DNA of 64,000 bases from Brevibacillus brevis (GTDB taxonomy: Bacteria > Bacillota > Bacilli > Brevibacillales > Brevibacillaceae): assembly GCF_022026395.1 (NCBI RefSeq), contig NZ_CP041767.1, positions 1,871,501-1,935,500 on the forward strand, in the 5' to 3' direction. Position 1 is the stretch's first letter; each line of letters opens with the position of its first letter. The notes beneath the pieces are model-generated. The model had not been told where the DNA came from, made no database searches, and saw only the letters and a list, made by a program, of their open reading frames with translations. Shown here piece after piece: positions 1 through 64,000 of the stretch. Made by a program: the position numbers and the translations under genes.

Positions 1-457
1 GAGCAATACCGAGAGTGATCCAGTGAGTGTTTCCTTTACCGTTTTTGCTCCCCTCCCTGGTGGGACTCTTTATGAGTACGTTTACGATCAAAACAATCGG
101 ATTAAGGCGATTAAAGAAAATGGCGTAGAATCCGTCACCTTCATTCATGATGAAAATGGAAACATGTTAAAAAGTGTCAAGCATGCAGTGACGCTTCCAC
201 CAAAAGGAACCGTACTACATGTGGATCAGGAGAAGGTGGAGGTACGAGCTGGTAGCACGCGACCGATTAAGGTCACAGCAACACTGGAGGACGGCAGTAC
301 GCTGGATGTAACAACACAAGGCCTTTACTCGGTAGTAGATTCTCGGGTTGGATTTATCGTGAAAGGTGTTGTGCATGGGATGAATCCTGGAACAACAGAG
401 GCCAGGGTGTTTTACGGCGGACAGTTTAAAATAATAACGATTACGGTTGTACCCTAA
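1..457 (+). CDS. C-terminal end of a secreted Ig-like (Big_2/PPC-type) surface protein, 5' partial
   Basis: The frame is open from the left edge (first full codon at base 2), so this is the tail of a larger gene. The residues align closely with a stretch inside the giant subtilase downstream (about 14163-14615). Shared parts are the end of a pre-peptidase-like domain (TNTES..PV.V.FTVFAP), then the YD-repeat-like motif YEYVYDQNNRIKAIKENGVES, then one Big_2-type domain ending at the stop. Unlike the downstream paralogue it stops after this Big_2 domain. A hairpin and the first RHS gene follow within 62 bp, so the two are probably co-transcribed. The role is inferred as a cell-surface or secreted partner of the RHS toxin; no catalytic part lies inside the window. 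Confidence 0.75.
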   Translation, partial: SNTESDPVSVSFTVFAPLPGGTLYEYVYDQNNRIKAIKENGVESVTFIHDENGNMLKSVKHAVTLPPKGTVLHVDQEKVEVRAGSTRPIKVTATLEDGSTLDVTTQGLYSVVDSRVGFIVKGVVHGMNPGTTEARVFYGGQFKIITITVVP

Positions 458-471
458 TCCATGTTCATGCA

Positions 472-497
472 GTCCCCCCGTCGCATCATGGGGGGAC
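472..497 (+). other. Intercistronic G/C hairpin before RHS gene 1
   Basis: GTCCCCCC (472-479) pairs with GGGGGGAC (490-497) around a 10-base loop. There is no T-run after it, so it does not look like an intrinsic terminator. The RBS and start of the RHS gene follow at once. A similar CCCCCTT/AAGGGGG hairpin lies at the same place before the second RHS gene (20011-20030). Roles in mRNA processing or differential stability are inference. Confidence 0.6.
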
Positions 498-519
498 GAA
501 TATCTCTAACGGAGGCATT

Positions 520-3500
520 ATGAAACATTTTTCCATAAAATCACTCATGATCGTTGTGCTTTGCCTTGCATTATGCACGACAATGTTGCCGCTTGGAACG
601 ACGTTCGCAAATGAATCCTCCCCCGTGTCCATCTCTCATGTAACCTCAGGTGAGAAAGCAGTAACACCAGACACGGCAATCGAAGAGATTCAACAATCCA
701 TGGGCGAGTCAATCACCAATGACAAAGGAGAAGTAAAAAATCCAATCGAGTACACGGAAACGGATATTTCTTCGCTTACATGGACGCAGCTAGAGACTGA
801 CACTGTTTTTGACATTCATCGCAGTTTTGACAGAGCATTGTTAAAATTCGCAGCCTATTTCTATTCCGAGCTGCTGCAATTACTAACAGCAGAAGAACAA
901 GAAGAAGTCAAACGTCTTTCCTCTGAGCAGATTATCACCCAATTCGAGAATCTGAGTCAGGAAAGCAAAGACCTCTTGCAGCGGTTAACTCCTCTCGTTT
1001 TATCTAAAATCAATGAATTGAAACAACTGGAAGAACAGATGGAGGTCCAATCCACTACTCCACCCCCGGTAAAATACACCGAAAAGGATCAGGAGTTTCG
1101 TTTTGCTCGTTCAAAAACAGAGCAATCCGTCGATGATCTATACCGTGCTGCGAACCTGGTCGAGCAAGATCTCTACTTGCCAGGAAAGCATGGACTGGAT
1201 CTGGACATAAAACGCAGATACCACTCCCTGAGCAGTAAAATCAGTGCGCCAAGCTGGGATGAGGACTTTTCCAAGAATGAAGCACTGAAGTCCAATGAGA
1301 AATTTGCAACCGGCTGGGATTTTAATATGCCCAGATTGGATATTGTCACCCGGGAGCAGGCCGTAACGGTAAGGGACGACCCCTATAATCCAGGTCAACA
1401 AATTTACTCTACCAAAGTAGACAAAGATCCATCGAGTAATCGGTATTACATTACTTTAGAGGACGGCACATCTTTAGAATACCGGTTCAACAAGTTTGTG
1501 AATTATCCGTATCAAGACATCTTCTTCACGATTGACGATGTGAATCGGAAGTACACGCTGCATTACCGCAATTTGAAGTACGAGTTTGATGTCACGTTGG
1601 GAACGGTCGTCAAATCCAATATTTATGGGGACACGATCAAGTACAACCTGAATAGCGATGGAGAGCCGGTGAGCATAGAAGACAGTGTCGGCCGTTATGT
1701 GGTGCTGAAACGAAAGCAAAACGACACCACGCAGGATTTGATTGTCTACAAAGACAAGACAGAGACCACCGTACTCAAGCACATTCGCTACCATTTTGAA
1801 CGAAAGCTCGCATTGAGCGGTTACCATCAGCTTGTTCGCGTAGAAGTCCTGCCGACAGCAGGGAGCGGAAGCAGCGCATATACAGTGGCCCGGTATGCCT
1901 ATCATGATCCCAAAACAAAGGGCATTGCCTATTTCAATTTAAACAAAAACTATACGCTGGAAAAGCTGCCTACAGATCAAGCCCTACAGGATTCAGCGAA
2001 GTTCTGGGAGTCCGATGTAGCGAAACGCTCGGAAATCGATTACTTGCTCATGCAAGAAGCGTTTTATCCCTTGCAGGGCTTAAAAATCAATTACGATTAC
2101 CGCCCCTATCAATTAGGTCAAACTACCTTCAATGACGGACTCGTACGAATTTTTCAAGACAAGCATGCCTTGAGCTATGTATCCTACCATCCTGTCAATA
2201 AAGTATCGTACAGCTATACACAGAAAACACCGAGCGGTACAAATACGTATAAGCTGGAAAAGAGCTATACAGATAACGGCAATTTCCGTGAGGTATGGAA
2301 GGTGCCAAAGGAAAAGCTGCCCAGATTGAAGAATTTTGCGGATCGACATGGGGATACCATTCATGTCACCGAATCAGAGGCATCCCGTTACACGAAGAAT
2401 TCCATTTACAAGGTCAATCAAGACGGAAATCCTTTGCTGAGAAGTGAGAAAACGACAGGCATTAGTAAAGGCGGAACAAATGTATCTGGCGCGAAGTACC
2501 GGGTCGAGTATAATCCCACTACCTACACGACCTACGCCTACTCCGGGCGGAATACAAAGCCGACGTATCAGTACGTTTTTCTCGAACCGACTTCGTCCGT
2601 TAGCGATCTGGATGTGTACAATCACTACCTGAAAGACCCGAATGTTTCCAAGCGTGCTCAGTATGCTGCCAAGATCAACAATTACGCACAAGAGACGTAT
2701 TTGGAATACAACCATTATGGACAACTGATCAAGCAGATTGCGCCAGACGGGATTATGAGTACATGGACATATGATGAGGTGGCGCTGAATCCATGGGGCT
2801 TCCGGACCTTCTCCGTATTGAAGGCAGCCCGAACGCAATCTACGACAGCATCCGGTGATCCTTACTATTCGAATACCACCTTTGAGTACAACGATCAATA
2901 TTTGCTTCGGAAGGAAACGGAGATCAACTCGTTCCCTGCCAATTTAATCAATACACCCAAGAGTCAATCGGTTGAACGGACCTACGAGTACACAAACAAA
3001 CAGCTTTATTCGATAACGGAGAACTTTGGCGGAGGAAAAACACGGACGCAGACCTTTACCGCTTATGATCAATACGGAATTCAGCCTACGCAGATCGCAC
3101 TCGCCGGAGTGGAGCTGGAAAGCGGAAAATCGGATGTGCTGAATTTTTCCTACGAAATCGATGACAAAGGCCAAATCAAAAGTCAGACCTATCCGAACGG
3201 AAGCAAGGCTACCTATGAATACGATGAGTTAGGAAGACCTCTTTCGGAGACTTTTCATAATCAAGGCGCAAAACGAAGCATTACGTATGTCTATCGGGAC
3301 GGCGAAGCTTCTGGGGCGACGACAGAGGGACCGGGCATCGTGGAGAAAATTGCACCGGATTCATCGAAGCTCATCACCTACTACACCCCATATGGAGATA
3401 CGGCCTATCAAGAGCAGGTAGGCACAACAGGTACGAAACGTCCCTTGGTAGAAAACGAGTTCACGCCGGATGGGTTAGAGGTTAGCCGCATGGTTCCTTT

Positions 3501-5922
3501 TGGGAAGCAGGGGGAAAGCACCTCGTATCTGTATGACTGGGATGGCTTTTTGTATCAAACGACGAATGCACTTGGAACTACCAAGAATCATCGAAACAAT
3601 GCCTACTCGGATGGATCGAAATATTTGCCGCGCTTGACGGAACAAACGCTCTCTCCCAATGGGCTCATCGTAACCACCTATCGCGACTTGTATGGAAGAG
3701 TGGAGAGCACAGAGGAGACGACCCAAAGTGGCAGTCACCATCGCGAGACAAACTATCAGACTGATCGATTCGGGAAAGTAACCCATAAAGAAATCTCTGA
3801 CGGCAAGACTTCCCAAGCGTGGAGTATGCGCTTCGATCATAACGACAATCTCGTATATTTGCAGGACCCGGAAAATAACGTAAACGTGTATGGCTACGAT
3901 ACGCTAGGCAATCTCACCAGTGTTCTGGAAAATGGCACGACTACGGCAGAATATACCTACAATAGTTTGGCATGGAAGCTCTCCGAGAAGAATCCGGAAA
4001 CGAGAGCAGAGACGTACACCTACGATAAAAGCGGTCTTGTGAAGAGCTACAAGGACAAAAACGGCGTCACGTTCAACTACGACTATTCGCCTTTCCATGA
4101 ACTGACGAAAGTTTCTTCTGGTACAGCCTTCTATGAAGAGCGCGTGTACGATCCACAGTCTGGTCTGCTTTTGAGCGAAAATAACCACACAGGAAACTCT
4201 ATCAGCTATGGCTACGATGGATTCCATCGGAAGAATCGCCAGACGATGATGGGCAAAGACTACCAGCTTCTTTATTCAGACAATGACGATTCGGTAGATA
4301 CACTTGTATACCCTGCACGAAGTGCGGTATCTGGTTCTGCCCCATCTCTTAGTGTCGGGTACACCTATGACAACGCGAACAGATTGAATTCGGTGGCGAT
4401 TCCAGGAGTCGGAACGACCACGTACACGTACGATATCAGCAACACAGGTGAAACCAATGCTGTATCGTATCCGGGACAACCGACAGCGATGCAGCAATCG
4501 GTCAGCTCATTCGGTGAAAAAACAGCCTTGAATCACGCAGACGGCTGGAACGAGACTAATGGCTACGATCTGTTTGGCAATATCACTAGTCAAAAGCGCT
4601 CCGGTACGAATTATGGATTGTTTGTGTACGACAAGCTTTCCCGGATCAAGGAAGAATCGGTGGAAGGAAACGTTAAGCAGTATGCCTATGATAAGCGCGG
4701 CAACCGCCAAGTGTATGCCAATGCTCCTGGTAATATCTTAAGCTCCTATGAAATGAAGCACGATTTATTTAATCGTTTGCAGGAGTATAAGGACGAGAAA
4801 GGGACGACGACGTACACGTATTATCCAGGTGGACTGCGGGCGACGAAGCAACAGACTGGTAGTGTGACGGATACGACCAATTACGTTTACCTGAATGGGC
4901 AAGTCATTGAAGAGCTCACGCAGGATGGCAGGGTCAAAGCGCGGAATGTGTTTGGTAACCAGTTGATTTGGAGGAAAGACTACGCGGCGAATCTTGAAGG
5001 TACCTACTATTACAACAGCCACGGGGATGTTGTTAAGCTCAAAGACCCGAACGGCAACGTCCTGAATACGTATGACTATGACATTTGGGGTAACTTGATC
5101 GCGGATAAGGTCAAGGAGACGATGTCTAGCCCGTTTACGTATGCGGGGGAGATGTTTGACAAGGAGAGCGGGTTTTACTACCTGCGTGCCCGGTATTATG
5201 ATCCGAAGATAGGGAGGTTTATCTCGGAGGATACGTATAAAGGGCAAGTGGATAATCCATTGTCGATGAATCGGTATACGTATACGCATAATAATCCGTT
5301 GAGGTTTGTTGATCCGAGCGGACATGATGCCATAGAAGGAACCGGTGGAACTGGTGAGGAACGTAATTGGTGGCAGAAGATGATGGATTATGCTGACGCC
5401 CATCGAGCACAATTTGACAGTTTATCTCCTAAGGAACAAGCTGATGAATTAATGCCACTTGGAATAAACTTTGGCATGTCTGGCAAAATCCTAAGCAGTT
5501 CGACCAAAGTTGTTTCTAGCAATTCTTTAAGAAGAATTGGTATAGATATTTTGGATAAAATGGAAAAATCGGGTGGTCACCTGGTAGCTAAGCATGTATC
5601 AATGACTAACCAAGAGCTTATAAAAAGAGCGATTCAAGAAGGGGTCGATGCTACTAGTTTTTATAGCAAATCTCATGCAACATTAGCAATTCAAGAAAAT
5701 TTAAGAAATAATGCAGATAACATCGTAAATTGGCTGGCTGATCAGAATTCGCGAGTTACAACAGTTTTTGAGTTCACACATAAGTATCCTGTTGGGAAAG
5801 GGGCTATAGAAGCAACGAAGAAAATTCAAGACGGTTTAAGGAGTAGTAGGGTTGTATTAGTGAAAGATTCTTCTATGGAGTACGGATTTAGAATATTGAC
5901 AGGGTTCCCAATATTTAAGTGA
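520..5922 (+). CDS. RHS/YD-repeat polymorphic toxin with C-terminal RNase A-like domain
   Basis: This is an 1800-residue secreted RHS protein, WapA-like in plan. It has a signal peptide (about 1-31, ending TTFANES), a non-repeat N-terminal part, and many YD repeats (for example YTYDKSGLVKSYKDKNG) across about 770-1530. The RHS core-end motif (YLRARYYDPKIGRFISEDT... RFVDPSGHD) lies near residues 1545-1605. Beyond it the sequence is AT-rich and unlike the second RHS copy. The last 120 residues resemble the bacterial RNase A-like CdiA-CT family: GGH (H1687), KHV (H1692), R1703, and a terminal ILTGFP (T1794, F1796). ATG at 520 has GGAGG at good spacing. By analogy with WapA/CdiA it should be exported, shielded by the RHS shell, and kill neighbours by cleaving RNA. 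Fold and target are inferred from motif spacing. Confidence 0.85.
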   Translation: MKHFSIKSLMIVVLCLALCTTMLPLGTTFANESSPVSISHVTSGEKAVTPDTAIEEIQQSMGESITNDKGEVKNPIEYTETDISSLTWTQLETDTVFDIHRSFDRALLKFAAYFYSELLQLLTAEEQEEVKRLSSEQIITQFENLSQESKDLLQRLTPLVLSKINELKQLEEQMEVQSTTPPPVKYTEKDQEFRFARSKTEQSVDDLYRAANLVEQDLYLPGKHGLDLDIKRRYHSLSSKISAPSWDEDFSKNEALKSNEKFATGWDFNMPRLDIVTREQAVTVRDDPYNPGQQIYSTKVDKDPSSNRYYITLEDGTSLEYRFNKFVNYPYQDIFFTIDDVNRKYTLHYRNLKYEFDVTLGTVVKSNIYGDTIKYNLNSDGEPVSIEDSVGRYVVLKRKQNDTTQDLIVYKDKTETTVLKHIRYHFERKLALSGYHQLVRVEVLPTAGSGSSAYTVARYAYHDPKTKGIAYFNLNKNYTLEKLPTDQALQDSAKFWESDVAKRSEIDYLLMQEAFYPLQGLKINYDYRPYQLGQTTFNDGLVRIFQDKHALSYVSYHPVNKVSYSYTQKTPSGTNTYKLEKSYTDNGNFREVWKVPKEKLPRLKNFADRHGDTIHVTESEASRYTKNSIYKVNQDGNPLLRSEKTTGISKGGTNVSGAKYRVEYNPTTYTTYAYSGRNTKPTYQYVFLEPTSSVSDLDVYNHYLKDPNVSKRAQYAAKINNYAQETYLEYNHYGQLIKQIAPDGIMSTWTYDEVALNPWGFRTFSVLKAARTQSTTASGDPYYSNTTFEYNDQYLLRKETEINSFPANLINTPKSQSVERTYEYTNKQLYSITENFGGGKTRTQTFTAYDQYGIQPTQIALAGVELESGKSDVLNFSYEIDDKGQIKSQTYPNGSKATYEYDELGRPLSETFHNQGAKRSITYVYRDGEASGATTEGPGIVEKIAPDSSKLITYYTPYGDTAYQEQVGTTGTKRPLVENEFTPDGLEVSRMVPFGKQGESTSYLYDWDGFLYQTTNALGTTKNHRNNAYSDGSKYLPRLTEQTLSPNGLIVTTYRDLYGRVESTEETTQSGSHHRETNYQTDRFGKVTHKEISDGKTSQAWSMRFDHNDNLVYLQDPENNVNVYGYDTLGNLTSVLENGTTTAEYTYNSLAWKLSEKNPETRAETYTYDKSGLVKSYKDKNGVTFNYDYSPFHELTKVSSGTAFYEERVYDPQSGLLLSENNHTGNSISYGYDGFHRKNRQTMMGKDYQLLYSDNDDSVDTLVYPARSAVSGSAPSLSVGYTYDNANRLNSVAIPGVGTTTYTYDISNTGETNAVSYPGQPTAMQQSVSSFGEKTALNHADGWNETNGYDLFGNITSQKRSGTNYGLFVYDKLSRIKEESVEGNVKQYAYDKRGNRQVYANAPGNILSSYEMKHDLFNRLQEYKDEKGTTTYTYYPGGLRATKQQTGSVTDTTNYVYLNGQVIEELTQDGRVKARNVFGNQLIWRKDYAANLEGTYYYNSHGDVVKLKDPNGNVLNTYDYDIWGNLIADKVKETMSSPFTYAGEMFDKESGFYYLRARYYDPKIGRFISEDTYKGQVDNPLSMNRYTYTHNNPLRFVDPSGHDAIEGTGGTGEERNWWQKMMDYADAHRAQFDSLSPKEQADELMPLGINFGMSGKILSSSTKVVSSNSLRRIGIDILDKMEKSGGHLVAKHVSMTNQELIKRAIQEGVDATSFYSKSHATLAIQENLRNNADNIVNWLADQNSRVTTVFEFTHKYPVGKGAIEATKKIQDGLRSSRVVLVKDSSMEYGFRILTGFPIFK

Positions 5923-5939
5923 AACTTGAGGAGGTCTCT

Positions 5940-6212
5940 ATGTCAGCACAAACTTTCGAATATTTTAAGCATTTTTTGGAGTGTTATTTTAACATTTCAG
6001 CTGATTACTCTGATTTGAAAGATTTACTTAGTTTTTATAAAAGTACTGAATCCGAAAAAACTAGAATAGAGCTGTTAGGTGAAATTAATACATTAATTGA
6101 CGCGGATGAATGGACATATGCCCATAGTTTGATTAAGGAACACGGAATGAGGAATATGAAGCACGAAAACATAATAGAAATGTTGTTATTAATGAGAGAT
6201 ATGTTGAAATAA
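5940..6212 (+). CDS. Probable CdiI-type immunity protein for the RNase A-like toxin
   Basis: This 90-residue, acidic, helical protein is encoded directly after the RHS toxin. An in-frame GTG at 5919 overlaps the RHS stop, but GAGGAGG at 5928-5934 sits five bases before ATG 5940, so I chose that start. The pattern (aromatic-rich N-terminus with YF, then LLGEINTLIDADE and a C-terminal LLLMRDML helix) resembles the contact-dependent inhibition immunity family CdiI_2. Tight linkage to the toxin tip and low G+C support an immunity role. The family assignment is from memory of the pattern and moderately sure; the immunity role by position is stronger. Confidence 0.65.
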   Translation: MSAQTFEYFKHFLECYFNISADYSDLKDLLSFYKSTESEKTRIELLGEINTLIDADEWTYAHSLIKEHGMRNMKHENIIEMLLLMRDMLK

Positions 6213-6229
6213 AATGATGGAGGTGAGTT

Positions 6230-6460
6230 GTGGAGTCAATGGAAAAAAGGTTTGAATCACTTCTTAAGGAATTAAATTTTGAGAAAGTACTAATCAATAA
6301 TACCGTAGTTTTTTCACGTGATGGAATGTATTGCAAATTGACTTTCATACAAATGCTTGAATCATATGTAATTGAGTATGCTTATAGTTATGATCAAGCA
6401 CAAAAGAATCTTTTTGAAGATGGTGATTTATTTTCAATGTTTTTGGATGTAGAGAATTAA
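6230..6460 (+). CDS. Small unknown protein, possible second or orphan immunity gene
   Basis: This 76-residue protein has no family I recognise. GTG 6230 has GGAGG (6219-6223) six bases upstream; ATG 6239 is an alternative with a longer gap. It begins 18 bp after the CdiI-like gene and shares its low G+C, so it belongs to the same toxin-tip cassette. Residues alternate charged and aromatic (ESYVIEYAYSYDQAQKNLF), suggesting a small alpha/beta fold without a signal peptide or membrane segment. Orphan immunity genes left by earlier toxin tips are common after RHS and CDI genes; that reading here is inference. A terminator-like hairpin follows at 6519. Confidence 0.5.
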   Translation: MESMEKRFESLLKELNFEKVLINNTVVFSRDGMYCKLTFIQMLESYVIEYAYSYDQAQKNLFEDGDLFSMFLDVEN

Positions 6461-6518
6461 TTAAAAGAATGCGCAATGAATTAGTTAACGCACAACAATA
6501 GAGCTGAAGGAATAGTGC

Positions 6519-6570
6519 AAGACTGTCTCGTTGGTAGAGGTATCTACTATAAGGGACAGTCTTATTTTTT
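6519..6570 (+). terminator. Terminator-like hairpin, copy 1 of a dispersed element
   Basis: AAGACTGTC (6519-6527) pairs with GACAGTCTT (6555-6563) around a 27-base loop, followed by A and six Ts. It ends the first toxin module. A homologous hairpin with the same arms and tail, and a loop of similar length and partly shared sequence, lies at 27498-27547. Confidence 0.65.
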
Positions 6571-6688
6571 AAGTAGGAAGAAAAATCTAGGTATAGTCAA
6601 ACATACTCTAACTTGGAAATCCCTTCTGCTAATCAGCAATATTGGCTGACTAGTAATTTGTTAGTCAAAACATATTGGTAAGTTCCTA

Positions 6689-6717
6689 TTGATCCAATAT
6701 CAGGAATTCACTATAAT
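6689..6717 (+). promoter_or_regulatory. SigA-type promoter for the giant subtilase gene
   Basis: The -35 box TTGATC (6689-6694) and -10 box TATAAT (6712-6717) are separated by 17 bases. It is the only strong match between the hairpin at 6519 and the start at 6861, so module 2 probably has its own promoter. Confidence 0.6.
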
Positions 6718-6860
6718 TCAAAATGCTGTTTAGGTAAAATTTACATTTTTTATTTGCACTTATTTTTAGGAAGGAGATGAAGAGTAACTGGCTGGCTTGA
6801 AATATTTTTAAAAAGGAATGATACCAAAGCTCAACACAATTATGACAAGGAGTTACAGGA

Positions 6861-9800
6861 ATGAACCCTAGATTCATCCGCTCAATCAGTCGTTTCAATG
6901 TATTCCTACTGCTAGCTTTATTGTTTTTGCAACTTATCCCAGAGCACGCTATCGCAAGCGCTAGTAGTAAAACGTATTTAATTGGTTTTAAAGAAAGCAA
7001 GAAAACAAAAGTGAGGGCGATTCAAAGATCATCTGTCCAGCAACTTAGCACGAAAGTGATGGTTGCTCAATTAACAGAGAGTGAAATGGAGGTAATGTCT
7101 CAGGACGAGAATGTAGCCTATATTGAGGAAGATAGTGAAATAGAGTTAGCAGAAACAAACAGAACAGAAAAGCAGGAAATTCCGTGGGGGATTGAGCACA
7201 TAGGGGCAAATCAAGCTCACGAAAAAAATTACAAAGGCCAAAACATCAAAATTGGAATTATTGATACAGGTATATCCAATCATGAAGACCTCCAAGTAAA
7301 AGGAGGCATTTCCTATGTAGAAGGAAAATCAGATTTTGATGATGAGCACGGGCATGGAACTGCGGTGGCTGGTGTTATCGCTGGTAAAGATAATGATGTT
7401 GGAATTGTTGGTGTTGCGCCAGAAGCTGAAATCTATGCCATCAGAGTCCTTGATGAAAAAGGTCACGGTACATATTCCAGCATGATTCAGGGGATTGAAT
7501 GGGCGATACAGAATGACATGAACATCGTTTCCATTAGTGCTGGTGGTAGAATTGACAGTCAAGCGCTACACGACCAGATAAAAAGAGCGAATCAACAAGG
7601 GATACTGGTTATTGCAGCAGCAGGCAATCGAGGAATGGGTGAGGATACCCAGTTGTATCCTGCGAAATATGCTGAGACATTGTCCGTCGGTGCGATAAAT
7701 CAGGACAATCAACGGGCTGACTTTTCAAGTGTTGGCAGTGGGTTAGACCTGATGGCTCCTGGCGTTGATATTCTAAGTACGTCTCTCCATGGAGACTATG
7801 AGCAACGTTCAGGCACTTCTTTAGCAGCTCCTCACGTAACCGGTGCAGCAGCTGTTATTTGGTCGAAAAAGGGTGGAGCCACCAATCGCGAAGTGCGTGA
7901 TAGTTTAGTCGAGAACGCAACACCTTTAGGGGAATCACGTTTTTACGGAAAAGGGCTTGTAAACCTAGAGAAAGCGCTGGGACTAGGGGATGAGGACTCC
8001 GCAGAGATTACCTCACTGGAATCGACGCCGAACGAATTGCGACTTTCCGAAGGTGAAAATTATCAACTGAAGATTACGGCGAACATGACAGATGGCAACA
8101 CCAGAGATGTCAGCAAAGAAGTTACGTATACGAGCAAAGATGAAAAAATTGCTACGGTTACATCTTCAGGGTTCGTCACAGGAAGTGGAATAGGAGATAC
8201 GCAACTGATCGCTGAGTTGGGTGACAAGACGATTGAGATTCCGATAGTCGTGACGAAGAGAGCTCCTTTGATACCAATAGGGGGGCTCGACACCCCCGAA
8301 AAAGGCGAGTTAATCAGTGGTACGTATACCATTAAAGGATGGTATCTCCATCCAGACGGGGTATCGAAAATCAGTATCCTGATTGATGGTACGAATGTGG
8401 GAGAGGCATCTTATGGCGACCCGAGACCAGATGTTGAAGCGAAATATCCAGCTTATCAGAATAGCAGTGCTGGATTTCACTATCAACTGGACACTGGGAA
8501 TTTAACGGCAGGCACACATAGCATTACGGTGGAAGTTCAAGATACGAATGGACAACAAACCGTCATTGATGGAACGACATTTTACATTGGTGACGTGGAG
8601 CCGTTGAATGGTCTGCATGCTGATGTAACCAAGCTGGAACTAACGAATGAAGGTTCGCATCAGTTGGTGGTATCTACTGTTTTAGAAGATAACACCCTGA
8701 AAGACGTTACAAGTCTTGCAGAGTACGCTTCATCAGATGAAAGTGTCGTAACAGTAGACGCTGCTGGGGTTGTAAAAGCAATGGGGGATGGAACGGCGAT
8801 TGTGACCATTCGATATGATGGTCAATCAATCACGATCCCCGTTACGATCAAAAAGAATGAGCCACTGATACCGCGTTGGGAGTTAGAGGCGCCAACAAGT
8901 AATTCCATGATGACTGGCGTCACACTCATCAAAGGCTGGTACCTGGATCCATCAGGTGTTTCCAAGATAGAGGTTCATTTGGATGGAACAGTAGTGGGGG
9001 AGGCTTCTTATGGGCATACCCGACCTGATATTGAATCCTCGTATCCACAATACCAGAATGCTAAAGCCGGATATGAGTACCGTTTAGACACAACACAGCT
9101 AATGGAAGGGCAGCATTCGATCAAGGTAACGGCTGTTAATAAAGACGGCGCTGAACAAGTTCTGGCAGAGCGAGCTGTTTTCATCGGTCGTGCTGAACCG
9201 GCAACAAGTATTGTGGCAAATATAAGCAAGGTAGATTTGATACAAGGGAATACACAGCAATTATCCATTTCTGCTGTTTTACTGAATCAACAAACGAAAG
9301 ATGTGACGAGAGAGGCTCAATACACGATTGAGAATCCTGCGATCATTAGCCTTTCAGATAAAGGTATCGTTACGGGAATTGAAATCGGTCAAACCAATAT
9401 CATCGTGAAATACCAGGAACAAACGCTTACGATACCTGTTTGGGTCAAAGCAGCAGGGGCTCTGGCTCGGGGAGGCATTGACAGTCCCGCGGAAAATGCA
9501 TTAATCAGCGGTGTTTACCCTGTCACAGGCTGGTTTATTGACTCTACTGGTGTTGAAAAGATTGAAGTACTGGTCGATGGAGCCGTAAGTGGCGAAGCAA
9601 CCTATGGCATTTCTCGTCCGGAAATAGAAATTATGGATGCTTCCAAACCGGATGGAAACGTAGGGTTCCACTATAATCTCGATACAGGGAAATTGCGGGA
9701 AGGCACACATACTCTTTCTGTTAGAGGAACAGGCAAGGGTGGAAATCAGGTAATGCTGGGGAACAGAACGATTCAAGTCGTTACCTTGCTACCAGCAATC

Positions 9801-12800
9801 GGATTAAAGGCAAACGTTACAGAGGTAATCGTTCCTCAAGCAAAAACGCATCAAATGACTGTCATGGCGGTATTGGAGGATCAGAGCAGTCAGGATGTAA
9901 CCAAGTTGGCTCTATACAACATAGAGAATTCTTCTGTCGCAAAGGTGAGCACAGATGGCTTGGTCACGGCTCTAGCCCAAGGACGTACGAGTCTCACCGT
10001 AAAATATGGGGATCAAAGTATCAGCATTCCTATTACCGTTACGGAAGCGGAAGCACTTAAAACCTTGGGAGAGATAGAAACGCCTGTAAATGGTGCTACT
10101 GTCAATGGCACCTATACGATTTCAGGATGGTTTTTACATCCCTCTGCTATCTCAGACTATCAGGTTGTCATTGACGGGATCGAACATGGGAAAGCAAAGT
10201 CAGGCATTGCTCGACCTGATATTGCCCTGCTTCATCCGGAATATACAAATACACAAGCAGGATACAGCTATACCGTAGATCTGAACGAACTGCAACCGGG
10301 TAATCATACCGTTTCTGTGATCGCAACGGATAGCGAAGGAAAGCAGCATCCACTACCCGAAAAAAGTTTCGTAGTTGGAAAAAATGCTCCAGCGATCAGT
10401 CTGCAAAATACAGAACCAACTATTAGCGTAGCAAAAGACGCTATGCAGAAACTGCAGATTACCGCCAGTTTTGAGGGTCAACAATCAAGGGACATTACAG
10501 GGGAAGCTGTTTATACAGTAGAAGATCCGAATGTCGTTTATGTCAGTCCGCTGGGAATCGTAACAGGGCTGAAGGTTGGAATGACAAAGATTCAAGTGAA
10601 TTACGGGAATCAGTCATTAATGATTCCAGTTGTTGTCACAGAATCAGAAGCAGGCTCGCTTGTTGCCAAAGGGCAAATGGATATCCCAAAAGAAGGCACA
10701 GTTATTGGTGGAACCACAACCATACAGGGATGGATTCTGAACCCAAGCGGTGTGTCCAAAATCGAGGTTTTGGTGGATGGACAATTACAGGGAACTGCCG
10801 TATATGGCGGACCTCGTCCAGACATTTTAGCCATGTATCCACTCTACCAGAATGCAAATGCTGGCTTTCAATATCTACTGGATACGTCCTTGTTTGCGGA
10901 AGGGAATCACAAACTGACCATAAAAGTAACGGATAAAGCGGGCGCGGAGAGTCTCTTGCTGGAAAGTAACATCATCATTGGTCCCGTTACGGGAATCACA
11001 GCTAATTATTCCGAAGTTACTTTAGAAAAAGACAAGAGCGTAGCATTCACGGTCGTTGCATCTTATCGAGATAAGAGTACCAAGGATGTAACGGGAGAAG
11101 TAACCTACACGATTGATAATCCATCTATCGCCAAAATAGATGCAACTGGATTACTAACCGGGCTCTCATCAGGAAGTACAGTGCTCACTGTGTCTTATGC
11201 TGGCATAGTCAAGCAATACCCTGTCACTGTAAAAGGCGACGTCTTGGTAACAGGGGGCGCCATTGACACCCCGCAAGATAACGAACTGATCAGTAGGAAT
11301 TACAACATGACGGGATGGTTCGTTTCTTCTGGTGAAGTGGAGAAAATCGAGGTTTTGATGGATGGAGATAAGCTGGGCGAGGCGAAATATGGGCTTGAAC
11401 GACCAGATCTGAAGCGCAAATACCCAGACGCACCACATCTAAAACCAGGCTTCTCCTATCTGTTGGAAGTTGACCAGATGCAAGTAGGGGAACACCAATT
11501 ACAGGTGCTGGTCACAGAAAAAGACGGGAAGCAAACCAGTATGGAGAAGACAATCACGATTGTTGAACCCATACATGACACGTATGCTTTTTGGCTGCAA
11601 TTTTCTAATCAGCAAGGACAGAACAATTGGTCCTATCAGGAGGTAAGCGGAGATCGCTTCACGGACTTGGAATGGGACAAAGCTGCCGAGGAATGGAAGA
11701 GTAATCAAAACGAGACGGCAATCGGAAACACGTGGATAAAAGTCGGGAGCTCAGATCCTATCCTGAAATGGAAGGCACCGCGTTCAGGACGAATTCACGT
11801 TAGCGGTTGGATTTCCAAAATCCAAGTGGAAGAGGGAGATGGAGTTAACGTCCGACTACTGAAAAATGATGCTCAAATTTGGCCTTCCTCAGGCTGGCAA
11901 TCGATTGACTTTAACGATGAGATTGGTGTGGAAATTCAGGAGGAGCTTTCGATTGAAGAAGGAGACGCATTGATTTTTCAAGTCAACCAGAAAGAAAACA
12001 ACATTGGGGATCTTCTAAAATGGACACCTGAAATCACCTACATAACGACTGAGGTGAACGATAATTCTGCTCCCCAAGTCTACTTGACCTCACCCGTGGT
12101 AGGGAAGGCTGTCACTACTGTTAATTCAGAGGATGTCATCGTCATATCAGGCATTGCGATGGATCCGAACATCGGAGACCAAGTTCATATTTGGTATCAG
12201 CTAGATGAAGAAGATCCTCATGAACTGACTCGTTTTACGGCGTCTGAGAGCGCAAATGAATTTTCATACAACTTGCCCATCGGCAATTTGAAACCAGATC
12301 ATCTCTACTCACTTCGTGTCTGGGCGGTCGATCAGAAATCCAGTAAATCTCTCGTCGAAAAAGTCGATATTAGCTTGGATATGAGAGCGCAAGCTGAAAA
12401 GGACCCGATAACCATTTCTGCGAATTGGAAATATCCGAAAGATCGAGCAGAAATACCAAAAGGGCAGTCGATTACGTTGGATTGGGACTACTACAACGGT
12501 AAAGGGTATCCAAGTTATATAGCCTCGCAAGAATTAATCATTTATATCAGCGAGGGCGGGCATGTCACTTCTACAAAACGGGAGAAATTAACAGGTACAG
12601 CCCGTTCTTATGTATTTGATACAAGCTATATACAAAAAAACGCCCTCATTGATGTGCGCCTAAAAGCGATAATGAAGAGCGATGCCCCGAAAATCCTTGA
12701 AGGCAGTACCGCTAAATTGGAGTTCTATCTATTAGCCACGAATCAAGCACCTGTCGTCGTAAATACAGAGCTTGTCATCATGGATAGTGGCCGAACAGGG

Positions 12801-15800
12801 TTAATTAATTATTCGCTTAGAGATAATGATGTTTCAGACAAAATCGTATCAACAAAATTAAGAGTGGGACTGACTCCAGGCGGAAACGAGCTGGGTGAGA
12901 AACAAGAGCCGATTTCCGAATCGAACCAAAATGGGAATGAGTCCGGCAGATATTTTTTCCCCATCACAAAAGAAATGTTATATCAAACCGTATATTGGAC
13001 GGTTCAAGCTCAGGATAATCGTGGTGCATGGACTACACCAACGAATTACACATCCCGATTGGTAGATGCTCTCCCGAAGATCGTTATTTACACCCCTGGG
13101 GCAAAGAGGGTCATGGACATTGATGAGACCTTTACTCTGGAAGGGGTCTATACCCATCTTCAAGCAGGCGATGTCATATCTGGCAGGATGAATCGTCTTA
13201 AAAATCCGCAGGAATTTACTACTACTGGTAGCTCAGGTCAGTGGAGCCTTAGCTGGAGGGGCAGGGATCTTGGAGAAGGCACCTATCCGAACATCGAAGT
13301 ATCCAATCGCGGCGGTTTTGTAGCAGTTTATCCTGGAAGCTTGACTATCGAGAAGAAACCAGATGCCCCAAATAATATTAGTGTAGAGGCAGATACGAAT
13401 TCCCTTAAAGTATTTTGGAGTCCTGTCGTAGGCGCAACAGACTACGGCATTCAAGTAGATGGCGGAGGTATTAAGCGGATAGGCAATGTGTCCAATCATA
13501 CCATCACGGGCCTACAACCGGCGACCGTTTATACAATTAGACTTTGGGCGTACAATTCATCCGGTACTAGCAGCTATGGCAGCGGCTCGATCACGGTCCA
13601 AACGAAACCAGCAGAAAGCAATTTTAATCTGTTGGTAGAGTATAACCCGGTACGGATGCATTTTCCTACCAACCAGGCAAAATACTTTAAAATCACAGCG
13701 AAAACGAGCGGAGTTTATCAGTTCACGTTAAATAACGACTCGGGATTAGCGGCAGATGCGAATATATCCGTTTATAAAGGGGCGGGCTTGCTGGATCATG
13801 AGGAGATCTCTTCAGGAAGTAATGGTAGAGTGAATCCAGTATTTGCTGCCGGAAAAACGTATTATGTGAAGATTGTAGGAAAAAGTGAGTTTTACGCTAC
13901 GCTTCTGGCAAAGCCAGGAGGCGAAGCCTTTGTTTTTAATCAGCCAAACGATATCACGATTCCAGGTGGACAAACGGTAGAAATCGCCATGAATGTTATC
14001 TTTCCTGGAAAGTATCGCATGGTGACGCAATTGAAAAATCCAAGTCAGAAGTATCCTGCTGTAACGGTCTATTCCAATGGGGTTCAAGTGTCACCGAGGG
14101 AGAAGCCAAGTGCAGCGGAAGTCATTTATGATTTGGCGGCAGGTGCCTACACAATTAAGCTGACCAATACAGAAAGTAATCCAGTCAATGTATTATTTAC
14201 CGTTTTTGCTCCAGCGGCTGGGGGAACAGTTTACGAGTATGTATACGATCAAAACAATCGAATTAAGGCGATCAAAGAAAATGGAGTCGAAAGCGTCATT
14301 TTCTATCATGACGAGAACGGAAATATCACAAAAAGCGTAAAGCAAAACGCATCTACACCACAGAAAGCCAAAGCCTTGAGCCTCGATCTGGAGAAGGTGA
14401 ATGTATCACCCGGTAACTCCAAATCGATCAAGGTCATGGCAACGTTGGACAACGGGAGTCAGGTGGATGTAAGCGCGCAGGCTGTATATGTCGTGGAGGA
14501 TCCTTCGGTTGCTTATATCAACAAGGGGATTGTGTATGCGGTGAACGGCGGGACGACGCGGGCCAGGTTGTATTTCGGAGGGCAGTCGAAGACGTTAACC
14601 ATTACGGTTGATGCACCTTCTGTTCATTTGACATCGATCAGTCTTACACCAGGACAATCCACAATAACAGAAGGCCAGATCCAACGCTTGTACGCATCCG
14701 CTTATTACTCAGACGGTAACAGCAAAGATATCAGCAGCGTTGCCAGCTTTGACACTTCGAATTCATCTGTTGCGCAAGTGAGCAGCCAAGGTGTCGTAAC
14801 GGGTATCAAAGCAGGAACAGCGACGATTACCGTTTCTTATGATGGTAAAAGTGCATCTAGCCAGATAACTGTTCAAGGGGCTACCATCCAGGAAGTAAAA
14901 GGAACTCCAGTGCAAGTGTCGTTGGTAGCAGGTGGTACTCAACAGCTTAGTGTCACGGCCACTTATTCAAACGGGGCCGAAGAAAATATTTCAAAGCAAG
15001 CCGTGTATTCAAGTAGTAATGCCAATGTTGCATCAGTGGATAGTGGTGGACTGATAACAGCACTTTCGCCAGGAGCTACGCAAGTCACGGTAAGCTACGG
15101 TGGGCAAAGTACGATCATTCCTGTTACGGTTGCAGGAAATGCCATCTCTCTCGTATCTTTGGCTGTAACGCCAGCGACAGTGAGCATTGGCAAAGGAGCC
15201 AGCCAGCAGTTGGAAGTGAAGGCGATCTACAGTGATAACAGCCAAACGATTGTAACGAATCAGGCGACTTATCAGAGTTCGCAACCTGCTATTGCTAGTG
15301 TTGGAGCAGGTGGGTCCGTTACAGGGGTGGCGGTCGGGTCATCTACTGTAACCATAACTTTTGGTGGTAAAGTAGTTACCGTTCCTGTTCAGGTAACAGA
15401 GACACAAGAGCCTGTGCAGAGCTTGTCTGTTACACCAGTCAGTCTGAACATATTGGTTGGGAAGACGCAGCAGCTACAAGTAACAGCGACGTATAAGGAT
15501 GGCAAGAACATGGATGTTTCGGGGCAAGCAGTCTACTTGCCAGGAGATGCCACAGTGGTAACCGTTGATGCAAACGGGGTAGTTACGGCTGTTAAGGCAG
15601 GTAGTACGAACATCACCGTTTCCTTTGGGGGAGCGAGTGTGGTTGTGCCTGTTGTTGTTACAGCAGAAATTCCGGTTCAGAACATCAAGGTTGTACCGGA
15701 AGACATCACTCTTCAAGAGGGGACAACACAACAACTAAATGTGCTATTGAAGCTTGCGGATGGTACTGAAGTAGATGTAGCGGATAAATCATTGTTTACA

Positions 15801-18800
15801 ATGGCAGATCCATCTATAGCATCTGTTTCTGCAAGTGGTCTCCTCACGGGAATAAAAGACGGAATCACCTCAGTAACCATCGACTATTTGGGAACCAAGG
15901 TAAACGCGAATGTAAAAGTAGCACAAGTATTGAAAGAAGATAAGCTGAAACGCTTGTCCGCAGGTGGAGCACATACATTGATGGTGAAAGAAGACGGAAG
16001 TGTATGGGCATGGGGGCAGAATGAGAAAGGGCAGCTAGGAGATGGAACGATACAAGATCGGACGACGCCAGTAGAAAGTATGCTGGTCATCTCAGCGCAG
16101 CAACTGGTAGCGAGTCCAAGCACAGTGCTGTTGCCAATCTCTCAAAGCAAGCCGTTGCAAATCACGGCGACCTATGCCAATAACAGTACCCAAGATGTCA
16201 CGACGCAGTCGACGTATGAGAGCAGTAACCCAGCGGTTGCAACAGTAGATGCAGCAGGTGTGATCACATCGGTATCGGTAGGGACAGCTAACATCACAGT
16301 CAGCTACTATAACAAAACGATTACGGTTCCTGTGGAAGTCAGAGAGACAGAAGTGAAAGTCAATCGCTTGTCCGCAGGTGGAGCACATACGTTGATGGTG
16401 AAAGAAGACGGAAGTGTATGGGCATGGGGTCAGAATGAGAAGGGGCAGCTAGGAGATGGAACGGTACAGAATCGGACGACGCCAATAGAAAGTATGCTGG
16501 TCATCTCTGCTCAGCAACTGGTAGCGAGTCCAGGTACGGTGTTACTGCCGACATCTCAAAGCAAGCCATTGCAAATCACGGCGACCTATCCAAATAACAG
16601 CACCCAAGACGTCACGACACAGTCGACGTATGAGAGCAGTAACCCAGCGGTAGCAACGGTAGATGCAGCAGGTGTGATCACAGCGGTATCGGTAGGGACA
16701 GCGAACATCACAGTCAGCTACTATAACCAAACGATCACAGTTCCTGTAGAAGTCAGGGAGACAGATGTGAAAGCGAATCGCTTGTCTGCCGGCGGAGCAC
16801 ATACATTGATGGTGAAAGAAGACGGAAGTGTATGGGCATGGGGTCAAAATGAGAAGGGTCAGCTAGGAGATGGAACGGTACAAAATCGGACGACGCCAAT
16901 AGAAAGTATGCTGGTGATCTCTGCTCAGCAACTGGTAGCGAGTCCAGGTACGGTGTTGCTGCCGACGTCCCAAAGCAAGCCATTACAAATCACGGCGACC
17001 TATCCAAATAACAGCACCCAAGATGTCACGACGCAGTCGATGTATGAGAGCAGTAACACAGCGGTAGCAACGGTAGATGCAGCAGGAGTGATCACAGCGG
17101 TATCGGTAGGGACAGCGAACATCACAGTCAGCTACTATAACCAAACGATCACAGTTCCTGTAGAAGTCAGGGAGACAGAAGTGAAAGCCAATCGCTTGTC
17201 TGCCGGCGGAGCACATACATTGATGGTGAAAGAAGACGGAAGTGTATGGGCATGGGGTCAAAATGAGAAGGGTCAGCTAGGAGATGGAACGGTACAAAAT
17301 CGGACGACGCCAATAGAAAGTATGCTGGTGATCTCTGCTCAGCAACTGGTAGCGAGTCCAGGTACGGTGTTGCTGCCGACGTCCCAAAGCAAGCCATTAC
17401 AAATCACGGCGACCTATCCAAATAACAGCACCCAAGATGTCACGACGCAGTCGATGTATGAGAGCAGTAACACAGCGGTAGCAACGGTAGATGCAGCAGG
17501 AGTGATCACAGCGGTATCGGTAGGGACAGCGAACATCACAGTCAGCTACTATAACAAAACAATCACGGTCCCTGTGGAAGTCAGGGAGACAGAAGTCAAA
17601 GCCAATCGCTTATCCGCAGGTGGAGCACATACGTTGATGGTGAAAGAAGACGGAAGTGTATGGGCATGGGGTCAAAATGAGAAGGGTCAGCTAGGAGATG
17701 GAACAGTACAAAATCGGACGACGCCAATAGAAAGTATGCTGGTGATCTCTGCTCAGCAACTGGTAGCGAGTCCAGGTACGGTGTTGCTGCCGACGTCCCA
17801 AAGCAAGCCATTACAAATCACGGCGACCTATCCAAATAACAGCACGCAAGATGTCACGACGCAGTCGACGTATGAGAGCAGTAACCCAGCGGTTGCAACG
17901 GTAGATGCAGCAGGTGTGATCACAGCGATATCGGTAGGGACAGCGAACATCACAGTCAGCTACTATAACAAAACAATCACGGTCCCTGTGGAAGTCAGGG
18001 AGACAGAAGTGAAAGCCAATCGCTTATCCGCAGGTGGCGCACATACGTTGATGGTGAAAGAAGACGGAAGTGTATGGGCATGGGGTCAAAATGAGAAGGG
18101 TCAGCTAGGAGATGGAACGGTACAAAATCGGACGACGCCAATAGAAAGTATGCTAGTCATTTCGGCGCAGCAACTGGTAGCGAGTCCAAGTACGGTGTTG
18201 CTGCCGACGTCTCAAAGCAAGCCATTACAAATCACGGCGACCTATCCAAATAACAGCACCCAAGATGTCACAACGCAGTCGAGGTATGAGAGTAGTAACC
18301 CAGCAGTTGCAACGGTAGATGCAACAGGTGTGATCACAGCGGTATCGGTAGGGACAGCGAACATCACAGTCAGCTACTATAACAAAACAATCACGGTCCC
18401 TGTGGAAGTCAGGGAGACAGAAGTCAAAGCCAATCGCTTATCCGCAGGTGGAGCACATACGTTGATGGTGAAAGAAGACGGAAGTGTATGGGCGTGGGGT
18501 CAAAATGAGAAAGGGCAGCTAGGAGATGGAACAGTACAGAATCGGACGACGCCAATAGAAAGTATGCTGGTCATCTCTGCGAAGGAACTGGTAGCGAGTC
18601 CAAGTAGGGTGTTGCTGCCGACGTCCCAAAGCAAGCCATTACAAATTACGGCGACCTATCCAAATAACAGCACCCAAGATGTCACAACGCAGTCGAGGTA
18701 TGAGAGTAGTAACCCAACAGTTGCAACGGTAGATGCAACAGGTGTGATCACAGCGGTATCGGTTGGGACAACGAGCATTATCGTCAGCTACTATAACAAA

Positions 18801-18989
18801 ACAATCACGGTCCCAGTGGAAGTCAAGGAGATCGAAGTGAAAGCCAATCGCTTGACCGCAGGTGGAGCACATACGTTGATGGTGAAAGAAGACGGAAGTG
18901 TATGGGCATGGGGACAAAACGCGAAGGGGCAGCTAGGAGATGGAACGGCACAAAATAGCACAGTTCCAGTATTAACGAATGATAAATAA
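6861..18989 (+). CDS. Giant secreted subtilisin-family serine protease with Big_2, FN3, PPC-like and RCC1 repeats
   Basis: The product has 4042 residues; ATG 6861 has AAGGAG eight bases upstream. Signal peptide about 1-34; I9-type propeptide about 37-95; S8 peptidase about 108-360 with catalytic D135 (IDTG), H165 (HGHGT) and S320 (GTSLAAPH), all present, so it should be active. Then six units of about 198 residues (8005-11570), each a Big_2 domain plus a module with GW(Y/F)L..P.GV.KIEVL.DG; a jelly-roll-like region (11580-12055); Ig/cadherin-like regions; FN3 (13365-13610); a PPC-like region (13620-14210); a YD-repeat-like motif (14231-14350); six Big_2 domains; and the 138-residue RCC1+Big_2 array from 15951. 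It lacks an obvious sortase motif or SLH domain. It may mature or anchor the RHS toxins encoded nearby; that is inference. Length is far beyond usual subtilases. Confidence 0.88.
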   Translation: MNPRFIRSISRFNVFLLLALLFLQLIPEHAIASASSKTYLIGFKESKKTKVRAIQRSSVQQLSTKVMVAQLTESEMEVMSQDENVAYIEEDSEIELAETNRTEKQEIPWGIEHIGANQAHEKNYKGQNIKIGIIDTGISNHEDLQVKGGISYVEGKSDFDDEHGHGTAVAGVIAGKDNDVGIVGVAPEAEIYAIRVLDEKGHGTYSSMIQGIEWAIQNDMNIVSISAGGRIDSQALHDQIKRANQQGILVIAAAGNRGMGEDTQLYPAKYAETLSVGAINQDNQRADFSSVGSGLDLMAPGVDILSTSLHGDYEQRSGTSLAAPHVTGAAAVIWSKKGGATNREVRDSLVENATPLGESRFYGKGLVNLEKALGLGDEDSAEITSLESTPNELRLSEGENYQLKITANMTDGNTRDVSKEVTYTSKDEKIATVTSSGFVTGSGIGDTQLIAELGDKTIEIPIVVTKRAPLIPIGGLDTPEKGELISGTYTIKGWYLHPDGVSKISILIDGTNVGEASYGDPRPDVEAKYPAYQNSSAGFHYQLDTGNLTAGTHSITVEVQDTNGQQTVIDGTTFYIGDVEPLNGLHADVTKLELTNEGSHQLVVSTVLEDNTLKDVTSLAEYASSDESVVTVDAAGVVKAMGDGTAIVTIRYDGQSITIPVTIKKNEPLIPRWELEAPTSNSMMTGVTLIKGWYLDPSGVSKIEVHLDGTVVGEASYGHTRPDIESSYPQYQNAKAGYEYRLDTTQLMEGQHSIKVTAVNKDGAEQVLAERAVFIGRAEPATSIVANISKVDLIQGNTQQLSISAVLLNQQTKDVTREAQYTIENPAIISLSDKGIVTGIEIGQTNIIVKYQEQTLTIPVWVKAAGALARGGIDSPAENALISGVYPVTGWFIDSTGVEKIEVLVDGAVSGEATYGISRPEIEIMDASKPDGNVGFHYNLDTGKLREGTHTLSVRGTGKGGNQVMLGNRTIQVVTLLPAIGLKANVTEVIVPQAKTHQMTVMAVLEDQSSQDVTKLALYNIENSSVAKVSTDGLVTALAQGRTSLTVKYGDQSISIPITVTEAEALKTLGEIETPVNGATVNGTYTISGWFLHPSAISDYQVVIDGIEHGKAKSGIARPDIALLHPEYTNTQAGYSYTVDLNELQPGNHTVSVIATDSEGKQHPLPEKSFVVGKNAPAISLQNTEPTISVAKDAMQKLQITASFEGQQSRDITGEAVYTVEDPNVVYVSPLGIVTGLKVGMTKIQVNYGNQSLMIPVVVTESEAGSLVAKGQMDIPKEGTVIGGTTTIQGWILNPSGVSKIEVLVDGQLQGTAVYGGPRPDILAMYPLYQNANAGFQYLLDTSLFAEGNHKLTIKVTDKAGAESLLLESNIIIGPVTGITANYSEVTLEKDKSVAFTVVASYRDKSTKDVTGEVTYTIDNPSIAKIDATGLLTGLSSGSTVLTVSYAGIVKQYPVTVKGDVLVTGGAIDTPQDNELISRNYNMTGWFVSSGEVEKIEVLMDGDKLGEAKYGLERPDLKRKYPDAPHLKPGFSYLLEVDQMQVGEHQLQVLVTEKDGKQTSMEKTITIVEPIHDTYAFWLQFSNQQGQNNWSYQEVSGDRFTDLEWDKAAEEWKSNQNETAIGNTWIKVGSSDPILKWKAPRSGRIHVSGWISKIQVEEGDGVNVRLLKNDAQIWPSSGWQSIDFNDEIGVEIQEELSIEEGDALIFQVNQKENNIGDLLKWTPEITYITTEVNDNSAPQVYLTSPVVGKAVTTVNSEDVIVISGIAMDPNIGDQVHIWYQLDEEDPHELTRFTASESANEFSYNLPIGNLKPDHLYSLRVWAVDQKSSKSLVEKVDISLDMRAQAEKDPITISANWKYPKDRAEIPKGQSITLDWDYYNGKGYPSYIASQELIIYISEGGHVTSTKREKLTGTARSYVFDTSYIQKNALIDVRLKAIMKSDAPKILEGSTAKLEFYLLATNQAPVVVNTELVIMDSGRTGLINYSLRDNDVSDKIVSTKLRVGLTPGGNELGEKQEPISESNQNGNESGRYFFPITKEMLYQTVYWTVQAQDNRGAWTTPTNYTSRLVDALPKIVIYTPGAKRVMDIDETFTLEGVYTHLQAGDVISGRMNRLKNPQEFTTTGSSGQWSLSWRGRDLGEGTYPNIEVSNRGGFVAVYPGSLTIEKKPDAPNNISVEADTNSLKVFWSPVVGATDYGIQVDGGGIKRIGNVSNHTITGLQPATVYTIRLWAYNSSGTSSYGSGSITVQTKPAESNFNLLVEYNPVRMHFPTNQAKYFKITAKTSGVYQFTLNNDSGLAADANISVYKGAGLLDHEEISSGSNGRVNPVFAAGKTYYVKIVGKSEFYATLLAKPGGEAFVFNQPNDITIPGGQTVEIAMNVIFPGKYRMVTQLKNPSQKYPAVTVYSNGVQVSPREKPSAAEVIYDLAAGAYTIKLTNTESNPVNVLFTVFAPAAGGTVYEYVYDQNNRIKAIKENGVESVIFYHDENGNITKSVKQNASTPQKAKALSLDLEKVNVSPGNSKSIKVMATLDNGSQVDVSAQAVYVVEDPSVAYINKGIVYAVNGGTTRARLYFGGQSKTLTITVDAPSVHLTSISLTPGQSTITEGQIQRLYASAYYSDGNSKDISSVASFDTSNSSVAQVSSQGVVTGIKAGTATITVSYDGKSASSQITVQGATIQEVKGTPVQVSLVAGGTQQLSVTATYSNGAEENISKQAVYSSSNANVASVDSGGLITALSPGATQVTVSYGGQSTIIPVTVAGNAISLVSLAVTPATVSIGKGASQQLEVKAIYSDNSQTIVTNQATYQSSQPAIASVGAGGSVTGVAVGSSTVTITFGGKVVTVPVQVTETQEPVQSLSVTPVSLNILVGKTQQLQVTATYKDGKNMDVSGQAVYLPGDATVVTVDANGVVTAVKAGSTNITVSFGGASVVVPVVVTAEIPVQNIKVVPEDITLQEGTTQQLNVLLKLADGTEVDVADKSLFTMADPSIASVSASGLLTGIKDGITSVTIDYLGTKVNANVKVAQVLKEDKLKRLSAGGAHTLMVKEDGSVWAWGQNEKGQLGDGTIQDRTTPVESMLVISAQQLVASPSTVLLPISQSKPLQITATYANNSTQDVTTQSTYESSNPAVATVDAAGVITSVSVGTANITVSYYNKTITVPVEVRETEVKVNRLSAGGAHTLMVKEDGSVWAWGQNEKGQLGDGTVQNRTTPIESMLVISAQQLVASPGTVLLPTSQSKPLQITATYPNNSTQDVTTQSTYESSNPAVATVDAAGVITAVSVGTANITVSYYNQTITVPVEVRETDVKANRLSAGGAHTLMVKEDGSVWAWGQNEKGQLGDGTVQNRTTPIESMLVISAQQLVASPGTVLLPTSQSKPLQITATYPNNSTQDVTTQSMYESSNTAVATVDAAGVITAVSVGTANITVSYYNQTITVPVEVRETEVKANRLSAGGAHTLMVKEDGSVWAWGQNEKGQLGDGTVQNRTTPIESMLVISAQQLVASPGTVLLPTSQSKPLQITATYPNNSTQDVTTQSMYESSNTAVATVDAAGVITAVSVGTANITVSYYNKTITVPVEVRETEVKANRLSAGGAHTLMVKEDGSVWAWGQNEKGQLGDGTVQNRTTPIESMLVISAQQLVASPGTVLLPTSQSKPLQITATYPNNSTQDVTTQSTYESSNPAVATVDAAGVITAISVGTANITVSYYNKTITVPVEVRETEVKANRLSAGGAHTLMVKEDGSVWAWGQNEKGQLGDGTVQNRTTPIESMLVISAQQLVASPSTVLLPTSQSKPLQITATYPNNSTQDVTTQSRYESSNPAVATVDATGVITAVSVGTANITVSYYNKTITVPVEVRETEVKANRLSAGGAHTLMVKEDGSVWAWGQNEKGQLGDGTVQNRTTPIESMLVISAKELVASPSRVLLPTSQSKPLQITATYPNNSTQDVTTQSRYESSNPTVATVDATGVITAVSVGTTSIIVSYYNKTITVPVEVKEIEVKANRLTAGGAHTLMVKEDGSVWAWGQNAKGQLGDGTAQNSTVPVLTNDK
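8005..11570 (+). repeat. Six diverged in-gene units of about 595 bp (Big_2 + GW-type Ig module)
   Basis: Within the subtilase gene, six units follow one another. The second halves carry the recurring pattern P..G..I.G.Y.I.GW.L.P.GV.KIEVL.DG, then a segment ending in Y.LDT..L..G.H. Starts of these second halves lie near 8267, 8860, 9457, 10055, 10655 and 11240. The units differ a lot in DNA, so the duplication is old, unlike the downstream 414-bp array. Confidence 0.75.
15951..18986 (+). repeat. Tandem 414-bp array encoding RCC1 blade + Big_2 domain, 7 full units and a partial eighth
   Basis: Unit starts, set by the codons for RLSAGGAHTL, fall at 15951, 16365, 16779, 17193, 17607, 18021, 18435 and 18849, an exact 414-bp (138-codon) period. 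Each unit has one RCC1 blade (HTLMVKEDGSVWAWGQNEKGQLGDGT) followed by a Big_2 domain (LVASP...TVPVEV). Units are nearly identical in DNA, and units 3 and 4 match without visible change for about 370 bases, showing recent duplication or homogenisation. The eighth unit stops after its RCC1 blade at the end of the gene. Confidence 0.92.
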
Positions 18990-19005
18990 AATGGAGTGAG
19001 CCTAA

Positions 19006-19995
19006 GTGAAAAAAAATCTAATTAAGTCAAATTTAATATGTAATATTTTACTGATGATGCTTGCAGTACTTTTTCTATCAAAAGAGACGACTTTGGCAGC
19101 GGGTAATGCAGTGAGTAGTGCTGCAGGTTCAGAGCACTCTCTCATTCTGAAGAGTGATGGTACCGTTTGGGCGTGGGGTGCAAATGGTGCCGGTCAATTG
19201 GGCGATGGTACAACCGTTCAAAAAAATGTTCCTGTCCAAGTAAGAGGCATTACAAACATTTCGCGTATTGCTGCGGGAGAGTACCATAGCGTAGCTTTGA
19301 AAGCAGATGGTACAGTATGGAGTTGGGGAACTAATGGTTATGGTCAATTAGGTAACGACACAACTAATAGTAGTGCCACACCAATACAAGCAATGGATCT
19401 AACAGATATTACAGAGATTGCTGCTGGAAGATATTATGGGTTAGCTCTCAAGAAAGATGGTACAGTTTGGATGTGGGGATATATGGCTGGAGGGAGCGTA
19501 CAAAAAAAACCAATAAAAGTATGGGGTCTTACAGACATAAGGGCAATTGCTGCTGGGGGAGGTCACAGTCTTGCTGTTAAAAAGGACGGAACAGTATGGG
19601 CTTGGGGGGAAAACGAATATGGTCAATTAGGCATAAACAATACAACAGCGAATCAAGTTCCAACTAAAATAAACGGACTTTCAAATATTGTCTCTGTTGC
19701 TGCAGGATTCAAGCATAGTATGGCACTTGATGTAAATGGAAAAGTGTATGCGTGGGGCCTTGGGAACCAAGGACAAATTGGTGATGGCAATAATACGCTT
19801 AGAACTACTGTCCCAGTGAATGTACTAGAAGTGACAGAAATTGTGGAAATTGCAAGTGGGTCTCTTGCTAATCATAGTTTAGCTTTAAAGAGAGACGGAA
19901 CAGTATACGCATGGGGAAATAATTATCCCGGTCAACTAGGAGATGGAACAACTAATAACAGCTTCAAACCTATAAAAGTTAAAATTACACCATAA
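19006..19995 (+). CDS. Secreted RCC1-repeat beta-propeller protein
   Basis: A 329-residue protein with a signal peptide (about 1-32, ending TTLAAG), then six RCC1 repeats of about 50 residues, each with H(S/G)..LK.DGTVWAWG.N..GQLGDGT. The third repeat is shorter and lacks the GQLG part. This resembles secreted bacterial RCC1 proteins such as the BLIP-II type; a target cannot be read from sequence. ATG 19006 lies 16 bp after the subtilase stop with GGAGTGAG upstream (the gene may start at the GTG of AAGTGAAA instead). Its repeats match the RCC1 blades of the subtilase, so it may derive from the same source. It is probably co-transcribed with the genes on both sides. Confidence 0.8.
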   Translation: MKKNLIKSNLICNILLMMLAVLFLSKETTLAAGNAVSSAAGSEHSLILKSDGTVWAWGANGAGQLGDGTTVQKNVPVQVRGITNISRIAAGEYHSVALKADGTVWSWGTNGYGQLGNDTTNSSATPIQAMDLTDITEIAAGRYYGLALKKDGTVWMWGYMAGGSVQKKPIKVWGLTDIRAIAAGGGHSLAVKKDGTVWAWGENEYGQLGINNTTANQVPTKINGLSNIVSVAAGFKHSMALDVNGKVYAWGLGNQGQIGDGNNTLRTTVPVNVLEVTEIVEIASGSLANHSLALKRDGTVYAWGNNYPGQLGDGTTNNSFKPIKVKITP

Positions 19996-20010
19996 TATTT
20001 ACTAGTAAAT

Positions 20011-20030
20011 CCCCCTTCTAACCAAGGGGG
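20011..20030 (+). other. Intercistronic hairpin before RHS gene 2
   Basis: CCCCCTT (20011-20017) pairs with AAGGGGG (20024-20030) around a six-base loop. There is no T-run. Its place and spacing to the GGAGGCAATATGAAAC start region mirror the hairpin at 472-497, so the leader was duplicated with the RHS genes. Confidence 0.6.
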
Positions 20031-20053
20031 ACAACATTTCTTTCGGAGGCAAT

Positions 20054-23000
20054 ATGAAACTCCTGTCGACAAAATCAACCCTGATTTTTATATTAAGTCT
20101 TTCCCTATTTACGACGATGATACCACCAGTGAGTACCCTGGCAAATGAACCGTCAATCCAAGAATTATCAAATACACAAAGTATAGAATCATCAACTCCA
20201 AACGAGACAATAGATGAAATCCAGAATTCCATCGCAGAGCAAAATCTCAACCCTTTACCAGAAAAAAGAGAAGCAAAAAATCCCGCATCATATAACGCCG
20301 CGGACATCGCTTCACTAACATGGACTCAGCTGGATGCAAACACAGCAATCGAAATCCACCAAACATTCGACCGAACCTTACTAAAATACGCTGCCTATTT
20401 CTATCCAGATCTATTGCAGCTACTTTCAACAGAAGAACACTCAGAAGTAAATGCTTTTTCCAGTGACCAGCTCATCTCTCAATTCGATCATCTCAGTCAG
20501 GAAAATAAGGCCCTCTTAAATCGCCTTACACCCCTTGTAGCATCGAAAGTAAATGAACTCAAGAGTCTGGAAGAAACACTCGACATTCAAGCAGTGAATA
20601 CAACTCCTCCAGAAGTTCTCTACACAGAAAAAGATCAGGAGTTTCGCTTTGCTCGTTCAAAAACAGAGCAATCCGTAGATGATGTATATCGCTCTGCAAA
20701 CTTGGTCGAGCAAGATCTCTACTTACCAGGAAAGCATGGACTGGATCTGGATATAAAACGCCGATATCACTCCCTGAGCAGTAAAATCAGTGTACCAAGC
20801 TGGGACGATGATCTAGACAAGAATGAAGCCTTAAAGGCCAATGAGAAATTTGCAACAGGCTGGGATTTTAATATGCCGAGACTGGATATCGTCACGCGTG
20901 AGCAGGCAGCCACGGTAAGGGACGACCCCTATAATCCAGGCCAGCAAATTTACTCCACCAAGGTAGACAAGAGTCCAACGGCGAATCGTTATTACATTAG
21001 CTTAGAGGACGGGACATCTTTAGAATACCGGTTCAACAAGTTTGTGAATTATCCATATAAGGACATTATGTTCATCACGGACGACGTGAATCGGAAGTAC
21101 ACGCTGCATTACCGTAATCTGAAGTATGAATTTGATGTCAAGCTGGGAACAGTCGTCAAATCCAATATTTATGGAGACACGATCAAGTACAACCTGAATA
21201 GCGACGGAGAGCCAGTCAGCATCGAAGACAGTGTCGGCCGCTATGTGGTGCTAAAACGAAAGCAAAACGACACCACACAAGATTTGATAGTCTATAAAGA
21301 CAAATCAGAGACTACCGTGCTCAAGCACATTCGCTACCACTTTGAACGAAAGCTAGCATTGAACGGTTACTTTCAGCTCGTTCGAGTAGAAGTCCTGCCG
21401 ACAGCAGGGAGTGGGAGCGGTTCTTATACAGTAGCAAATTATTCCTATCATAATCCTACTACCAAGGGTATTGCTTATTTCAATTTGAACAAGGAATACA
21501 CACTGGACAAGCTCCCTACCGATCAAAGCCTTCAAGATTCAGCAAAGTATTGGGAATCGGATACAAAGAAGCGTAAGGAAATCGATTACTTGCTCATGCA
21601 AGAAGTTTCCTATCCGCTGCAAGGATTAAAAATCAACTACGAATATCGTCCCTATCAACTAGGTCAAACGACGTTTAATGACGGTCTCGTACGGATTTTT
21701 CAAGACAAGTATGCACTAAGCTATGTAGCCTATCATCCTGTTAATAAAGTATCGTACAGCTATACGCAGAAAACGCCAAAAGGAACCAATACGTATAAGC
21801 TCGAAAAGAACTATGCCAATAACGACAACCTCCACGAGATATGGAAGGTACCAAAGGAACAACTGCCCAGATTGAAGAATTTTGCGGAACGTCATGGGGA
21901 TACCATCCAGGTCACCGAATCTGAGGCTTCCCGTTACACGAAGAATTCCATTTACAAGGTCAATCAAGACGGAAATACGTTGCTGCGAAGCGAGAAGACA
22001 ACAGGCGTGAGCAAAGGCGGAACAAATGTATCTGGCGCGAAGTATCGGGTCGAGTACAATCCAACTACGTACACAACCTATGCCTATTCCGGCCGGAATA
22101 CAAAGCCGACGTATCAATACGTTTTCCTGGAACCGACATCGGCAGTGAGCGATCTGGATGTTTACAATTCCTACTTGAAAGACCCGAACCTATCCAATCG
22201 ATCACGGTATGCGGCCAAGATCAACAATTACGCACAAGAGACGTATTTGGAATATAACGATTACGGACAGCTAACCAAGCAGATTGCACCGGACGGGATT
22301 GTAAGTACATGGACATATGATGCAGAAGGGGTAAATCCATGGGGCTTCCGTACCTTCTCCGTATTGAAGGCAGCCAGAACGCAATCAACCTCCGCCTCGG
22401 GCGATCCGTATTATTCGAATACGACATTCGAGTACAACAATCAATATTTGCTCCGGAAGGAAACGGAGATCAACTCGTTCCCTGCCAATTTGATCAATAA
22501 TCACAAGAGCCAATCGGTTGAACGGACATATGAGTACACCAATAACCAGCTCTACTCGATTACGGAAAACTTTGGCGCAGGAAAGACAAGGACGCAGACC
22601 TTTACCGCTTATGATCAATATGGCGTTCAGCCAACACAAATCGCACTCGCAGGTGTTGAGCTGGAAAGCGGCAAATCGGATGTATTGAATTTTTCCTACG
22701 ACATCGATGACAAAGGCCAAATCAAAAGCCAGACCTATCCGAACGGAAGCAAAGCTACATACGATTACGATGAGTTAGGCCGACCGTTATCGGAGACTTT
22801 TCACAATCAAGGCGCAAAACGAACCATAACGTATGTGTATCGGGACGGCGAAGCTTCTGGATCGAGTTCAGAAGGACCGGGCATCGTGGAGAAAATTGCC
22901 CCGGATCAATCGAAGCTGATCACTTACTACACCCCGTATGGAGATACCGCCTATCAAGAGCAGGTGGGCACGACAGGTGCGAAGCGTCCATTGGTAGAAA

Positions 23001-25501
23001 ACGAGTTTACGCCAGATGGCATGGAGATTAGTCGCACGGTTCCTTACGGGAAGCAGGAGCAAAGCACCTCGTACCTGTATGACTGGGACGGTTTTGTGTA
23101 CCAAACGATGAATTCCTTAGGAACCACTAAGAACCATCGAAACAATGCCTACTCGGATAAAACAAGATACTTACCTCGTCTGACGGAACAAACGCTCTCT
23201 CCGAATGGCTATATCGCGACCACCTACCGTGATTTGTATGGAAAAGTGGAGAGCACGGAGGAGACGACGCAAAGCGGCAGTCATCATCGCGTGACGAACT
23301 ACCAGACGGATCGATTCGGGAAAGTAACTAATAAAGAAATCTCAGACGGAAAAACTTCCCAAGCGTGGAGTATGCGCTTCGACCATAACGACAACCTGGT
23401 GTATTTGCAGGACCCTGAAAATAACGTAAATGTATACGGGTACGATGGGCTAGGCAATCTCACCAGTGTATTGGAGAATGGCACGACTACGGCAGAGTAT
23501 ACCTACAATAGTTTGTCGTGGAAGCTCTCGGAGAAGAATCCAGAGACAAGAGCGGAGACGTACACCTACGACAAAAGCGGTCTTGTGAAGAGTTACAAGG
23601 ATAAAAACGGTGTCACATTCAACTACGACTACACGCCTTTCCATGAGTTAAAGAAAGTTTCTTCCGGCGCTTCTTTCTATGAAGACCGCGTGTATGATCC
23701 ACAGTCTGGTCTGCTTTTGAGCGAAAATAATCACACAGGAAACTCTATTAGCTATGGCTATGATGGGTTCCATCGAAAGAATCGCCAAACGATGATGGGC
23801 AAGGACTACCAGCTTCTGTATTCTGATAACGACGATACGATAGATACACTCGTATACCCTGCAAGAAGTGCGGTATCTGGTTCTGCCCCATCTCTAAGTG
23901 TCGGATACACCTATGACAACGCAAACCGATTAAATTCGGTGGCGATCCCGGGAGTGGGAACGACCACATACACGTACGATATCAGCAACACAGGAGAAAC
24001 CAATGCAGTATCGTATCCGGGACAACCGAAAGCGATGCAGCAGTCGGTCAGCTCATTTGGTGAAAAAACAGCCTTGAATCACGCAGACGGCTGGAACGAG
24101 ACAAATGGCTACGATCTGTTTGGCAATATCACTAGTCAAAAGCGCTCCGGTACGAATTATGGATTGTTTGTGTACGACAAGCTTTCCCGGATCAAGGAAG
24201 AATCGGTCGAAGGAAACGTCAAGCAATACGCTTATGACAAACGCGGCAACCGCCAAGTGTATGCAAATGCCCCGGTAGATATCCTGCGCTCCTATGAAAT
24301 GAAGCACGATTTGTTTAATCGTTTGCAGGAGTACAAGGACGAGAAGGGGACGACAACGTACACGTATTATCCAGGTGGATTGCGTGCGACGAAGCAACAG
24401 ACTGGCAGCGTGACGGATACGACTCACTACGTCTATTTGGATGGGCAAGTGATTGAAGAGCTGACGCAGGATGGCAGGGTCAAGGCGAGGAATGTGTTTG
24501 GTAACCAGTTGATCTGGCGAAAAGACTATGCGTCGAATCTTGAAGGTAATTACTATTACAATAGCCATGGTGATGTTGTCAAAATCAAGGCTCCCAATGG
24601 GAATGTTCTAAATACGTACGACTACGACATCTGGGGCAATTTGATTGCGGATAAGGTCAAAGAAACGATTTCCAACCCGTTTATGTATGCGGGGGAGATG
24701 TTTGACAAAGAGAGCGGGTTTTACTACCTGCGTGCTCGGTATTATGATCCGAAGATAGGGCGGTTTATCTCGGAGGATACGTATAAGGGGCAAGTGGATA
24801 ATCCGTTGAGCTTGAATAGGTATACGTATGTAAGTAATAATCCATTGCGGTTTGTCGATCCTAGCGGACACTATCAATGCGAAGGTGCGATTTCTAGTTG
24901 TAATAAAGAAATATCAGGGAATAAATATTACAAAGATCTACGTGATTTAAGCCCTGAAGAACAAGTTCAGATTCTTGAAGATCCGAGGTACTCAGAGTTT
25001 GATAAAGCGAGGGTATCTTTGTTGATGATGGGTAGATCTATTGGTTTGACGTCGCTTTCAGGAGTTTCTAATACTACGAAAGTAGTGAGCACGTCTACTA
25101 CACTAAAATCCACCTATACACCTACTTATAAAGTGAATTTGCAGTACTTCGCTGGAAAAAGAAGTAAGTGGTGGCATCCAGAATATATTGATAATCTATC
25201 TTCAACTGATATTTTATTTGGCGTTAAAAAATCTCGTAAAGGCTTATCAACATTGGGAAGTGCCAAAAGAGCGGACGCTTGGGTTGCTGGAAGAGGTTGG
25301 GTAGGTGTTGACGCTAAGGAGATCGTAGATAATGGAGTGTTAATAGGATACAGCAGTAATGACGGTTTGAGAGCATTTAGATTACAATATAAAAAAGGAG
25401 ATCAAATGTGGCGAGCGAATTTTCAACTAAATACAAATAAAATAGGAAGCACATCTAAAAAGGCTGAAGTATTTAATGTTCACATTGATATATTAGACTA
25501 G
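20054..25501 (+). CDS. RHS/YD-repeat polymorphic toxin with unidentified C-terminal toxin domain
   Basis: This 1815-residue paralogue of the first RHS protein has a signal peptide (about 1-31, ending STLANE), a diverged N-terminal stretch to about 190, then a core nearly identical to copy 1, including the YD repeats and RHS end motif (RFVDPSGH near residue 1605). After the core the two proteins share nothing obvious. Here a linker with a VNLQYFAGK pre-toxin motif (from V1694), frequent in Gram-positive polymorphic toxins, precedes a basic, aromatic domain of about 115 residues (KWWHPEYIDNLSS...WVAGRGWVGVDAKEI...FNVHIDILD). I do not recognise its family; a nuclease is possible but no catalytic motif is clear. 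ATG 20054 has GGAGG upstream. An Imm8-like gene follows by 11 bp. Confidence 0.85.
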   Translation: MKLLSTKSTLIFILSLSLFTTMIPPVSTLANEPSIQELSNTQSIESSTPNETIDEIQNSIAEQNLNPLPEKREAKNPASYNAADIASLTWTQLDANTAIEIHQTFDRTLLKYAAYFYPDLLQLLSTEEHSEVNAFSSDQLISQFDHLSQENKALLNRLTPLVASKVNELKSLEETLDIQAVNTTPPEVLYTEKDQEFRFARSKTEQSVDDVYRSANLVEQDLYLPGKHGLDLDIKRRYHSLSSKISVPSWDDDLDKNEALKANEKFATGWDFNMPRLDIVTREQAATVRDDPYNPGQQIYSTKVDKSPTANRYYISLEDGTSLEYRFNKFVNYPYKDIMFITDDVNRKYTLHYRNLKYEFDVKLGTVVKSNIYGDTIKYNLNSDGEPVSIEDSVGRYVVLKRKQNDTTQDLIVYKDKSETTVLKHIRYHFERKLALNGYFQLVRVEVLPTAGSGSGSYTVANYSYHNPTTKGIAYFNLNKEYTLDKLPTDQSLQDSAKYWESDTKKRKEIDYLLMQEVSYPLQGLKINYEYRPYQLGQTTFNDGLVRIFQDKYALSYVAYHPVNKVSYSYTQKTPKGTNTYKLEKNYANNDNLHEIWKVPKEQLPRLKNFAERHGDTIQVTESEASRYTKNSIYKVNQDGNTLLRSEKTTGVSKGGTNVSGAKYRVEYNPTTYTTYAYSGRNTKPTYQYVFLEPTSAVSDLDVYNSYLKDPNLSNRSRYAAKINNYAQETYLEYNDYGQLTKQIAPDGIVSTWTYDAEGVNPWGFRTFSVLKAARTQSTSASGDPYYSNTTFEYNNQYLLRKETEINSFPANLINNHKSQSVERTYEYTNNQLYSITENFGAGKTRTQTFTAYDQYGVQPTQIALAGVELESGKSDVLNFSYDIDDKGQIKSQTYPNGSKATYDYDELGRPLSETFHNQGAKRTITYVYRDGEASGSSSEGPGIVEKIAPDQSKLITYYTPYGDTAYQEQVGTTGAKRPLVENEFTPDGMEISRTVPYGKQEQSTSYLYDWDGFVYQTMNSLGTTKNHRNNAYSDKTRYLPRLTEQTLSPNGYIATTYRDLYGKVESTEETTQSGSHHRVTNYQTDRFGKVTNKEISDGKTSQAWSMRFDHNDNLVYLQDPENNVNVYGYDGLGNLTSVLENGTTTAEYTYNSLSWKLSEKNPETRAETYTYDKSGLVKSYKDKNGVTFNYDYTPFHELKKVSSGASFYEDRVYDPQSGLLLSENNHTGNSISYGYDGFHRKNRQTMMGKDYQLLYSDNDDTIDTLVYPARSAVSGSAPSLSVGYTYDNANRLNSVAIPGVGTTTYTYDISNTGETNAVSYPGQPKAMQQSVSSFGEKTALNHADGWNETNGYDLFGNITSQKRSGTNYGLFVYDKLSRIKEESVEGNVKQYAYDKRGNRQVYANAPVDILRSYEMKHDLFNRLQEYKDEKGTTTYTYYPGGLRATKQQTGSVTDTTHYVYLDGQVIEELTQDGRVKARNVFGNQLIWRKDYASNLEGNYYYNSHGDVVKIKAPNGNVLNTYDYDIWGNLIADKVKETISNPFMYAGEMFDKESGFYYLRARYYDPKIGRFISEDTYKGQVDNPLSLNRYTYVSNNPLRFVDPSGHYQCEGAISSCNKEISGNKYYKDLRDLSPEEQVQILEDPRYSEFDKARVSLLMMGRSIGLTSLSGVSNTTKVVSTSTTLKSTYTPTYKVNLQYFAGKRSKWWHPEYIDNLSSTDILFGVKKSRKGLSTLGSAKRADAWVAGRGWVGVDAKEIVDNGVLIGYSSNDGLRAFRLQYKKGDQMWRANFQLNTNKIGSTSKKAEVFNVHIDILD

Positions 25502-25512
25502 GAGGGCTGTGG

Positions 25513-25845
25513 ATGCTTGTAGTTAAATCATTGATACAATCTTATGAAGATTGGGGTACTGACATAGATGATTTTTATATATCTTTTGAAGTTGATATAG
25601 GTTGTAAAGATATCATTGGATCAGCCGATATGTTTACTTTTGAGGTGGTGAGTCCAAAAAGATTAAGTAAAATTGTGTCAGATAGTAATATTGAGATTGG
25701 TAGAGGCTATCTAATTATGAATGACTTTAATATTAACCAAGTACAGCAGGTTGTGAATAATATCGTAAAAAAGTGTCAAAATGAAGATTATAATTTGGCG
25801 ATGAAGGATATTTCAAAATATTTTAGATGGCAGATGGATAATTAA
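25513..25845 (+). CDS. Imm8-like immunity protein
   Basis: A 110-residue protein starting 11 bp after the second RHS gene, with AGGAGGG upstream of ATG 25513. The pattern (F.ISFEVDIG...ADMFTFEVVSPKRL...GRGYLIMNDFNINQVQQVVNNIV...KYFRWQMD) fits the Imm8 family, which has an IG.....D.F...V.SP..L core and a terminal aromatic W segment. It has no signal peptide and so should act in the cytoplasm against the incoming toxin tip. Low G+C matches the toxin tip. Family from pattern memory; immunity role from position. Confidence 0.7.
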   Translation: MLVVKSLIQSYEDWGTDIDDFYISFEVDIGCKDIIGSADMFTFEVVSPKRLSKIVSDSNIEIGRGYLIMNDFNINQVQQVVNNIVKKCQNEDYNLAMKDISKYFRWQMDN

Positions 25846-25877
25846 TTGTAACAGAGACTTTTGTTAGCAACTAAAAT

Positions 25878-25917
25878 CCCCAAGTGAGTAACCAAAACTC
25901 GTTTGGGGCTTCTTTAA
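25878..25917 (+). terminator. Terminator of the second toxin module
   Basis: CCCCAA (25878-25883) pairs with TTGGGG (25903-25908), with further pairing of GAGT with ACTC inside, and is followed by CTTCTTTAATTT. It lies 33 bp after the Imm8-like gene. Confidence 0.6.
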
Positions 25918-25944
25918 TTTATCCCTGAAAGAAGTAAAAAACTC

Positions 25945-26007
25945 TTGATTTAAAATGCAAATTTATAGTAATATCAATTCAAGGAAGTCGAACTATAAAT
26001 TTATAGT
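25945..26007 (+). promoter_or_regulatory. Promoter with palindromic operator for the MrpR-like gene
   Basis: The -35 box TTGATT (25945-25950) and -10 box TAATAT (25969-25974) are 18 bases apart. AAATTTATAGT (25959-25969) overlaps the spacer and -10, and the perfect 16-bp palindrome ACTATAAATTTATAGT (25992-26007) lies just downstream; both share the half-site AAATTTATAGT. A further half-site AAATTTATAGTG is at 27131-27142, before the replication-gene remnant. This is the layout expected of an autoregulated repressor; binding is inference. Confidence 0.55.
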
Positions 26008-26038
26008 ATTCCTGCTTCATCAAGAAAGGTGTGTAACC

Positions 26039-26995
26039 ATGTTTAACCCCGAAATAAAAACTACCTTTCTTCAAGGATATAAAGAAAATACCCAAAAAGC
26101 TTATTCAAGAGTCTTCAACCTAACAATGAAGTTCGAAGTGGAAAAGGATAAGGATTTGCTCCACTTTACACTGGATGAGATTGAAACTGCCCTGCACAGC
26201 TTCCATGCTTCTACAGGAGATTCTCTCAATACGGCTGGGAGAACGATATCTGCTTACTTGAATTGGGCAAGGGCAGAGGGGCTTAGAGAGGACATCAATC
26301 CACTGGAGTTCGTTTCAAAAGAATGGTTTAAGAACATGGTAGGTAACACCCACCAACAATTTATTACGAAGCAAGAAATCGATGCAATCATTGACCAATG
26401 TAATAACGATCAGGATTCAGTGATTCTCTCCCTGTTATTCGAAGGTGCGGGTGGTAGAGAGGTAAGTGAACTACGCAATCTAAAACGTGATCAAGTCAAT
26501 GATGAGAAACGAACATTGATATTGATTAACGATAAAGAAGAAACAAGAGAAATTCAAATATCCGAGCAGTGTCTGAAATTAATAAATGGCGCAATCAAGC
26601 AAAAGGATTATCTCAAAGGTAATGGGGAGATGAGACGAGATCATCTCAAAGAAACAAGTGAATTAATTGAAACAGGCTATGTAATCAGACCAGCCAAGAC
26701 AAGAAATGTTCATATGGAACAAGTCAGTCCTCATCTGATTTATGGGAGATTACATGCATTAGAAGAATACTTTGGTTTTGATAATCTACGAGTGAAAACG
26801 ATTCAACGCAGCGGGATGATCTGGATGGGAAAACAACTGTTAGAACGTGATGGCGAACTCGGAAAAGAGCAGTATTATGAGATATGCCAACAGTTCGGCA
26901 TTAGCCAAGTCATGAATGGAAACAAGCTAGAGTATATGTGGTGGGGATTAAAAGACTTCGTAAATCCAGACATGATTGCTGTATTGTACAAGTAA
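26039..26995 (+). CDS. MrpR/YopR-like phage repressor (tyrosine-recombinase fold, probably non-catalytic)
   Basis: A 318-residue protein; ATG 26039 with AAAGGTG upstream is preferred to the in-frame extension to 25955. The N-terminal half is a SAM-like core-binding region (YKENTQKAYSRVF...SLNTAGRTISAYLNWA). The C-terminal half follows the recombinase catalytic fold: LLFEGAGGREVSELRNLKRDQV carries the box-I arginine, but the usual H..R region reads TIQRSGMIWMGKQLLERDG and no clear nucleophilic Tyr context follows (YMWWGLKDF is the nearest). This set matches the SPbeta lytic-cycle repressor family MrpR (YopR), a recombinase fold turned into a DNA-binding repressor. Loss of catalysis is inferred. 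No prophage is visible, so it is an orphan. An active integrase of unusual type is the alternative. Confidence 0.7.
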   Translation: MFNPEIKTTFLQGYKENTQKAYSRVFNLTMKFEVEKDKDLLHFTLDEIETALHSFHASTGDSLNTAGRTISAYLNWARAEGLREDINPLEFVSKEWFKNMVGNTHQQFITKQEIDAIIDQCNNDQDSVILSLLFEGAGGREVSELRNLKRDQVNDEKRTLILINDKEETREIQISEQCLKLINGAIKQKDYLKGNGEMRRDHLKETSELIETGYVIRPAKTRNVHMEQVSPHLIYGRLHALEEYFGFDNLRVKTIQRSGMIWMGKQLLERDGELGKEQYYEICQQFGISQVMNGNKLEYMWWGLKDFVNPDMIAVLYK

Positions 26996-27159
26996 CGCAC
27001 CTAGAGGATGTAATTCCTCTGGGAAAACAAGATAAAACTAAAAATTTATTGTAAATAGATAAAGGAAGGTGATCGAACGTATGAGTTGCTATCTTTTGTT
27101 ATAACATGCCAAATCATATTCAATATATTAAAATTTATAGTGAAAAGGAGAGAATACTA

Positions 27160-27494
27160 TTGTTTGATTCCATCAAAATGAAAGTAAGTTCCGTATTTAT
27201 TCAACCTGAAATATTACGACAATATAACTTTGCATCTTTAATCAGAAAACAGGTGTTATGACCACATTCCAAATGCAAGACGAGATCATTCCATATATCA
27301 AATATCAGGAAGCAAGCGGCACTTTAACTATTCAAGTTTCGATTCCCAAGATGCTTTATGGAAATAATGTCAAAGCAATCGAACAATCAGATATTCCCAT
27401 TTTCTTTCAGCGTGTACAAGAACGATTACAGCAATTATTCGGCATCCACATTTCCACGAACCCCTGTTGGAAGCATACAAGATCAATCATGTAG
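27160..27494 (+). pseudogene. Frameshifted, truncated phage/plasmid replication-initiator gene
   Basis: A first frame starts at TTG 27160 (AAAGGAG upstream) and reads LFDSIKMKVSSVFIQPEILRQYNF... to a stop at 27259-27261. A second frame from ATG 27258 reads MTTFQMQDEIIPYIKYQEASGTLTIQVSIPKMLYGNNV...FFQRVQERLQQLFGI. Joined, they resemble the N-terminus of replication initiators of filamentous-phage and rolling-circle type, which begin with a (M/F)D(S/T)IK.K motif followed by VS(I/V)PK.LYG.NV. A one-base frame change separates the halves. The reading then drifts into an unrelated tail, so the catalytic part is missing. Family call is from motif memory; the broken state is seen directly. Confidence 0.5.
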
Positions 27495-27497
27495 AAC

Positions 27498-27547
27498 AAG
27501 ACTGTCTCACAAGTAAAGAATTCCACTACAAGAGACAGTCCTATTTT
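27498..27547 (+). terminator. Terminator-like hairpin, copy 2 of a dispersed element
   Basis: GACTGTCTC (27500-27508) pairs perfectly with GAGACAGTC (27532-27540), followed by CTATTTTTTA. Compared with the copy at 6519, arms, tail and about 14 of 24 loop bases agree. It ends the replication-gene remnant and may also serve the convergent GNAT gene weakly. Confidence 0.65.
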
Positions 27548-27562
27548 TTATACAACCAAGAA

Positions 27563-28012
27563 TTACCGTTCTAAACCTAAATGAATCAAAGGAAACGACC
27601 TCCCCGAACCATCCAGCTCAGACCGTCCTGTCTGCACAAACCCATACCTTCTGTAGAAAGCATAAGCCCCTTCGTTTTGCTCGTTGACATCTACTTTGAG
27701 ATTCGGACCATACTTACGCTCTGCATGTTCAAGTAATCTGCGCCCAATCCCTTTCCCGTGGTATTCTGGATCAACGAACAGCATTTCAATTTTCGCTCCA
27801 TCAAGGCCAATGAAGCCTACAGGCTCTTTCTTCTCGTTAATTTCCATCCATACCTCAACAGCAGATAGTGCTTCATTTTTTACCATGTTTTTATAAAACG
27901 CAATATCTTCTTTCGCCAAAAAATGGTGCGTACGGCAAACGGCACGATACCAAATATCTACCAATTGATCACGATAGCTGGCTTCATAAACAACAGTTTT
28001 GGTATTCATCAT
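27563..28012 (-). CDS. GNAT-family N-acetyltransferase
   Basis: A 149-residue single-domain acetyltransferase. The acetyl-CoA motif is clear: MLFVDPEYHGKGIGRRLLEHAERK (about 86-109), followed by DVNEQNEGAYAFYRRYGFVQTGR, the usual N...A..FY...GF pattern. The N-terminus (DIWYRAVCRTHHFLAKEDIAFY) resembles YjaB-type members. The substrate cannot be told. It is monocistronic, reading left towards the mobile-element remnant. Confidence 0.85.
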   Translation of the reverse strand: MMNTKTVVYEASYRDQLVDIWYRAVCRTHHFLAKEDIAFYKNMVKNEALSAVEVWMEINEKKEPVGFIGLDGAKIEMLFVDPEYHGKGIGRRLLEHAERKYGPNLKVDVNEQNEGAYAFYRRYGFVQTGRSELDGSGRSFPLIHLGLER

Positions 28013-28167
28013 GAAACCTCCCGATTCAAACTAACAAATAAGAAAAGAGCGCTCTTGAGAGCTTATTATATAGAGTCGCTAAAAACTTTCCTATCCGGTT
28101 CACAGCTTTTCTATCCTCCCAGAATAATCTGACGATTGATCGGCGAGAAGGGGAGGGGAACCCAACC

Positions 28168-29100
28168 CTACCTGGCCTCAATCCCCCCAGGCACTTCCAA
28201 ATACCCTCTCTTCTCCACAAACAATGGCTCTACAACCCCAAACTCATTCTGCAATTGCTTCATTTTCTCTTGAGCCTCGGCTTCCGTCCGATAATACCCG
28301 GCCTCGACAAAATATCCACCTTGCTTGTCCTTCAAAACCCGCATATTGTCCGCGACCAATAGAGCCTCCTCCATAGCCCCGAGCGCCTCTCCATACGGCA
28401 CGGAAGCAGTGCGCACCGAGTACACAGGCTGCTGCTCTTCTGGCGTTACTTCGTTTGGAGAAATCGTAATAACAACTTGCGCTGGCTGCTTATATTCCTT
28501 CACCTTATAAGCAATCGCTTCCTTAAAGGTCACATTAAACCGCACGAGAGAATCGTCCAACGAAATGATCTCGTAAGCATCTTCAATGTACGGACTTTGC
28601 TTCAAAGTCTCGAAATCTTTAACAGCCGAAAATTTTCTCGCGCCACCAACAGCAAACGTCATCGTATTCGGATATTCCGTAAAACTCACGTGGAACGAGC
28701 TGACGTTCTGCTGTACCTCATTATCCTGGGTAAAGTTTATGATGATGTTTTCCCGGTCTCCTTGCTTCTGTACCGTAATGAAGCTAACATCTACGGCATC
28801 TTGCGGAGTACCACCGCCTGCACTGCCTTTATTGAATTGCAATATTTTCACTAGCTTGCCCAGACCAGGCACGTTTTCCAAAGCACTCGCAAAGGCGGGG
28901 ATTGTGTTCACGCTGACCGTGAAAAGAACAAAGACAGCGGCCGCGCTAACACCAGCGTGCTTTAACCAACGCGTTCTTGCTTGCGCACGCTTGCGATGAA
29001 GCTTTCCACGTCCGATGGCTTGCTCGGTGACTGCCGCCAACTCTTCGGGAATTTCAATATCGTGATAGGCTTGTTTGTAATCGTCCAGTTTGTTATCCAA
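28168..29100 (-). CDS. Anti-sigma factor with DUF4179-like domain, partner of the ECF sigma gene
   Basis: A membrane-anchored anti-sigma factor of about 310 residues. An N-terminal cytoplasmic part (LDNKLDDYKQAYHDIEIPEELAAV...) is followed by one membrane segment (HAGVSAAAVFVLFTVSVNTIPAFA) and a large external DUF4179-like region, ending with a SPOR-like tail (GGYFVEAGYYRTEAEAQEKMKQLQNEFG). It overlaps the end of the sigma gene, typical of translational coupling. The start is not certain: TTG 29098-29100 has GGGGAG ten bases upstream and is chosen; GTG at 29109 is too close to that site and TTG at 29118 has none. Confidence 0.8.
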   Translation of the reverse strand: MDNKLDDYKQAYHDIEIPEELAAVTEQAIGRGKLHRKRAQARTRWLKHAGVSAAAVFVLFTVSVNTIPAFASALENVPGLGKLVKILQFNKGSAGGGTPQDAVDVSFITVQKQGDRENIIINFTQDNEVQQNVSSFHVSFTEYPNTMTFAVGGARKFSAVKDFETLKQSPYIEDAYEIISLDDSLVRFNVTFKEAIAYKVKEYKQPAQVVITISPNEVTPEEQQPVYSVRTASVPYGEALGAMEEALLVADNMRVLKDKQGGYFVEAGYYRTEAEAQEKMKQLQNEFGVVEPLFVEKRGYLEVPGGIEAR

Positions 29101-29611
29101 GAGATTCACGCTCCCCAATGTTCACTTTCAATTTCTCCAGTCCGCGGTAAATGATCGACTTCACGGAGCTGAGGGGTATGTCTAGCACATCGGCAATGTC
29201 CTTGATGGGCATGTCTTCGAAATACCTCAGCATAATGACCGTTCTGGATTTTTCATCGAGTTGGCCCAAGGCATCTTGCAAGTCGATGGCATCTTCCCGT
29301 GGTTTTTGCTCGTAGCTGCCTTCATGCTCTTTATCCATATAAACGACTTTTTTTGCTTTGCGTATGTGATCCAAGGCGCAGTTGACGGCGATTTTGGTCA
29401 GCCATGTTTGAAAATATTGCGGCTGCTTCAATTTGTGTATGGAGATAAAGGCGCGATAGACAGTCTCCTGCACGATTTCCAACGCGTCTTCCTTGTTTCG
29501 TACATAAGTAAAAGCCATGCGATATATTTTTTCTCTATTCTCTTGGATCAGAAGCGTAAAGCTGTCTTCATCACCGGAAATGGCTCTTTGTGCCAGTTCA
29601 GTTTGATTCAC
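29093..29611 (-). CDS. ECF-type RNA polymerase sigma factor
   Basis: A 172-residue sigma-70 family protein with region 2 (AFTYVRNKEDALEIVQETVYRAFISIHKLKQPQYFQTWLTKIAVNCALD) and region 4 (LDEKSRTVIMLRYFEDMPIKDIADVLDIPLSSVKSIIYRGLEKLK). The frame extends further upstream, but GTG 29609-29611 has AAGGAGG about 12 bases before it and gives the usual ECF N-terminus (NQTELAQRAISGDEDSF). The next gene is its membrane anti-sigma partner. It should respond to a cell-envelope signal; the regulon is not visible. The inverted repeat TTAGGT/ACCTAA at 29641-29665 in the leader may be regulatory. Confidence 0.9.
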   Translation of the reverse strand: MNQTELAQRAISGDEDSFTLLIQENREKIYRMAFTYVRNKEDALEIVQETVYRAFISIHKLKQPQYFQTWLTKIAVNCALDHIRKAKKVVYMDKEHEGSYEQKPREDAIDLQDALGQLDEKSRTVIMLRYFEDMPIKDIADVLDIPLSSVKSIIYRGLEKLKVNIGERESLG

Positions 29612-29715
29612 GATGCTGCACACCCTCCTTGCTGAATACGTTAGGTTCTTCCTTTCCTCACCTAAATAATCCAGCAGCGCGAGACACACTGCGGGAGCGT
29701 AAATCCTTCTTATCC

Positions 29716-30465
29716 TTACTTTAATGGGAATACCATTTTATTTTTCGTTTCGCCGCTTTCTTGATCGATTTCAAACAGCTCGAGGGTGCTTGTGTTATTT
29801 TTAGACAGATTGCTCAGCGGAATGACAATCTCCTGAGAGAATTCACCCCATTCCGGGCCGCCTTTCGATGCTGTTCCAAAGCCTTTGGCAACGACTTGTT
29901 CGTCTTGCTTCACGGCATATTGATAGGTACCTTCGAAAACGCTAGCTTCGCCGGATACCGTGTACACGACAGACGGTGCTGCAAGCTTCAGGTTACGAAA
30001 TACTTGGGTGTTTTTTACTTGATCGGAGCTATTTAATGGAATGGAAAGCTTGTTGATGATCTTCCCGTTCTCTTGATTAATTTCAAACATCTCGAGCATC
30101 AATGGCTCTTTTCCTATTAGCTCACTTGTTGGAATTTTAATCGTTTGCGCAAACGTTCCCCATTCCGGGCCACCATTTGAAGCTGTGCCGAACCCACTTG
30201 CGACAACGTGCTTCCCTTGCTTGACTACGTATTGGTACGTACCTTCAAAAACATTTGCTTCCCCTTTTAAAGTGTACAGGAGAGCAGGCTCTGCTAGTTT
30301 GATATTCCGAAACCTATTTTGTTCGGCTGGTTCGTTGTAGTTTGTTTCTTGCTGCGTGGTTACTGGGGGAGCAGCTTGGTTAGCCCAAGTCGTGCCGAGG
30401 ACTCCGGCAAAAACAGTGCAAGTCAAAATAGAAGCAGCAACTACAGTGATCGTCTTTTTATTCAT
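29716..30465 (-). CDS. Secreted protein with two Gmad2-type Ig-like domains
   Basis: A 249-residue protein with a signal peptide (about 1-29, ending GTTWANQ). Two tandem domains of about 95 residues follow, both reading FRN(I/L)KLA.P...YT..GEA.VFEGTYQY.VKQ...VVA.GFGTAS.GGPEWG.F.Q.I.IP, then E(M/L)FEI(N/D)QE.G...NK. This is the Gmad2 pattern, an Ig-like fold found beside spore-germination and sporulation proteins. ATG is preceded by GGGAGAGA. The two domains are very similar, so the duplication is fairly young. A role in the cell wall or spore envelope is inferred. It may be controlled by the sigma factor encoded next. Confidence 0.75.
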   Translation of the reverse strand: MNKKTITVVAASILTCTVFAGVLGTTWANQAAPPVTTQQETNYNEPAEQNRFRNIKLAEPALLYTLKGEANVFEGTYQYVVKQGKHVVASGFGTASNGGPEWGTFAQTIKIPTSELIGKEPLMLEMFEINQENGKIINKLSIPLNSSDQVKNTQVFRNLKLAAPSVVYTVSGEASVFEGTYQYAVKQDEQVVAKGFGTASKGGPEWGEFSQEIVIPLSNLSKNNTSTLELFEIDQESGETKNKMVFPLK

Positions 30466-30707
30466 GGTATGTCTCTCCCTTATCAGGCATATGGTCGTGA
30501 TGGATTGTTTGTTTTTGGTAGTAGCTTCATGAAGGTTACAAGGGTTAGACGGGGGAGGGACGCAAAAAGACGCAAGAGATTTTATGGGAAAAAATGATAT
30601 TTTCTCGCTGTATTTAGCAGAATTTTTAAAATATTAAGGACGACGATTCACGGATTAAGCTATACTGTCTTTATGGAACAATCTTCTAATTAGTGGGGGC
30701 GGAAAAT

Positions 30708-31814
30708 ATGAAAAAACTCGTTTCACTGGCAGTCGTTGCAAGTATTGCGATCCCGTTACTAAGTCCAACGTTTGTCCAACATGCTGCTGCAAATGCTATT
30801 CATGACTATCGTAGCGAAGCTCAGGTCAACCAGTTCCGCCCACATGGTGGAGATAAGCAGGAAGTGAATGATTACATAGCGTCCTTGGTGAAGCAACGAT
30901 CCAATCCTGCTGAGGTAGCAAAGCTGGTGGCAGATGACTCCTTGACGAATTTTGCGATGAAAACCTATGTGGAAGGATTGGCGCAATACAAAAACATTCA
31001 GGTGATCGAAGCAAAAGTTGACAAGCTGTACACCGTCACGAAGGAGGACGCCTACAATAACTACCGTGCGATTGTGAAATTCAAATACGTCGGGTATACC
31101 GCAGATAACAAGGCCATTGAAAAAACGGATTATCTCGGTTTGGCCAGACTCGGTACAGACCCGGTGAACTGGAAGGCGTGGGGAGTCATTTGGCAGGACT
31201 CTGGCATCGATGTGTCAGATGTGAAGCTAATTCAGTTGGAGAAGCCACGCAAAGGCGAAGAAATATGCGTGATCACGACAGATGCCGGTGTGATCAAGCT
31301 GAGACTGTTCCCGAACAAAGCTCCAAAAGCGGTGGAAAACTTTAAGACTCTCGCCAAAAAAGGGCAGTACAACAATATGATTTTTCACCGTGTGATCAAC
31401 GATTTCATGATTCAGGCGGGAGATTTGAAAGGGCCGGATGGCAAGGAGCTCCCGAGTATTTACGGCGAGTCCTTTGAGGACGAGTTTAGCAGGGATCTGT
31501 TCAATTTCAGAGGAGCGCTCAGTATGGGGAACGCTGGACCCAATACGAACAGCACGCATTTCTACATTGTACAAAGTCCCAAGGTAGATCAGGAGTACCT
31601 CGATTTGTCGGCGCTGCCGTTGAACGCAGAAGCAAAGTATAAAGAAATTGGCGGACGAGCTTACCTCGACAACCGCCACACTGTTTTTGGTCATGTATTT
31701 GCCGGGATGGAAGTCGTTGACAAGATCGCTGCCCAGAAAACAGATGAGAATGCAAAGCCCATCCAAAATCCGATCAAGGTGCAAAAGATCGAATTTGTCC
31801 CTTATAACGAATAA
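30708..31814 (+). CDS. Secreted cyclophilin-type peptidyl-prolyl isomerase
   Basis: A 368-residue protein. ATG 30708 follows GGGGGCGG and begins a signal peptide (MKKLVSLAVVASIAIPLLSP...AANA). Residues about 30-180 form an N-terminal region resembling an NTF2-like fold, and a cyclophilin domain fills the rest (ICVITTDAGVIKLRLFPNKAPKAVENF...FHRVINDFMIQAGD...GALSMGNAGPNTNSTHFYIVQS). The catalytic arginine in FHRVI is kept, but the usual Gln of the (G)SQF(F/Y)I motif is His. It should aid folding of exported proteins outside the membrane. It is alone in its unit, with a terminator following. Confidence 0.85.
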   Translation: MKKLVSLAVVASIAIPLLSPTFVQHAAANAIHDYRSEAQVNQFRPHGGDKQEVNDYIASLVKQRSNPAEVAKLVADDSLTNFAMKTYVEGLAQYKNIQVIEAKVDKLYTVTKEDAYNNYRAIVKFKYVGYTADNKAIEKTDYLGLARLGTDPVNWKAWGVIWQDSGIDVSDVKLIQLEKPRKGEEICVITTDAGVIKLRLFPNKAPKAVENFKTLAKKGQYNNMIFHRVINDFMIQAGDLKGPDGKELPSIYGESFEDEFSRDLFNFRGALSMGNAGPNTNSTHFYIVQSPKVDQEYLDLSALPLNAEAKYKEIGGRAYLDNRHTVFGHVFAGMEVVDKIAAQKTDENAKPIQNPIKVQKIEFVPYNE

Positions 31815-31832
31815 GCTTCGCCAGCAAAGCAA

Positions 31833-31879
31833 AAACCCCCTCTCATTCCTGGCACTTGGGATGACGAGGGGGTTTGTCA
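31833..31879. terminator. Terminator between the convergent cyclophilin and sodF genes
   Basis: AAACCCCCTC (31833-31842) pairs with GAGGGGGTTT (31866-31875). The A-run before and T-run after the stem suggest it may work in both directions. Confidence 0.75.
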
Positions 31880-31897
31880 ATGAAGGGGAGATGCAAG

Positions 31898-32929
31898 TCA
31901 ATACGGCTCCCAGCGCAGTTTGCGTGCCTTCTCGAATCGCTCTTCCACATAGGGCCAGTTGACGATATTCCACCAGTTCTCTACATACTTGTCTCGCTGG
32001 TTTTGATACGCCAGGAAATAGGCATGCTCCCATACGTCCAGGGCCAGTAGCGGAATCACATCCCATTGTGACAGGTTCTGGTGCTTTTCGGCCGTAAGAA
32101 TCTCCAGATGATGTGCCCGCGGGGACCAAACGAGGATCGCCCACCCAGGACCTTCTACCTTTTCTGCCGCCTGACTAAATTGTCTCCTAAAGGTGTCATA
32201 TGAACCGAAATACCGATTGATTGCCGCCACGAGATCACCAGAGGGAGTGCCACCCCCATTTGGACTCATGGAGGGCCAAAAGATCGTATGCAAGTAATGA
32301 CCTGCCCCGTTGAAGGCTAGCTCACGTTCCCAATGGCGAATGAGATCGAAGTTGCCACTCTCTCGGGCATCCGATAGCTTCCTCTCTGCTGTATTGAGAT
32401 CGTCTACATACTTTTGGTGCAGTTTGTTGTGATGGATTTGCATGGTTGCTTCATCGATGTACGGCTCTAAAGCGTTGTACGCATAAGGGAGCGGGGGGAG
32501 GGTATGCCGGCCGACAGCCACGGGGCGTGCCGCACGGACTGGCTCGCGTGCACCGGGATAGGAAACGGGTTCTGGCACAACAGGCACTTGTGCTTCTTCC
32601 GCCACCGCTGGCTGTGCATTCATTGATTCCGCAACAGGTTCCCTCGTTTCTCCTTCCAGTTGGTCATCTTCACTCAACTGAGCCAGTCGTAAAAAGTGAT
32701 GGAATTGCTGCTGCACTTGTTCGGCGCGAGTGATGAGAGCAGGGAGTTCGTCGCTGTCTTTTGCCGAATTGAGCATGGATGCTTGCCTTCCGATCTGTGT
32801 AAATGTTTCCTCGAATTTGTGCAGATGCCGTTCGAGTTCTCGGTTGAGGGTCTTATGTCTTCGCAAATGATCGATCCATTGGCGGCCCCATTGGCTCCAG
32901 TCCAGCAAATTCTTGGCTTCTTCTACCAA
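31898..32929 (-). CDS. sodF: Iron/manganese superoxide dismutase with N-terminal extension
   Basis: A 343-residue protein from a TTG start preceded by GAGGAGGAG. The C-terminal 200 residues are a Fe/Mn superoxide dismutase. Metal ligands are visible in MQIHHNKLHQKY, FNGAGHYLHTIFW and LALDVWEHAYFL. About 140 extra residues at the N-terminus (helical, Gln-rich, then Pro/Val-rich) resemble the extension of Bacillus subtilis SodF rather than SodA, which is short. There is no signal peptide. Metal choice cannot be told from sequence. Convergent with the cyclophilin gene. Confidence 0.85.
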   Translation of the reverse strand: MVEEAKNLLDWSQWGRQWIDHLRRHKTLNRELERHLHKFEETFTQIGRQASMLNSAKDSDELPALITRAEQVQQQFHHFLRLAQLSEDDQLEGETREPVAESMNAQPAVAEEAQVPVVPEPVSYPGAREPVRAARPVAVGRHTLPPLPYAYNALEPYIDEATMQIHHNKLHQKYVDDLNTAERKLSDARESGNFDLIRHWERELAFNGAGHYLHTIFWPSMSPNGGGTPSGDLVAAINRYFGSYDTFRRQFSQAAEKVEGPGWAILVWSPRAHHLEILTAEKHQNLSQWDVIPLLALDVWEHAYFLAYQNQRDKYVENWWNIVNWPYVEERFEKARKLRWEPY

Positions 32930-33099
32930 AAGATTCTCCTCCTCGTGGGCACATCATCACTCCTCACATTATGAAAGGTGCCTAGAGAAGGTGCGACATT
33001 TGCGGAGTACAAGAAATTTCATCTCGGCATATGGTAGTAGCACAAATGTTTGAGTGGTATGCTGTACTATATTCATTTCAACAGGGGAGACACATTAGC

Positions 33100-33912
33100 A
33101 TGAGTAGAGAACGAGCGATAGCCGTTATTGATTCAGGAGTGGGAGGATTAACTGTTGCGAAGGAAGTCATGCGTCAGCTACCCGAAGAACGGATTGTTTA
33201 TGTAGGCGATAACGCCCGTTGTCCGTATGGCTCCAAATCGCCGGAAGAGATTCGTACCTACAGCTTTCAAATGATCGACTATGTGATGCGTACACCGTTA
33301 AAGGCATTGGTGATCGCCTGTAATACTGCGACTGCCGTCGTGCTGGAGGAAGCGATGGGTGATTTGCCGCTGCCCGTCATCGGGGTGATTGAACCAGGGG
33401 CGCGTGCAGCTGTTCAAGTGACGAAAAACGGAAGGATCGGTGTCATCGGGACGGAAACGACCATTCGTACGAGGGCTTATGAACGTGCGCTTTTACGGAT
33501 TCAGCCGGATCTATACGTCGCAGGCATGGCTTGTCCCGCATTTGTGCCACTGGTGGAGAGCCACATGGCGAACACAGAGGAAGCAAGAAGAGTAGTAAAA
33601 GAAACGCTTGCCCCGTTCTTGCACGAAGATTTGGACACGTTAATTTTGGGTTGTACACACTATCCGTTGCTAGCTCCAATTATCTCGGAAGTGATGGGAG
33701 ATCGAGTGCGCCTGATTAACTCCGCAGAGGAGACAGCACGAGAATTGTCCATGCAAATTGCGACTGACGCCGAAAGCAAGCAAATAGAGCGCCCGAAGCA
33801 TTTGTTTGTGACCAGTGGGGACGCCCACAAATTCCGGACCATTGCAGAAGAATGGCTGGATTGCAAAGTAAACGTCCAGCACAACTCATTGGAAAAAACC
33901 GTCCAGCCCTAA
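33100..33912 (+). CDS. murI: Glutamate racemase
   Basis: A 270-residue enzyme making D-glutamate for peptidoglycan. The motifs are VIDSGVGGLTVAKEV near the start, VYVGDNARCPYGSKS, LVIACNTATA with the first catalytic Cys, and LILGCTHYPLL with the second. ATG 33100 has AGGGGAGA ten bases before; the frame extends to 33031 but adds a non-homologous stretch. The next gene is gerM, as in the Bacillus racE-ysmB-gerM-rph group. Confidence 0.93.
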   Translation: MSRERAIAVIDSGVGGLTVAKEVMRQLPEERIVYVGDNARCPYGSKSPEEIRTYSFQMIDYVMRTPLKALVIACNTATAVVLEEAMGDLPLPVIGVIEPGARAAVQVTKNGRIGVIGTETTIRTRAYERALLRIQPDLYVAGMACPAFVPLVESHMANTEEARRVVKETLAPFLHEDLDTLILGCTHYPLLAPIISEVMGDRVRLINSAEETARELSMQIATDAESKQIERPKHLFVTSGDAHKFRTIAEEWLDCKVNVQHNSLEKTVQP

Positions 33913-34008
33913 TGAAAGGCCTTGTCTGGCGAGACAAACTTTCAACGCATAAACCCAAGCCTAGCTCGTATACATGGTAGTACAAAGTGTGTGGAGGAGG
34001 CTGGGGAA

Positions 34009-35061
34009 ATGAAGATAAGGCACATCGGGAAAATGACGGCCGTGCTGGGGGTTAGCGCAGTGCTTTTGTCGGGCTGCGGTCTCTTTGGCCCGGAAAAGGA
34101 AACGATAAGTATTGATGCACCACCACAGTCTGAGGTATCAGTTGATTTGCCAAACGGCACGCCGTCCCCGGATGCTTCAAAAGAAGGAGCACAACCGGTC
34201 GTTCAGGAGACTGGAGAGAGAATGGTGTACTTGCAGGATGCCAACGGATATATCGTTCCTGTCTCGATGACGCTTCCGAAATCAGAAGGTCCTGCCAAAC
34301 AAGTATTGAGCTACATGGTAAAAGGTGGACCGGTAGAGAGCATGCTCCAGGGTGGCTTCTCCGCTGTCTTGCCGAAAGGGACGGAAGTAAAAGGACTTGT
34401 CATCAAAAACGGCGTAGCCACTGTCGATTTTTCCAAAGACTTCAAGACGTACGAGGAGAAAGACGAGAAGAAAATTGTCGATGCCGTCACCCGGGCGCTG
34501 ACGGAATTTAGCAACGTCAAGACTGTGCAAATTTGGGTGAACGGAACTCCATTAACAGAAATGCCAGCAGCCAAAACGCCCATAACGCTATTAGACCGTA
34601 ATCAAGGAGTCAATCTCGAATTGGGCGATGGAGCAGTACCAGGAGACACTTCCAGCGTAACGGTTTATTTCCAGGGACAGCTGGATGATACCCGTACGTA
34701 TTATGTCCCAGTCACTCGCCTGGTTCCTGAAACGGCTGATATCGCCAAGGCAACCGTTGAAGAGTTGATCAAAGGGCCGAAACAAGGATCTCATCTCTTC
34801 AGCTCCTTGCTGCGTACGACACGTGTTCTAAATGTGAAGCAGGAAAAAGATTTGGTGACGGTCAATTTGAGCAGTGACATCCTCAAGTATGACGATGGCA
34901 AGGAAGCGAGCCCAGAAGCTCTGCAATCGCTCGTCTTGTCATTGACAGAGACGACAGGAGCCAAGCAAGTGCAGCTGCTGGTGGAAGGAAAACCGCTAGC
35001 TAGTGGCGAGTTCACCAAGCCAGTGAGCCGTCCGGTTCAACTCAATCCCATACAGATGTAA
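34009..35061 (+). CDS. gerM: GerM-type germination/sporulation lipoprotein with two GerMN domains
   Basis: A 350-residue lipoprotein. ATG 34009 has GGAGGAGG upstream, and the signal peptide ends in the lipobox LLSGC (MTAVLGVSAVLLSGCGLFG). Two GerMN domains follow: MVYLQDANGYIVPVSMTLPKS...LLDRN and VTVYFQGQLDDTRTYYVPVTRLVPET...GKPLASGEF. GerM is needed in Bacillus for asymmetric septum events and efficient germination. It follows murI by 97 bp and is probably in the same unit. A terminator ends it. Confidence 0.88.
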   Translation: MKIRHIGKMTAVLGVSAVLLSGCGLFGPEKETISIDAPPQSEVSVDLPNGTPSPDASKEGAQPVVQETGERMVYLQDANGYIVPVSMTLPKSEGPAKQVLSYMVKGGPVESMLQGGFSAVLPKGTEVKGLVIKNGVATVDFSKDFKTYEEKDEKKIVDAVTRALTEFSNVKTVQIWVNGTPLTEMPAAKTPITLLDRNQGVNLELGDGAVPGDTSSVTVYFQGQLDDTRTYYVPVTRLVPETADIAKATVEELIKGPKQGSHLFSSLLRTTRVLNVKQEKDLVTVNLSSDILKYDDGKEASPEALQSLVLSLTETTGAKQVQLLVEGKPLASGEFTKPVSRPVQLNPIQM

Positions 35062-35069
35062 GGAACGAG

Positions 35070-35099
35070 CCACGCCCGTATTAACGAGCGTGGTTTTTG
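35070..35099. terminator. Terminator between gerM and the MFS gene
   Basis: CCACGC pairs with GCGTGG within 35071-35093, followed by TTTTTG. It lies between two convergent genes. Confidence 0.6.
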
Positions 35100-36328
35100 T
35101 TCGTCAATGATTCGTTGCCACTACCGCGTACAGTTCTCCAAATAACCAGCCCGAGCACAAGTGATGGGATCGTGACCAAAAAGCCCGCCACAAAGCCGAC
35201 TATGCGAGGCTCTGCTATCGTCAAAATCCAACCGCCAAGGAGCATGGATAGACCGATCAGGATGTTTGAAATCGTCGCATCCAAGGCAAATACTCTGCCA
35301 TGGTAGCTGGGTGCGACATGCCGCATGATCAGCGTATTCAGGCTGGCGTTCCCCATTCCTCCTGCAACGGTGGACAGCGCAAAGAACAGTGCCGTTACAT
35401 AAATCGTAGGTGAAAAGCTGGTCAAAAGCAGCGCAAAGCCTTCCAAAGCGAAGCTGCTGGCAGCCACTTCGTTAAAGTAGCGCTGAAAGCGCTGAGCAAG
35501 CAGTCCCCCGATGATGAAGCCAATTCCGATCGCACCGTACAACAAACCAATTCCCCATTCACCGGCAGTAAACACTTGATAAGCATAGACACTGATCAGG
35601 ACATTGATGATCCCCCCGCCGATTGGCCACACGGCTTTCAGCAAAAGGATGGCGTAGACAAGCGGTGTGGATGTGATGGCGCGAATCACCTCTCCGTAGG
35701 AAGAGACTTTAACCGTCTGCTGCAACTGCACGCTATTAACGGATTGGTCTGGGGAGGAGGGTACCTTCAGTCGAGCCAAAAACAGAGCGGATGCGAAAAA
35801 GGAGAGGGCATTGAAAAGAAAAGCGAGATCACTTCCCCACAGTGCTATAAAAATACCGCCGATCAACGAACCGATGGCCATGACGATTCCATAGATACTT
35901 TGATCAAGGGCGTTCGCAGTCGCCAATTCCTCAGGGTCAACGATTTTGGGGAGCAGGGACATTCGTGCCGGATTGTAAAGGGAAGAAAAGGCAACTAACG
36001 AAAACGTGCCTGCATAGACGATCCATAAATCTGATTTTTCAGATACAAACAAAAACGAAAGAGCAACGAATCCGCGAACGAGATCACAGGCGACCATCAC
36101 TTTTTTTCGATCAAAACGGTCTGCCATCAAGCCGCCCAGCGGACCAAAAATCAAGTGAGGCAGCGTACGCAGGGCAAGGGTAATGCCTACAGCGATAGCT
36201 GTTCCCGTTATTTCGAGCAGCAGAGCGAGCACAGCAACGCTGTTAAACCAATCACCGATTCCGCTAAGGAAATTGGCGGTTAAAAGACGCCGCAAATTCG
36301 GCTTTTTCAAAAGAAACAGGAAGCTCAT
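35081..36328 (-). CDS. Major facilitator superfamily exporter
   Basis: A 415-residue membrane protein of about 12 hydrophobic segments. The loop motif GPLGGLMADRFDRKKVM after the second segment is the MFS motif A. The start region (FLFLLKKPNLRRLLTANFLSGIGDWF) is typical of the macrolide-efflux-like/enterobactin-exporter-like MFS proteins of Gram-positives. The substrate is unknown. It sits on the opposite strand between gerM and rph, which are usually adjacent in Bacillales, so it looks like an insertion. Confidence 0.88.
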   Translation of the reverse strand: MSFLFLLKKPNLRRLLTANFLSGIGDWFNSVAVLALLLEITGTAIAVGITLALRTLPHLIFGPLGGLMADRFDRKKVMVACDLVRGFVALSFLFVSEKSDLWIVYAGTFSLVAFSSLYNPARMSLLPKIVDPEELATANALDQSIYGIVMAIGSLIGGIFIALWGSDLAFLFNALSFFASALFLARLKVPSSPDQSVNSVQLQQTVKVSSYGEVIRAITSTPLVYAILLLKAVWPIGGGIINVLISVYAYQVFTAGEWGIGLLYGAIGIGFIIGGLLAQRFQRYFNEVAASSFALEGFALLLTSFSPTIYVTALFFALSTVAGGMGNASLNTLIMRHVAPSYHGRVFALDATISNILIGLSMLLGGWILTIAEPRIVGFVAGFLVTIPSLVLGLVIWRTVRGSGNESLTNKNHAR

Positions 36329-36496
36329 TACCTAAATTCACCTACCATCAAATTAATAAAATATCTAATTAGATGATATTCGAAGTAACGGGTGGTAGCA
36401 AGAGCTTTTTTTATGTGGAAGGAAGTGAAAAGAATATTTGCAATTAACGTAAATAGGGAAGAGGCGTTTGTGCAGTGGCAGATCGTTTCCTGCGTC

Positions 36497-36505
36497 TGGT
36501 ATAAT
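36497..36505 (+). promoter_or_regulatory. Extended -10 promoter for rph operon
   Basis: TGGTATAAT is a TGn-extended -10 box 39 bases before the rph start. No good -35 box is visible at the usual distance, as often with extended -10 promoters. Confidence 0.55.
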
Positions 36506-36543
36506 GAGCGGAGTGTAACAAAGCGATTTAGGAGGAACTTGGA

Positions 36544-37305
36544 ATGAGAGTGGATGGCCGTGCCCATGATCAATTGCGCCCTGTAACCATTACGCGCAAT
36601 TACATTAAACACGCAGAAGGATCGTGCCTGATTGAAGTCGGAGACACAAAGGTGATTTGTACGGCGACTTTGGAAGACCGGGTACCGCCTTTTATGCGTG
36701 GTGGCGGGAAGGGCTGGATCACAGCCGAGTATTCCATGCTTCCCCGAGCAACAGCGACCCGCAACGCGCGTGAGTCGTCCAAAGGAAAAGTCGGTGGACG
36801 AACCATGGAGATTCAGCGTCTGATCGGACGTGCTCTGCGCTCCGTTGTGAACCTTGAAGCAATGGGTGAACGCACCATTTGGTTGGATTGCGATGTCATT
36901 CAGGCAGACGGTGGTACACGGACAGCTTCGATTACCGGAGCTTACGTGGCAATGGTAGATGCGATGCAAAAGCTGGTGGATAGTGGCACCTGGAAACACC
37001 TGCCGCTCAACGACTTCCTGGCAGCGACCTCAGTAGGGGTAGTCGGTGAGGAAGCCGTGCTCGATCTTAACTACAAAGAAGATTCTACAGCGATTGTCGA
37101 CATGAATGTCGTCATGACGGGAAAAGGAAAGTTTGTCGAGCTGCAAGGAACAGGGGAGGATGCACCGTTTTCTCCTGAACAGCTACAAGAAATGATTGCC
37201 CTTGCAAAAGTCGGCATTGACAACTTGATTAACAGCCAAAAAGAGGCGCTCGCTGATGTTACGCTCTCTTTTGCACAATCAGTAGCGGAGGAAAGTCATG
37301 CCTAA
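36544..37305 (+). CDS. rph: Ribonuclease PH
   Basis: A 253-residue phosphate-dependent exoribonuclease trimming tRNA 3' ends. It starts with [13 protein letters not shown], then [30 protein letters not shown] and the phosphate-site region [49 protein letters not shown] is also diagnostic. AGGAGG precedes ATG 36544. It overlaps the next gene by 8 bp, so the two are translationally coupled. Confidence 0.95.
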
Positions 37306-37891
37306 TCGAAAAAAAGTCGTTCTTGCAACACGTAACCAGGGAAAAGTGAAAGAATTCAACAGGCTGTTCGCAGATGCAGGCTGGGAAGGAATCAGCCTCG
37401 CTGAATTTGACGGTGTGCCTGAGGTAGTAGAAGACAAGGACACCTTCGAAGGAAACGCGCTGAAAAAAGCAATCGAAATCTCTACATACCTGAACATGCC
37501 TGCCCTCGGAGATGATTCCGGTCTGGAAGTAGATGCGCTGGAAGGACGCCCTGGTGTTTACTCCGCACGCTTCGCTGGGGAAGATGCAACAGACGAGCAG
37601 AATTGGCGTAAATTGTTGAAAGAGCTGGAAGAGGTTTCGACACAGGAACGCACAGCTCGCTTCCGTTGTACGTTGGCGTTGGTGATTCCGGGCGAAGAGC
37701 CAATCATTGCCACTGGTGCTTGCGAGGGTGTGATCGCACGTGAACCAAAAGGGACAAACGGCTTCGGTTACGATCCGGTATTCTACATCCCATCGATGGA
37801 CAAAATGATGGCCGAACTCATGCCAGAAGAAAAGAACCAGATCAGCCATCGTGCTCGTGCCATGCAGCAACTGCTTGAAATCATCAAGTAG
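37298..37891 (+). CDS. rdgB: XTP/dITP (non-canonical purine NTP) pyrophosphatase
   Basis: A 197-residue HAM1/RdgB enzyme that removes ITP, dITP and XTP from the nucleotide pool. Motifs: [14 protein letters not shown] at the start, [36 protein letters not shown], and [13 protein letters not shown]. Equivalent to Bacillus YsnA. RBS GGAGG lies within the end of rph. Confidence 0.93.
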
Positions 37892-37918
37892 ACAAGAGAG
37901 AAAACAGGAGAGTGAGGC

Positions 37919-38461
37919 GTGATGGGAATTCTCATCATGAGCGATAGCCACGGCTTGGTTCGGGAAGTAAGCCAGGTCGTCAACCGACATCATGTCGAAA
38001 AAATTTTGCATTGTGGCGATTTTTGTGTGGACCATAAGCGCGAGCCGTTTTCCAACATGACGCTTGTCCGAGGCAATTGCGATTCGACACAAGAGGTGCC
38101 GACCGAGCAAGAGACCAAATGGCGCGACCTTCACATCCTGCAAACGCACGGGCATCTTTATGGTGTGAAAGGCTCTCTTCTGCGCCTTCATTACCGTGCA
38201 GAAGAGGTCGGAGCAAACGTAGTCATATTCGGTCACTCTCATGTGCCTGTCTGTGGTGTGGAAAGAGACATCTTGTTTCTGAATCCGGGCAGCTTGCAAA
38301 TGCCACGCGGCTTTCATGTACCGACATATGCTCTTTTAGAAGAGACAGGAACGAGTCCGACAGAAACTTACATATCAGTGGCGTTTTATGATCATGTAGG
38401 CAACCCGGTTTCACAATTGGGAGGGAACTATTCTGTTCGTCGACCAATGAGGTCTTCTTGA
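37919..38461 (+). CDS. YfcE/YsnB-type metallophosphoesterase
   Basis: A 180-residue calcineurin-like phosphodiesterase. Metal-binding motifs are visible: MSDSHG, LHCGDFCVD (GD), VRGNCD, QTHGH and FGHSHVPV. GTG 37919 or the next codon ATG 37922 may be the start; both fit the GGAGAGTGAGG upstream. Order rph-rdgB-ysnB is the Bacillus order. Physiological substrate unknown. The tig promoter starts at its 3' end. Confidence 0.85.
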   Translation: MMGILIMSDSHGLVREVSQVVNRHHVEKILHCGDFCVDHKREPFSNMTLVRGNCDSTQEVPTEQETKWRDLHILQTHGHLYGVKGSLLRLHYRAEEVGANVVIFGHSHVPVCGVERDILFLNPGSLQMPRGFHVPTYALLEETGTSPTETYISVAFYDHVGNPVSQLGGNYSVRRPMRSS

Positions 38462-38485
38462 AAACTAAAAGATTTGTGCTATACT
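38458..38485 (+). promoter_or_regulatory. Promoter of tig
   Basis: The -35 box TTGAAA (38458-38463) and -10 box TATACT (38480-38485) are 16 bases apart. A second -10-like TATAAT lies at 38494-38499, with TTGTGC only 14 bases before it, so the first pair is preferred. Confidence 0.6.
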
Positions 38486-38586
38486 AGAATGGTTATAATG
38501 GCTAGAATATTATCATCCGAGCCTGCGAAGATACCATGGCGCGGCTGGCGATGTTCTGTTGATTCGATTTAGGAGGGGAAGTTTAC

Positions 38587-39879
38587 GTGGCAGCAAATTG
38601 GGAAAAGGTAGAGAATAACCAGGGAGTCCTGACGGTTGAAGTAGATGCTACGCAAGTAGACGCAGCATTGGATCAAGCGTTTAAAAAAGTGGTTCAAAAA
38701 GTTCAAGTTCCAGGATTCCGCAAAGGAAAAGTACCACGCAAAATGTTCGAATCCCGTTTTGGTGTAGAATCTTTGTACCAAGACGCTCTTGACATTCTGC
38801 TTCCAACTGCATACGGACAAGCTGTTCGTGAAGCTGGTATCGAGCCAGTAGATCGTCCAGAAGTAGACGTAACGCAAATGGAACAAGGGAAAAACCTGAT
38901 CTTCAAAGCGACTGTAACTGTGAAGCCTGAAGTGAAGCTGGGCGACTACAAAGGTCTGTCCATCGAAGATAAAGACTTCTCTGTAACCGAAGAGAGCGTT
39001 GACGCTGAACTGAAGCGCATGCAAGAGCGTCATGCTGAGCTCGTAGCAGTAGAAGAGGGTGCCGCACAAACAGGCGATATCGCTGTAATCGATTTCGAAG
39101 GCTTCCAAGACGGAGTAGCTTTTGAAGGCGGTAAAGCGGAAGATTATTCTCTGGAACTGGGTTCCGGTACTTTCATCGCAGGGTTCGAAGAGCAACTGGT
39201 TGGCCTGAACATCGGCGAAGAAAAAGAAATTACCGTAACTTTCCCTGAAGAGTACCACTCTCCTAACCTCGCTGGTAAAGAAGCGGTATTCAAAGTGAAG
39301 CTGAACAGCCTGAAGCGCAAAAACCTGCCTGCTTTGGATGATGAGTTTGCCAAAGACGTGAGCGAGTTCGACACGCTGGAAGAGCTGAAAGCAGACACCA
39401 AGAAAAAACTCGAAGAAAAAACTGCGCAAGAAAAAGATCAATATGTTCGTGAGCAGCTCGTTCTGAAAGCAGCTGAAAACGCTGAGATCGATTTGCCAGC
39501 AGTAATGGTTGAGCATGAATTGGATCAAATGGTAAATGAATTTGGTCAACGTCTGCAATACCAAGGCATGACGCTGGAACTGTACTACCAGTTCTCCGGC
39601 ATGGATGAGAGCCAACTGCGTGATCAATTGCGTGCAGACGCAACATCCCGCGTTCGCACTTCCTTGACTTTGGAAGCAATCGGCAAAGCAGAAAACATCG
39701 AAGCAACAGAAGAAGACGTAAACGCAGAGCTGGATAAACTGGCTGGCGTATACGGCCGCCCAGCAGATGAGCTGCGCAAAATCTTCTCTGCACAAGATGG
39801 CATGGCTGCTCTGTACCGCGATGTGCAAACTCGCAAAACAGTAGATTTGCTGGTTGCAGAAAGCAAAGTAACAGCATAA
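38587..39879 (+). CDS. tig: Trigger factor, ribosome-bound chaperone and PPIase
   Basis: A 430-residue protein of normal family length. The N-terminal ribosome-binding domain holds the signature [19 protein letters not shown] (GFRxGK.P). The FKBP domain follows ([44 protein letters not shown]), then the long helical C-terminal chaperone arms. It starts with GTG 38587 after AGGAGGGG. Order tig-clpP-clpX-lonB-lon links folding and proteolysis genes. Confidence 0.95.
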
Positions 39880-39943
39880 GCTTAGAAGAACGCATGATTG
39901 GTCAGTGGGCAGGCTAACCCTGAGCGCTGGCTGTCAAGACCAC

Positions 39944-39972
39944 AAGGCACGAGTGTATCGTGCCTTGTTTTT
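39944..39972 (+). terminator. Terminator after tig
   Basis: AAGGCACGA (39944-39952) pairs perfectly with TCGTGCCTT (39958-39966) around a five-base loop, followed by GTTTTTCC. Confidence 0.8.
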
Positions 39973-40011
39973 CCACCATTGACTTTTTTCGGCAAAGGAG
40001 GAAAATACATA

Positions 40012-40593
40012 ATGCTAATCCCAATGGTCATCGAGCAAACAAGCAGGGGAGAGCGCTCCTACGATATTTACTCGCGCCTCCTGAAAGACCGGATTATTCT
40101 CTTGGGCACCGAGATTGATGATGAAATCGCCAATCTGGTTGTTGCTCAACTGCTTTTCTTGCAAGCAGAAGATCCGGACAAAGACATATCGCTATACATA
40201 AACTCTCCAGGTGGTTCTGTTACAGCCGGAATGGCCATCTATGACACCATGCAGTACATCAAACCGGATGTGTCCACGATTTGTGTGGGCATGGCTGCCA
40301 GCATGGGTGCGTTCCTGTTGGCTGCTGGTGCAAAAGGCAAGCGCTTCGCTCTGCCAAATGCCGAAGTCATGATTCACCAACCGCTCGGCGGTGTGCGTGG
40401 GCAAGCAGAAGACATCCGTATTCATGCGGAATGGATTATGAAAACGAAGCGCCAGCTGAATGAGATTTTGTCTGAGCGGACAGGTCAGCCTTATGAACGC
40501 GTAGAGCAAGATACAGACCGCGATAATTTCATGAGCGCAGAAGAAGCAAAGGCCTACGGATTGATTGACTCTATTATCGAACGCAAAAACTGA
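40012..40593 (+). CDS. clpP: ATP-dependent Clp protease proteolytic subunit
   Basis: A 193-residue serine protease subunit. The catalytic triad is visible: Ser in [11 protein letters not shown], His in [13 protein letters not shown] and Asp in [16 protein letters not shown] 40012 has AAAGGAGG ten bases upstream and gives the usual N-terminus [27 protein letters not shown]; the open frame begins earlier at 39898, across the tig terminator. It forms 14-mers with the ClpX encoded just downstream. Confidence 0.95.
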
Positions 40594-40613
40594 CCCGTTG
40601 TGAGGTGAAGCGC

Positions 40614-41879
40614 ATGTTTAAGTTTAACGACGACAAAGGCCAACTGAAGTGTTCCTTCTGCGGCAAGTCCCAGGAACAGGTGCGCAAGCTGGTAGCTGGT
40701 CCTGGTGTTTACATTTGTGACGAATGTATCGAACTGTGCAATGAAATTGTACAGGAAGAACTGGGCACTGAAGAAGAAATCGATATGAAAGAAATTCCAA
40801 AGCCAGTGGAAATTCGCAAAATCTTGGACGACTATGTGATCGGTCAAGATATGGCGAAGAAGTCCTTGTCTGTAGCGGTGTACAACCACTACAAACGGAT
40901 TAATTCCGGGGCGAAGATCGAGGATGTGGAGCTGCAAAAATCCAACATCATGCTGATCGGGCCGACTGGTAGCGGGAAAACGCTGCTCGCGCAAACGTTG
41001 GCGCGCATTCTGAATGTGCCTTTCGCGATTGCGGACGCAACTTCTCTGACAGAAGCAGGCTATGTGGGCGAAGACGTTGAAAACATCTTGCTCAAGCTCA
41101 TTCAGGCTGCCGACTATGATGTGGAGAAGGCTGAAAAAGGAATCATTTACATCGACGAGATTGATAAGGTAGCCCGCAAATCGGAAAACCCATCCATCAC
41201 GCGTGATGTGTCTGGTGAAGGCGTTCAGCAAGCGCTTTTGAAAATTTTGGAGGGGACCGTTGCGAGTGTTCCACCACAAGGCGGACGCAAGCATCCTCAC
41301 CAAGAGTTCATCCAAATCGACACGTCGAACATTTTGTTCATCTGCGGTGGTGCATTTGATGGCGTCGAGCAGATTATCAAGCGCCGTTTGGGTAAAAAAG
41401 TCATCGGTTTCGGTGCAGACTTCGGCGATGGCGTAAAAGGCGATCTAAAAGCCGGAGAATACCTAAAATACATTTTGCCGGAAGACCTGCTGAAATTCGG
41501 TCTGATTCCGGAGTTCGTCGGTCGTTTGCCAGTGCTGGCTACCTTGGAGCCGCTGGATGAGGAGACGCTCGTGCGTATCCTGACAGAGCCGAAAAACTCT
41601 TTGGTGAAACAGTACCAAAAACTGCTGAGTCTCGACGGTGTTGAGCTGGAGTTCGATAACGGTGCGCTGCTGCAAATCGCGAAAGAAGCGATTAAACGCA
41701 ACACTGGTGCGCGCGGACTGCGTGCGATTATCGAACAAATCATGCTCGATATGATGTATGAGCTTCCTTCCAGAGAAGACGTCAACAAGTGCGTCATTAC
41801 CGAAGAAACGGTACGCGACAAAGTGAAGCCGCAACTGTTGACCAAAGAGGGACAGGAATTGCACGAAGAAACAGCCTAA
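40614..41879 (+). CDS. clpX: ATP-dependent Clp protease ATP-binding subunit ClpX
   Basis: A 421-residue AAA+ unfoldase. The N-terminal C4 zinc finger ([10 protein letters not shown]...CDECIELC), Walker A GPTGSGKT, Walker [10 protein letters not shown] and the ClpP-contact/sensor region are all intact. ATG 40614 has GAGGTG upstream; a GTG at 40605 would add three residues. It lies 20 bp after clpP and should be co-transcribed with it. A strong terminator follows. Confidence 0.96.
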
Positions 41880-41893
41880 GCATCGTCTACACG

Positions 41894-41926
41894 AACCATC
41901 TCGCGATAAGCGAGGTGGTTTTTTTG
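41894..41926 (+). terminator. Terminator after clpX
   Basis: AACCATCTCGC (41894-41904) pairs with GCGAGGTGGTT (41910-41920), with one G-T pair, around a five-base loop, followed by a T-run. Confidence 0.85.
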
Positions 41927-42076
41927 TTGTTGGTTTACGTCTACGCTTGCGGGGCAATACTACTTGATATCGTTCAAGAGAAGCTTTACATATGCACAAA
42001 ACGGTCATGAACGTGTTCCTCTCTCTTCGGGGGACAAAAGTTGACCGCAAGCGAAGACGCATGGGAGGGACTGCAT

Positions 42077-43774
42077 ATGGACTATACGACATTGGTCATT
42101 GCTGTCATTGAAGTGGTTGTTGGTATCGTGATCGGCACCTACTTTTGGAACTTGCTGCGAGCGCAGAGAAACACGAAAACCTCAACCGAAAAGGAATCGC
42201 GCAAGGATCTGGATTCCATTCGTAAAATGAGAATGGTTGCATTGACAGAACCTCTGTCAGAAAGAACAAGACCAGCGACTTTGGAAGAAATTGTAGGACA
42301 AGAAGATGGGCTTCGTGCGTTGCGTGCCGCCTTGTGTGGTCCCAACCCGCAGCATGTCATTATTTATGGACCACCTGGTGTAGGCAAGACCGCAGCGGCT
42401 AGGGTCGTGCTGGAAGAAGCGAAGAAAAATCAGCTATCGCCGTTTTCTTCTGATGCCAAGTTTATTGAAATCGATGCGACGATTGCTCGTTTTGATGAGC
42501 GCGGGATTGCGGACCCGTTAATCGGCTCTGTACATGATCCGATCTATCAAGGGGCAGGCTCGCTTGGGCAGGCGGGGATTCCGCAACCAAAGCCAGGTGC
42601 AGTGACGAAAGCGCACGGTGGTATGCTTTTTCTTGATGAAATAGGGGAACTTCATCCTATTCAAATGAATAAGTTACTAAAGGTTCTTGAAGACCGCAAA
42701 GTCATGCTGGAGAGTGCTTACTACAGCGAGGAAAATAACCAAATTCCTTCGCATATTCATGACGTTTTCAAATACGGTTTGCCCGCCGACTTCCGTCTGG
42801 TTGGAGCGACGACGAGGTTGCCAGAAGAACTGCCTGCTGCGCTTCGTTCCCGTTGCCTGGAAATCTTTTTCCGCCCATTGAAGGCTGGGGAAATTGGGAG
42901 TATCGTGCGTACAGCTGTTCCTAAAATGAATATGAATATAGAAGACAGCGCTGTTTCCGTGATCGAGCGCTACGCGACCAATGGACGTGAAGCGATCAAT
43001 ACATTGCAAATCGCTGCGGGAATTGCCTTAACGGAAGAACGCCAGGACATCCAGGCTGCCGATGTGGAATGGGTGATGCACAGCAGTCAAAAATCGCCTC
43101 GCCCCGAAAAGCAGGTGCATGATGCACCGCAGGTCGGATTGGTCAACGGTCTTGCTGTGTACGGTCCGAACATGGGTAGTGTGATGGAGCTGGAAGTGAC
43201 TGCTTCACCTACAGCTATTCCGGGTCAAGGTCGAATGGCGATGACAGGAATGGCAGAGGAAGAGGAAATGGGCAGCCGCAACCGGACGATTCGCCGGAAG
43301 TCGATGGCAAAAGGCTCGATCGAAAACGTTTTGACTGTATTGAACAGAATGGGCGTCCGTCCGTATGATTATGATCTGCATATCAATTTTCCGGGAGGCA
43401 TCCCTGTGGATGGGCCTTCTGCGGGCATTACCATTGCCACTGCGATCTACTCGGCGATTGTGAATCAGCCTGTTGATAATTTACTGGCTATGACTGGTGA
43501 AGTGAGTATTCATGGGAAGGTAAAGCCAGTTGGGGGTGTAGTCGCAAAGGTGGAGGCTGCTAAACAGGCGGGAGCGACCCGAGTCCTCATTCCCCAGGAA
43601 AACTGGCAAAGCATTTTTGCCGACATGAAAGGGATCGAAGTCATTCCGGTGTCTACCGTCTCTGAAGTAATTGAGCTAGCTGTACCGCAAGCTGCCATGC
43701 AAGAAGCAGAGGCGACGGGATTTACTTTGCAGATCCCAGCAGAGGATCTCGCTTCCTCTCCGCTATCCCTGTAA
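42077..43774 (+). CDS. lonB: Membrane-anchored LonB-type ATP-dependent protease
   Basis: A 565-residue LonB protein. An N-terminal membrane segment (TLVIAVIEVVVGIVIGTYFWNLL) is followed by an AAA+ module (Walker [12 protein letters not shown], Walker B GGMLFLDEIGEL) and a Lon protease domain with Ser in [12 protein letters not shown] and Lys in GKVKPVGGVVAKVEAAKQAG. ATG 42077 has GGGAGGGA upstream. In Bacillus subtilis LonB is made in the forespore under sigma F; I saw no clear sigma F promoter but did not exclude one. It precedes lon as in Bacillus. Confidence 0.92.
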   Translation: MDYTTLVIAVIEVVVGIVIGTYFWNLLRAQRNTKTSTEKESRKDLDSIRKMRMVALTEPLSERTRPATLEEIVGQEDGLRALRAALCGPNPQHVIIYGPPGVGKTAAARVVLEEAKKNQLSPFSSDAKFIEIDATIARFDERGIADPLIGSVHDPIYQGAGSLGQAGIPQPKPGAVTKAHGGMLFLDEIGELHPIQMNKLLKVLEDRKVMLESAYYSEENNQIPSHIHDVFKYGLPADFRLVGATTRLPEELPAALRSRCLEIFFRPLKAGEIGSIVRTAVPKMNMNIEDSAVSVIERYATNGREAINTLQIAAGIALTEERQDIQAADVEWVMHSSQKSPRPEKQVHDAPQVGLVNGLAVYGPNMGSVMELEVTASPTAIPGQGRMAMTGMAEEEEMGSRNRTIRRKSMAKGSIENVLTVLNRMGVRPYDYDLHINFPGGIPVDGPSAGITIATAIYSAIVNQPVDNLLAMTGEVSIHGKVKPVGGVVAKVEAAKQAGATRVLIPQENWQSIFADMKGIEVIPVSTVSEVIELAVPQAAMQEAEATGFTLQIPAEDLASSPLSL

Positions 43775-43794
43775 CAGTCGGGTATGCTCGCGGA

Positions 43795-43824
43795 TTAGAC
43801 ATCGGATTGTGTTTGCGCTACAAT
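43795..43824 (+). promoter_or_regulatory. Promoter upstream of lon leader
   Basis: The -35 box TTAGAC (43795-43800) and -10 box TACAAT (43819-43824) are 18 bases apart. It reads through the hairpins at 43864-43966 towards lon. Confidence 0.5.
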
Positions 43825-43863
43825 GGAAAAAAGCTTCTGCTTGCAAAGAGCCTGAGGCCTTGC

Positions 43864-43966
43864 CCAGCCTGAAACGAGCTCCACAAAAAATGATTGTGTA
43901 TGATCTTTTTTGTCTCGTTTTTGGGGCTGGGTGGGCGTTAGAAAAACGGCTTTGAGGGCCGTTTTT
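43864..43966 (+). other. Structured lon leader: long imperfect hairpin followed by terminator
   Basis: CCAGCC (43864-43869) pairs with GGCTGG (43925-43930); inside, AAACGAG can pair with CTCGTTT, and ACAAAAAA with TTTTTTGT, giving one long imperfect stem. An intrinsic terminator then follows: AAAAACGGC (43942-43950) with GCCGTTTTT (43958-43966). It stands between a promoter and the lon RBS (44005). It may end lonB transcripts, attenuate lon, or release a short RNA. Confidence 0.55.
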
Positions 43967-44021
43967 GTCTGTTATAAGGCTCTTTGCAAGAGGGTAGATC
44001 AACAAGGAGAGGTGCATCCGC

Positions 44022-46361
44022 TTGGGCGAACGTTCCGGTAAACGAGAATTACCGCTTCTCCCGTTGCGAGGATTGCTTGTTTATCCGACAATGGTACTCC
44101 ATTTGGACGTTGGACGGGAAAAGTCCATCCGCGCATTGGAGCAAGCCATGGTAGACGATAACAAGATTTTGCTTGCGACACAGGAAGAGGTCCATATAGA
44201 AGAGCCAGATGCTGAGCAAATTTACAGTATTGGTACCGTTGCGCGTGTGAAACAAATGCTGAAGCTGCCGAATGGGACAATCCGTGTATTGGTAGAAGGC
44301 TTGCAGCGCGCGAAGATCGAGGAGTATCTTCAGCAGGAAGATTATTTCGTCGTGTCGATTACATATTTGCAAGATGAAAAAACAGAGCAAAACGAAGTGG
44401 AAGCCTTGATGCGTTCCTTGCTGGGCCACTTTGAGCAGTACATCAAGCTGTCCAAAAAGGTTTCTCCAGAGACGCTAACCTCTGTGCAGGACATTGAGGA
44501 ACCGGGACGTTTGGCGGATGTGATTGCTTCGCACTTGCCGCTCAAGATGAAGGACAAACAAGAAATTTTGGAGACGACCAACATCAAGGAACGTCTCGAA
44601 ATTCTTTTGACCATTTTGAACAACGAGCGCGAGGTACTGGAGCTGGAGCGCAAGATCGGCAACCGCGTGAAGAAACAGATGGAGCGCACGCAAAAGGAAT
44701 ATTACCTGCGTGAGCAAATGAAAGCTATCCAAAAAGAGCTGGGCGACAAGGACGGACGCCAGGGCGAAGTAGATGAGCTGCGTGCTCAGCTCGAAAAGTC
44801 CGACGCTCCTGAGCGAATCAAAGCGAAGATCGAGAAGGAGCTTGAGCGTCTGGAAAAGATGCCGGCGACTTCTGCGGAAGGTTCGGTCATCCGCACGTAT
44901 ATCGATACCTTGTTTGCGCTGCCGTGGACGAAGACGACAGAGGACAATCTGGACATTCATCATGCGCAGCAAGTACTCGATGAAGATCATTACGGCCTGG
45001 ATAAACCGAAGGAGCGCGTTTTGGAGTATTTGGCAGTACAAAAGCTGGTAAACTCCATGCGTGGACCAATCCTTTGTCTGGTAGGTCCTCCGGGTGTCGG
45101 AAAAACATCTCTGGCCCGTTCCGTAGCGCGTGCAATCGGGCGTGAATTCGTTCGCATTTCCTTGGGTGGAGTACGCGATGAAGCAGAAATTCGCGGTCAC
45201 CGCCGCACGTATGTAGGTGCTCTCCCAGGACGAATCATACAAGGAATGAAGCAAGCCGGTACGATTAATCCTGTCTTCTTGCTGGATGAGATCGACAAGC
45301 TCGCATCCGATTTCCGCGGAGACCCTGCGTCTGCCCTGCTCGAAGTACTCGATCCAAATCAAAATGATAAATTCAGCGACCACTATATCGAAGAGAGCTA
45401 TGATTTGACGAATGTGATGTTTATTACGACTGCAAACAGTCTTGATACGATTCCACGTCCGCTTTTGGACCGGATGGAAGTCATCTCGATTTCCAGCTAT
45501 ACCGAACTGGAAAAGCTGAACATTTTGCGTGATTACCTCCTGCCGAAGCAAATGCAGGATCACGGTCTGGGCAAAGATAAGCTGAAAATGAACGACGATG
45601 CGATGCTGAAGCTCGTTCGTTTGTACACGCGGGAAGCGGGGGTTCGTAACCTCAATCGCGAAGCAGCCAACGTATGCCGCAAAGCTGCCAAGCTGATTGT
45701 GGGCGGTGAGAAGAAGCGAGTCGTGGTTACAGCCAAGACGTTGGAGACACTGCTCGGCAAACCGCGCTACCGCTATGGACTGGCGGAGAAAAAAGATCAA
45801 GTCGGCTCCGTTACAGGTCTGGCTTGGACACAGGCAGGCGGCGATACGCTGAATGTAGAAGTCAGCATTTTGCCTGGAAAAGGAAAGCTCACCCTGACAG
45901 GAAAACTGGGTGACGTCATGAAGGAATCTGCGCAGGCTGCATTCAGCTATATTCGCTCCCGTGCAGATCAGTGGGGAATTGATCCTTCCTTCCACGAGAA
46001 GAACGACATCCACATCCACTTTCCAGAAGGGGCGATTCCAAAAGACGGTCCGTCTGCTGGGATTACTATGGCAACCGCACTCGTATCCGCCCTCACGAAA
46101 ATCCCTGTGAAAAAAGAAGTGGGGATGACCGGGGAGATTACGCTCAGAGGTCGGGTTCTGCCAATTGGCGGGCTGAAAGAAAAATGCATGTCTGCTCACC
46201 GTGCAGGTTTAACCACGATCATTTTGCCAAAAGACAACGAGAAGGATATCGAGGATATTCCGGAGAGCGTACGTGGTGAACTGACATTCTATCCAGTTGA
46301 TCATTTAGATGAAGTGCTGCGTCACGCGCTAACTAAACAGCCAGTAGGTGACAAAGCATGA
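44022..46361 (+). CDS. lon: ATP-dependent protease La (Lon)
   Basis: A 779-residue soluble Lon. The N-terminal substrate domain starts [26 protein letters not shown]; a coiled-coil stretch follows ([31 protein letters not shown]); Walker A is GPPGVGKTS; the protease domain has Ser in [17 protein letters not shown] and Lys in [11 protein letters not shown]. It starts with TTG 44022 behind AAGGAGAGG. It overlaps engB by four bases (ATGA), so the two are translationally coupled. Confidence 0.95.
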
Positions 46362-47005
46362 AAGTAACATCAGCAGAGTTTATTATCAGCGCGGTTGGAC
46401 CGAAGCAGTATCCGACGGATGGCCTCCATGAGATCGCGCTGGTAGGACGCTCGAACGTAGGAAAATCATCATTGCTCAATAAAATGATGAATCGCAAAGG
46501 GCTAGCCCGGATCAGTTCTCGTCCGGGTAAAACCCAGACATTGAACTATTTCCGTGTCAATCAAATGCTCTACTTCGTTGACTTCCCGGGTTATGGGTAT
46601 GCAAAGGTAGCGAAGACGATCAAGGAACAATGGGGAAAAATGATCGAGGGCTATTTGAAAAACCGGAAAGAGCTTCGTTTCATTATTCAACTGGTTGATA
46701 TTCGCCATGCTCCGAGTAAAGACGATATTGCGATGTACGACTGGTGCAAGCAAATCGGGATTCCTACCGTAGTCGTAGCGACGAAAGGTGATAAAATCGC
46801 TCGCGGGCGTTGGATGCAGCATACGAAGGTCATCCGTCAAAGCCTGAATTTGCGCGGGGATGATACGATCATTGTATTTTCTTCGGAGACAGGTCAGGGC
46901 AAGGATGAACTGTGGGCAGAAATCATGCGTCGTATCCGTGCTGGAGAGGAAATGGCTAGGGAGACGGCTGCTATGGATGAAGAGACTGCTCCAGCCAATG
47001 AGTAA
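46358..47005 (+). CDS. engB: Ribosome biogenesis GTPase EngB (YsxC)
   Basis: A 215-residue GTPase needed for 50S subunit assembly. G1 is [13 protein letters not shown]3 [10 protein letters not shown], and G4 TKGDK; the [11 protein letters not shown] segment is also typical. It follows lon directly, as in Bacillus (lonA-ysxC). Confidence 0.94.
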
Positions 47006-47044
47006 TTCTTAGACCCAATTCGTCGTGGGGAAGGGAGCATCTGA

Positions 47045-48397
47045 GTGAGCGGGAGTGCTTGCTTTGCTGTACGTGGTGTGATCGAAGGTTTCTATGGAAC
47101 ACCTTGGACACATGAAGAGCGGCTGGATATGATCGACTTTTTGCACCGATATGATTACAACGCGTATTTCTATGCTCCCAAAGATGACGAGTATCTGCGG
47201 GAACGCTGGATGGAGCCGTTTCCTGAGAAAGCCAATCAACAGTTAGATGAGCTGATCCAGAGGGCAAAGGCTCATAACATGCAGTTTATTTATTGTCTGG
47301 GTCCTGGACTCAGCATGGAATATACGAATCGTCAGCACTTGGAGCTGTTGGGCAGGAAGTATCGGGATTTGTATGATCGTGGTGTGCGTTACTTTGCGCT
47401 ATTGTTCGATGATATCCCCATGCACCTGTTGCATGACAAGGATGTAGCCGAGTTTGCCCATTTGGCGGAAGCGCATGCCCATACGACGCTTTACGTGTGG
47501 GATTTAATACGCAGCTGGGGCGATCCAGTCAAGCTGGTTGTCTGTCCTACGCAATACAATGGGATTGGAAAAGAAGCGTACATTATGTACCTCGGTCAGC
47601 ATTTGCCGCCAGAAATCGATTTGTTCTGGACGGGACGATTCGTCTGTTCGCCCTATCTGACGGACGGCGATGCGATTCGTTTCCAAGAGTACACGGGTCA
47701 TCAACCATTTTATTGGGACAACTACCCGGTGAATGATTTGGCCATGGCGAACGAACTACATATCGGTCCATTGCGTCACCGTGACCCTGACCTGTGGCAA
47801 TACGCGGCAGGTTATGTGGCGAATGCGATGTCCAGACCAGAATGCTCGAAGATTCCTTTGATTACGACGGCAGCTTATTTGCGAGATCCGATCGGCTACG
47901 ATCCTGATACAGTATGGAAACAAGCGGTCGAGGAAGTAGCGGGACAAAAGGATGCGGATGCTTTCTTCACCTTTGCGGATAACGTGCAAAGCTCGTTTTT
48001 ATGTGAGGTGGAATCGCCGCGATTGCTGGAAGCGATCCTGACCTTCCGCTTTCATTTTTTGCAGGGAGATCGGCAAAAAGCCATTGCCGACTTGACTGCT
48101 CTTTTCCAGAAGATGGAGGCGGCGGCTGACAAGCTGTTGGCAGGGATGACGAATGGGAAGCTTGCAGAAGAAACGAGGCCATGGTTGGAGAAGTTCCATC
48201 TGTGGACCAAAGTCGGTCTTTCGGCAGTCGCTCTCATCGATCATGGGACAAGAGGAAGACTTCCACAAGCAGCCTATCACTTGCTCCGGCTCAAACAGTG
48301 GCTCAAACGAACGGAGCGTTACCCGCAAGAAGTGTGCGGACCGGTCATGCAGCTTTTTGTGGATGCGGTAATGCTAGAGGTTAAGAAGAGCTCATAA
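47045..48397 (+). CDS. GH84-type beta-N-acetylglucosaminidase (hyaluronidase/O-GlcNAcase-like)
   Basis: A 450-residue protein without a signal peptide. The start GVIEGFYGTPWTHEERLDMIDFLHRYDYNAYFYAPKDDEYLRERW is the GH84 (NagJ/O-GlcNAcase) signature, and the paired catalytic aspartates are seen in YFALLFDDIP. The C-terminal part is helical. The likely reaction is release of N-acetylglucosamine from a glycoconjugate, possibly recycled wall sugars. GTG 47045 has GGGAAGGGA upstream. It sits between engB and hemA, adjacent in Bacillus, so it is an addition here. Confidence 0.85.
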   Translation: MSGSACFAVRGVIEGFYGTPWTHEERLDMIDFLHRYDYNAYFYAPKDDEYLRERWMEPFPEKANQQLDELIQRAKAHNMQFIYCLGPGLSMEYTNRQHLELLGRKYRDLYDRGVRYFALLFDDIPMHLLHDKDVAEFAHLAEAHAHTTLYVWDLIRSWGDPVKLVVCPTQYNGIGKEAYIMYLGQHLPPEIDLFWTGRFVCSPYLTDGDAIRFQEYTGHQPFYWDNYPVNDLAMANELHIGPLRHRDPDLWQYAAGYVANAMSRPECSKIPLITTAAYLRDPIGYDPDTVWKQAVEEVAGQKDADAFFTFADNVQSSFLCEVESPRLLEAILTFRFHFLQGDRQKAIADLTALFQKMEAAADKLLAGMTNGKLAEETRPWLEKFHLWTKVGLSAVALIDHGTRGRLPQAAYHLLRLKQWLKRTERYPQEVCGPVMQLFVDAVMLEVKKSS

Positions 48398-48435
48398 AAA
48401 AAGTTCCTTTCCCGCAGGGGTGAAGGAACTTTTTT
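48397..48435. terminator. Bidirectional terminator between the GH84 and DMT genes
   Basis: AAAAAAGTTCCTT (48397-48409) pairs with AAGGAACTTTTTT (48423-48435). A- and T-runs at both ends suit two convergent genes. Confidence 0.85.
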
Positions 48436-48445
48436 GCTTTTCGCA

Positions 48446-49387
48446 TCAGGCCGATTCACGCCCGTCATTGGGTTTTCTCTGACGGAAATTCCGCAACCAT
48501 TCTTGAATCGGCAGTTCTGCGAGAATCATGCCGGTGAAAATCAGGAGACATCCGGTTAACTGTCTTCCACTCAGTACTTCATGAATAAAGACGTAGGAGG
48601 TGAGGGCTGCAAATACAGGCTCCAAGGCGAAAATGAGAGCGACTCGCGTCGAGCTGGTTTGCTTTTGCAAGGCTGTCTGCGCGAGAAAGGCCAGTGCCGT
48701 GGCGAAAATAGAAGTGACGATCAAACCAAAGGCCACCTCGGGTATGAACAAGATCGCCGGATCAAAAGCACGACTCCAATCCTCAAAGAAAAAGGAGTAC
48801 AGCCAGCTCATTACACCTACCGTGCCTAATTGCGTAATGGCAAGGGGCAAGGCTGCAAAACGAGGTGCGTATTTGCCTGTAGAGACGATTTGCATGGCGA
48901 AGCAGATTGCACCGAAGAATATCAGGGCATCACCAAGGTTAAAGGAGAATGACTGGTTCTGCGTCAGCAAATACAAGCCGAATGCTGCCAGAATCACACC
49001 GACGATAGCGAATGGTTTGACACGCTCACGCAAGAGCAAAAATGAGAAGAGCGGCACCAATACGACAGATAAGCCAGTGATAAATCCAGCTTTGGACGGC
49101 GATGTATACAAAAGTCCTACGGTCTGAAAGGCGTACCCCAAACAGAGCCAAAAACCGAGGATGACTCCGGCACGAAGCAGTGGCCCTCTCCATTCAGAGG
49201 TCTGCCCACGATGACGATTGCGGATGAAATAAATGATCAATAAAAATAACGCAGCAATGGTAAAACGAACAGCGTTAAACGTATTGGGAGGCAGCGATGC
49301 GATTGCCTGCTGAACGATCAAAAACGTAGTTCCCCAGATAAAAGCAACGAGGAGCAGCGTTATGTCTGCCATCCATGGTTTTCTCAA
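48446..49387 (-). CDS. DMT-family (EamA) transporter
   Basis: A membrane protein of about 313 residues with ten hydrophobic segments and two EamA halves (ITLLLVAFIWGTTFLIVQQA... and FGLYLLTQ...GDALIFFGAICFAMQI). The frame opens at ATG 49438, but AAAGGAGAGG lies nine bases before TTG 49385-49387, so that start is preferred. Substrate unknown; amino acids or metabolites are usual in this family. Divergent from hemA. Confidence 0.85.
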   Translation of the reverse strand: MRKPWMADITLLLVAFIWGTTFLIVQQAIASLPPNTFNAVRFTIAALFLLIIYFIRNRHRGQTSEWRGPLLRAGVILGFWLCLGYAFQTVGLLYTSPSKAGFITGLSVVLVPLFSFLLLRERVKPFAIVGVILAAFGLYLLTQNQSFSFNLGDALIFFGAICFAMQIVSTGKYAPRFAALPLAITQLGTVGVMSWLYSFFFEDWSRAFDPAILFIPEVAFGLIVTSIFATALAFLAQTALQKQTSSTRVALIFALEPVFAALTSYVFIHEVLSGRQLTGCLLIFTGMILAELPIQEWLRNFRQRKPNDGRESA

Positions 49388-49560
49388 AGCTTCTTTCCTC
49401 TCCTTTCCGACATTTTCGCAATTTTTCTTCTGCTTCATGTATAGCCGACATCATAAGGTATTCCCGGAAGGAACGCAAGCGGATTATACAGGATATACCC
49501 AAAGTGCACTCCGTTAAAAAACTTTTCACAATTACTCCTATCCGATTCGGGACATAATGA

Positions 49561-49566
49561 TATAAT
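49561..49566 (+). promoter_or_regulatory. Possible -10 box of the hem operon
   Basis: TATAAT at 49561-49566 is 54 bases before hemA. A second -10-like CATAAT is at 49553-49558. No clear -35 box fits either at usual spacing, so the promoter is only partly supported. Confidence 0.35.
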
Positions 49567-49619
49567 AATAGTGCATTTTACATATGCCGCTAACAGGTTT
49601 GGTATTCTGGGAGGACATT

Positions 49620-50984
49620 ATGGATATTCTTTTGCTGGGTCTAAACTATAAAACAGCTCCTGTCGAAATTCGCGAAAAGTTTACATTCAGCGACGACGGG
49701 ACAGCACGCGCTCTTCATCTTCTCTCCCAGACGAAGAGTATCGCAGAATGTATCATCCTGGGGACGTGCAATCGGACGGAAATTTACGTCGTTTGCGATC
49801 AGGCGAATATTGGCCGAGACTATACCCGCCGTTTTTTGGCTGAATGGTTCGGCGTGGAGAAAGAACAATTTAAGGATCATCTCTATATAAAAGAGAACGA
49901 ACAAGCAATCGAGCACTTGTTCCGCGTCTCTTCCGGTCTTGATTCGATGGTAATGGGAGAAACACAAATCCTCGGACAAGTCCGGGATGCGTTCCTGTTG
50001 GCGCAGGAGCGTCAAACGACAGGAACTGTCTTCAACACCTTATTCAAGCAAGCGATTACGTTCGCCAAGCGTGCCCATACAGAGACAGCGATTGGACAAA
50101 ATGCGGTTTCTGTCAGCTACGCTGCTGTCGAACTGGGCAAAAAGATATTCGGTTCCTTCGCAGGGAAGTCTGTTCTGATCGTCGGAGCAGGCAAAATGAG
50201 CGAACTGACCGCCAAGCACCTGCACGCAAATGGATCGGAACGCGTCATGGTAGCGAATCGTACATTGGAACGAGCGCAGCTTTTGGCAGAAAAGTTCAAG
50301 GGTGACTCCTGTACGATGGAGCAGTTGCCAGAGGCACTGCTCACAGCAGACATCGTCATCAGCTCGACCGGAGCGACAGGTTATGTCCTCGGAAAAAAAG
50401 AACTGGCTCCGATCATGAAACAACGGAAGCATCGTCCGTTGTTCATGGTGGATATCGCAGTTCCTCGCGACCTGAATCCAGACTTGCATGATCTTGATAA
50501 CGTATTTTTATATGATATTGACGATCTGGAAGGAATCGTTGCGAGTAATGTTGCGGAACGTTCTCGTGAAGCGGAACGTCTGGATGTCATGATTCAAGAA
50601 GAGATCGTGGCATTCACGACCTGGTACCAGACGCTTGGCGTGGCGCCACTGATCGCTGCACTGCGTGACAAGGCAAACACGATCCAAAGCGAAGCGATGC
50701 GAAAAATCGAAAACAAGCTGCCGAATCTGTCTGAGCGGGAGATGCACATCATCCGCAAGACAACCAAGGGCATTGTCAATCAACTGTTGCACGATCCGGT
50801 CGTGCGTTTAAAGGAAATGGCAGCGACCAAAGATGGGGAAGAAGTACTGGATATTTTCGAGAAAATGTTTGCGTTGGAGGAGATCCTGGAGCGAAAAGAA
50901 CAGGAAGCAATCTGGGCTAACGATAAAAATAAACAGACATCTTCTTCTCGGGAACAGGTATTGGCTTCCCGGTTCCCTGACTAA
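49620..50984 (+). CDS. hemA: Glutamyl-tRNA reductase
   Basis: A 454-residue enzyme of the C5 pathway reducing Glu-tRNA to glutamate-1-semialdehyde. The catalytic Cys50 is seen in ILGTCNRTEIY, and the NADPH motif in LIVGAGKMSELTAKHL. ATG 49620 has GGGAGGA upstream and gives the normal start MDILLLGLNYKTAPVEIREK. It opens hemA-X-C-D-B-L. A 242-bp gap with a MITE-like element separates it from hemX, unlike the tight spacing of the rest. Confidence 0.95.
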   Translation: MDILLLGLNYKTAPVEIREKFTFSDDGTARALHLLSQTKSIAECIILGTCNRTEIYVVCDQANIGRDYTRRFLAEWFGVEKEQFKDHLYIKENEQAIEHLFRVSSGLDSMVMGETQILGQVRDAFLLAQERQTTGTVFNTLFKQAITFAKRAHTETAIGQNAVSVSYAAVELGKKIFGSFAGKSVLIVGAGKMSELTAKHLHANGSERVMVANRTLERAQLLAEKFKGDSCTMEQLPEALLTADIVISSTGATGYVLGKKELAPIMKQRKHRPLFMVDIAVPRDLNPDLHDLDNVFLYDIDDLEGIVASNVAERSREAERLDVMIQEEIVAFTTWYQTLGVAPLIAALRDKANTIQSEAMRKIENKLPNLSEREMHIIRKTTKGIVNQLLHDPVVRLKEMAATKDGEEVLDIFEKMFALEEILERKEQEAIWANDKNKQTSSSREQVLASRFPD

Positions 50985-51010
50985 GCTGACCTGACAATCT
51001 ATCTGCTACT

Positions 51011-51190
51011 AGAGGTTGTTCAAAAAGTCGTCTTTTGATCACGAAGTAGCTCCGAAAGCTAATTCGACATCGAATATGGCGTTCACCTCCGAAGTCCGGT
51101 GCTCATGTAGATTACCTACACTGCGCTCCTCCTTCGTTCGGTTCTCGCCATCTTCTCGGTGCTAAAAAGCCGACTTTTTGAACACGCACT
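51011..51190. mobile_element. MITE-like inverted-repeat element between hemA and hemX
   Basis: Terminal inverted repeats TGTTCAAAAAGTCGTCTTTT (51017-51036) and its complement at 51165-51184 match at 19 of 20 bases. The element is about 170-180 bp with no coding potential; its middle can pair further, with a small GTAG/CTAC tip near 51116. I see no clear target-site duplication. This fits a non-autonomous element or an intergenic repeat of ERIC/REP kind. I see no second copy in this window. Confidence 0.65.
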
Positions 51191-51226
51191 GTTAGAAACC
51201 GATTGGGAAAGTGGGGGAGAGAGTGC

Positions 51227-52045
51227 ATGGCCGAGGTGAGATGGATCTACGACTTGACGATCTTTCTCTACGCTGCAAGTGTTCTCTTCTATTTTAACGA
51301 CTTCTTGCAAAGCAACCGGAAAGTCAATCGTCTGGCTTTCGGGTTGCTTGTTGTCGTTTGGGCCTTGCAAACCGCATTTTTTGTCTCGCAAGCAGTCATG
51401 AAGGGGTATTTTCCAGTCATTACGCTGTTTGAGACGCTCTTTTTTTATTCATGGGTGCTGGTAGGTTTGTCGCTTGCCATTCACTATTTTTTTCGAATTG
51501 ATTTGCTGGTTTTTTTTACTAATATTATCGGGTTCGTCGTGCTCGTCATGTCGATGTTTTTGCCGGAAACGCCGATTGAGGCTGTATCGAGCATTTTGAC
51601 CTCTGAGCTATTGCTGACGCATGTGACACTGGCCATGTTCAGCTACGGGGCATTCTCGCTCTCCATGATCTTCTCGGCCATGTATTTGCTCCAGCACAAA
51701 ATGCTAAAGGGACGACGCTGGTCGCCGTTGCTCAGGCGTTTGCCAAGCCTCGATCAATTGGAAGGTTACGCGTACCGAATGAACATGCTCGGCGTACCAA
51801 TGCTCTTGCTTTCGATTGTATTAGGGATCATTTGGGGTAAAATGGTTTTGCCGGAGAAATTTCTGCTAGATTCTAAAGTAGTGCTCTCCGTGCTCGTCGT
51901 TGCGATTTATTCGTTGTGGCTGTACCAACGCTATCGGGATACGATGCAGATGCGCAGACTCGCGCAGTGGAACGTCCTGGCGTTTTTGTTACTGCTTATC
52001 AATTTTTTGGGCTTCACTACTTCTACATTTCACGACTGGTGGTAG
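51227..52045 (+). CDS. hemX: HemX membrane protein (cytochrome c assembly-like)
   Basis: A 272-residue polytopic protein of about eight hydrophobic segments, related to the CcsA/CcmC-type cytochrome assembly family. In Bacillus HemX lowers the amount of HemA protein. ATG 51227 has GGGGGAGAG upstream; the frame begins slightly earlier at 51203. Position between hemA and hemC is the conserved one. Confidence 0.9.
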   Translation: MAEVRWIYDLTIFLYAASVLFYFNDFLQSNRKVNRLAFGLLVVVWALQTAFFVSQAVMKGYFPVITLFETLFFYSWVLVGLSLAIHYFFRIDLLVFFTNIIGFVVLVMSMFLPETPIEAVSSILTSELLLTHVTLAMFSYGAFSLSMIFSAMYLLQHKMLKGRRWSPLLRRLPSLDQLEGYAYRMNMLGVPMLLLSIVLGIIWGKMVLPEKFLLDSKVVLSVLVVAIYSLWLYQRYRDTMQMRRLAQWNVLAFLLLLINFLGFTTSTFHDWW

Positions 52046-52069
52046 GAGCTGTTCATCAAGGAGGCTGTC

Positions 52070-52999
52070 ATGGGAAAATGGAAAGTGGGAACGCGTCGCA
52101 GCAAATTGGCGCTCACCCAAACGAATTGGGTCGTAGATAAACTGAAGGGGTTCGCACCTGAAGCTGATTTTGAATTGCATGAAATCGTAACAAAAGGCGA
52201 TCGAATTCTCGATGTGACCTTGTCCAAAGTAGGCGGAAAAGGATTGTTTGTCAAAGAAATCGAGCAATCCTTGTTCGATAAGGAAACCGATTTTGCCGTA
52301 CACAGCTTGAAGGATATGCCGGCTGAATTGCCAGAGGGCTTGGTAATCGGCGCGATTCCGAAGCGTGTTGATCCTCGGGATGTTCTGCTTTCCAAGGACG
52401 GCAAGACGTTGGATGAACTGCCCCAAGGAGCTTTGGTAGGGACCAGTAGCTTGCGCCGTTCTGCACAAATTCTCGCACATCGCCCTGACATTCAGATCGA
52501 ATCTCTGCGTGGAAATATTGATACGCGCATACGCAAGCTTGCGGAAGGTAATTTTGATGCGATTATCCTTGCTGCGGCTGGACTTGAGCGCGTGAATTTT
52601 GAAGGCGAAATCTCGCAGTTCCTGCCTGTTGAAATCAGCTTGCCAGCAGTCGGTCAGGGTGCGCTTGCCATCGAATGCCGTGCAGACGATGAGAAGACAC
52701 TCGCTCTCTTGAAGCAGTTTGATGACGCACCGACACGCTTGGCGGTAACAGCAGAGCGGAGCTTCCTGCACAAGCTCCAAGGAGGCTGTCAGGTGCCGAT
52801 TGGCGCATACGCGACAGTTGGAGAGAACAATGAAATTACGTTGACCGGAATGGTTGGCTCCCCTGATGGAAAACAAATGTTCAAAAACACGGCGACTGGC
52901 CAGGATCCGTTAGCGCTGGGCATTCAAGTGGCGGAAGCTCTTCTGGCGCAAGGAGCGGGAGACGTACTTGCGCAAGTATTGCGGGAGAATGAGCAATGA
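52070..52999 (+). CDS. hemC: Porphobilinogen deaminase (hydroxymethylbilane synthase)
   Basis: A 309-residue enzyme joining four porphobilinogens. VGTRRSKLALTQTNWV opens it; SLKDMPAELPEGL and LRGNIDTRIRKL line the active site; Cys240 in LQGGCQVPIGAY carries the dipyrromethane cofactor. AAGGAGG precedes ATG 52070. Its stop overlaps the hemD start (ATGA). Confidence 0.95.
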   Translation: MGKWKVGTRRSKLALTQTNWVVDKLKGFAPEADFELHEIVTKGDRILDVTLSKVGGKGLFVKEIEQSLFDKETDFAVHSLKDMPAELPEGLVIGAIPKRVDPRDVLLSKDGKTLDELPQGALVGTSSLRRSAQILAHRPDIQIESLRGNIDTRIRKLAEGNFDAIILAAAGLERVNFEGEISQFLPVEISLPAVGQGALAIECRADDEKTLALLKQFDDAPTRLAVTAERSFLHKLQGGCQVPIGAYATVGENNEITLTGMVGSPDGKQMFKNTATGQDPLALGIQVAEALLAQGAGDVLAQVLRENEQ

Positions 53000-53808
53000 T
53001 TGTCCACGGATCGCACAAGCCGCTGACTGGCAAGTGCATCATGGTCACGCGGGCAAGAAGTCAAGTTCGCGAGCTCGTTGAACATATCGAGCGGTTGGGT
53101 GGAGAAGCGTATGCATTTCCCCTGTTAAAAATGATGCCGCCGACGGACACTGCCAAGCTCGATGAAGCCATCACCCAGTTGCCAACATACGACTGGGTGG
53201 TCTTCACAAGTGTGAATGGTGTACGCTTCTTCTTGGAGCGCATGCGCGAGGTCGGGGTAGGCCTTGAAGCATTCACTGGCAAAATTGCAGCAGTCGGTCC
53301 GAAGACGGCCAAGGCACTTGAGCATCACGGGCTCGAAGTAGCTGTCATCCCGTCTGATTACGTGGCGGAGGGCTTGCTGTCGAGCTTGTATGATCAGTTG
53401 CTTTCTGGTCAGCGCGTTCTGCTGCCTCGTGCAGATATTGCCCGCAAGGCACTGCCGAAGGAGTTGGCTCGCTTGGGACTTGCTGTGACAGAGGTAGACG
53501 TGTATCACACTGTCATCGATGCAGAGCAGGCTCCAGACGCAGCGGAAAAGCTCCAGCAAGGACTCATCGATATCATCTTGTTTACCAGTTCTTCAACGGT
53601 GACACATTTCATGGCAGCGATGGAGCCTTATGCATCGTTAGACTGGCTCAAGCATGTTCAGATAGCCTGTATCGGACCAATAACGGCAGACACCGCAAAG
53701 CAAAACGGGCTTTCTGTTCATGTGGTAGCGAGTGAGTACACCGTGGAAGGATTACTAGCAGCTATCATAGAGAATCTGGGAGGGAATCGACATGGCACAA
53801 ACATTTGA
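52996..53808 (+). CDS. hemD: Uroporphyrinogen-III synthase
   Basis: A 270-residue enzyme closing the tetrapyrrole ring. Typical weakly conserved features: [25 protein letters not shown] at the start, [15 protein letters not shown], and [11 protein letters not shown] near the end. It overlaps hemC by four bases and hemB by 17, showing a tightly coupled operon. Confidence 0.93.
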
Positions 53809-54766
53809 CCGTCATCGCCGTCTTCGCAAAAGCGCGGCTATGCGCAATCTGGTGCGGGAGAACCACGTACGGGTGGAAGACTTGATTTATCCGTTGTTCG
53901 TAGTGGAAGGAACCGGTATTAAGAATGAGATTCCGTCCATGCCAGGCGTGTATCAGCTCTCCTTGGACACGCTGGCCGAAGAAATGAAGGAAATCGTAGC
54001 TCTCGGCATTCAGGCTGTTTTGATGTTTGGGGTACCAACGCATAAAGACGCATGCGGAACAGAGGCGTACAATGATGATGCGATTACCCAACAGGCGATG
54101 CGTCTGATCAAGGAAGCCCATCCGGAAATGATCGTGATTGCAGATACATGCCTGTGTGAATACACCGATCATGGTCACTGTGGTGTCATTCACGAAGGAG
54201 AAGTCGTGAATGACGAAACATTGAAGCTTTTGGGTCAGACCGCTGTTTCCCAAGCAAAAGCTGGAGCAGATATTATTGCACCTTCCAACATGATGGACGG
54301 TTTCGTGATTGCAATCCGTGAAGCTTTGGACGAGGCTGGTTTTGAGCACATTCCGATCATGTCCTATGCGGTGAAATACGCTTCTGCCTTCTACGGGCCA
54401 TTCCGCGATGCGGCAGGCTCTACTCCACAATTCGGTGATCGCAAAAGCTACCAAATGGACGCAGCCAATGCACGAGAAGGTCTGCGCGAGGCAGCTTCCG
54501 ATGTAAAAGAAGGCGCGGACTTCTTGATCGTGAAGCCAGGTCTTGCCTTCATGGACATGGTTCTTCGTCTGCGTGAGAACTTCAACCTGCCAATCGTGGC
54601 TTACAATGTGAGTGCAGAGTATTCCATGGTAAAAGCGGCAGCTTTGAATGGCTGGATCGATGAAGAGCGTATCGTTATGGAAACATTGGTTGGCTTCAAG
54701 CGCGCAGGTGCGGATATGATCATTACGTACCATGCAAAAGATGTTGCAAAATGGCTGGCGAGGTGA
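53792..54766 (+). CDS. hemB: Delta-aminolevulinic acid dehydratase (porphobilinogen synthase)
   Basis: A 324-residue enzyme. The zinc-binding cysteine cluster is visible ([14 protein letters not shown]). The Schiff-base lysines lie in [18 protein letters not shown] and [19 protein letters not shown] precedes ATG 53792, inside the end of hemD. Confidence 0.95.
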
Positions 54767-54773
54767 GCACGAG

Positions 54774-56063
54774 ATGAATAGAGAAAAATCTACTCAGTTA
54801 TTTGCAGAAGCACAGCATTACATACCAGGCGGAGTTAACAGTCCGGTTCGTGCCTTTAAAAGCGTTGGAGGCAATCCTGTTTACATCGCAAAAGGAGAAG
54901 GCTCCCGCATTTTTGATGTCGATGGAAACAGCTATATTGACTACATCGGCTCGTGGGGTCCATTGATCTTGGGTCATGCGCATCCGCGTGTCCTTGCAGC
55001 GATTACGGAAGTAGCTGCACTTGGAACCAGCTTCGGCGCACCCACTGAGCGGGAAACCGAAATGGCAAAGCTCGTTTGTGAGATCGTGCCATCTGTGGAA
55101 GTTGTGCGTATGGTGAACTCCGGTACAGAGGCGACGATGAGCGCTCTGCGCCTCGCGCGTGGCTATACCAGACGCAACAAAATCATGAAGTTCGAAGGCT
55201 GCTACCATGGTCATGCCGACAGCCTGTTGATCAAAGCTGGTTCCGGTGTGGCTACACTTGGACTGCCAGACAGCCCAGGGGTACCAGAAGGAACAGCACA
55301 CAACACGATTACGGTTCCTTACAATGATCTCGAAAGCGTCAAACTGGCATTTGAAACGTTTGGCGATGATCTGGCAGCAGTTATTGTGGAGCCAATCGGC
55401 GGCAACATGGGGGTTGTTCCTCCACAGCCGGGCTTCCTCGAAGGACTGCGTGAAATTACGGAGAAACATGGGACACTGCTCATTTTCGATGAAGTCATGA
55501 CTGGCTTCCGTGTAGCATTAGGCGGTGTACAAGAGCTGTACGGCATTACTCCGGATCTGACAACGATGGGGAAAGTCATCGGTGGTGGCTTGCCAGTAGG
55601 TGCATACGGTGGCAAACGGGAGATCATGCAGCAAGTGGCTCCAGCAGGACCAATCTATCAGGCAGGTACGCTGTCAGGAAATCCTTTGGCAATGGCTGCT
55701 GGCTTGACTACCTTGCAAGAGCTCAGCAAACCAGGCGCTTACGAGCGCTTGGAGAAGATGTCCGCTCGTTTGGCTGAAGGCTTGGCTGACAATGCCAAGA
55801 AGCTGGGCATCCCGCACACGCTCAATCGCGTAGGCTCCATGGTTTGCCTGTTCTTCACAGAGACGCCGGTTATCAACTATGAAACAGCGAAAACATCCGA
55901 TCTGGAGCGTTTCTCGGCGTACTTTAGCTATCTGCTCGAGGAAGGCATCATGATCCCGCCGTCCCAGTTTGAGGGTATGTTCGTTTCCTTGGCTCATACG
56001 GATGAAGATATCGAACGGACGATTGAAGCAAGCTACAAAGCGATGAAAAAAGCGTTTGAATAA
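54774..56063 (+). CDS. hemL: Glutamate-1-semialdehyde 2,1-aminomutase
   Basis: A 429-residue PLP enzyme converting glutamate-1-semialdehyde to aminolevulinate. [17 protein letters not shown] opens it; [11 protein letters not shown] holds the PLP Asp; the PLP lysine lies in [21 protein letters not shown] 54774 has GAGGTGA upstream, within the end of hemB. It closes the operon and is followed by a strong terminator. Confidence 0.96.
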
Positions 56064-56077
56064 AGAATCAAAAGAAG

Positions 56078-56115
56078 AAAGCACTTCCTTGCTGATGCAG
56101 GAAGTGCTTTTTTTG
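56078..56115 (+). terminator. Terminator of the hem operon
   Basis: AAAGCACTTCCT (56078-56089) pairs perfectly with AGGAAGTGCTTT (56099-56110) around a nine-base loop, followed by more Ts. Confidence 0.9.
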
Positions 56116-56183
56116 ATTTTTTGCAGGATTTTTCCACCCCCTGTCAAAATACGAAGGAAAATGCAGATGAGTGAGGTGGAAAG

Positions 56184-56660
56184 ATGGAAGGGACGATTGT
56201 TCACGTACCGCAAAAACATCTGATTGGACTTAGCTTCTCCGGTTCTTTTCCGATGCTTGTCGAATACATGCCCAAACTGTGGGAGACTTTTTTGAAGCGT
56301 CAGGATGAGATTCCTTTCGTGATTTCACCAGATGTTCGTTACGACATCAACAACGAGAATCGGACGTACGAAATGTATACCGAGTACATTGTGGTGGAAG
56401 TCGAGCGTTTTGAGCAGATCCCTGAGGGCATGGTAGGGTTTACGATTCCTGCGAAGACATACGCTCGCTTTACCCACACAGGACCGATGGAACAGGTCCA
56501 AAACACATACCACAGTCTGTTTGGCTGGCTCAACGAGAATGGCCATCAAGTGGACGACCAAGCCCTTCGCATGGAGTGCTACGACCATCGGTACATTCCC
56601 TCTGTGCATGAGTCTGCTCGCGTCGACAATGCGTATGAAATTTTTATCCCGCTTCGGTAA
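56184..56660 (+). CDS. GyrI-like / AraC effector-binding domain protein
   Basis: A 158-residue stand-alone effector-binding domain. Its pattern (KHLIGLSFSGSF... YTEYIVVEVERFEQIPEGMVGFTIPAKTYARFTHTGPMEQVQNTYHSLFGWL... AYEIFIPL) matches the small-molecule-binding fold of the SOUL/GyrI family. It has no DNA-binding helix, so it probably binds a ligand or hydrolyses small compounds rather than regulating. GTGAGGTGG precedes ATG 56184. Confidence 0.8.
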   Translation: MEGTIVHVPQKHLIGLSFSGSFPMLVEYMPKLWETFLKRQDEIPFVISPDVRYDINNENRTYEMYTEYIVVEVERFEQIPEGMVGFTIPAKTYARFTHTGPMEQVQNTYHSLFGWLNENGHQVDDQALRMECYDHRYIPSVHESARVDNAYEIFIPLR

Positions 56661-56668
56661 AAAACAAG

Positions 56669-56709
56669 AAAACAACACCTACTTTGCACGAGCAAGAGGT
56701 GTTGTTTTT
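56669..56709. terminator. Bidirectional terminator
   Basis: AAAACAACACCT (56669-56680) pairs with AGGTGTTGTTTT (56697-56708) between two convergent genes. Confidence 0.85.
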
Positions 56710-56713
56710 GATG

Positions 56714-57391
56714 TCAATCCATTTGCTTGTCCAAGAAGCGTGATAGTTCACCCATGACAGACTGAAGCACTTGAAGAGAATCATCGATGGAGAGATCGAC
56801 ATCGAGGGAGTGCTTGGCGTTTTGCGGGAGATGGAGCTGGATGTTAGGTTTGGATGCGGCAAGCTGATCAACCACAACCTGGTTGTAGTAATGATCGGCA
56901 GTGCCTGAGACGAGAAATACCTGTTGGTCAAGAGTCAGCAATTCAGTATGGACCACATCCTCAGTCAGCAATGGCGTCAACAGGATAGCTGATGAACGGG
57001 CAAAACGAGATTCCTTGAGCAATCCACATGTAATCGGCACCGTACCGAGTGACTTCCCGAGGAAGAAAACTCGTTCATACTCATGAGCATCCAGCACATG
57101 TGAGACAACCATTTGCATCTCTTCGCTGATCCAAGCACTTCGTTTGGCGAATGAGCAATTCCAAAAATCCGTATTGTCTCGTCCATACTCTGCGTGTACA
57201 TGGACGAGATCGATCTGTTTGCTCAAAAAAATCATGGTAGAATAATACAGATAAGGTCTGTCGAACGAATAGCTGGCTCCGGGAAAGAAAAAACAGACGG
57301 AGCGAGATGGCGTCTGATTTGCCTGAATGTGCGTGTACGTCATTTCTCTGCCGTCCCTGACGATCACGGAACCTGTTTTTGGGTATACCAT
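56714..57391 (-). CDS. Alpha/beta hydrolase family protein
   Basis: A 225-residue protein. The nucleophile elbow reads FLGKSLGTVP (GxSxG), an acid is likely in LVSGTADHYY, and the His in NAKHSLDVD. The N-terminal FFFPGASYSFDRPYLYYS is the oxyanion region seen in small uncharacterised serine hydrolases. GAAAGAGGTG precedes ATG. Substrate unknown. Divergent from the next gene. Confidence 0.75.
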   Translation of the reverse strand: MVYPKTGSVIVRDGREMTYTHIQANQTPSRSVCFFFPGASYSFDRPYLYYSTMIFLSKQIDLVHVHAEYGRDNTDFWNCSFAKRSAWISEEMQMVVSHVLDAHEYERVFFLGKSLGTVPITCGLLKESRFARSSAILLTPLLTEDVVHTELLTLDQQVFLVSGTADHYYNQVVVDQLAASKPNIQLHLPQNAKHSLDVDLSIDDSLQVLQSVMGELSRFLDKQMD

Positions 57392-57501
57392 CTACTAGCT
57401 GCACCTCTTTCATGTTCTTCGGAACAGGGGTATTTTCCAATAGTAAGGGCTAGTAGCATTTGTTGACAAGAAGTAAACAAACGATAAAGGAGAATGATTC
57501 G

Positions 57502-58293
57502 ATGAAAAAGGAAGTCCAACTGAGTAACGGCATCAAAATAGCTTACGTAGAAGAAGGAACGGGGGAGTCGCTTGTTTTGATCCACGGCTTTTGCGGGAGC
57601 TCATCTTACTGGCACAAACTAATGCCACTCCTGTCAAAAACGCATCGTGTCATTGCGATCGATTTGCGTGGTCATGGAGACAGCACGGCCCCTGATGAAC
57701 CGTATTCGATGGAGCGCTTTGCAGACGATCTGTCTTTGTTTGTAGATGAGCTGGGGGTAGCGAAGATTCATCTGTTTGGACATTCGCTCGGTGGCTATGT
57801 GACCTTGGCATTTGCCAATCAATACGCGGACAAGCTGGCGAGCTTTGGTTTGATTCATTCGACGCCATATCCGGATGACGACGCTGCAAAGGCCAATCGG
57901 GATAAAGGCGCAGACAACATCCGCCAAAATGGAATGGAGCCGTTTATCAAAGCGCTCATACCGAAGCTGTTCGCACCTTCCCATATCGACACGATGAGAG
58001 AAGAAGTCCAGCTGGCAAAAGAGATTGGCTTTGCGACAAGCCCGGTTGGAGCTATTCAAACATTAATCGCCATGCGTGATCGAGCGGATCGCAATCATGT
58101 GCTGCAAGAAACGACTTTGCCTGTGCTATTAGTCGCAGGATCAGAGGACCAGATCATTCCTGCTGAAAAAACTTTTACAGTAGATAAAAATAACGTCGAG
58201 CAAGTGTTGCTGCCCGATGCAGGGCATATGGGCATGGTAGAGGCACCAGAGAAAATGGCAGAAGCCTTCAAGAGCTTTCTAAACAGAAAGTAA
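57502..58293 (+). CDS. Alpha/beta hydrolase
   Basis: A 263-residue hydrolase of the classic fold. LVLIHGFCGSSSYWH is the oxyanion hole, Ser lies in LFGHSLGGYV, Asp in VAGSEDQIIP and His in PDAGHMGMVEAPE. ATG 57502 has AAAGGAG upstream; the frame starts earlier at 57460. No substrate can be named. Confidence 0.85.
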   Translation: MKKEVQLSNGIKIAYVEEGTGESLVLIHGFCGSSSYWHKLMPLLSKTHRVIAIDLRGHGDSTAPDEPYSMERFADDLSLFVDELGVAKIHLFGHSLGGYVTLAFANQYADKLASFGLIHSTPYPDDDAAKANRDKGADNIRQNGMEPFIKALIPKLFAPSHIDTMREEVQLAKEIGFATSPVGAIQTLIAMRDRADRNHVLQETTLPVLLVAGSEDQIIPAEKTFTVDKNNVEQVLLPDAGHMGMVEAPEKMAEAFKSFLNRK

Positions 58294-58324
58294 ACAAATA
58301 TCACACCATAGTCCTAGCAAATTT

Positions 58325-58333
58325 TGCTATAAT
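58325..58333 (+). promoter_or_regulatory. Extended -10 promoter of the 5'-nucleotidase gene
   Basis: TGCTATAAT (58325-58333) is a TGn-extended -10 box about 49 bases before the start. The -35 region (CATAGT) is weak. Confidence 0.5.
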
Positions 58334-58381
58334 GAAAACGTTATCCTATTTATTTATACATAGACGAGAGGGGAAATTATT

Positions 58382-60256
58382 ATGAAAAAGGCACGTCGGA
58401 TTACGATGACGGCGTTTGCATCTATCGTATTTGCATCGCTGATGTCTTCCTCAGCATTTGCAGCACCTTTGCATCCCGTACAGCACGTTGACTGGATGGT
58501 GAAAAAGGCAATTGTATCAGCGGGTCAAAATGGCGATCTTGCTTTGGATCGTGCCGTGACTCTCGCAGAAGCTACTGTTGTTTTCTCTAAATTGAAAGTG
58601 GCAAAAGTGGGAGCTGCCGCTAAAGGTGCTCATTGGTCCACTCCTTACTTCGACTGGGCGAAGAGCCAAGGTGCTCTCACACAAGAAGATTATAAAAACC
58701 CTACGCAAGCGGTAACATCTGCCAAGCTTACACAAATGGCTGACAAACTGGGCTACAAAGTGAAGCTCGAAAACAAGGCGACTGTAACGCGCGGCGAGTT
58801 TTTCCAAGCATTGGGTGATGCGGCTACCACGCATGTAACGATTGCACACACCAACGATACACACGGTCATATTCAAGAAGACAAGAACCAAAAAGAATTC
58901 GGCTTTGCCAAAATCGCAACCTTGCTCAAGGAATGGCGTGCAGAGAACGAAAACTTCTTGCTCTTGGATGCTGGTGATACCTTCCAAGGTACCGTTTTCG
59001 TGAACCAATTCAAAGGCGAATCTGTTGTTCCGATCCTCAACAGCCTTGACTACAACGTAATGGCAGCAGGTAACCACGAGTTTGACTTCGGTTATGAGCA
59101 ATTGCTCAAGCTGCGTGATATGCTCGAGCATCCAGTTATCTCAGCTAACGTATTCAAGTCAGATGGAAAAGAATTGCTGCCGCCTGTTTTCAAAGCAGAG
59201 ATTGGCGGAAAGAAATTCGCCTTTGTTGGTTTCGTAGCGGAAGATACCCCTGTATTGACTCACCCTGACAACGTAAAAGGGCTGACATTCAAAAACCCGG
59301 TAGAAGTGGCGAAAGTACTTGTACCTGAGCTGAAAAAAGAAGTAGATCACGTGATTGTTGTTTCCCATATCGGAGTGAACGTAGACCGTGAAATCGCGAA
59401 AAACGTTCCTGGCATTGACCTGATCGTTGGTGGTCACTCCCATACTCCGCTGAAAGAACCTGAACTCGTAAACGGCACATACATCGTACAAGACTGGGAG
59501 TACGGCAAGTCACTCGGACGCGCTGACCTCTACTACCTCGGAAAAGAACTGGTAGCATTCAGCGGCGGTTTGAAAGAGTACGATGAAGCAGTTGTGGCTG
59601 ATCCAGATGTAGATAAGATGGTTAAAGAAATCGTGAGCAAGATCGATACGGTCATGAATGTTGTCATTGCGAAATCCGAAGTACCACTCGACGGTGACCG
59701 TGCACTGGTACGTACGAAAGAAACAAACGTCGGTAACCTGATCACAGATATCATGCTGGAGCGCACGCAGTCCATCAAAGGCTATGAGGCAGATGTAGCA
59801 CTTGCTAACGGCGGAGGCATCCGTACACAGCTGCCAGCAGGCGATATCACGAAAAAAGGTCTGTACACGCTCCTGCCATTCGAGAACAATACACTGGCAG
59901 TCGTAGAAGTAACAGGCGAAGAGCTGAAGAAAGCCCTCGAAAACGGCGTGAGCAAGGTAGAAGAGGGAGCAGGACGTTTCCCGCAAGTGAGCGGCATGAG
60001 CTTCACGTACAACCCATCCAAGCCAGCAGGCGAGCGCGTAGTAGAAGTAAAAGTTGGCGAAAAGCCGCTTGACCTGACCAAAACATATAAATTGGCTACG
60101 ATTGACTTCCTGGCAGCAGGTGGAGATGGTTACGAATCTTTGAAAAAGCCATTCTTCAACACAGGCCTGTCCATGTACAGCATTGTGGAGGAAGGCCTGA
60201 TCAAGCGGAAAACTGTCAATCCAAAAGTAGAAGACCGCATTGTTGAGGTAAAATAA
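58382..60256 (+). CDS. Secreted 5'-nucleotidase/2',3'-cyclic phosphodiesterase family protein with SLH-like N-terminus
   Basis: A 624-residue exported protein. Signal peptide about 1-27 (ending SSAFAAP). Residues about 30-150 look like degenerate SLH repeats (WMVKKAIVSAG...LDRAVTLAEATVVF; YFDWAKSQGALT; TVTRGEFFQAL). The metallophosphatase domain then shows HTNDTHGH, LDAGDTFQGT, AAGNHEFDFG and VVSHIG/VGGHSHTPL. The UshA-type C-terminal domain follows (NVGNLITDIML, ANGGGIRTQLPAGDIT, LAAGGDGY). It probably hydrolyses nucleotides at the cell surface, anchored through the SLH-like part; anchoring is inference. ATG 58382 follows GAGAGGGG. Confidence 0.9.
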   Translation: MKKARRITMTAFASIVFASLMSSSAFAAPLHPVQHVDWMVKKAIVSAGQNGDLALDRAVTLAEATVVFSKLKVAKVGAAAKGAHWSTPYFDWAKSQGALTQEDYKNPTQAVTSAKLTQMADKLGYKVKLENKATVTRGEFFQALGDAATTHVTIAHTNDTHGHIQEDKNQKEFGFAKIATLLKEWRAENENFLLLDAGDTFQGTVFVNQFKGESVVPILNSLDYNVMAAGNHEFDFGYEQLLKLRDMLEHPVISANVFKSDGKELLPPVFKAEIGGKKFAFVGFVAEDTPVLTHPDNVKGLTFKNPVEVAKVLVPELKKEVDHVIVVSHIGVNVDREIAKNVPGIDLIVGGHSHTPLKEPELVNGTYIVQDWEYGKSLGRADLYYLGKELVAFSGGLKEYDEAVVADPDVDKMVKEIVSKIDTVMNVVIAKSEVPLDGDRALVRTKETNVGNLITDIMLERTQSIKGYEADVALANGGGIRTQLPAGDITKKGLYTLLPFENNTLAVVEVTGEELKKALENGVSKVEEGAGRFPQVSGMSFTYNPSKPAGERVVEVKVGEKPLDLTKTYKLATIDFLAAGGDGYESLKKPFFNTGLSMYSIVEEGLIKRKTVNPKVEDRIVEVK

Positions 60257-60264
60257 GGTTTGAC

Positions 60265-60303
60265 CGGACAGGGGTGGAGAAAAACCTCCCTGTCCGTCTT
60301 TTA
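60265..60303 (+). terminator. Terminator after the 5'-nucleotidase gene
   Basis: CGGACAGGG pairs with CCCTGTCCG in 60265-60296, with a further TGG/CCT-rich inner part, followed by TCTTTTATT. Confidence 0.75.
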
Positions 60304-60363
60304 TTATGAAGTACCTTGCAATATATAGTAGCGATTTGGTAAGCTTTTACATGGGTGATATTG

Positions 60364-60693
60364 ATGAACGTACAGTTTAAAAAAGGGGTTCTGGAGCTGT
60401 GTGTTCTCGTCTTGACAGCTAAGCAGGACAGATACGGCTACGAACTGGTTGCAAGCATCTCGGAAAAATTCCATATCTCTGAAGGAACGGTTTATCCCTT
60501 GCTTCGCCGTTTGACCCAGGAAGGATTTTTTACGACCTATTTGGCGGAATCACAAGAGGGACCCCCGCGGAAATATTACCAGCTGACAAATCGCGGACGT
60601 CAATACATGAATGACCTCGTCTTGGAGTGGCGAATATTTAACCGCGGGGTAAATGAGATCATAGAGGAGGGACTCGAATATGACAAGGCGTGA
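60364..60693 (+). CDS. PadR-family transcriptional regulator
   Basis: A 109-residue winged-helix regulator: FKKGVLELCVLVLTAKQDRYGYELVASISEKFHISEGTVYPLLRRLTQEGFFTTYLAESQEGPPRKYYQLTNRGRQYM is the PadR signature. ATG 60364 is preferred over GTG 60355; GGGTGAT lies just upstream. It overlaps the next gene by 14 bases. PadR-DUF1700-DUF4097 operons are common in Bacillales, usually envelope-stress related and self-repressed. Confidence 0.9.
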   Translation: MNVQFKKGVLELCVLVLTAKQDRYGYELVASISEKFHISEGTVYPLLRRLTQEGFFTTYLAESQEGPPRKYYQLTNRGRQYMNDLVLEWRIFNRGVNEIIEEGLEYDKA

Positions 60694-61231
60694 GTTTATG
60701 GATGAGTTAAATGCTTTGCTTAGCGCTTTGCCCGATAAAGAACGTTTAGACATTCTTGCCGATTATACAGAGCATTTTCTCTTGGGTATGAATCAAGGGA
60801 AGACGGAGCACGAAATCGCGGAAGGATTGGGAAGTCCGAAGCTAGTGGCACGCGAGCTTTTGGCTGGCTACCGAATTGATCAAGCTCAGTCCACCGCATC
60901 GGTAGGGAATATGACGAGAGCGATTATCGCGACAATCAGCTTGGGATTTTTCAATCTCGTCTTCGTTTTGGGGCCATTTCTAGGCCTGATCGGCATACTG
61001 ATGGGGTTGTATGCGATGACTGCGGCGCTTCTGGTTGCGCCAGTTGGAATATTCTTGGATTACGGGATTCCTGCCCCTTCTCAAGAGCGACTTTTCTTGT
61101 TGTTCTCCAGCATGGTTTCCGTAGGATTGGGCGGAATGTTTGCCATTGGCTTGCTGCGACTGACGAAATGGCTGTATCGTCAGTTCTTGCGTTATCTCCA
61201 GTTCAACGTGAAGATGATCAGGGGGAAATGA
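60680..61231 (+). CDS. DUF1700 (HAAS domain) membrane protein
   Basis: A 183-residue protein. The cytoplasmic HAAS motif (MTRREFMDELNALLSALPDKERLDILADYTEHFLLGMNQGKTEHEIAEGLGSPKLVARELLAGY) is clear. Three membrane segments follow (ATISLGFFNLVFVLGPFLGLIGI, MTAALLVAPVGIF, LFSSMVSVGLGGMFAIGLL). GAGGAGGGA precedes ATG 60680. It overlaps padR and nearly abuts the DUF4097 gene. Confidence 0.88.
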   Translation: MTRREFMDELNALLSALPDKERLDILADYTEHFLLGMNQGKTEHEIAEGLGSPKLVARELLAGYRIDQAQSTASVGNMTRAIIATISLGFFNLVFVLGPFLGLIGILMGLYAMTAALLVAPVGIFLDYGIPAPSQERLFLLFSSMVSVGLGGMFAIGLLRLTKWLYRQFLRYLQFNVKMIRGK

Positions 61232-61232
61232 G

Positions 61233-62081
61233 ATGCGAAATTTAGGGAAAAGACTCTTTGGCATAAGTCTTCTTTTATTCATCATCGGTGTATGTGGAAT
61301 CATCTGGCTCTTTACGAAGCAAGAAAATTTCTCCTTTTCGTTAAAACAAGTCAATGAAGAGCACGTGATCGAACAAGAGGTAAAAGCGATTGAGTTGCTG
61401 ACGGAAGCGGCTGATGTGGAAATCATGGCAAGCAAGCAACCAAAAGCGAGCGTACGAATGGTCGGGGAAGTATCCGAACAACAGCAGGAGCGACTGGAGT
61501 TTCGGAGTGTAGTCTCACCAGATGGTACGCTGCTCGTAGAACTGCGTGAACTCCCCCACGTCAATATGTTTTATCCTCGTAACGGGAAGGTAAAGCTGGA
61601 AGTCTTCCTGCCAGAAAAAGTGTATGAGAACGTCCAGCTTGAAACGATGACAGGGGATATCAAGAGTGGAATGCTGCGTGCAAAGAACACGAAAATATCC
61701 ACCGGCAATGGAGATGTGAACGTATCGGGCTATGAAGGAGAAGCACTTAACGTCCAGACAGCTACAGGTGATATCAATCTTGAGGATGTTCGCTCGGCCG
61801 TTGTAATCGAAAGCTCCACAGGCGAGATTGATAAACTGACAATGCCTGAGCTAACCCATGACGTTTCCATTCGAACGGATACGGGGGATATTCGAGTGAC
61901 AGTGGCCAAGGAGCCTGCTGCAGCACAGTTGGAAGTAACGACAGATACAGGTTCCATCTCAACCACCTGGTCGAACCTCATCTATGAAAAGGACGAGGAA
62001 TACAGGGTGAAGGCATCGATTGGATCAGGTGGACCCAAAATGACTGTGAGAAGTTCGACCGGGGATGTTCGCATTCAATAG
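61233..62081 (+). CDS. DUF4097 putative adhesin/envelope-stress protein
   Basis: A 282-residue protein with one N-terminal membrane segment (RLFGISLLLFIIGVCGIIWLF). The outside part is a beta-helix-like DUF4097 domain with repeated (T/S)GDI / TGD.. motifs: MTGDIKSGML, STGNGDVNVSG, TATGDINLEDV, SSTGEIDKL, DTGDIRVTV, STGDVRIQ. It starts two bases after the previous stop (ATGA-type coupling). LiaG/YvlB-type proteins share this fold. Confidence 0.87.
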   Translation: MRNLGKRLFGISLLLFIIGVCGIIWLFTKQENFSFSLKQVNEEHVIEQEVKAIELLTEAADVEIMASKQPKASVRMVGEVSEQQQERLEFRSVVSPDGTLLVELRELPHVNMFYPRNGKVKLEVFLPEKVYENVQLETMTGDIKSGMLRAKNTKISTGNGDVNVSGYEGEALNVQTATGDINLEDVRSAVVIESSTGEIDKLTMPELTHDVSIRTDTGDIRVTVAKEPAAAQLEVTTDTGSISTTWSNLIYEKDEEYRVKASIGSGGPKMTVRSSTGDVRIQ

Positions 62082-62153
62082 GAGAAGTTTGGAAACACTG
62101 ATGGATAGGATTGGAAACGGAAGAAACGAAAAGATTTTGACACAAAAGAGACA

Positions 62154-62181
62154 TTACTTGTCGAATGACGAATGGTATCAT
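62154..62181 (+). promoter_or_regulatory. Probable promoter of hemE
   Basis: TTACTT (62154-62159), a 16-base spacer and TGG-extended TATCAT (62176-62181). A TTGACA at 62137 has no -10 at usual distance. Confidence 0.4.
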
Positions 62182-62219
62182 ATTGAAGGAAACATAATTG
62201 TGCAAAGCGAGGTTTATTC

Positions 62220-63257
62220 ATGACCGCAAAAACTTTTAACGATACGTTTTTGAAAGCATGTCGCGGTGAAGCGACAGAGCATGTTCCGGTTTGGTACATG
62301 CGTCAGGCGGGGCGTTATCAGCCAGAATACCGCGCCATCCGCGCGAAGCATAGCTTTTTTGAAATGAATTACATACCGGAAGTTTGCGCGGAAGTGACAC
62401 GTCTGCCCGTTGAGCAACTGGGTGTTGACGCTGCAATCTTGTTTGCAGATATCATGACGCCACTAAAACCGATTGGCGTGGATGTGAATATCGAATCGGG
62501 TATTGGTCCTGTAATCGCAAACCCAATCGAATCCTTGAAGGATGTTGAGCGTCTGCTTGAGCTCGATCCGGAAACACATGTGCCGTACATTCTTGAGTCC
62601 ATTAAGATCTTGCGTCAGCAATTATCTGTTCCATTAATCGGTTTCGCGGGTGCACCATTTACACTGGCTAGCTATTTGATCGAAGGCGGCCCTTCCAAGC
62701 ATTATCATAAGACAAAAGCATTCATGTATACGGAGCCAGTTGCTTGGCAGGCGCTGATGGAAAAACTGGGCGATATGACTATCACCTACCTCAAAGCGCA
62801 AATTAAAGCAGGTGCACAAGCTGTGCAAGTATTTGATTCGTGGGTCGGTGCATTGAATGACGAAGATTACCGCGAGTACATTACACCAGTCATGACACGG
62901 ATCTTCAACGCCCTAAAAGATACTGGCGTGCCAACGATCTATTTTGGTATCGGCGCGGGTCATCTTTTGATGGATTGGAACCGCTTGCCTGTTGATGTGG
63001 TTGGTCTGGACTGGCGTACTTCGATTACAACTGCTCGTGAAATGGGTGTGACGAAGAGGCTTCAGGGCAATTTGGACCCAACGCTGCTATTGGCACCTTG
63101 GGAGAAGCTCGAAGCGAAGGCGAAGGAAATTTTGGATGAAGGCACAAAACAGCCAGGCTTCATTTTCAACCTAGGCCACGGCGTATTCCCTGACGCCAAA
63201 GTAGAAACGCTGCAACAACTGACGAAGTTCATCCATAGTTACAAAAGGGACGTCTAA
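62220..63257 (+). CDS. hemE: Uroporphyrinogen decarboxylase
   Basis: A 345-residue enzyme making coproporphyrinogen [23 protein letters not shown] near the N-terminus is the active-site signature; [17 protein letters not shown] holds the catalytic Asp; [17 protein letters not shown] is the second signature. AGCGAGG precedes ATG 62220. hemH follows by 17 bp, as in the Bacillus hemEHY operon. Confidence 0.95.
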
Positions 63258-63274
63258 TCAGGAGGGGCGCTTAC

Positions 63275-64000
63275 ATGTCAAAGCAGAAGATCGGACTCTT
63301 GTTAATGGCGTATGGAACGCCACGCAGTCCTGAACAGATTGAACCATACTATACGCACATTCGCCGTGGTCGCAAGCCACCACAAGAATTGCTCGATGAT
63401 TTGATGGCTCGTTACGAGGCTGTAGATGGATTGAATCGATTTGCAGACATTACGGATGAGCAGGTTCACGCTCTCGAGCAGGAAATGAACAAACGCTACC
63501 CAGACCGTGAATTTGTAGGGTACCTTGGTTTGAAGCATATCGCTCCGTTTGTCGAAGACGCAGTAGAGCAAATGAAACGCGATGGAATTACCGAAGCGAT
63601 CAGTCTTGTTCTGGCGCCTCATTATTCCAGTTACAGCGTCAAAGAATACAACGGACGAGCACAAGAGCATTCCGTGGCAATTGGTGGACCTGTCATCCAC
63701 AGCATTGAGAGCTGGTATCTGGAACCAGGCTTCATCGGATATTGGGCAGATGCCATTCAAGCAACGTTTGCCGAGATGACGGATGAAGAGCGTGGACAAG
63801 CAGTCGTGATATTCTCCGCTCACAGCCTGCCGGAAAAAATTTTGAAGTCAGGTGATCCGTACCCAATGCAACTGGAAGAGACGGCAAAGCTCATTGCCGA
63901 GCAAGCAGGGATCACTTCCTATGCCATTGGATGGCAAAGTGCAGGAAATACACCTGATCCTTGGTTGGGACCAGATGTACAGGATTTGACCAGAGAGCTG
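63275..64000 (+). CDS. hemH: Ferrochelatase (coproporphyrin III ferrochelatase type), 3' partial
   Basis: ATG 63275 has GGAGGGG upstream, and the frame stays open to the right edge, giving 242 residues. The start ([31 protein letters not shown]) and the SAHSLPEKI motif with the active-site His match Bacillus HemH, a water-soluble coproporphyrin ferrochelatase. [27 protein letters not shown] ends the visible part. The last third lies outside the window. In Bacillales a HemY oxidase gene usually follows. Confidence 0.93.

What the first reader, a model, noticed from the sequence alone, without database searches (positions are those of the whole stretch)
1..25845. Two parallel surface-protein/RHS-toxin modules built on one plan
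The order [Ig/PPC protein with YD-like motif]-[G/C hairpin]-[RHS core]-[AT-rich toxin tip]-[immunity] occurs twice in succession. The tail of the first Ig protein is homologous to the middle of the second, and the RHS cores are nearly identical, but the tips differ. This points to duplication of the whole module followed by tip exchange. The second module gained a protease and RCC1 parts, so the Ig proteins may be working partners of the RHS toxins rather than neighbours by chance.
Basis: partly seen in the sequence, partly recalled or inferred. Interest (0 to 1): 0.75.

Follow-up and report, generated by a model that had tools for sequence, protein, structure and literature searches.

The report
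Secreted hook partners of RHS toxins
Beside most of the RHS toxin genes of one exported type that were examined in Brevibacillus, Paenibacillus and relatives lies a gene for a second protein, predicted to be secreted too, that carries one short piece of the toxin's own repeat and likely docks onto the toxin's shell, which would explain how such toxins are put together or tethered; searches of an open-access paper library found no report of it.

Summary
The repeated plan is real, but its constant part is a small element. Both modules pair a shell-type RHS toxin with an upstream protein carrying one two-unit YD segment (the hook). Module 1's complete partner (2587 aa) has the subtilase too, so module 2 did not gain a protease; it has a longer Ig/RCC1 tail and a free RCC1 gene. 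Of 39 genomes of the family, 28 have this RHS class and the same 28 have the hook. Of 40 strong hooks there, 38 precede such an RHS gene and 2 run into contig ends. In a second family the hook sits at either end or inside the partner, or is nearly the whole protein (70-87 aa), and one RHS gene can follow a row of seven hook ORFs. Of 89 RHS genes examined, 77 have a hook partner; 12 do not (4 at contig edges, 2 broken, 6 apparently intact). Between the two modules the hook (88-90% identical) is conserved while the rest of the partner is not (45-70%). Best reading: a co-secreted subunit that docks on the RHS shell through the hook. Docking itself is untested. New variant of RHS polymorphic toxins.

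The parts
1..457 (+). C-terminal 151 codons of the module-1 hook partner (2587 aa; S8 protease, Big repeats, fn3, hook, one more Ig-like stretch)
   Evidence: ORF; complete gene L007:11194-18957; Pfam
62..184 (+). hook of module 1 (two YD units, YEYVYDQNNRIKAIKENG...DENGN)
   Evidence: G000:C1:1871562-1871684, 77.5 bits
472..497 (+). G/C hairpin between partner and RHS gene, before GGAGG
520..5922 (+). RHS toxin 1 (1800 aa): likely signal peptide, helical N-domain about 80-175, beta shell from about 186 to 1603, tip RNAse_A_bac 1686-1797
   Evidence: model of residues 31-1200
5940..6212 (+). putative immunity gene, weak CdiI_2 match (23.5 bits, below the 26.7 cut-off); ORF listed from 5919, ATG at 5940
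6861..18989 (+). module-2 hook partner (4042 aa): S8 126-365, Big repeats, fn3 2168-2239, hook 2456-2496, Big repeats, RCC1/Big tail
14223..14348 (+). hook of module 2
   Evidence: G000:C1:1885723-1885848, 71 bits
19006..19995 (+). RCC1-type protein (329 aa), likely secreted
   Evidence: same gene order in L040, L044, L045, L048, L050, L051 and, cut by a contig edge, L049
20010..20031 (+). G/C hairpin before RHS gene 2
20054..25501 (+). RHS toxin 2 (1815 aa), same plan, tip without a Pfam match
25513..25845 (+). Imm8-family immunity gene
   Evidence: 66.1 bits, cut-off 27

Best explanation
Each module encodes a pair of proteins, both predicted to be secreted: a shell-type RHS toxin and an upstream partner carrying one conserved two-unit YD segment (the hook), and the hook likely docks onto the RHS shell by adding its predicted four strands to an exposed shell edge, which would cap or stabilise the shell and tether whatever domains the partner carries. 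Shown: gene linkage, the hook's independence of its position and of the rest of the partner, near hook-only proteins (one pair with low dN/dS), and conservation of the hook alongside the shell. Predicted: signal peptides, strand content of the hook, the shell fold. Inferred and untested: physical binding, its site, and that the fused domains (carbohydrate-binding, Ig, RCC1, subtilase) hold the toxin at a surface or process it. Hook-only partners suggest that the hook does something by itself, so capping or assembly is put before tethering.
For: 28 of 39 family genomes have the RHS class and exactly those 28 have the hook; 11 have neither. 38 of 40 hooks over 60 bits have such an RHS gene downstream on the same strand; 2 run into contig ends, 23 and 2349 bases away. 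Of 89 RHS genes examined 76 have a same-strand upstream hook ORF and 1 a divergent one; median gap of the nearest 48 bp over 77 rows, one later set aside. The 12-row hook model scores 29-75 bits in 42 partner ORFs of the first set and at most 23.4 bits in RHS ORFs. The hook is N-terminal, internal or C-terminal in different partners. ORFs of 70, 82, 84 and 87 aa are little more than a hydrophobic leader and the hook; the pair L149/L166 (101 and 82 aa) has dN 0.059, dS 0.81. Module 1 vs 2 in four genomes: hook 88-90%, shell 91-92%, partner body 67-70%, tail 45-49%, RHS N-domain 56-59%. Hook dS is high (1.36-2.64 in three genomes), so its likeness is not recent conversion. In 24 aligned C-end-hook rows (one a duplicate, some near-identical) 7 of 9 invariant columns lie in the hook. 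AlphaFold gives the hook of the third module four strands, 10-residue means 79-90 from residue 581 on, after a linker with residues below 50 (whole model only 73.1). The RHS model matches solved RHS shells.
Against: No complex was modelled or measured. Six apparently intact RHS genes lack a hook partner in the stretch held (L129, L135, L136, L138, L142, L150; L136 is short, 1593 aa), so it is not universal, and no hook above 8 bits was seen in their first 260 residues. Two hook genes in G1123 have no RHS gene in the roughly 15 kb downstream that were fetched. In the family survey 5 further hits of 31-41 bits have no such RHS gene downstream: 4 lie in ORFs of 1907-2040 aa, 1 in a 200-aa ORF, none looked at further. 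Within the partner the hook is among the least changed stretches but not the least: 20-33 of 354 windows have equal or lower pN in four comparisons. The wider hook model was trained on these loci, so its scores there are partly circular, and four partners score only 11-19 bits. Genomes are related, so counts are not independent.
Confidence: 0.55

Rival explanations
1. The hook is a transient assembly factor: a secreted beta-template that nucleates folding of the RHS spiral outside the membrane and is then released, so the partner is a chaperone and not a subunit.
For: Near hook-only proteins of 70-87 aa; the hook gene mostly precedes the RHS gene on the same strand, so it would be made first; the RHS chain would be exported unfolded by Sec (inference).
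Against: Does not explain why many partners are huge multidomain proteins (up to 4042 aa) nor a row of seven hook ORFs before one RHS gene.
Confidence: 0.2
2. The partners are independent surface proteins; linkage reflects co-inheritance on the same islands or co-regulation, and the YD pair has its own unrelated role.
For: Partner domains (S8, Big, RCC1, CBM) are common in cell-surface proteins (recalled; domains). Two hook genes of G1123 lie away from any RHS gene in the stretch fetched.
Against: The one element shared by otherwise different partners is a piece of the RHS repeat, and hook-bearing and RHS-bearing genomes coincide 28 of 28. Two plasmid relatives of P0006 whose matches stop before the hook have no RHS-named gene within 8-9 kb in a gene table that is incomplete.
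Confidence: 0.1
3. The hook is a relic or recombination tract: a fragment of an RHS gene left by rearrangement, or a homology arm for swapping partners.
For: RHS loci do shed fragments: displaced core pieces score 39-48 bits with the wider model in L048, L068 (two), L070, L076, L134; shells were homogenised between modules.
Against: Those fragments carry a different YD pair (YYYNSHGDVV-type). Hooks are conserved at protein level with dS 1.36-2.64, differ in place (N-end, middle, C-end) between partners, and occur straight after hydrophobic leaders.
Confidence: 0.07

Closest known systems
Gram-positive RHS/WapA polymorphic toxins (S. suis, compared there with B. subtilis; PMC12704120)
   Same: Signal sequence, RHS shell, variable C-terminal toxin, adjacent immunity gene.
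   Different: S. suis WapA carries its LysM wall-binding part in cis and uses upstream SecF-like and SrtB genes (passages read); here the RHS proteins show no such domain by Pfam and the surface-type domains are on a separate hook protein.
Bacterial teneurin-like proteins (TLP; PMC13018210, PDB 9ifo)
   Same: YD shell with toxin cargo, also in Bacillota; adhesion and Ig domains in the N-terminal part; structural match of our model.
   Different: TLPs are single chains with TIP, FN-plug and NHL parts; here no NHL match, and the Ig part is a second protein joined, we propose, through a hook.
Tc (ABC) toxins, TcdB2-TccC3 (PDB 4o9x, 6suq)
   Same: RHS cocoon with toxin cargo, more than one chain; a beta-propeller is part of the BC complex (recalled), and RCC1 proteins recur as hook partners here.
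   Different: No Tc-type family in the module genes by Pfam; the shell here is one chain; the hook is only about 40 residues.
MafA/MafB of Neisseria (PMC3482391, passage read)
   Same: A polymorphic toxin gene regularly preceded by a gene for a secreted surface protein.
   Different: MafA is described as one non-polymorphic lipid-anchored family; hook partners share only the hook, and it resembles the toxin's own repeat.

Membership tests
RHS polymorphic toxins | YD/RHS repeats with RHS-associated core ending in a DPxG motif | tested here: met
   PF05593 1.5e-24 and 9.8e-25, TIGR03696 2.4e-22 and 3.4e-23; DPSGH in sequence
RHS polymorphic toxins | variable C-terminal toxin with downstream immunity gene | tested here: met
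   Tips 14% identical, shells 91%; RNAse_A_bac tip, Imm8 gene, weak CdiI_2 below cut-off
RHS polymorphic toxins | shell fold like solved RHS proteins | tested here: met
   model of residues 31-1200, pLDDT 84.5; Foldseek E about 1e-27 to 8qjc, 8qja, 7q97; TM-scores low, about 0.15-0.43
Bacterial teneurin-like proteins | NHL propeller and FN-plug in the same chain as the YD shell | tested here: not met
   No NHL or other propeller family in P0001, P0004, P0007 by Pfam; the paper's own HMMs were not available and FN-plug was not tested
Tc (ABC) toxin | TcA-type translocation subunit encoded nearby | tested here: inconclusive
   No such Pfam family in the module genes; the other genes of the window and flanks were not annotated
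WapA | wall-binding domain in cis at the RHS N-terminus | tested here: not met
   No Pfam match before the repeats in P0001, P0004, P0007; residues about 80-175 of P0001 modelled as a helix bundle
Split shell or docking subunit | hook binds the RHS shell | not testable with these tools
   no multimer prediction or binding assay available

The most novel reading that the evidence does not exclude
The hook is a detachable piece of the RHS shell made as a separate protein: a trans-acting shell cap and universal socket. Any domain, or none, can be fused to it, and a row of different hook genes before one RHS gene (seven in one genome) would give a single toxin a choice of co-secreted partners, a dockerin-like plug-in system for encapsulated toxins.
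Probability: 0.35. Interest if true: 0.85.

Novelty: new variant of a known kind. Interest (0 to 1): 0.72.

Why it matters
How teneurin-like toxins of bacteria are delivered and released from the shell without an obvious delivery machine is stated to be open (PMC13018210, discussion read). A conserved co-encoded partner that shares a piece of the shell repeat gives a concrete, testable second component for the related secreted RHS toxins, offers a reason why large Ig, RCC1, CBM or subtilase proteins sit in front of them, and gives a 40-residue signature for finding partners, some of which are now named only hypothetical protein.

Tried and rejected
Gain of a protease by module 2: rejected, module 1 has it. 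Hairpins as terminators: no T-run, and they lie before a Shine-Dalgarno-like GGAGG; 0 Rfam matches at gathering threshold in 1-30000; role left open. A5 in 398 class genomes at E 1e-15 gave no hit outside the family and would have misled; the Paenibacillus hit L101 and lower thresholds showed the second family. The 15 distant RHS loci L141-L155 were fetched as negative controls (my choice, spaced through about 100 weak matches), but 13 of 15 had hooks too; L142 and L150 remain as hook-less contrasts. Hook in cis in hook-less RHS: none above 8 bits in the first 260 residues. PADLOC: no match for 6 proteins. Foldseek of the partner model gave collagen-binding-domain and other beta-sandwich matches, uninformative for the hook.

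Rows set aside: 90 RHS-like ORFs were listed; L085 is a 70-aa fragment whose 'hook' is a displaced RHS core piece, so counts use 89 (77 of 90 became 76 of 89). L132 was moved from 'none' to 'divergent'. L083 and L084 may be two ends of one gene.

Papers: PMC13018210 (outline, results part 1 of 3, discussion, passages), PMC12704120, PMC3482391 and PMC7020563 (passages); others seen in listings only. 'No report' rests in the held open-access library only; no preprints are held.

Full report
What is in the window. The window is G000:C1:1871501-1935500 of a single 6.156-Mb contig. Bases 1-457 end a gene that starts 7307 bases upstream (L007:11194-18957, 2587 aa). It is followed by a hairpin, RHS toxin 1 (520-5922) with an RNAse_A_bac tip, and a weakly CdiI_2-like gene. 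Module 2 follows: a 4042-aa protein (6861-18989), a 329-aa RCC1 protein, a hairpin, RHS toxin 2 (20054-25501) and an Imm8 gene. Both large proteins have Peptidase_S8 and Ig-like repeats and carry one YD pair, YEYVYDQNNRIKAIKENGVESV.F.HDENGN. A third pair elsewhere in the genome is a 642-aa protein that ends in one YD pair, 16 bp before an RHS gene. A fourth RHS protein (P0008) is of another class, with a Phage_GPD match.

The rule. I searched an RHS N-terminal alignment and, separately, a 12-row alignment of the YD pair (the hook) against all 39 genomes held of the family. RHS: 49 matches in 28 genomes. Hook: the same 28 genomes. Of 40 hooks above 60 bits 38 lie on the same strand upstream of such an RHS gene and 2 run into contig ends (23 and 2349 bases away). 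Of 49 RHS matches 41 have a hook over 30 bits upstream; of the 8 others 3 are at contig edges, 2 are broken or fragments, and 3 have a diverged hook upstream (11-36 bits with the wider model). Five further hits of 31-41 bits have no such RHS gene downstream; 4 are in ORFs of 1907-2040 aa and 1 in a 200-aa ORF, not followed up. In the fetched loci the 12-row model scores 29-75 bits in 42 partner ORFs and at most 23.4 bits in RHS ORFs; one partner scores 13.6.

Beyond the family. In 394 genomes of a second family, to which Paenibacillus gallinarum (L101) belongs, 93 have a match to the wider RHS alignment. I fetched the 25 strongest besides L101 (one of them partial) and 15 of about 100 weaker ones. 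Together with the first family 89 RHS genes were examined (less L085): 76 have a same-strand upstream hook ORF, 1 a divergent one (L132), 12 none: 4 at contig edges (L049, L074, L084, L140), 2 broken (L082, L130), 6 apparently intact (L129, L135, L136, L138, L142, L150). Nearest hooks in the second family are N-terminal in 16, C-terminal in 10 and internal in 6 partners. In 19 chosen hook proteins Pfam finds S8, RCC1, CBM_4_9, CBM96, fn3, Big and, weakly, F5/8C domains; 8 show at most the RHS repeat. Some are little more than a hydrophobic leader and the hook: L155 70 aa, L166 82, L158 84, L159 87; L149 against L166 gives dN 0.059, dS 0.81. G309 has rows of hook ORFs before each of two RHS genes, seven (19-41 bits) in one row and four in the other. 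One locus of a third family (G168, f36, L165) shows the same pair. A whole-genome look in 20 genomes of the second family found 24 hooks of 40 bits or more in ORFs under 1500 aa: by my reading of the list 20 have an RHS-type ORF downstream on the same strand within about 11 kb, 2 are divergent beside one, 2 (G1123) have none in the stretch fetched.

History of the two modules. Both types occur together in four of the genomes compared (G000, G007, G012, G013), so the duplication is older than these species. Module 1 against module 2 within a genome: partner body 67-70%, hook 88-90%, partner tail 45-49%, RHS N-domain 56-59%, shell 91-92%, tip 10-14% (65% in G013). In three of them dS is 1.57-1.75 in the partner, 1.36-2.64 in the hook, 1.56-1.87 in the RHS N-domain, but 0.44-0.54 in the shell. 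So the shells were homogenised later, while the hook stayed similar by selection on the protein.

Mechanism. The hook is the only part shared by the partners, it is a piece of the RHS repeat, it tracks the RHS gene, and it can be nearly the whole protein. AlphaFold gives the third module's hook four strands, with 10-residue means of 79-90 from residue 581 on, behind a poorly predicted linker (mean of the whole model 73.1), and the module-1 RHS N-terminal 1170 residues a fold matching solved RHS proteins. The simplest mechanism is docking of the hook on the shell, with capping or assembly as the basic function and tethering of fused domains as the elaboration. Binding, site and consequence are inferred.

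Limits. No complex was modelled. Six apparently intact RHS genes lack a hook. Genomes are related, so counts are not independent events. The hook is not the most conserved stretch of the partner (20-33 of 354 windows equal or lower pN). The wider hook model was trained on these loci. Signal peptides were judged by eye and a crude hydrophobicity score. Literature was searched only in the held open-access library.

Noticed in passing
L163, L164 (G309:C1:1499500-1535500): Two RHS genes each behind a row of hook ORFs, seven in one row and four in the other.
   Followed up: partly
472-497 and 20010-20031: C/G hairpin without T-run shortly before the RHS start, kept in all 14 intergenic regions of the two module types looked at, with arm changes that keep pairing; not seen before the third RHS gene or in L055, L061, L116.
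   Followed up: partly
15906-18986: Tail of the 4042-aa partner is a run of near-identical RCC1-blade plus Big_2 units; partners of this type are 3227 to 4042 aa long in different loci, suggesting unit gain and loss.
   Followed up: no
610-1074 (P0001 residues 31-185): RHS N-domain, partly modelled as a helix bundle, is module-specific (56% identical) beside 91% identical shells; it may be the partner-specific part.
   Followed up: partly
L142, L150: A hook-less RHS type with its own similar upstream set (1103-1104, 314-333 and 264-280 aa), perhaps a different partner system.
   Followed up: no
25955-26995: MrpR-like recombinase gene (PF22822, PF22823) straight after module 2.
   Followed up: no
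L009:9303-15341: Fourth RHS protein of the genome, with Phage_GPD and DUF6531 matches, another delivery class.
   Followed up: no
   Followed up: no
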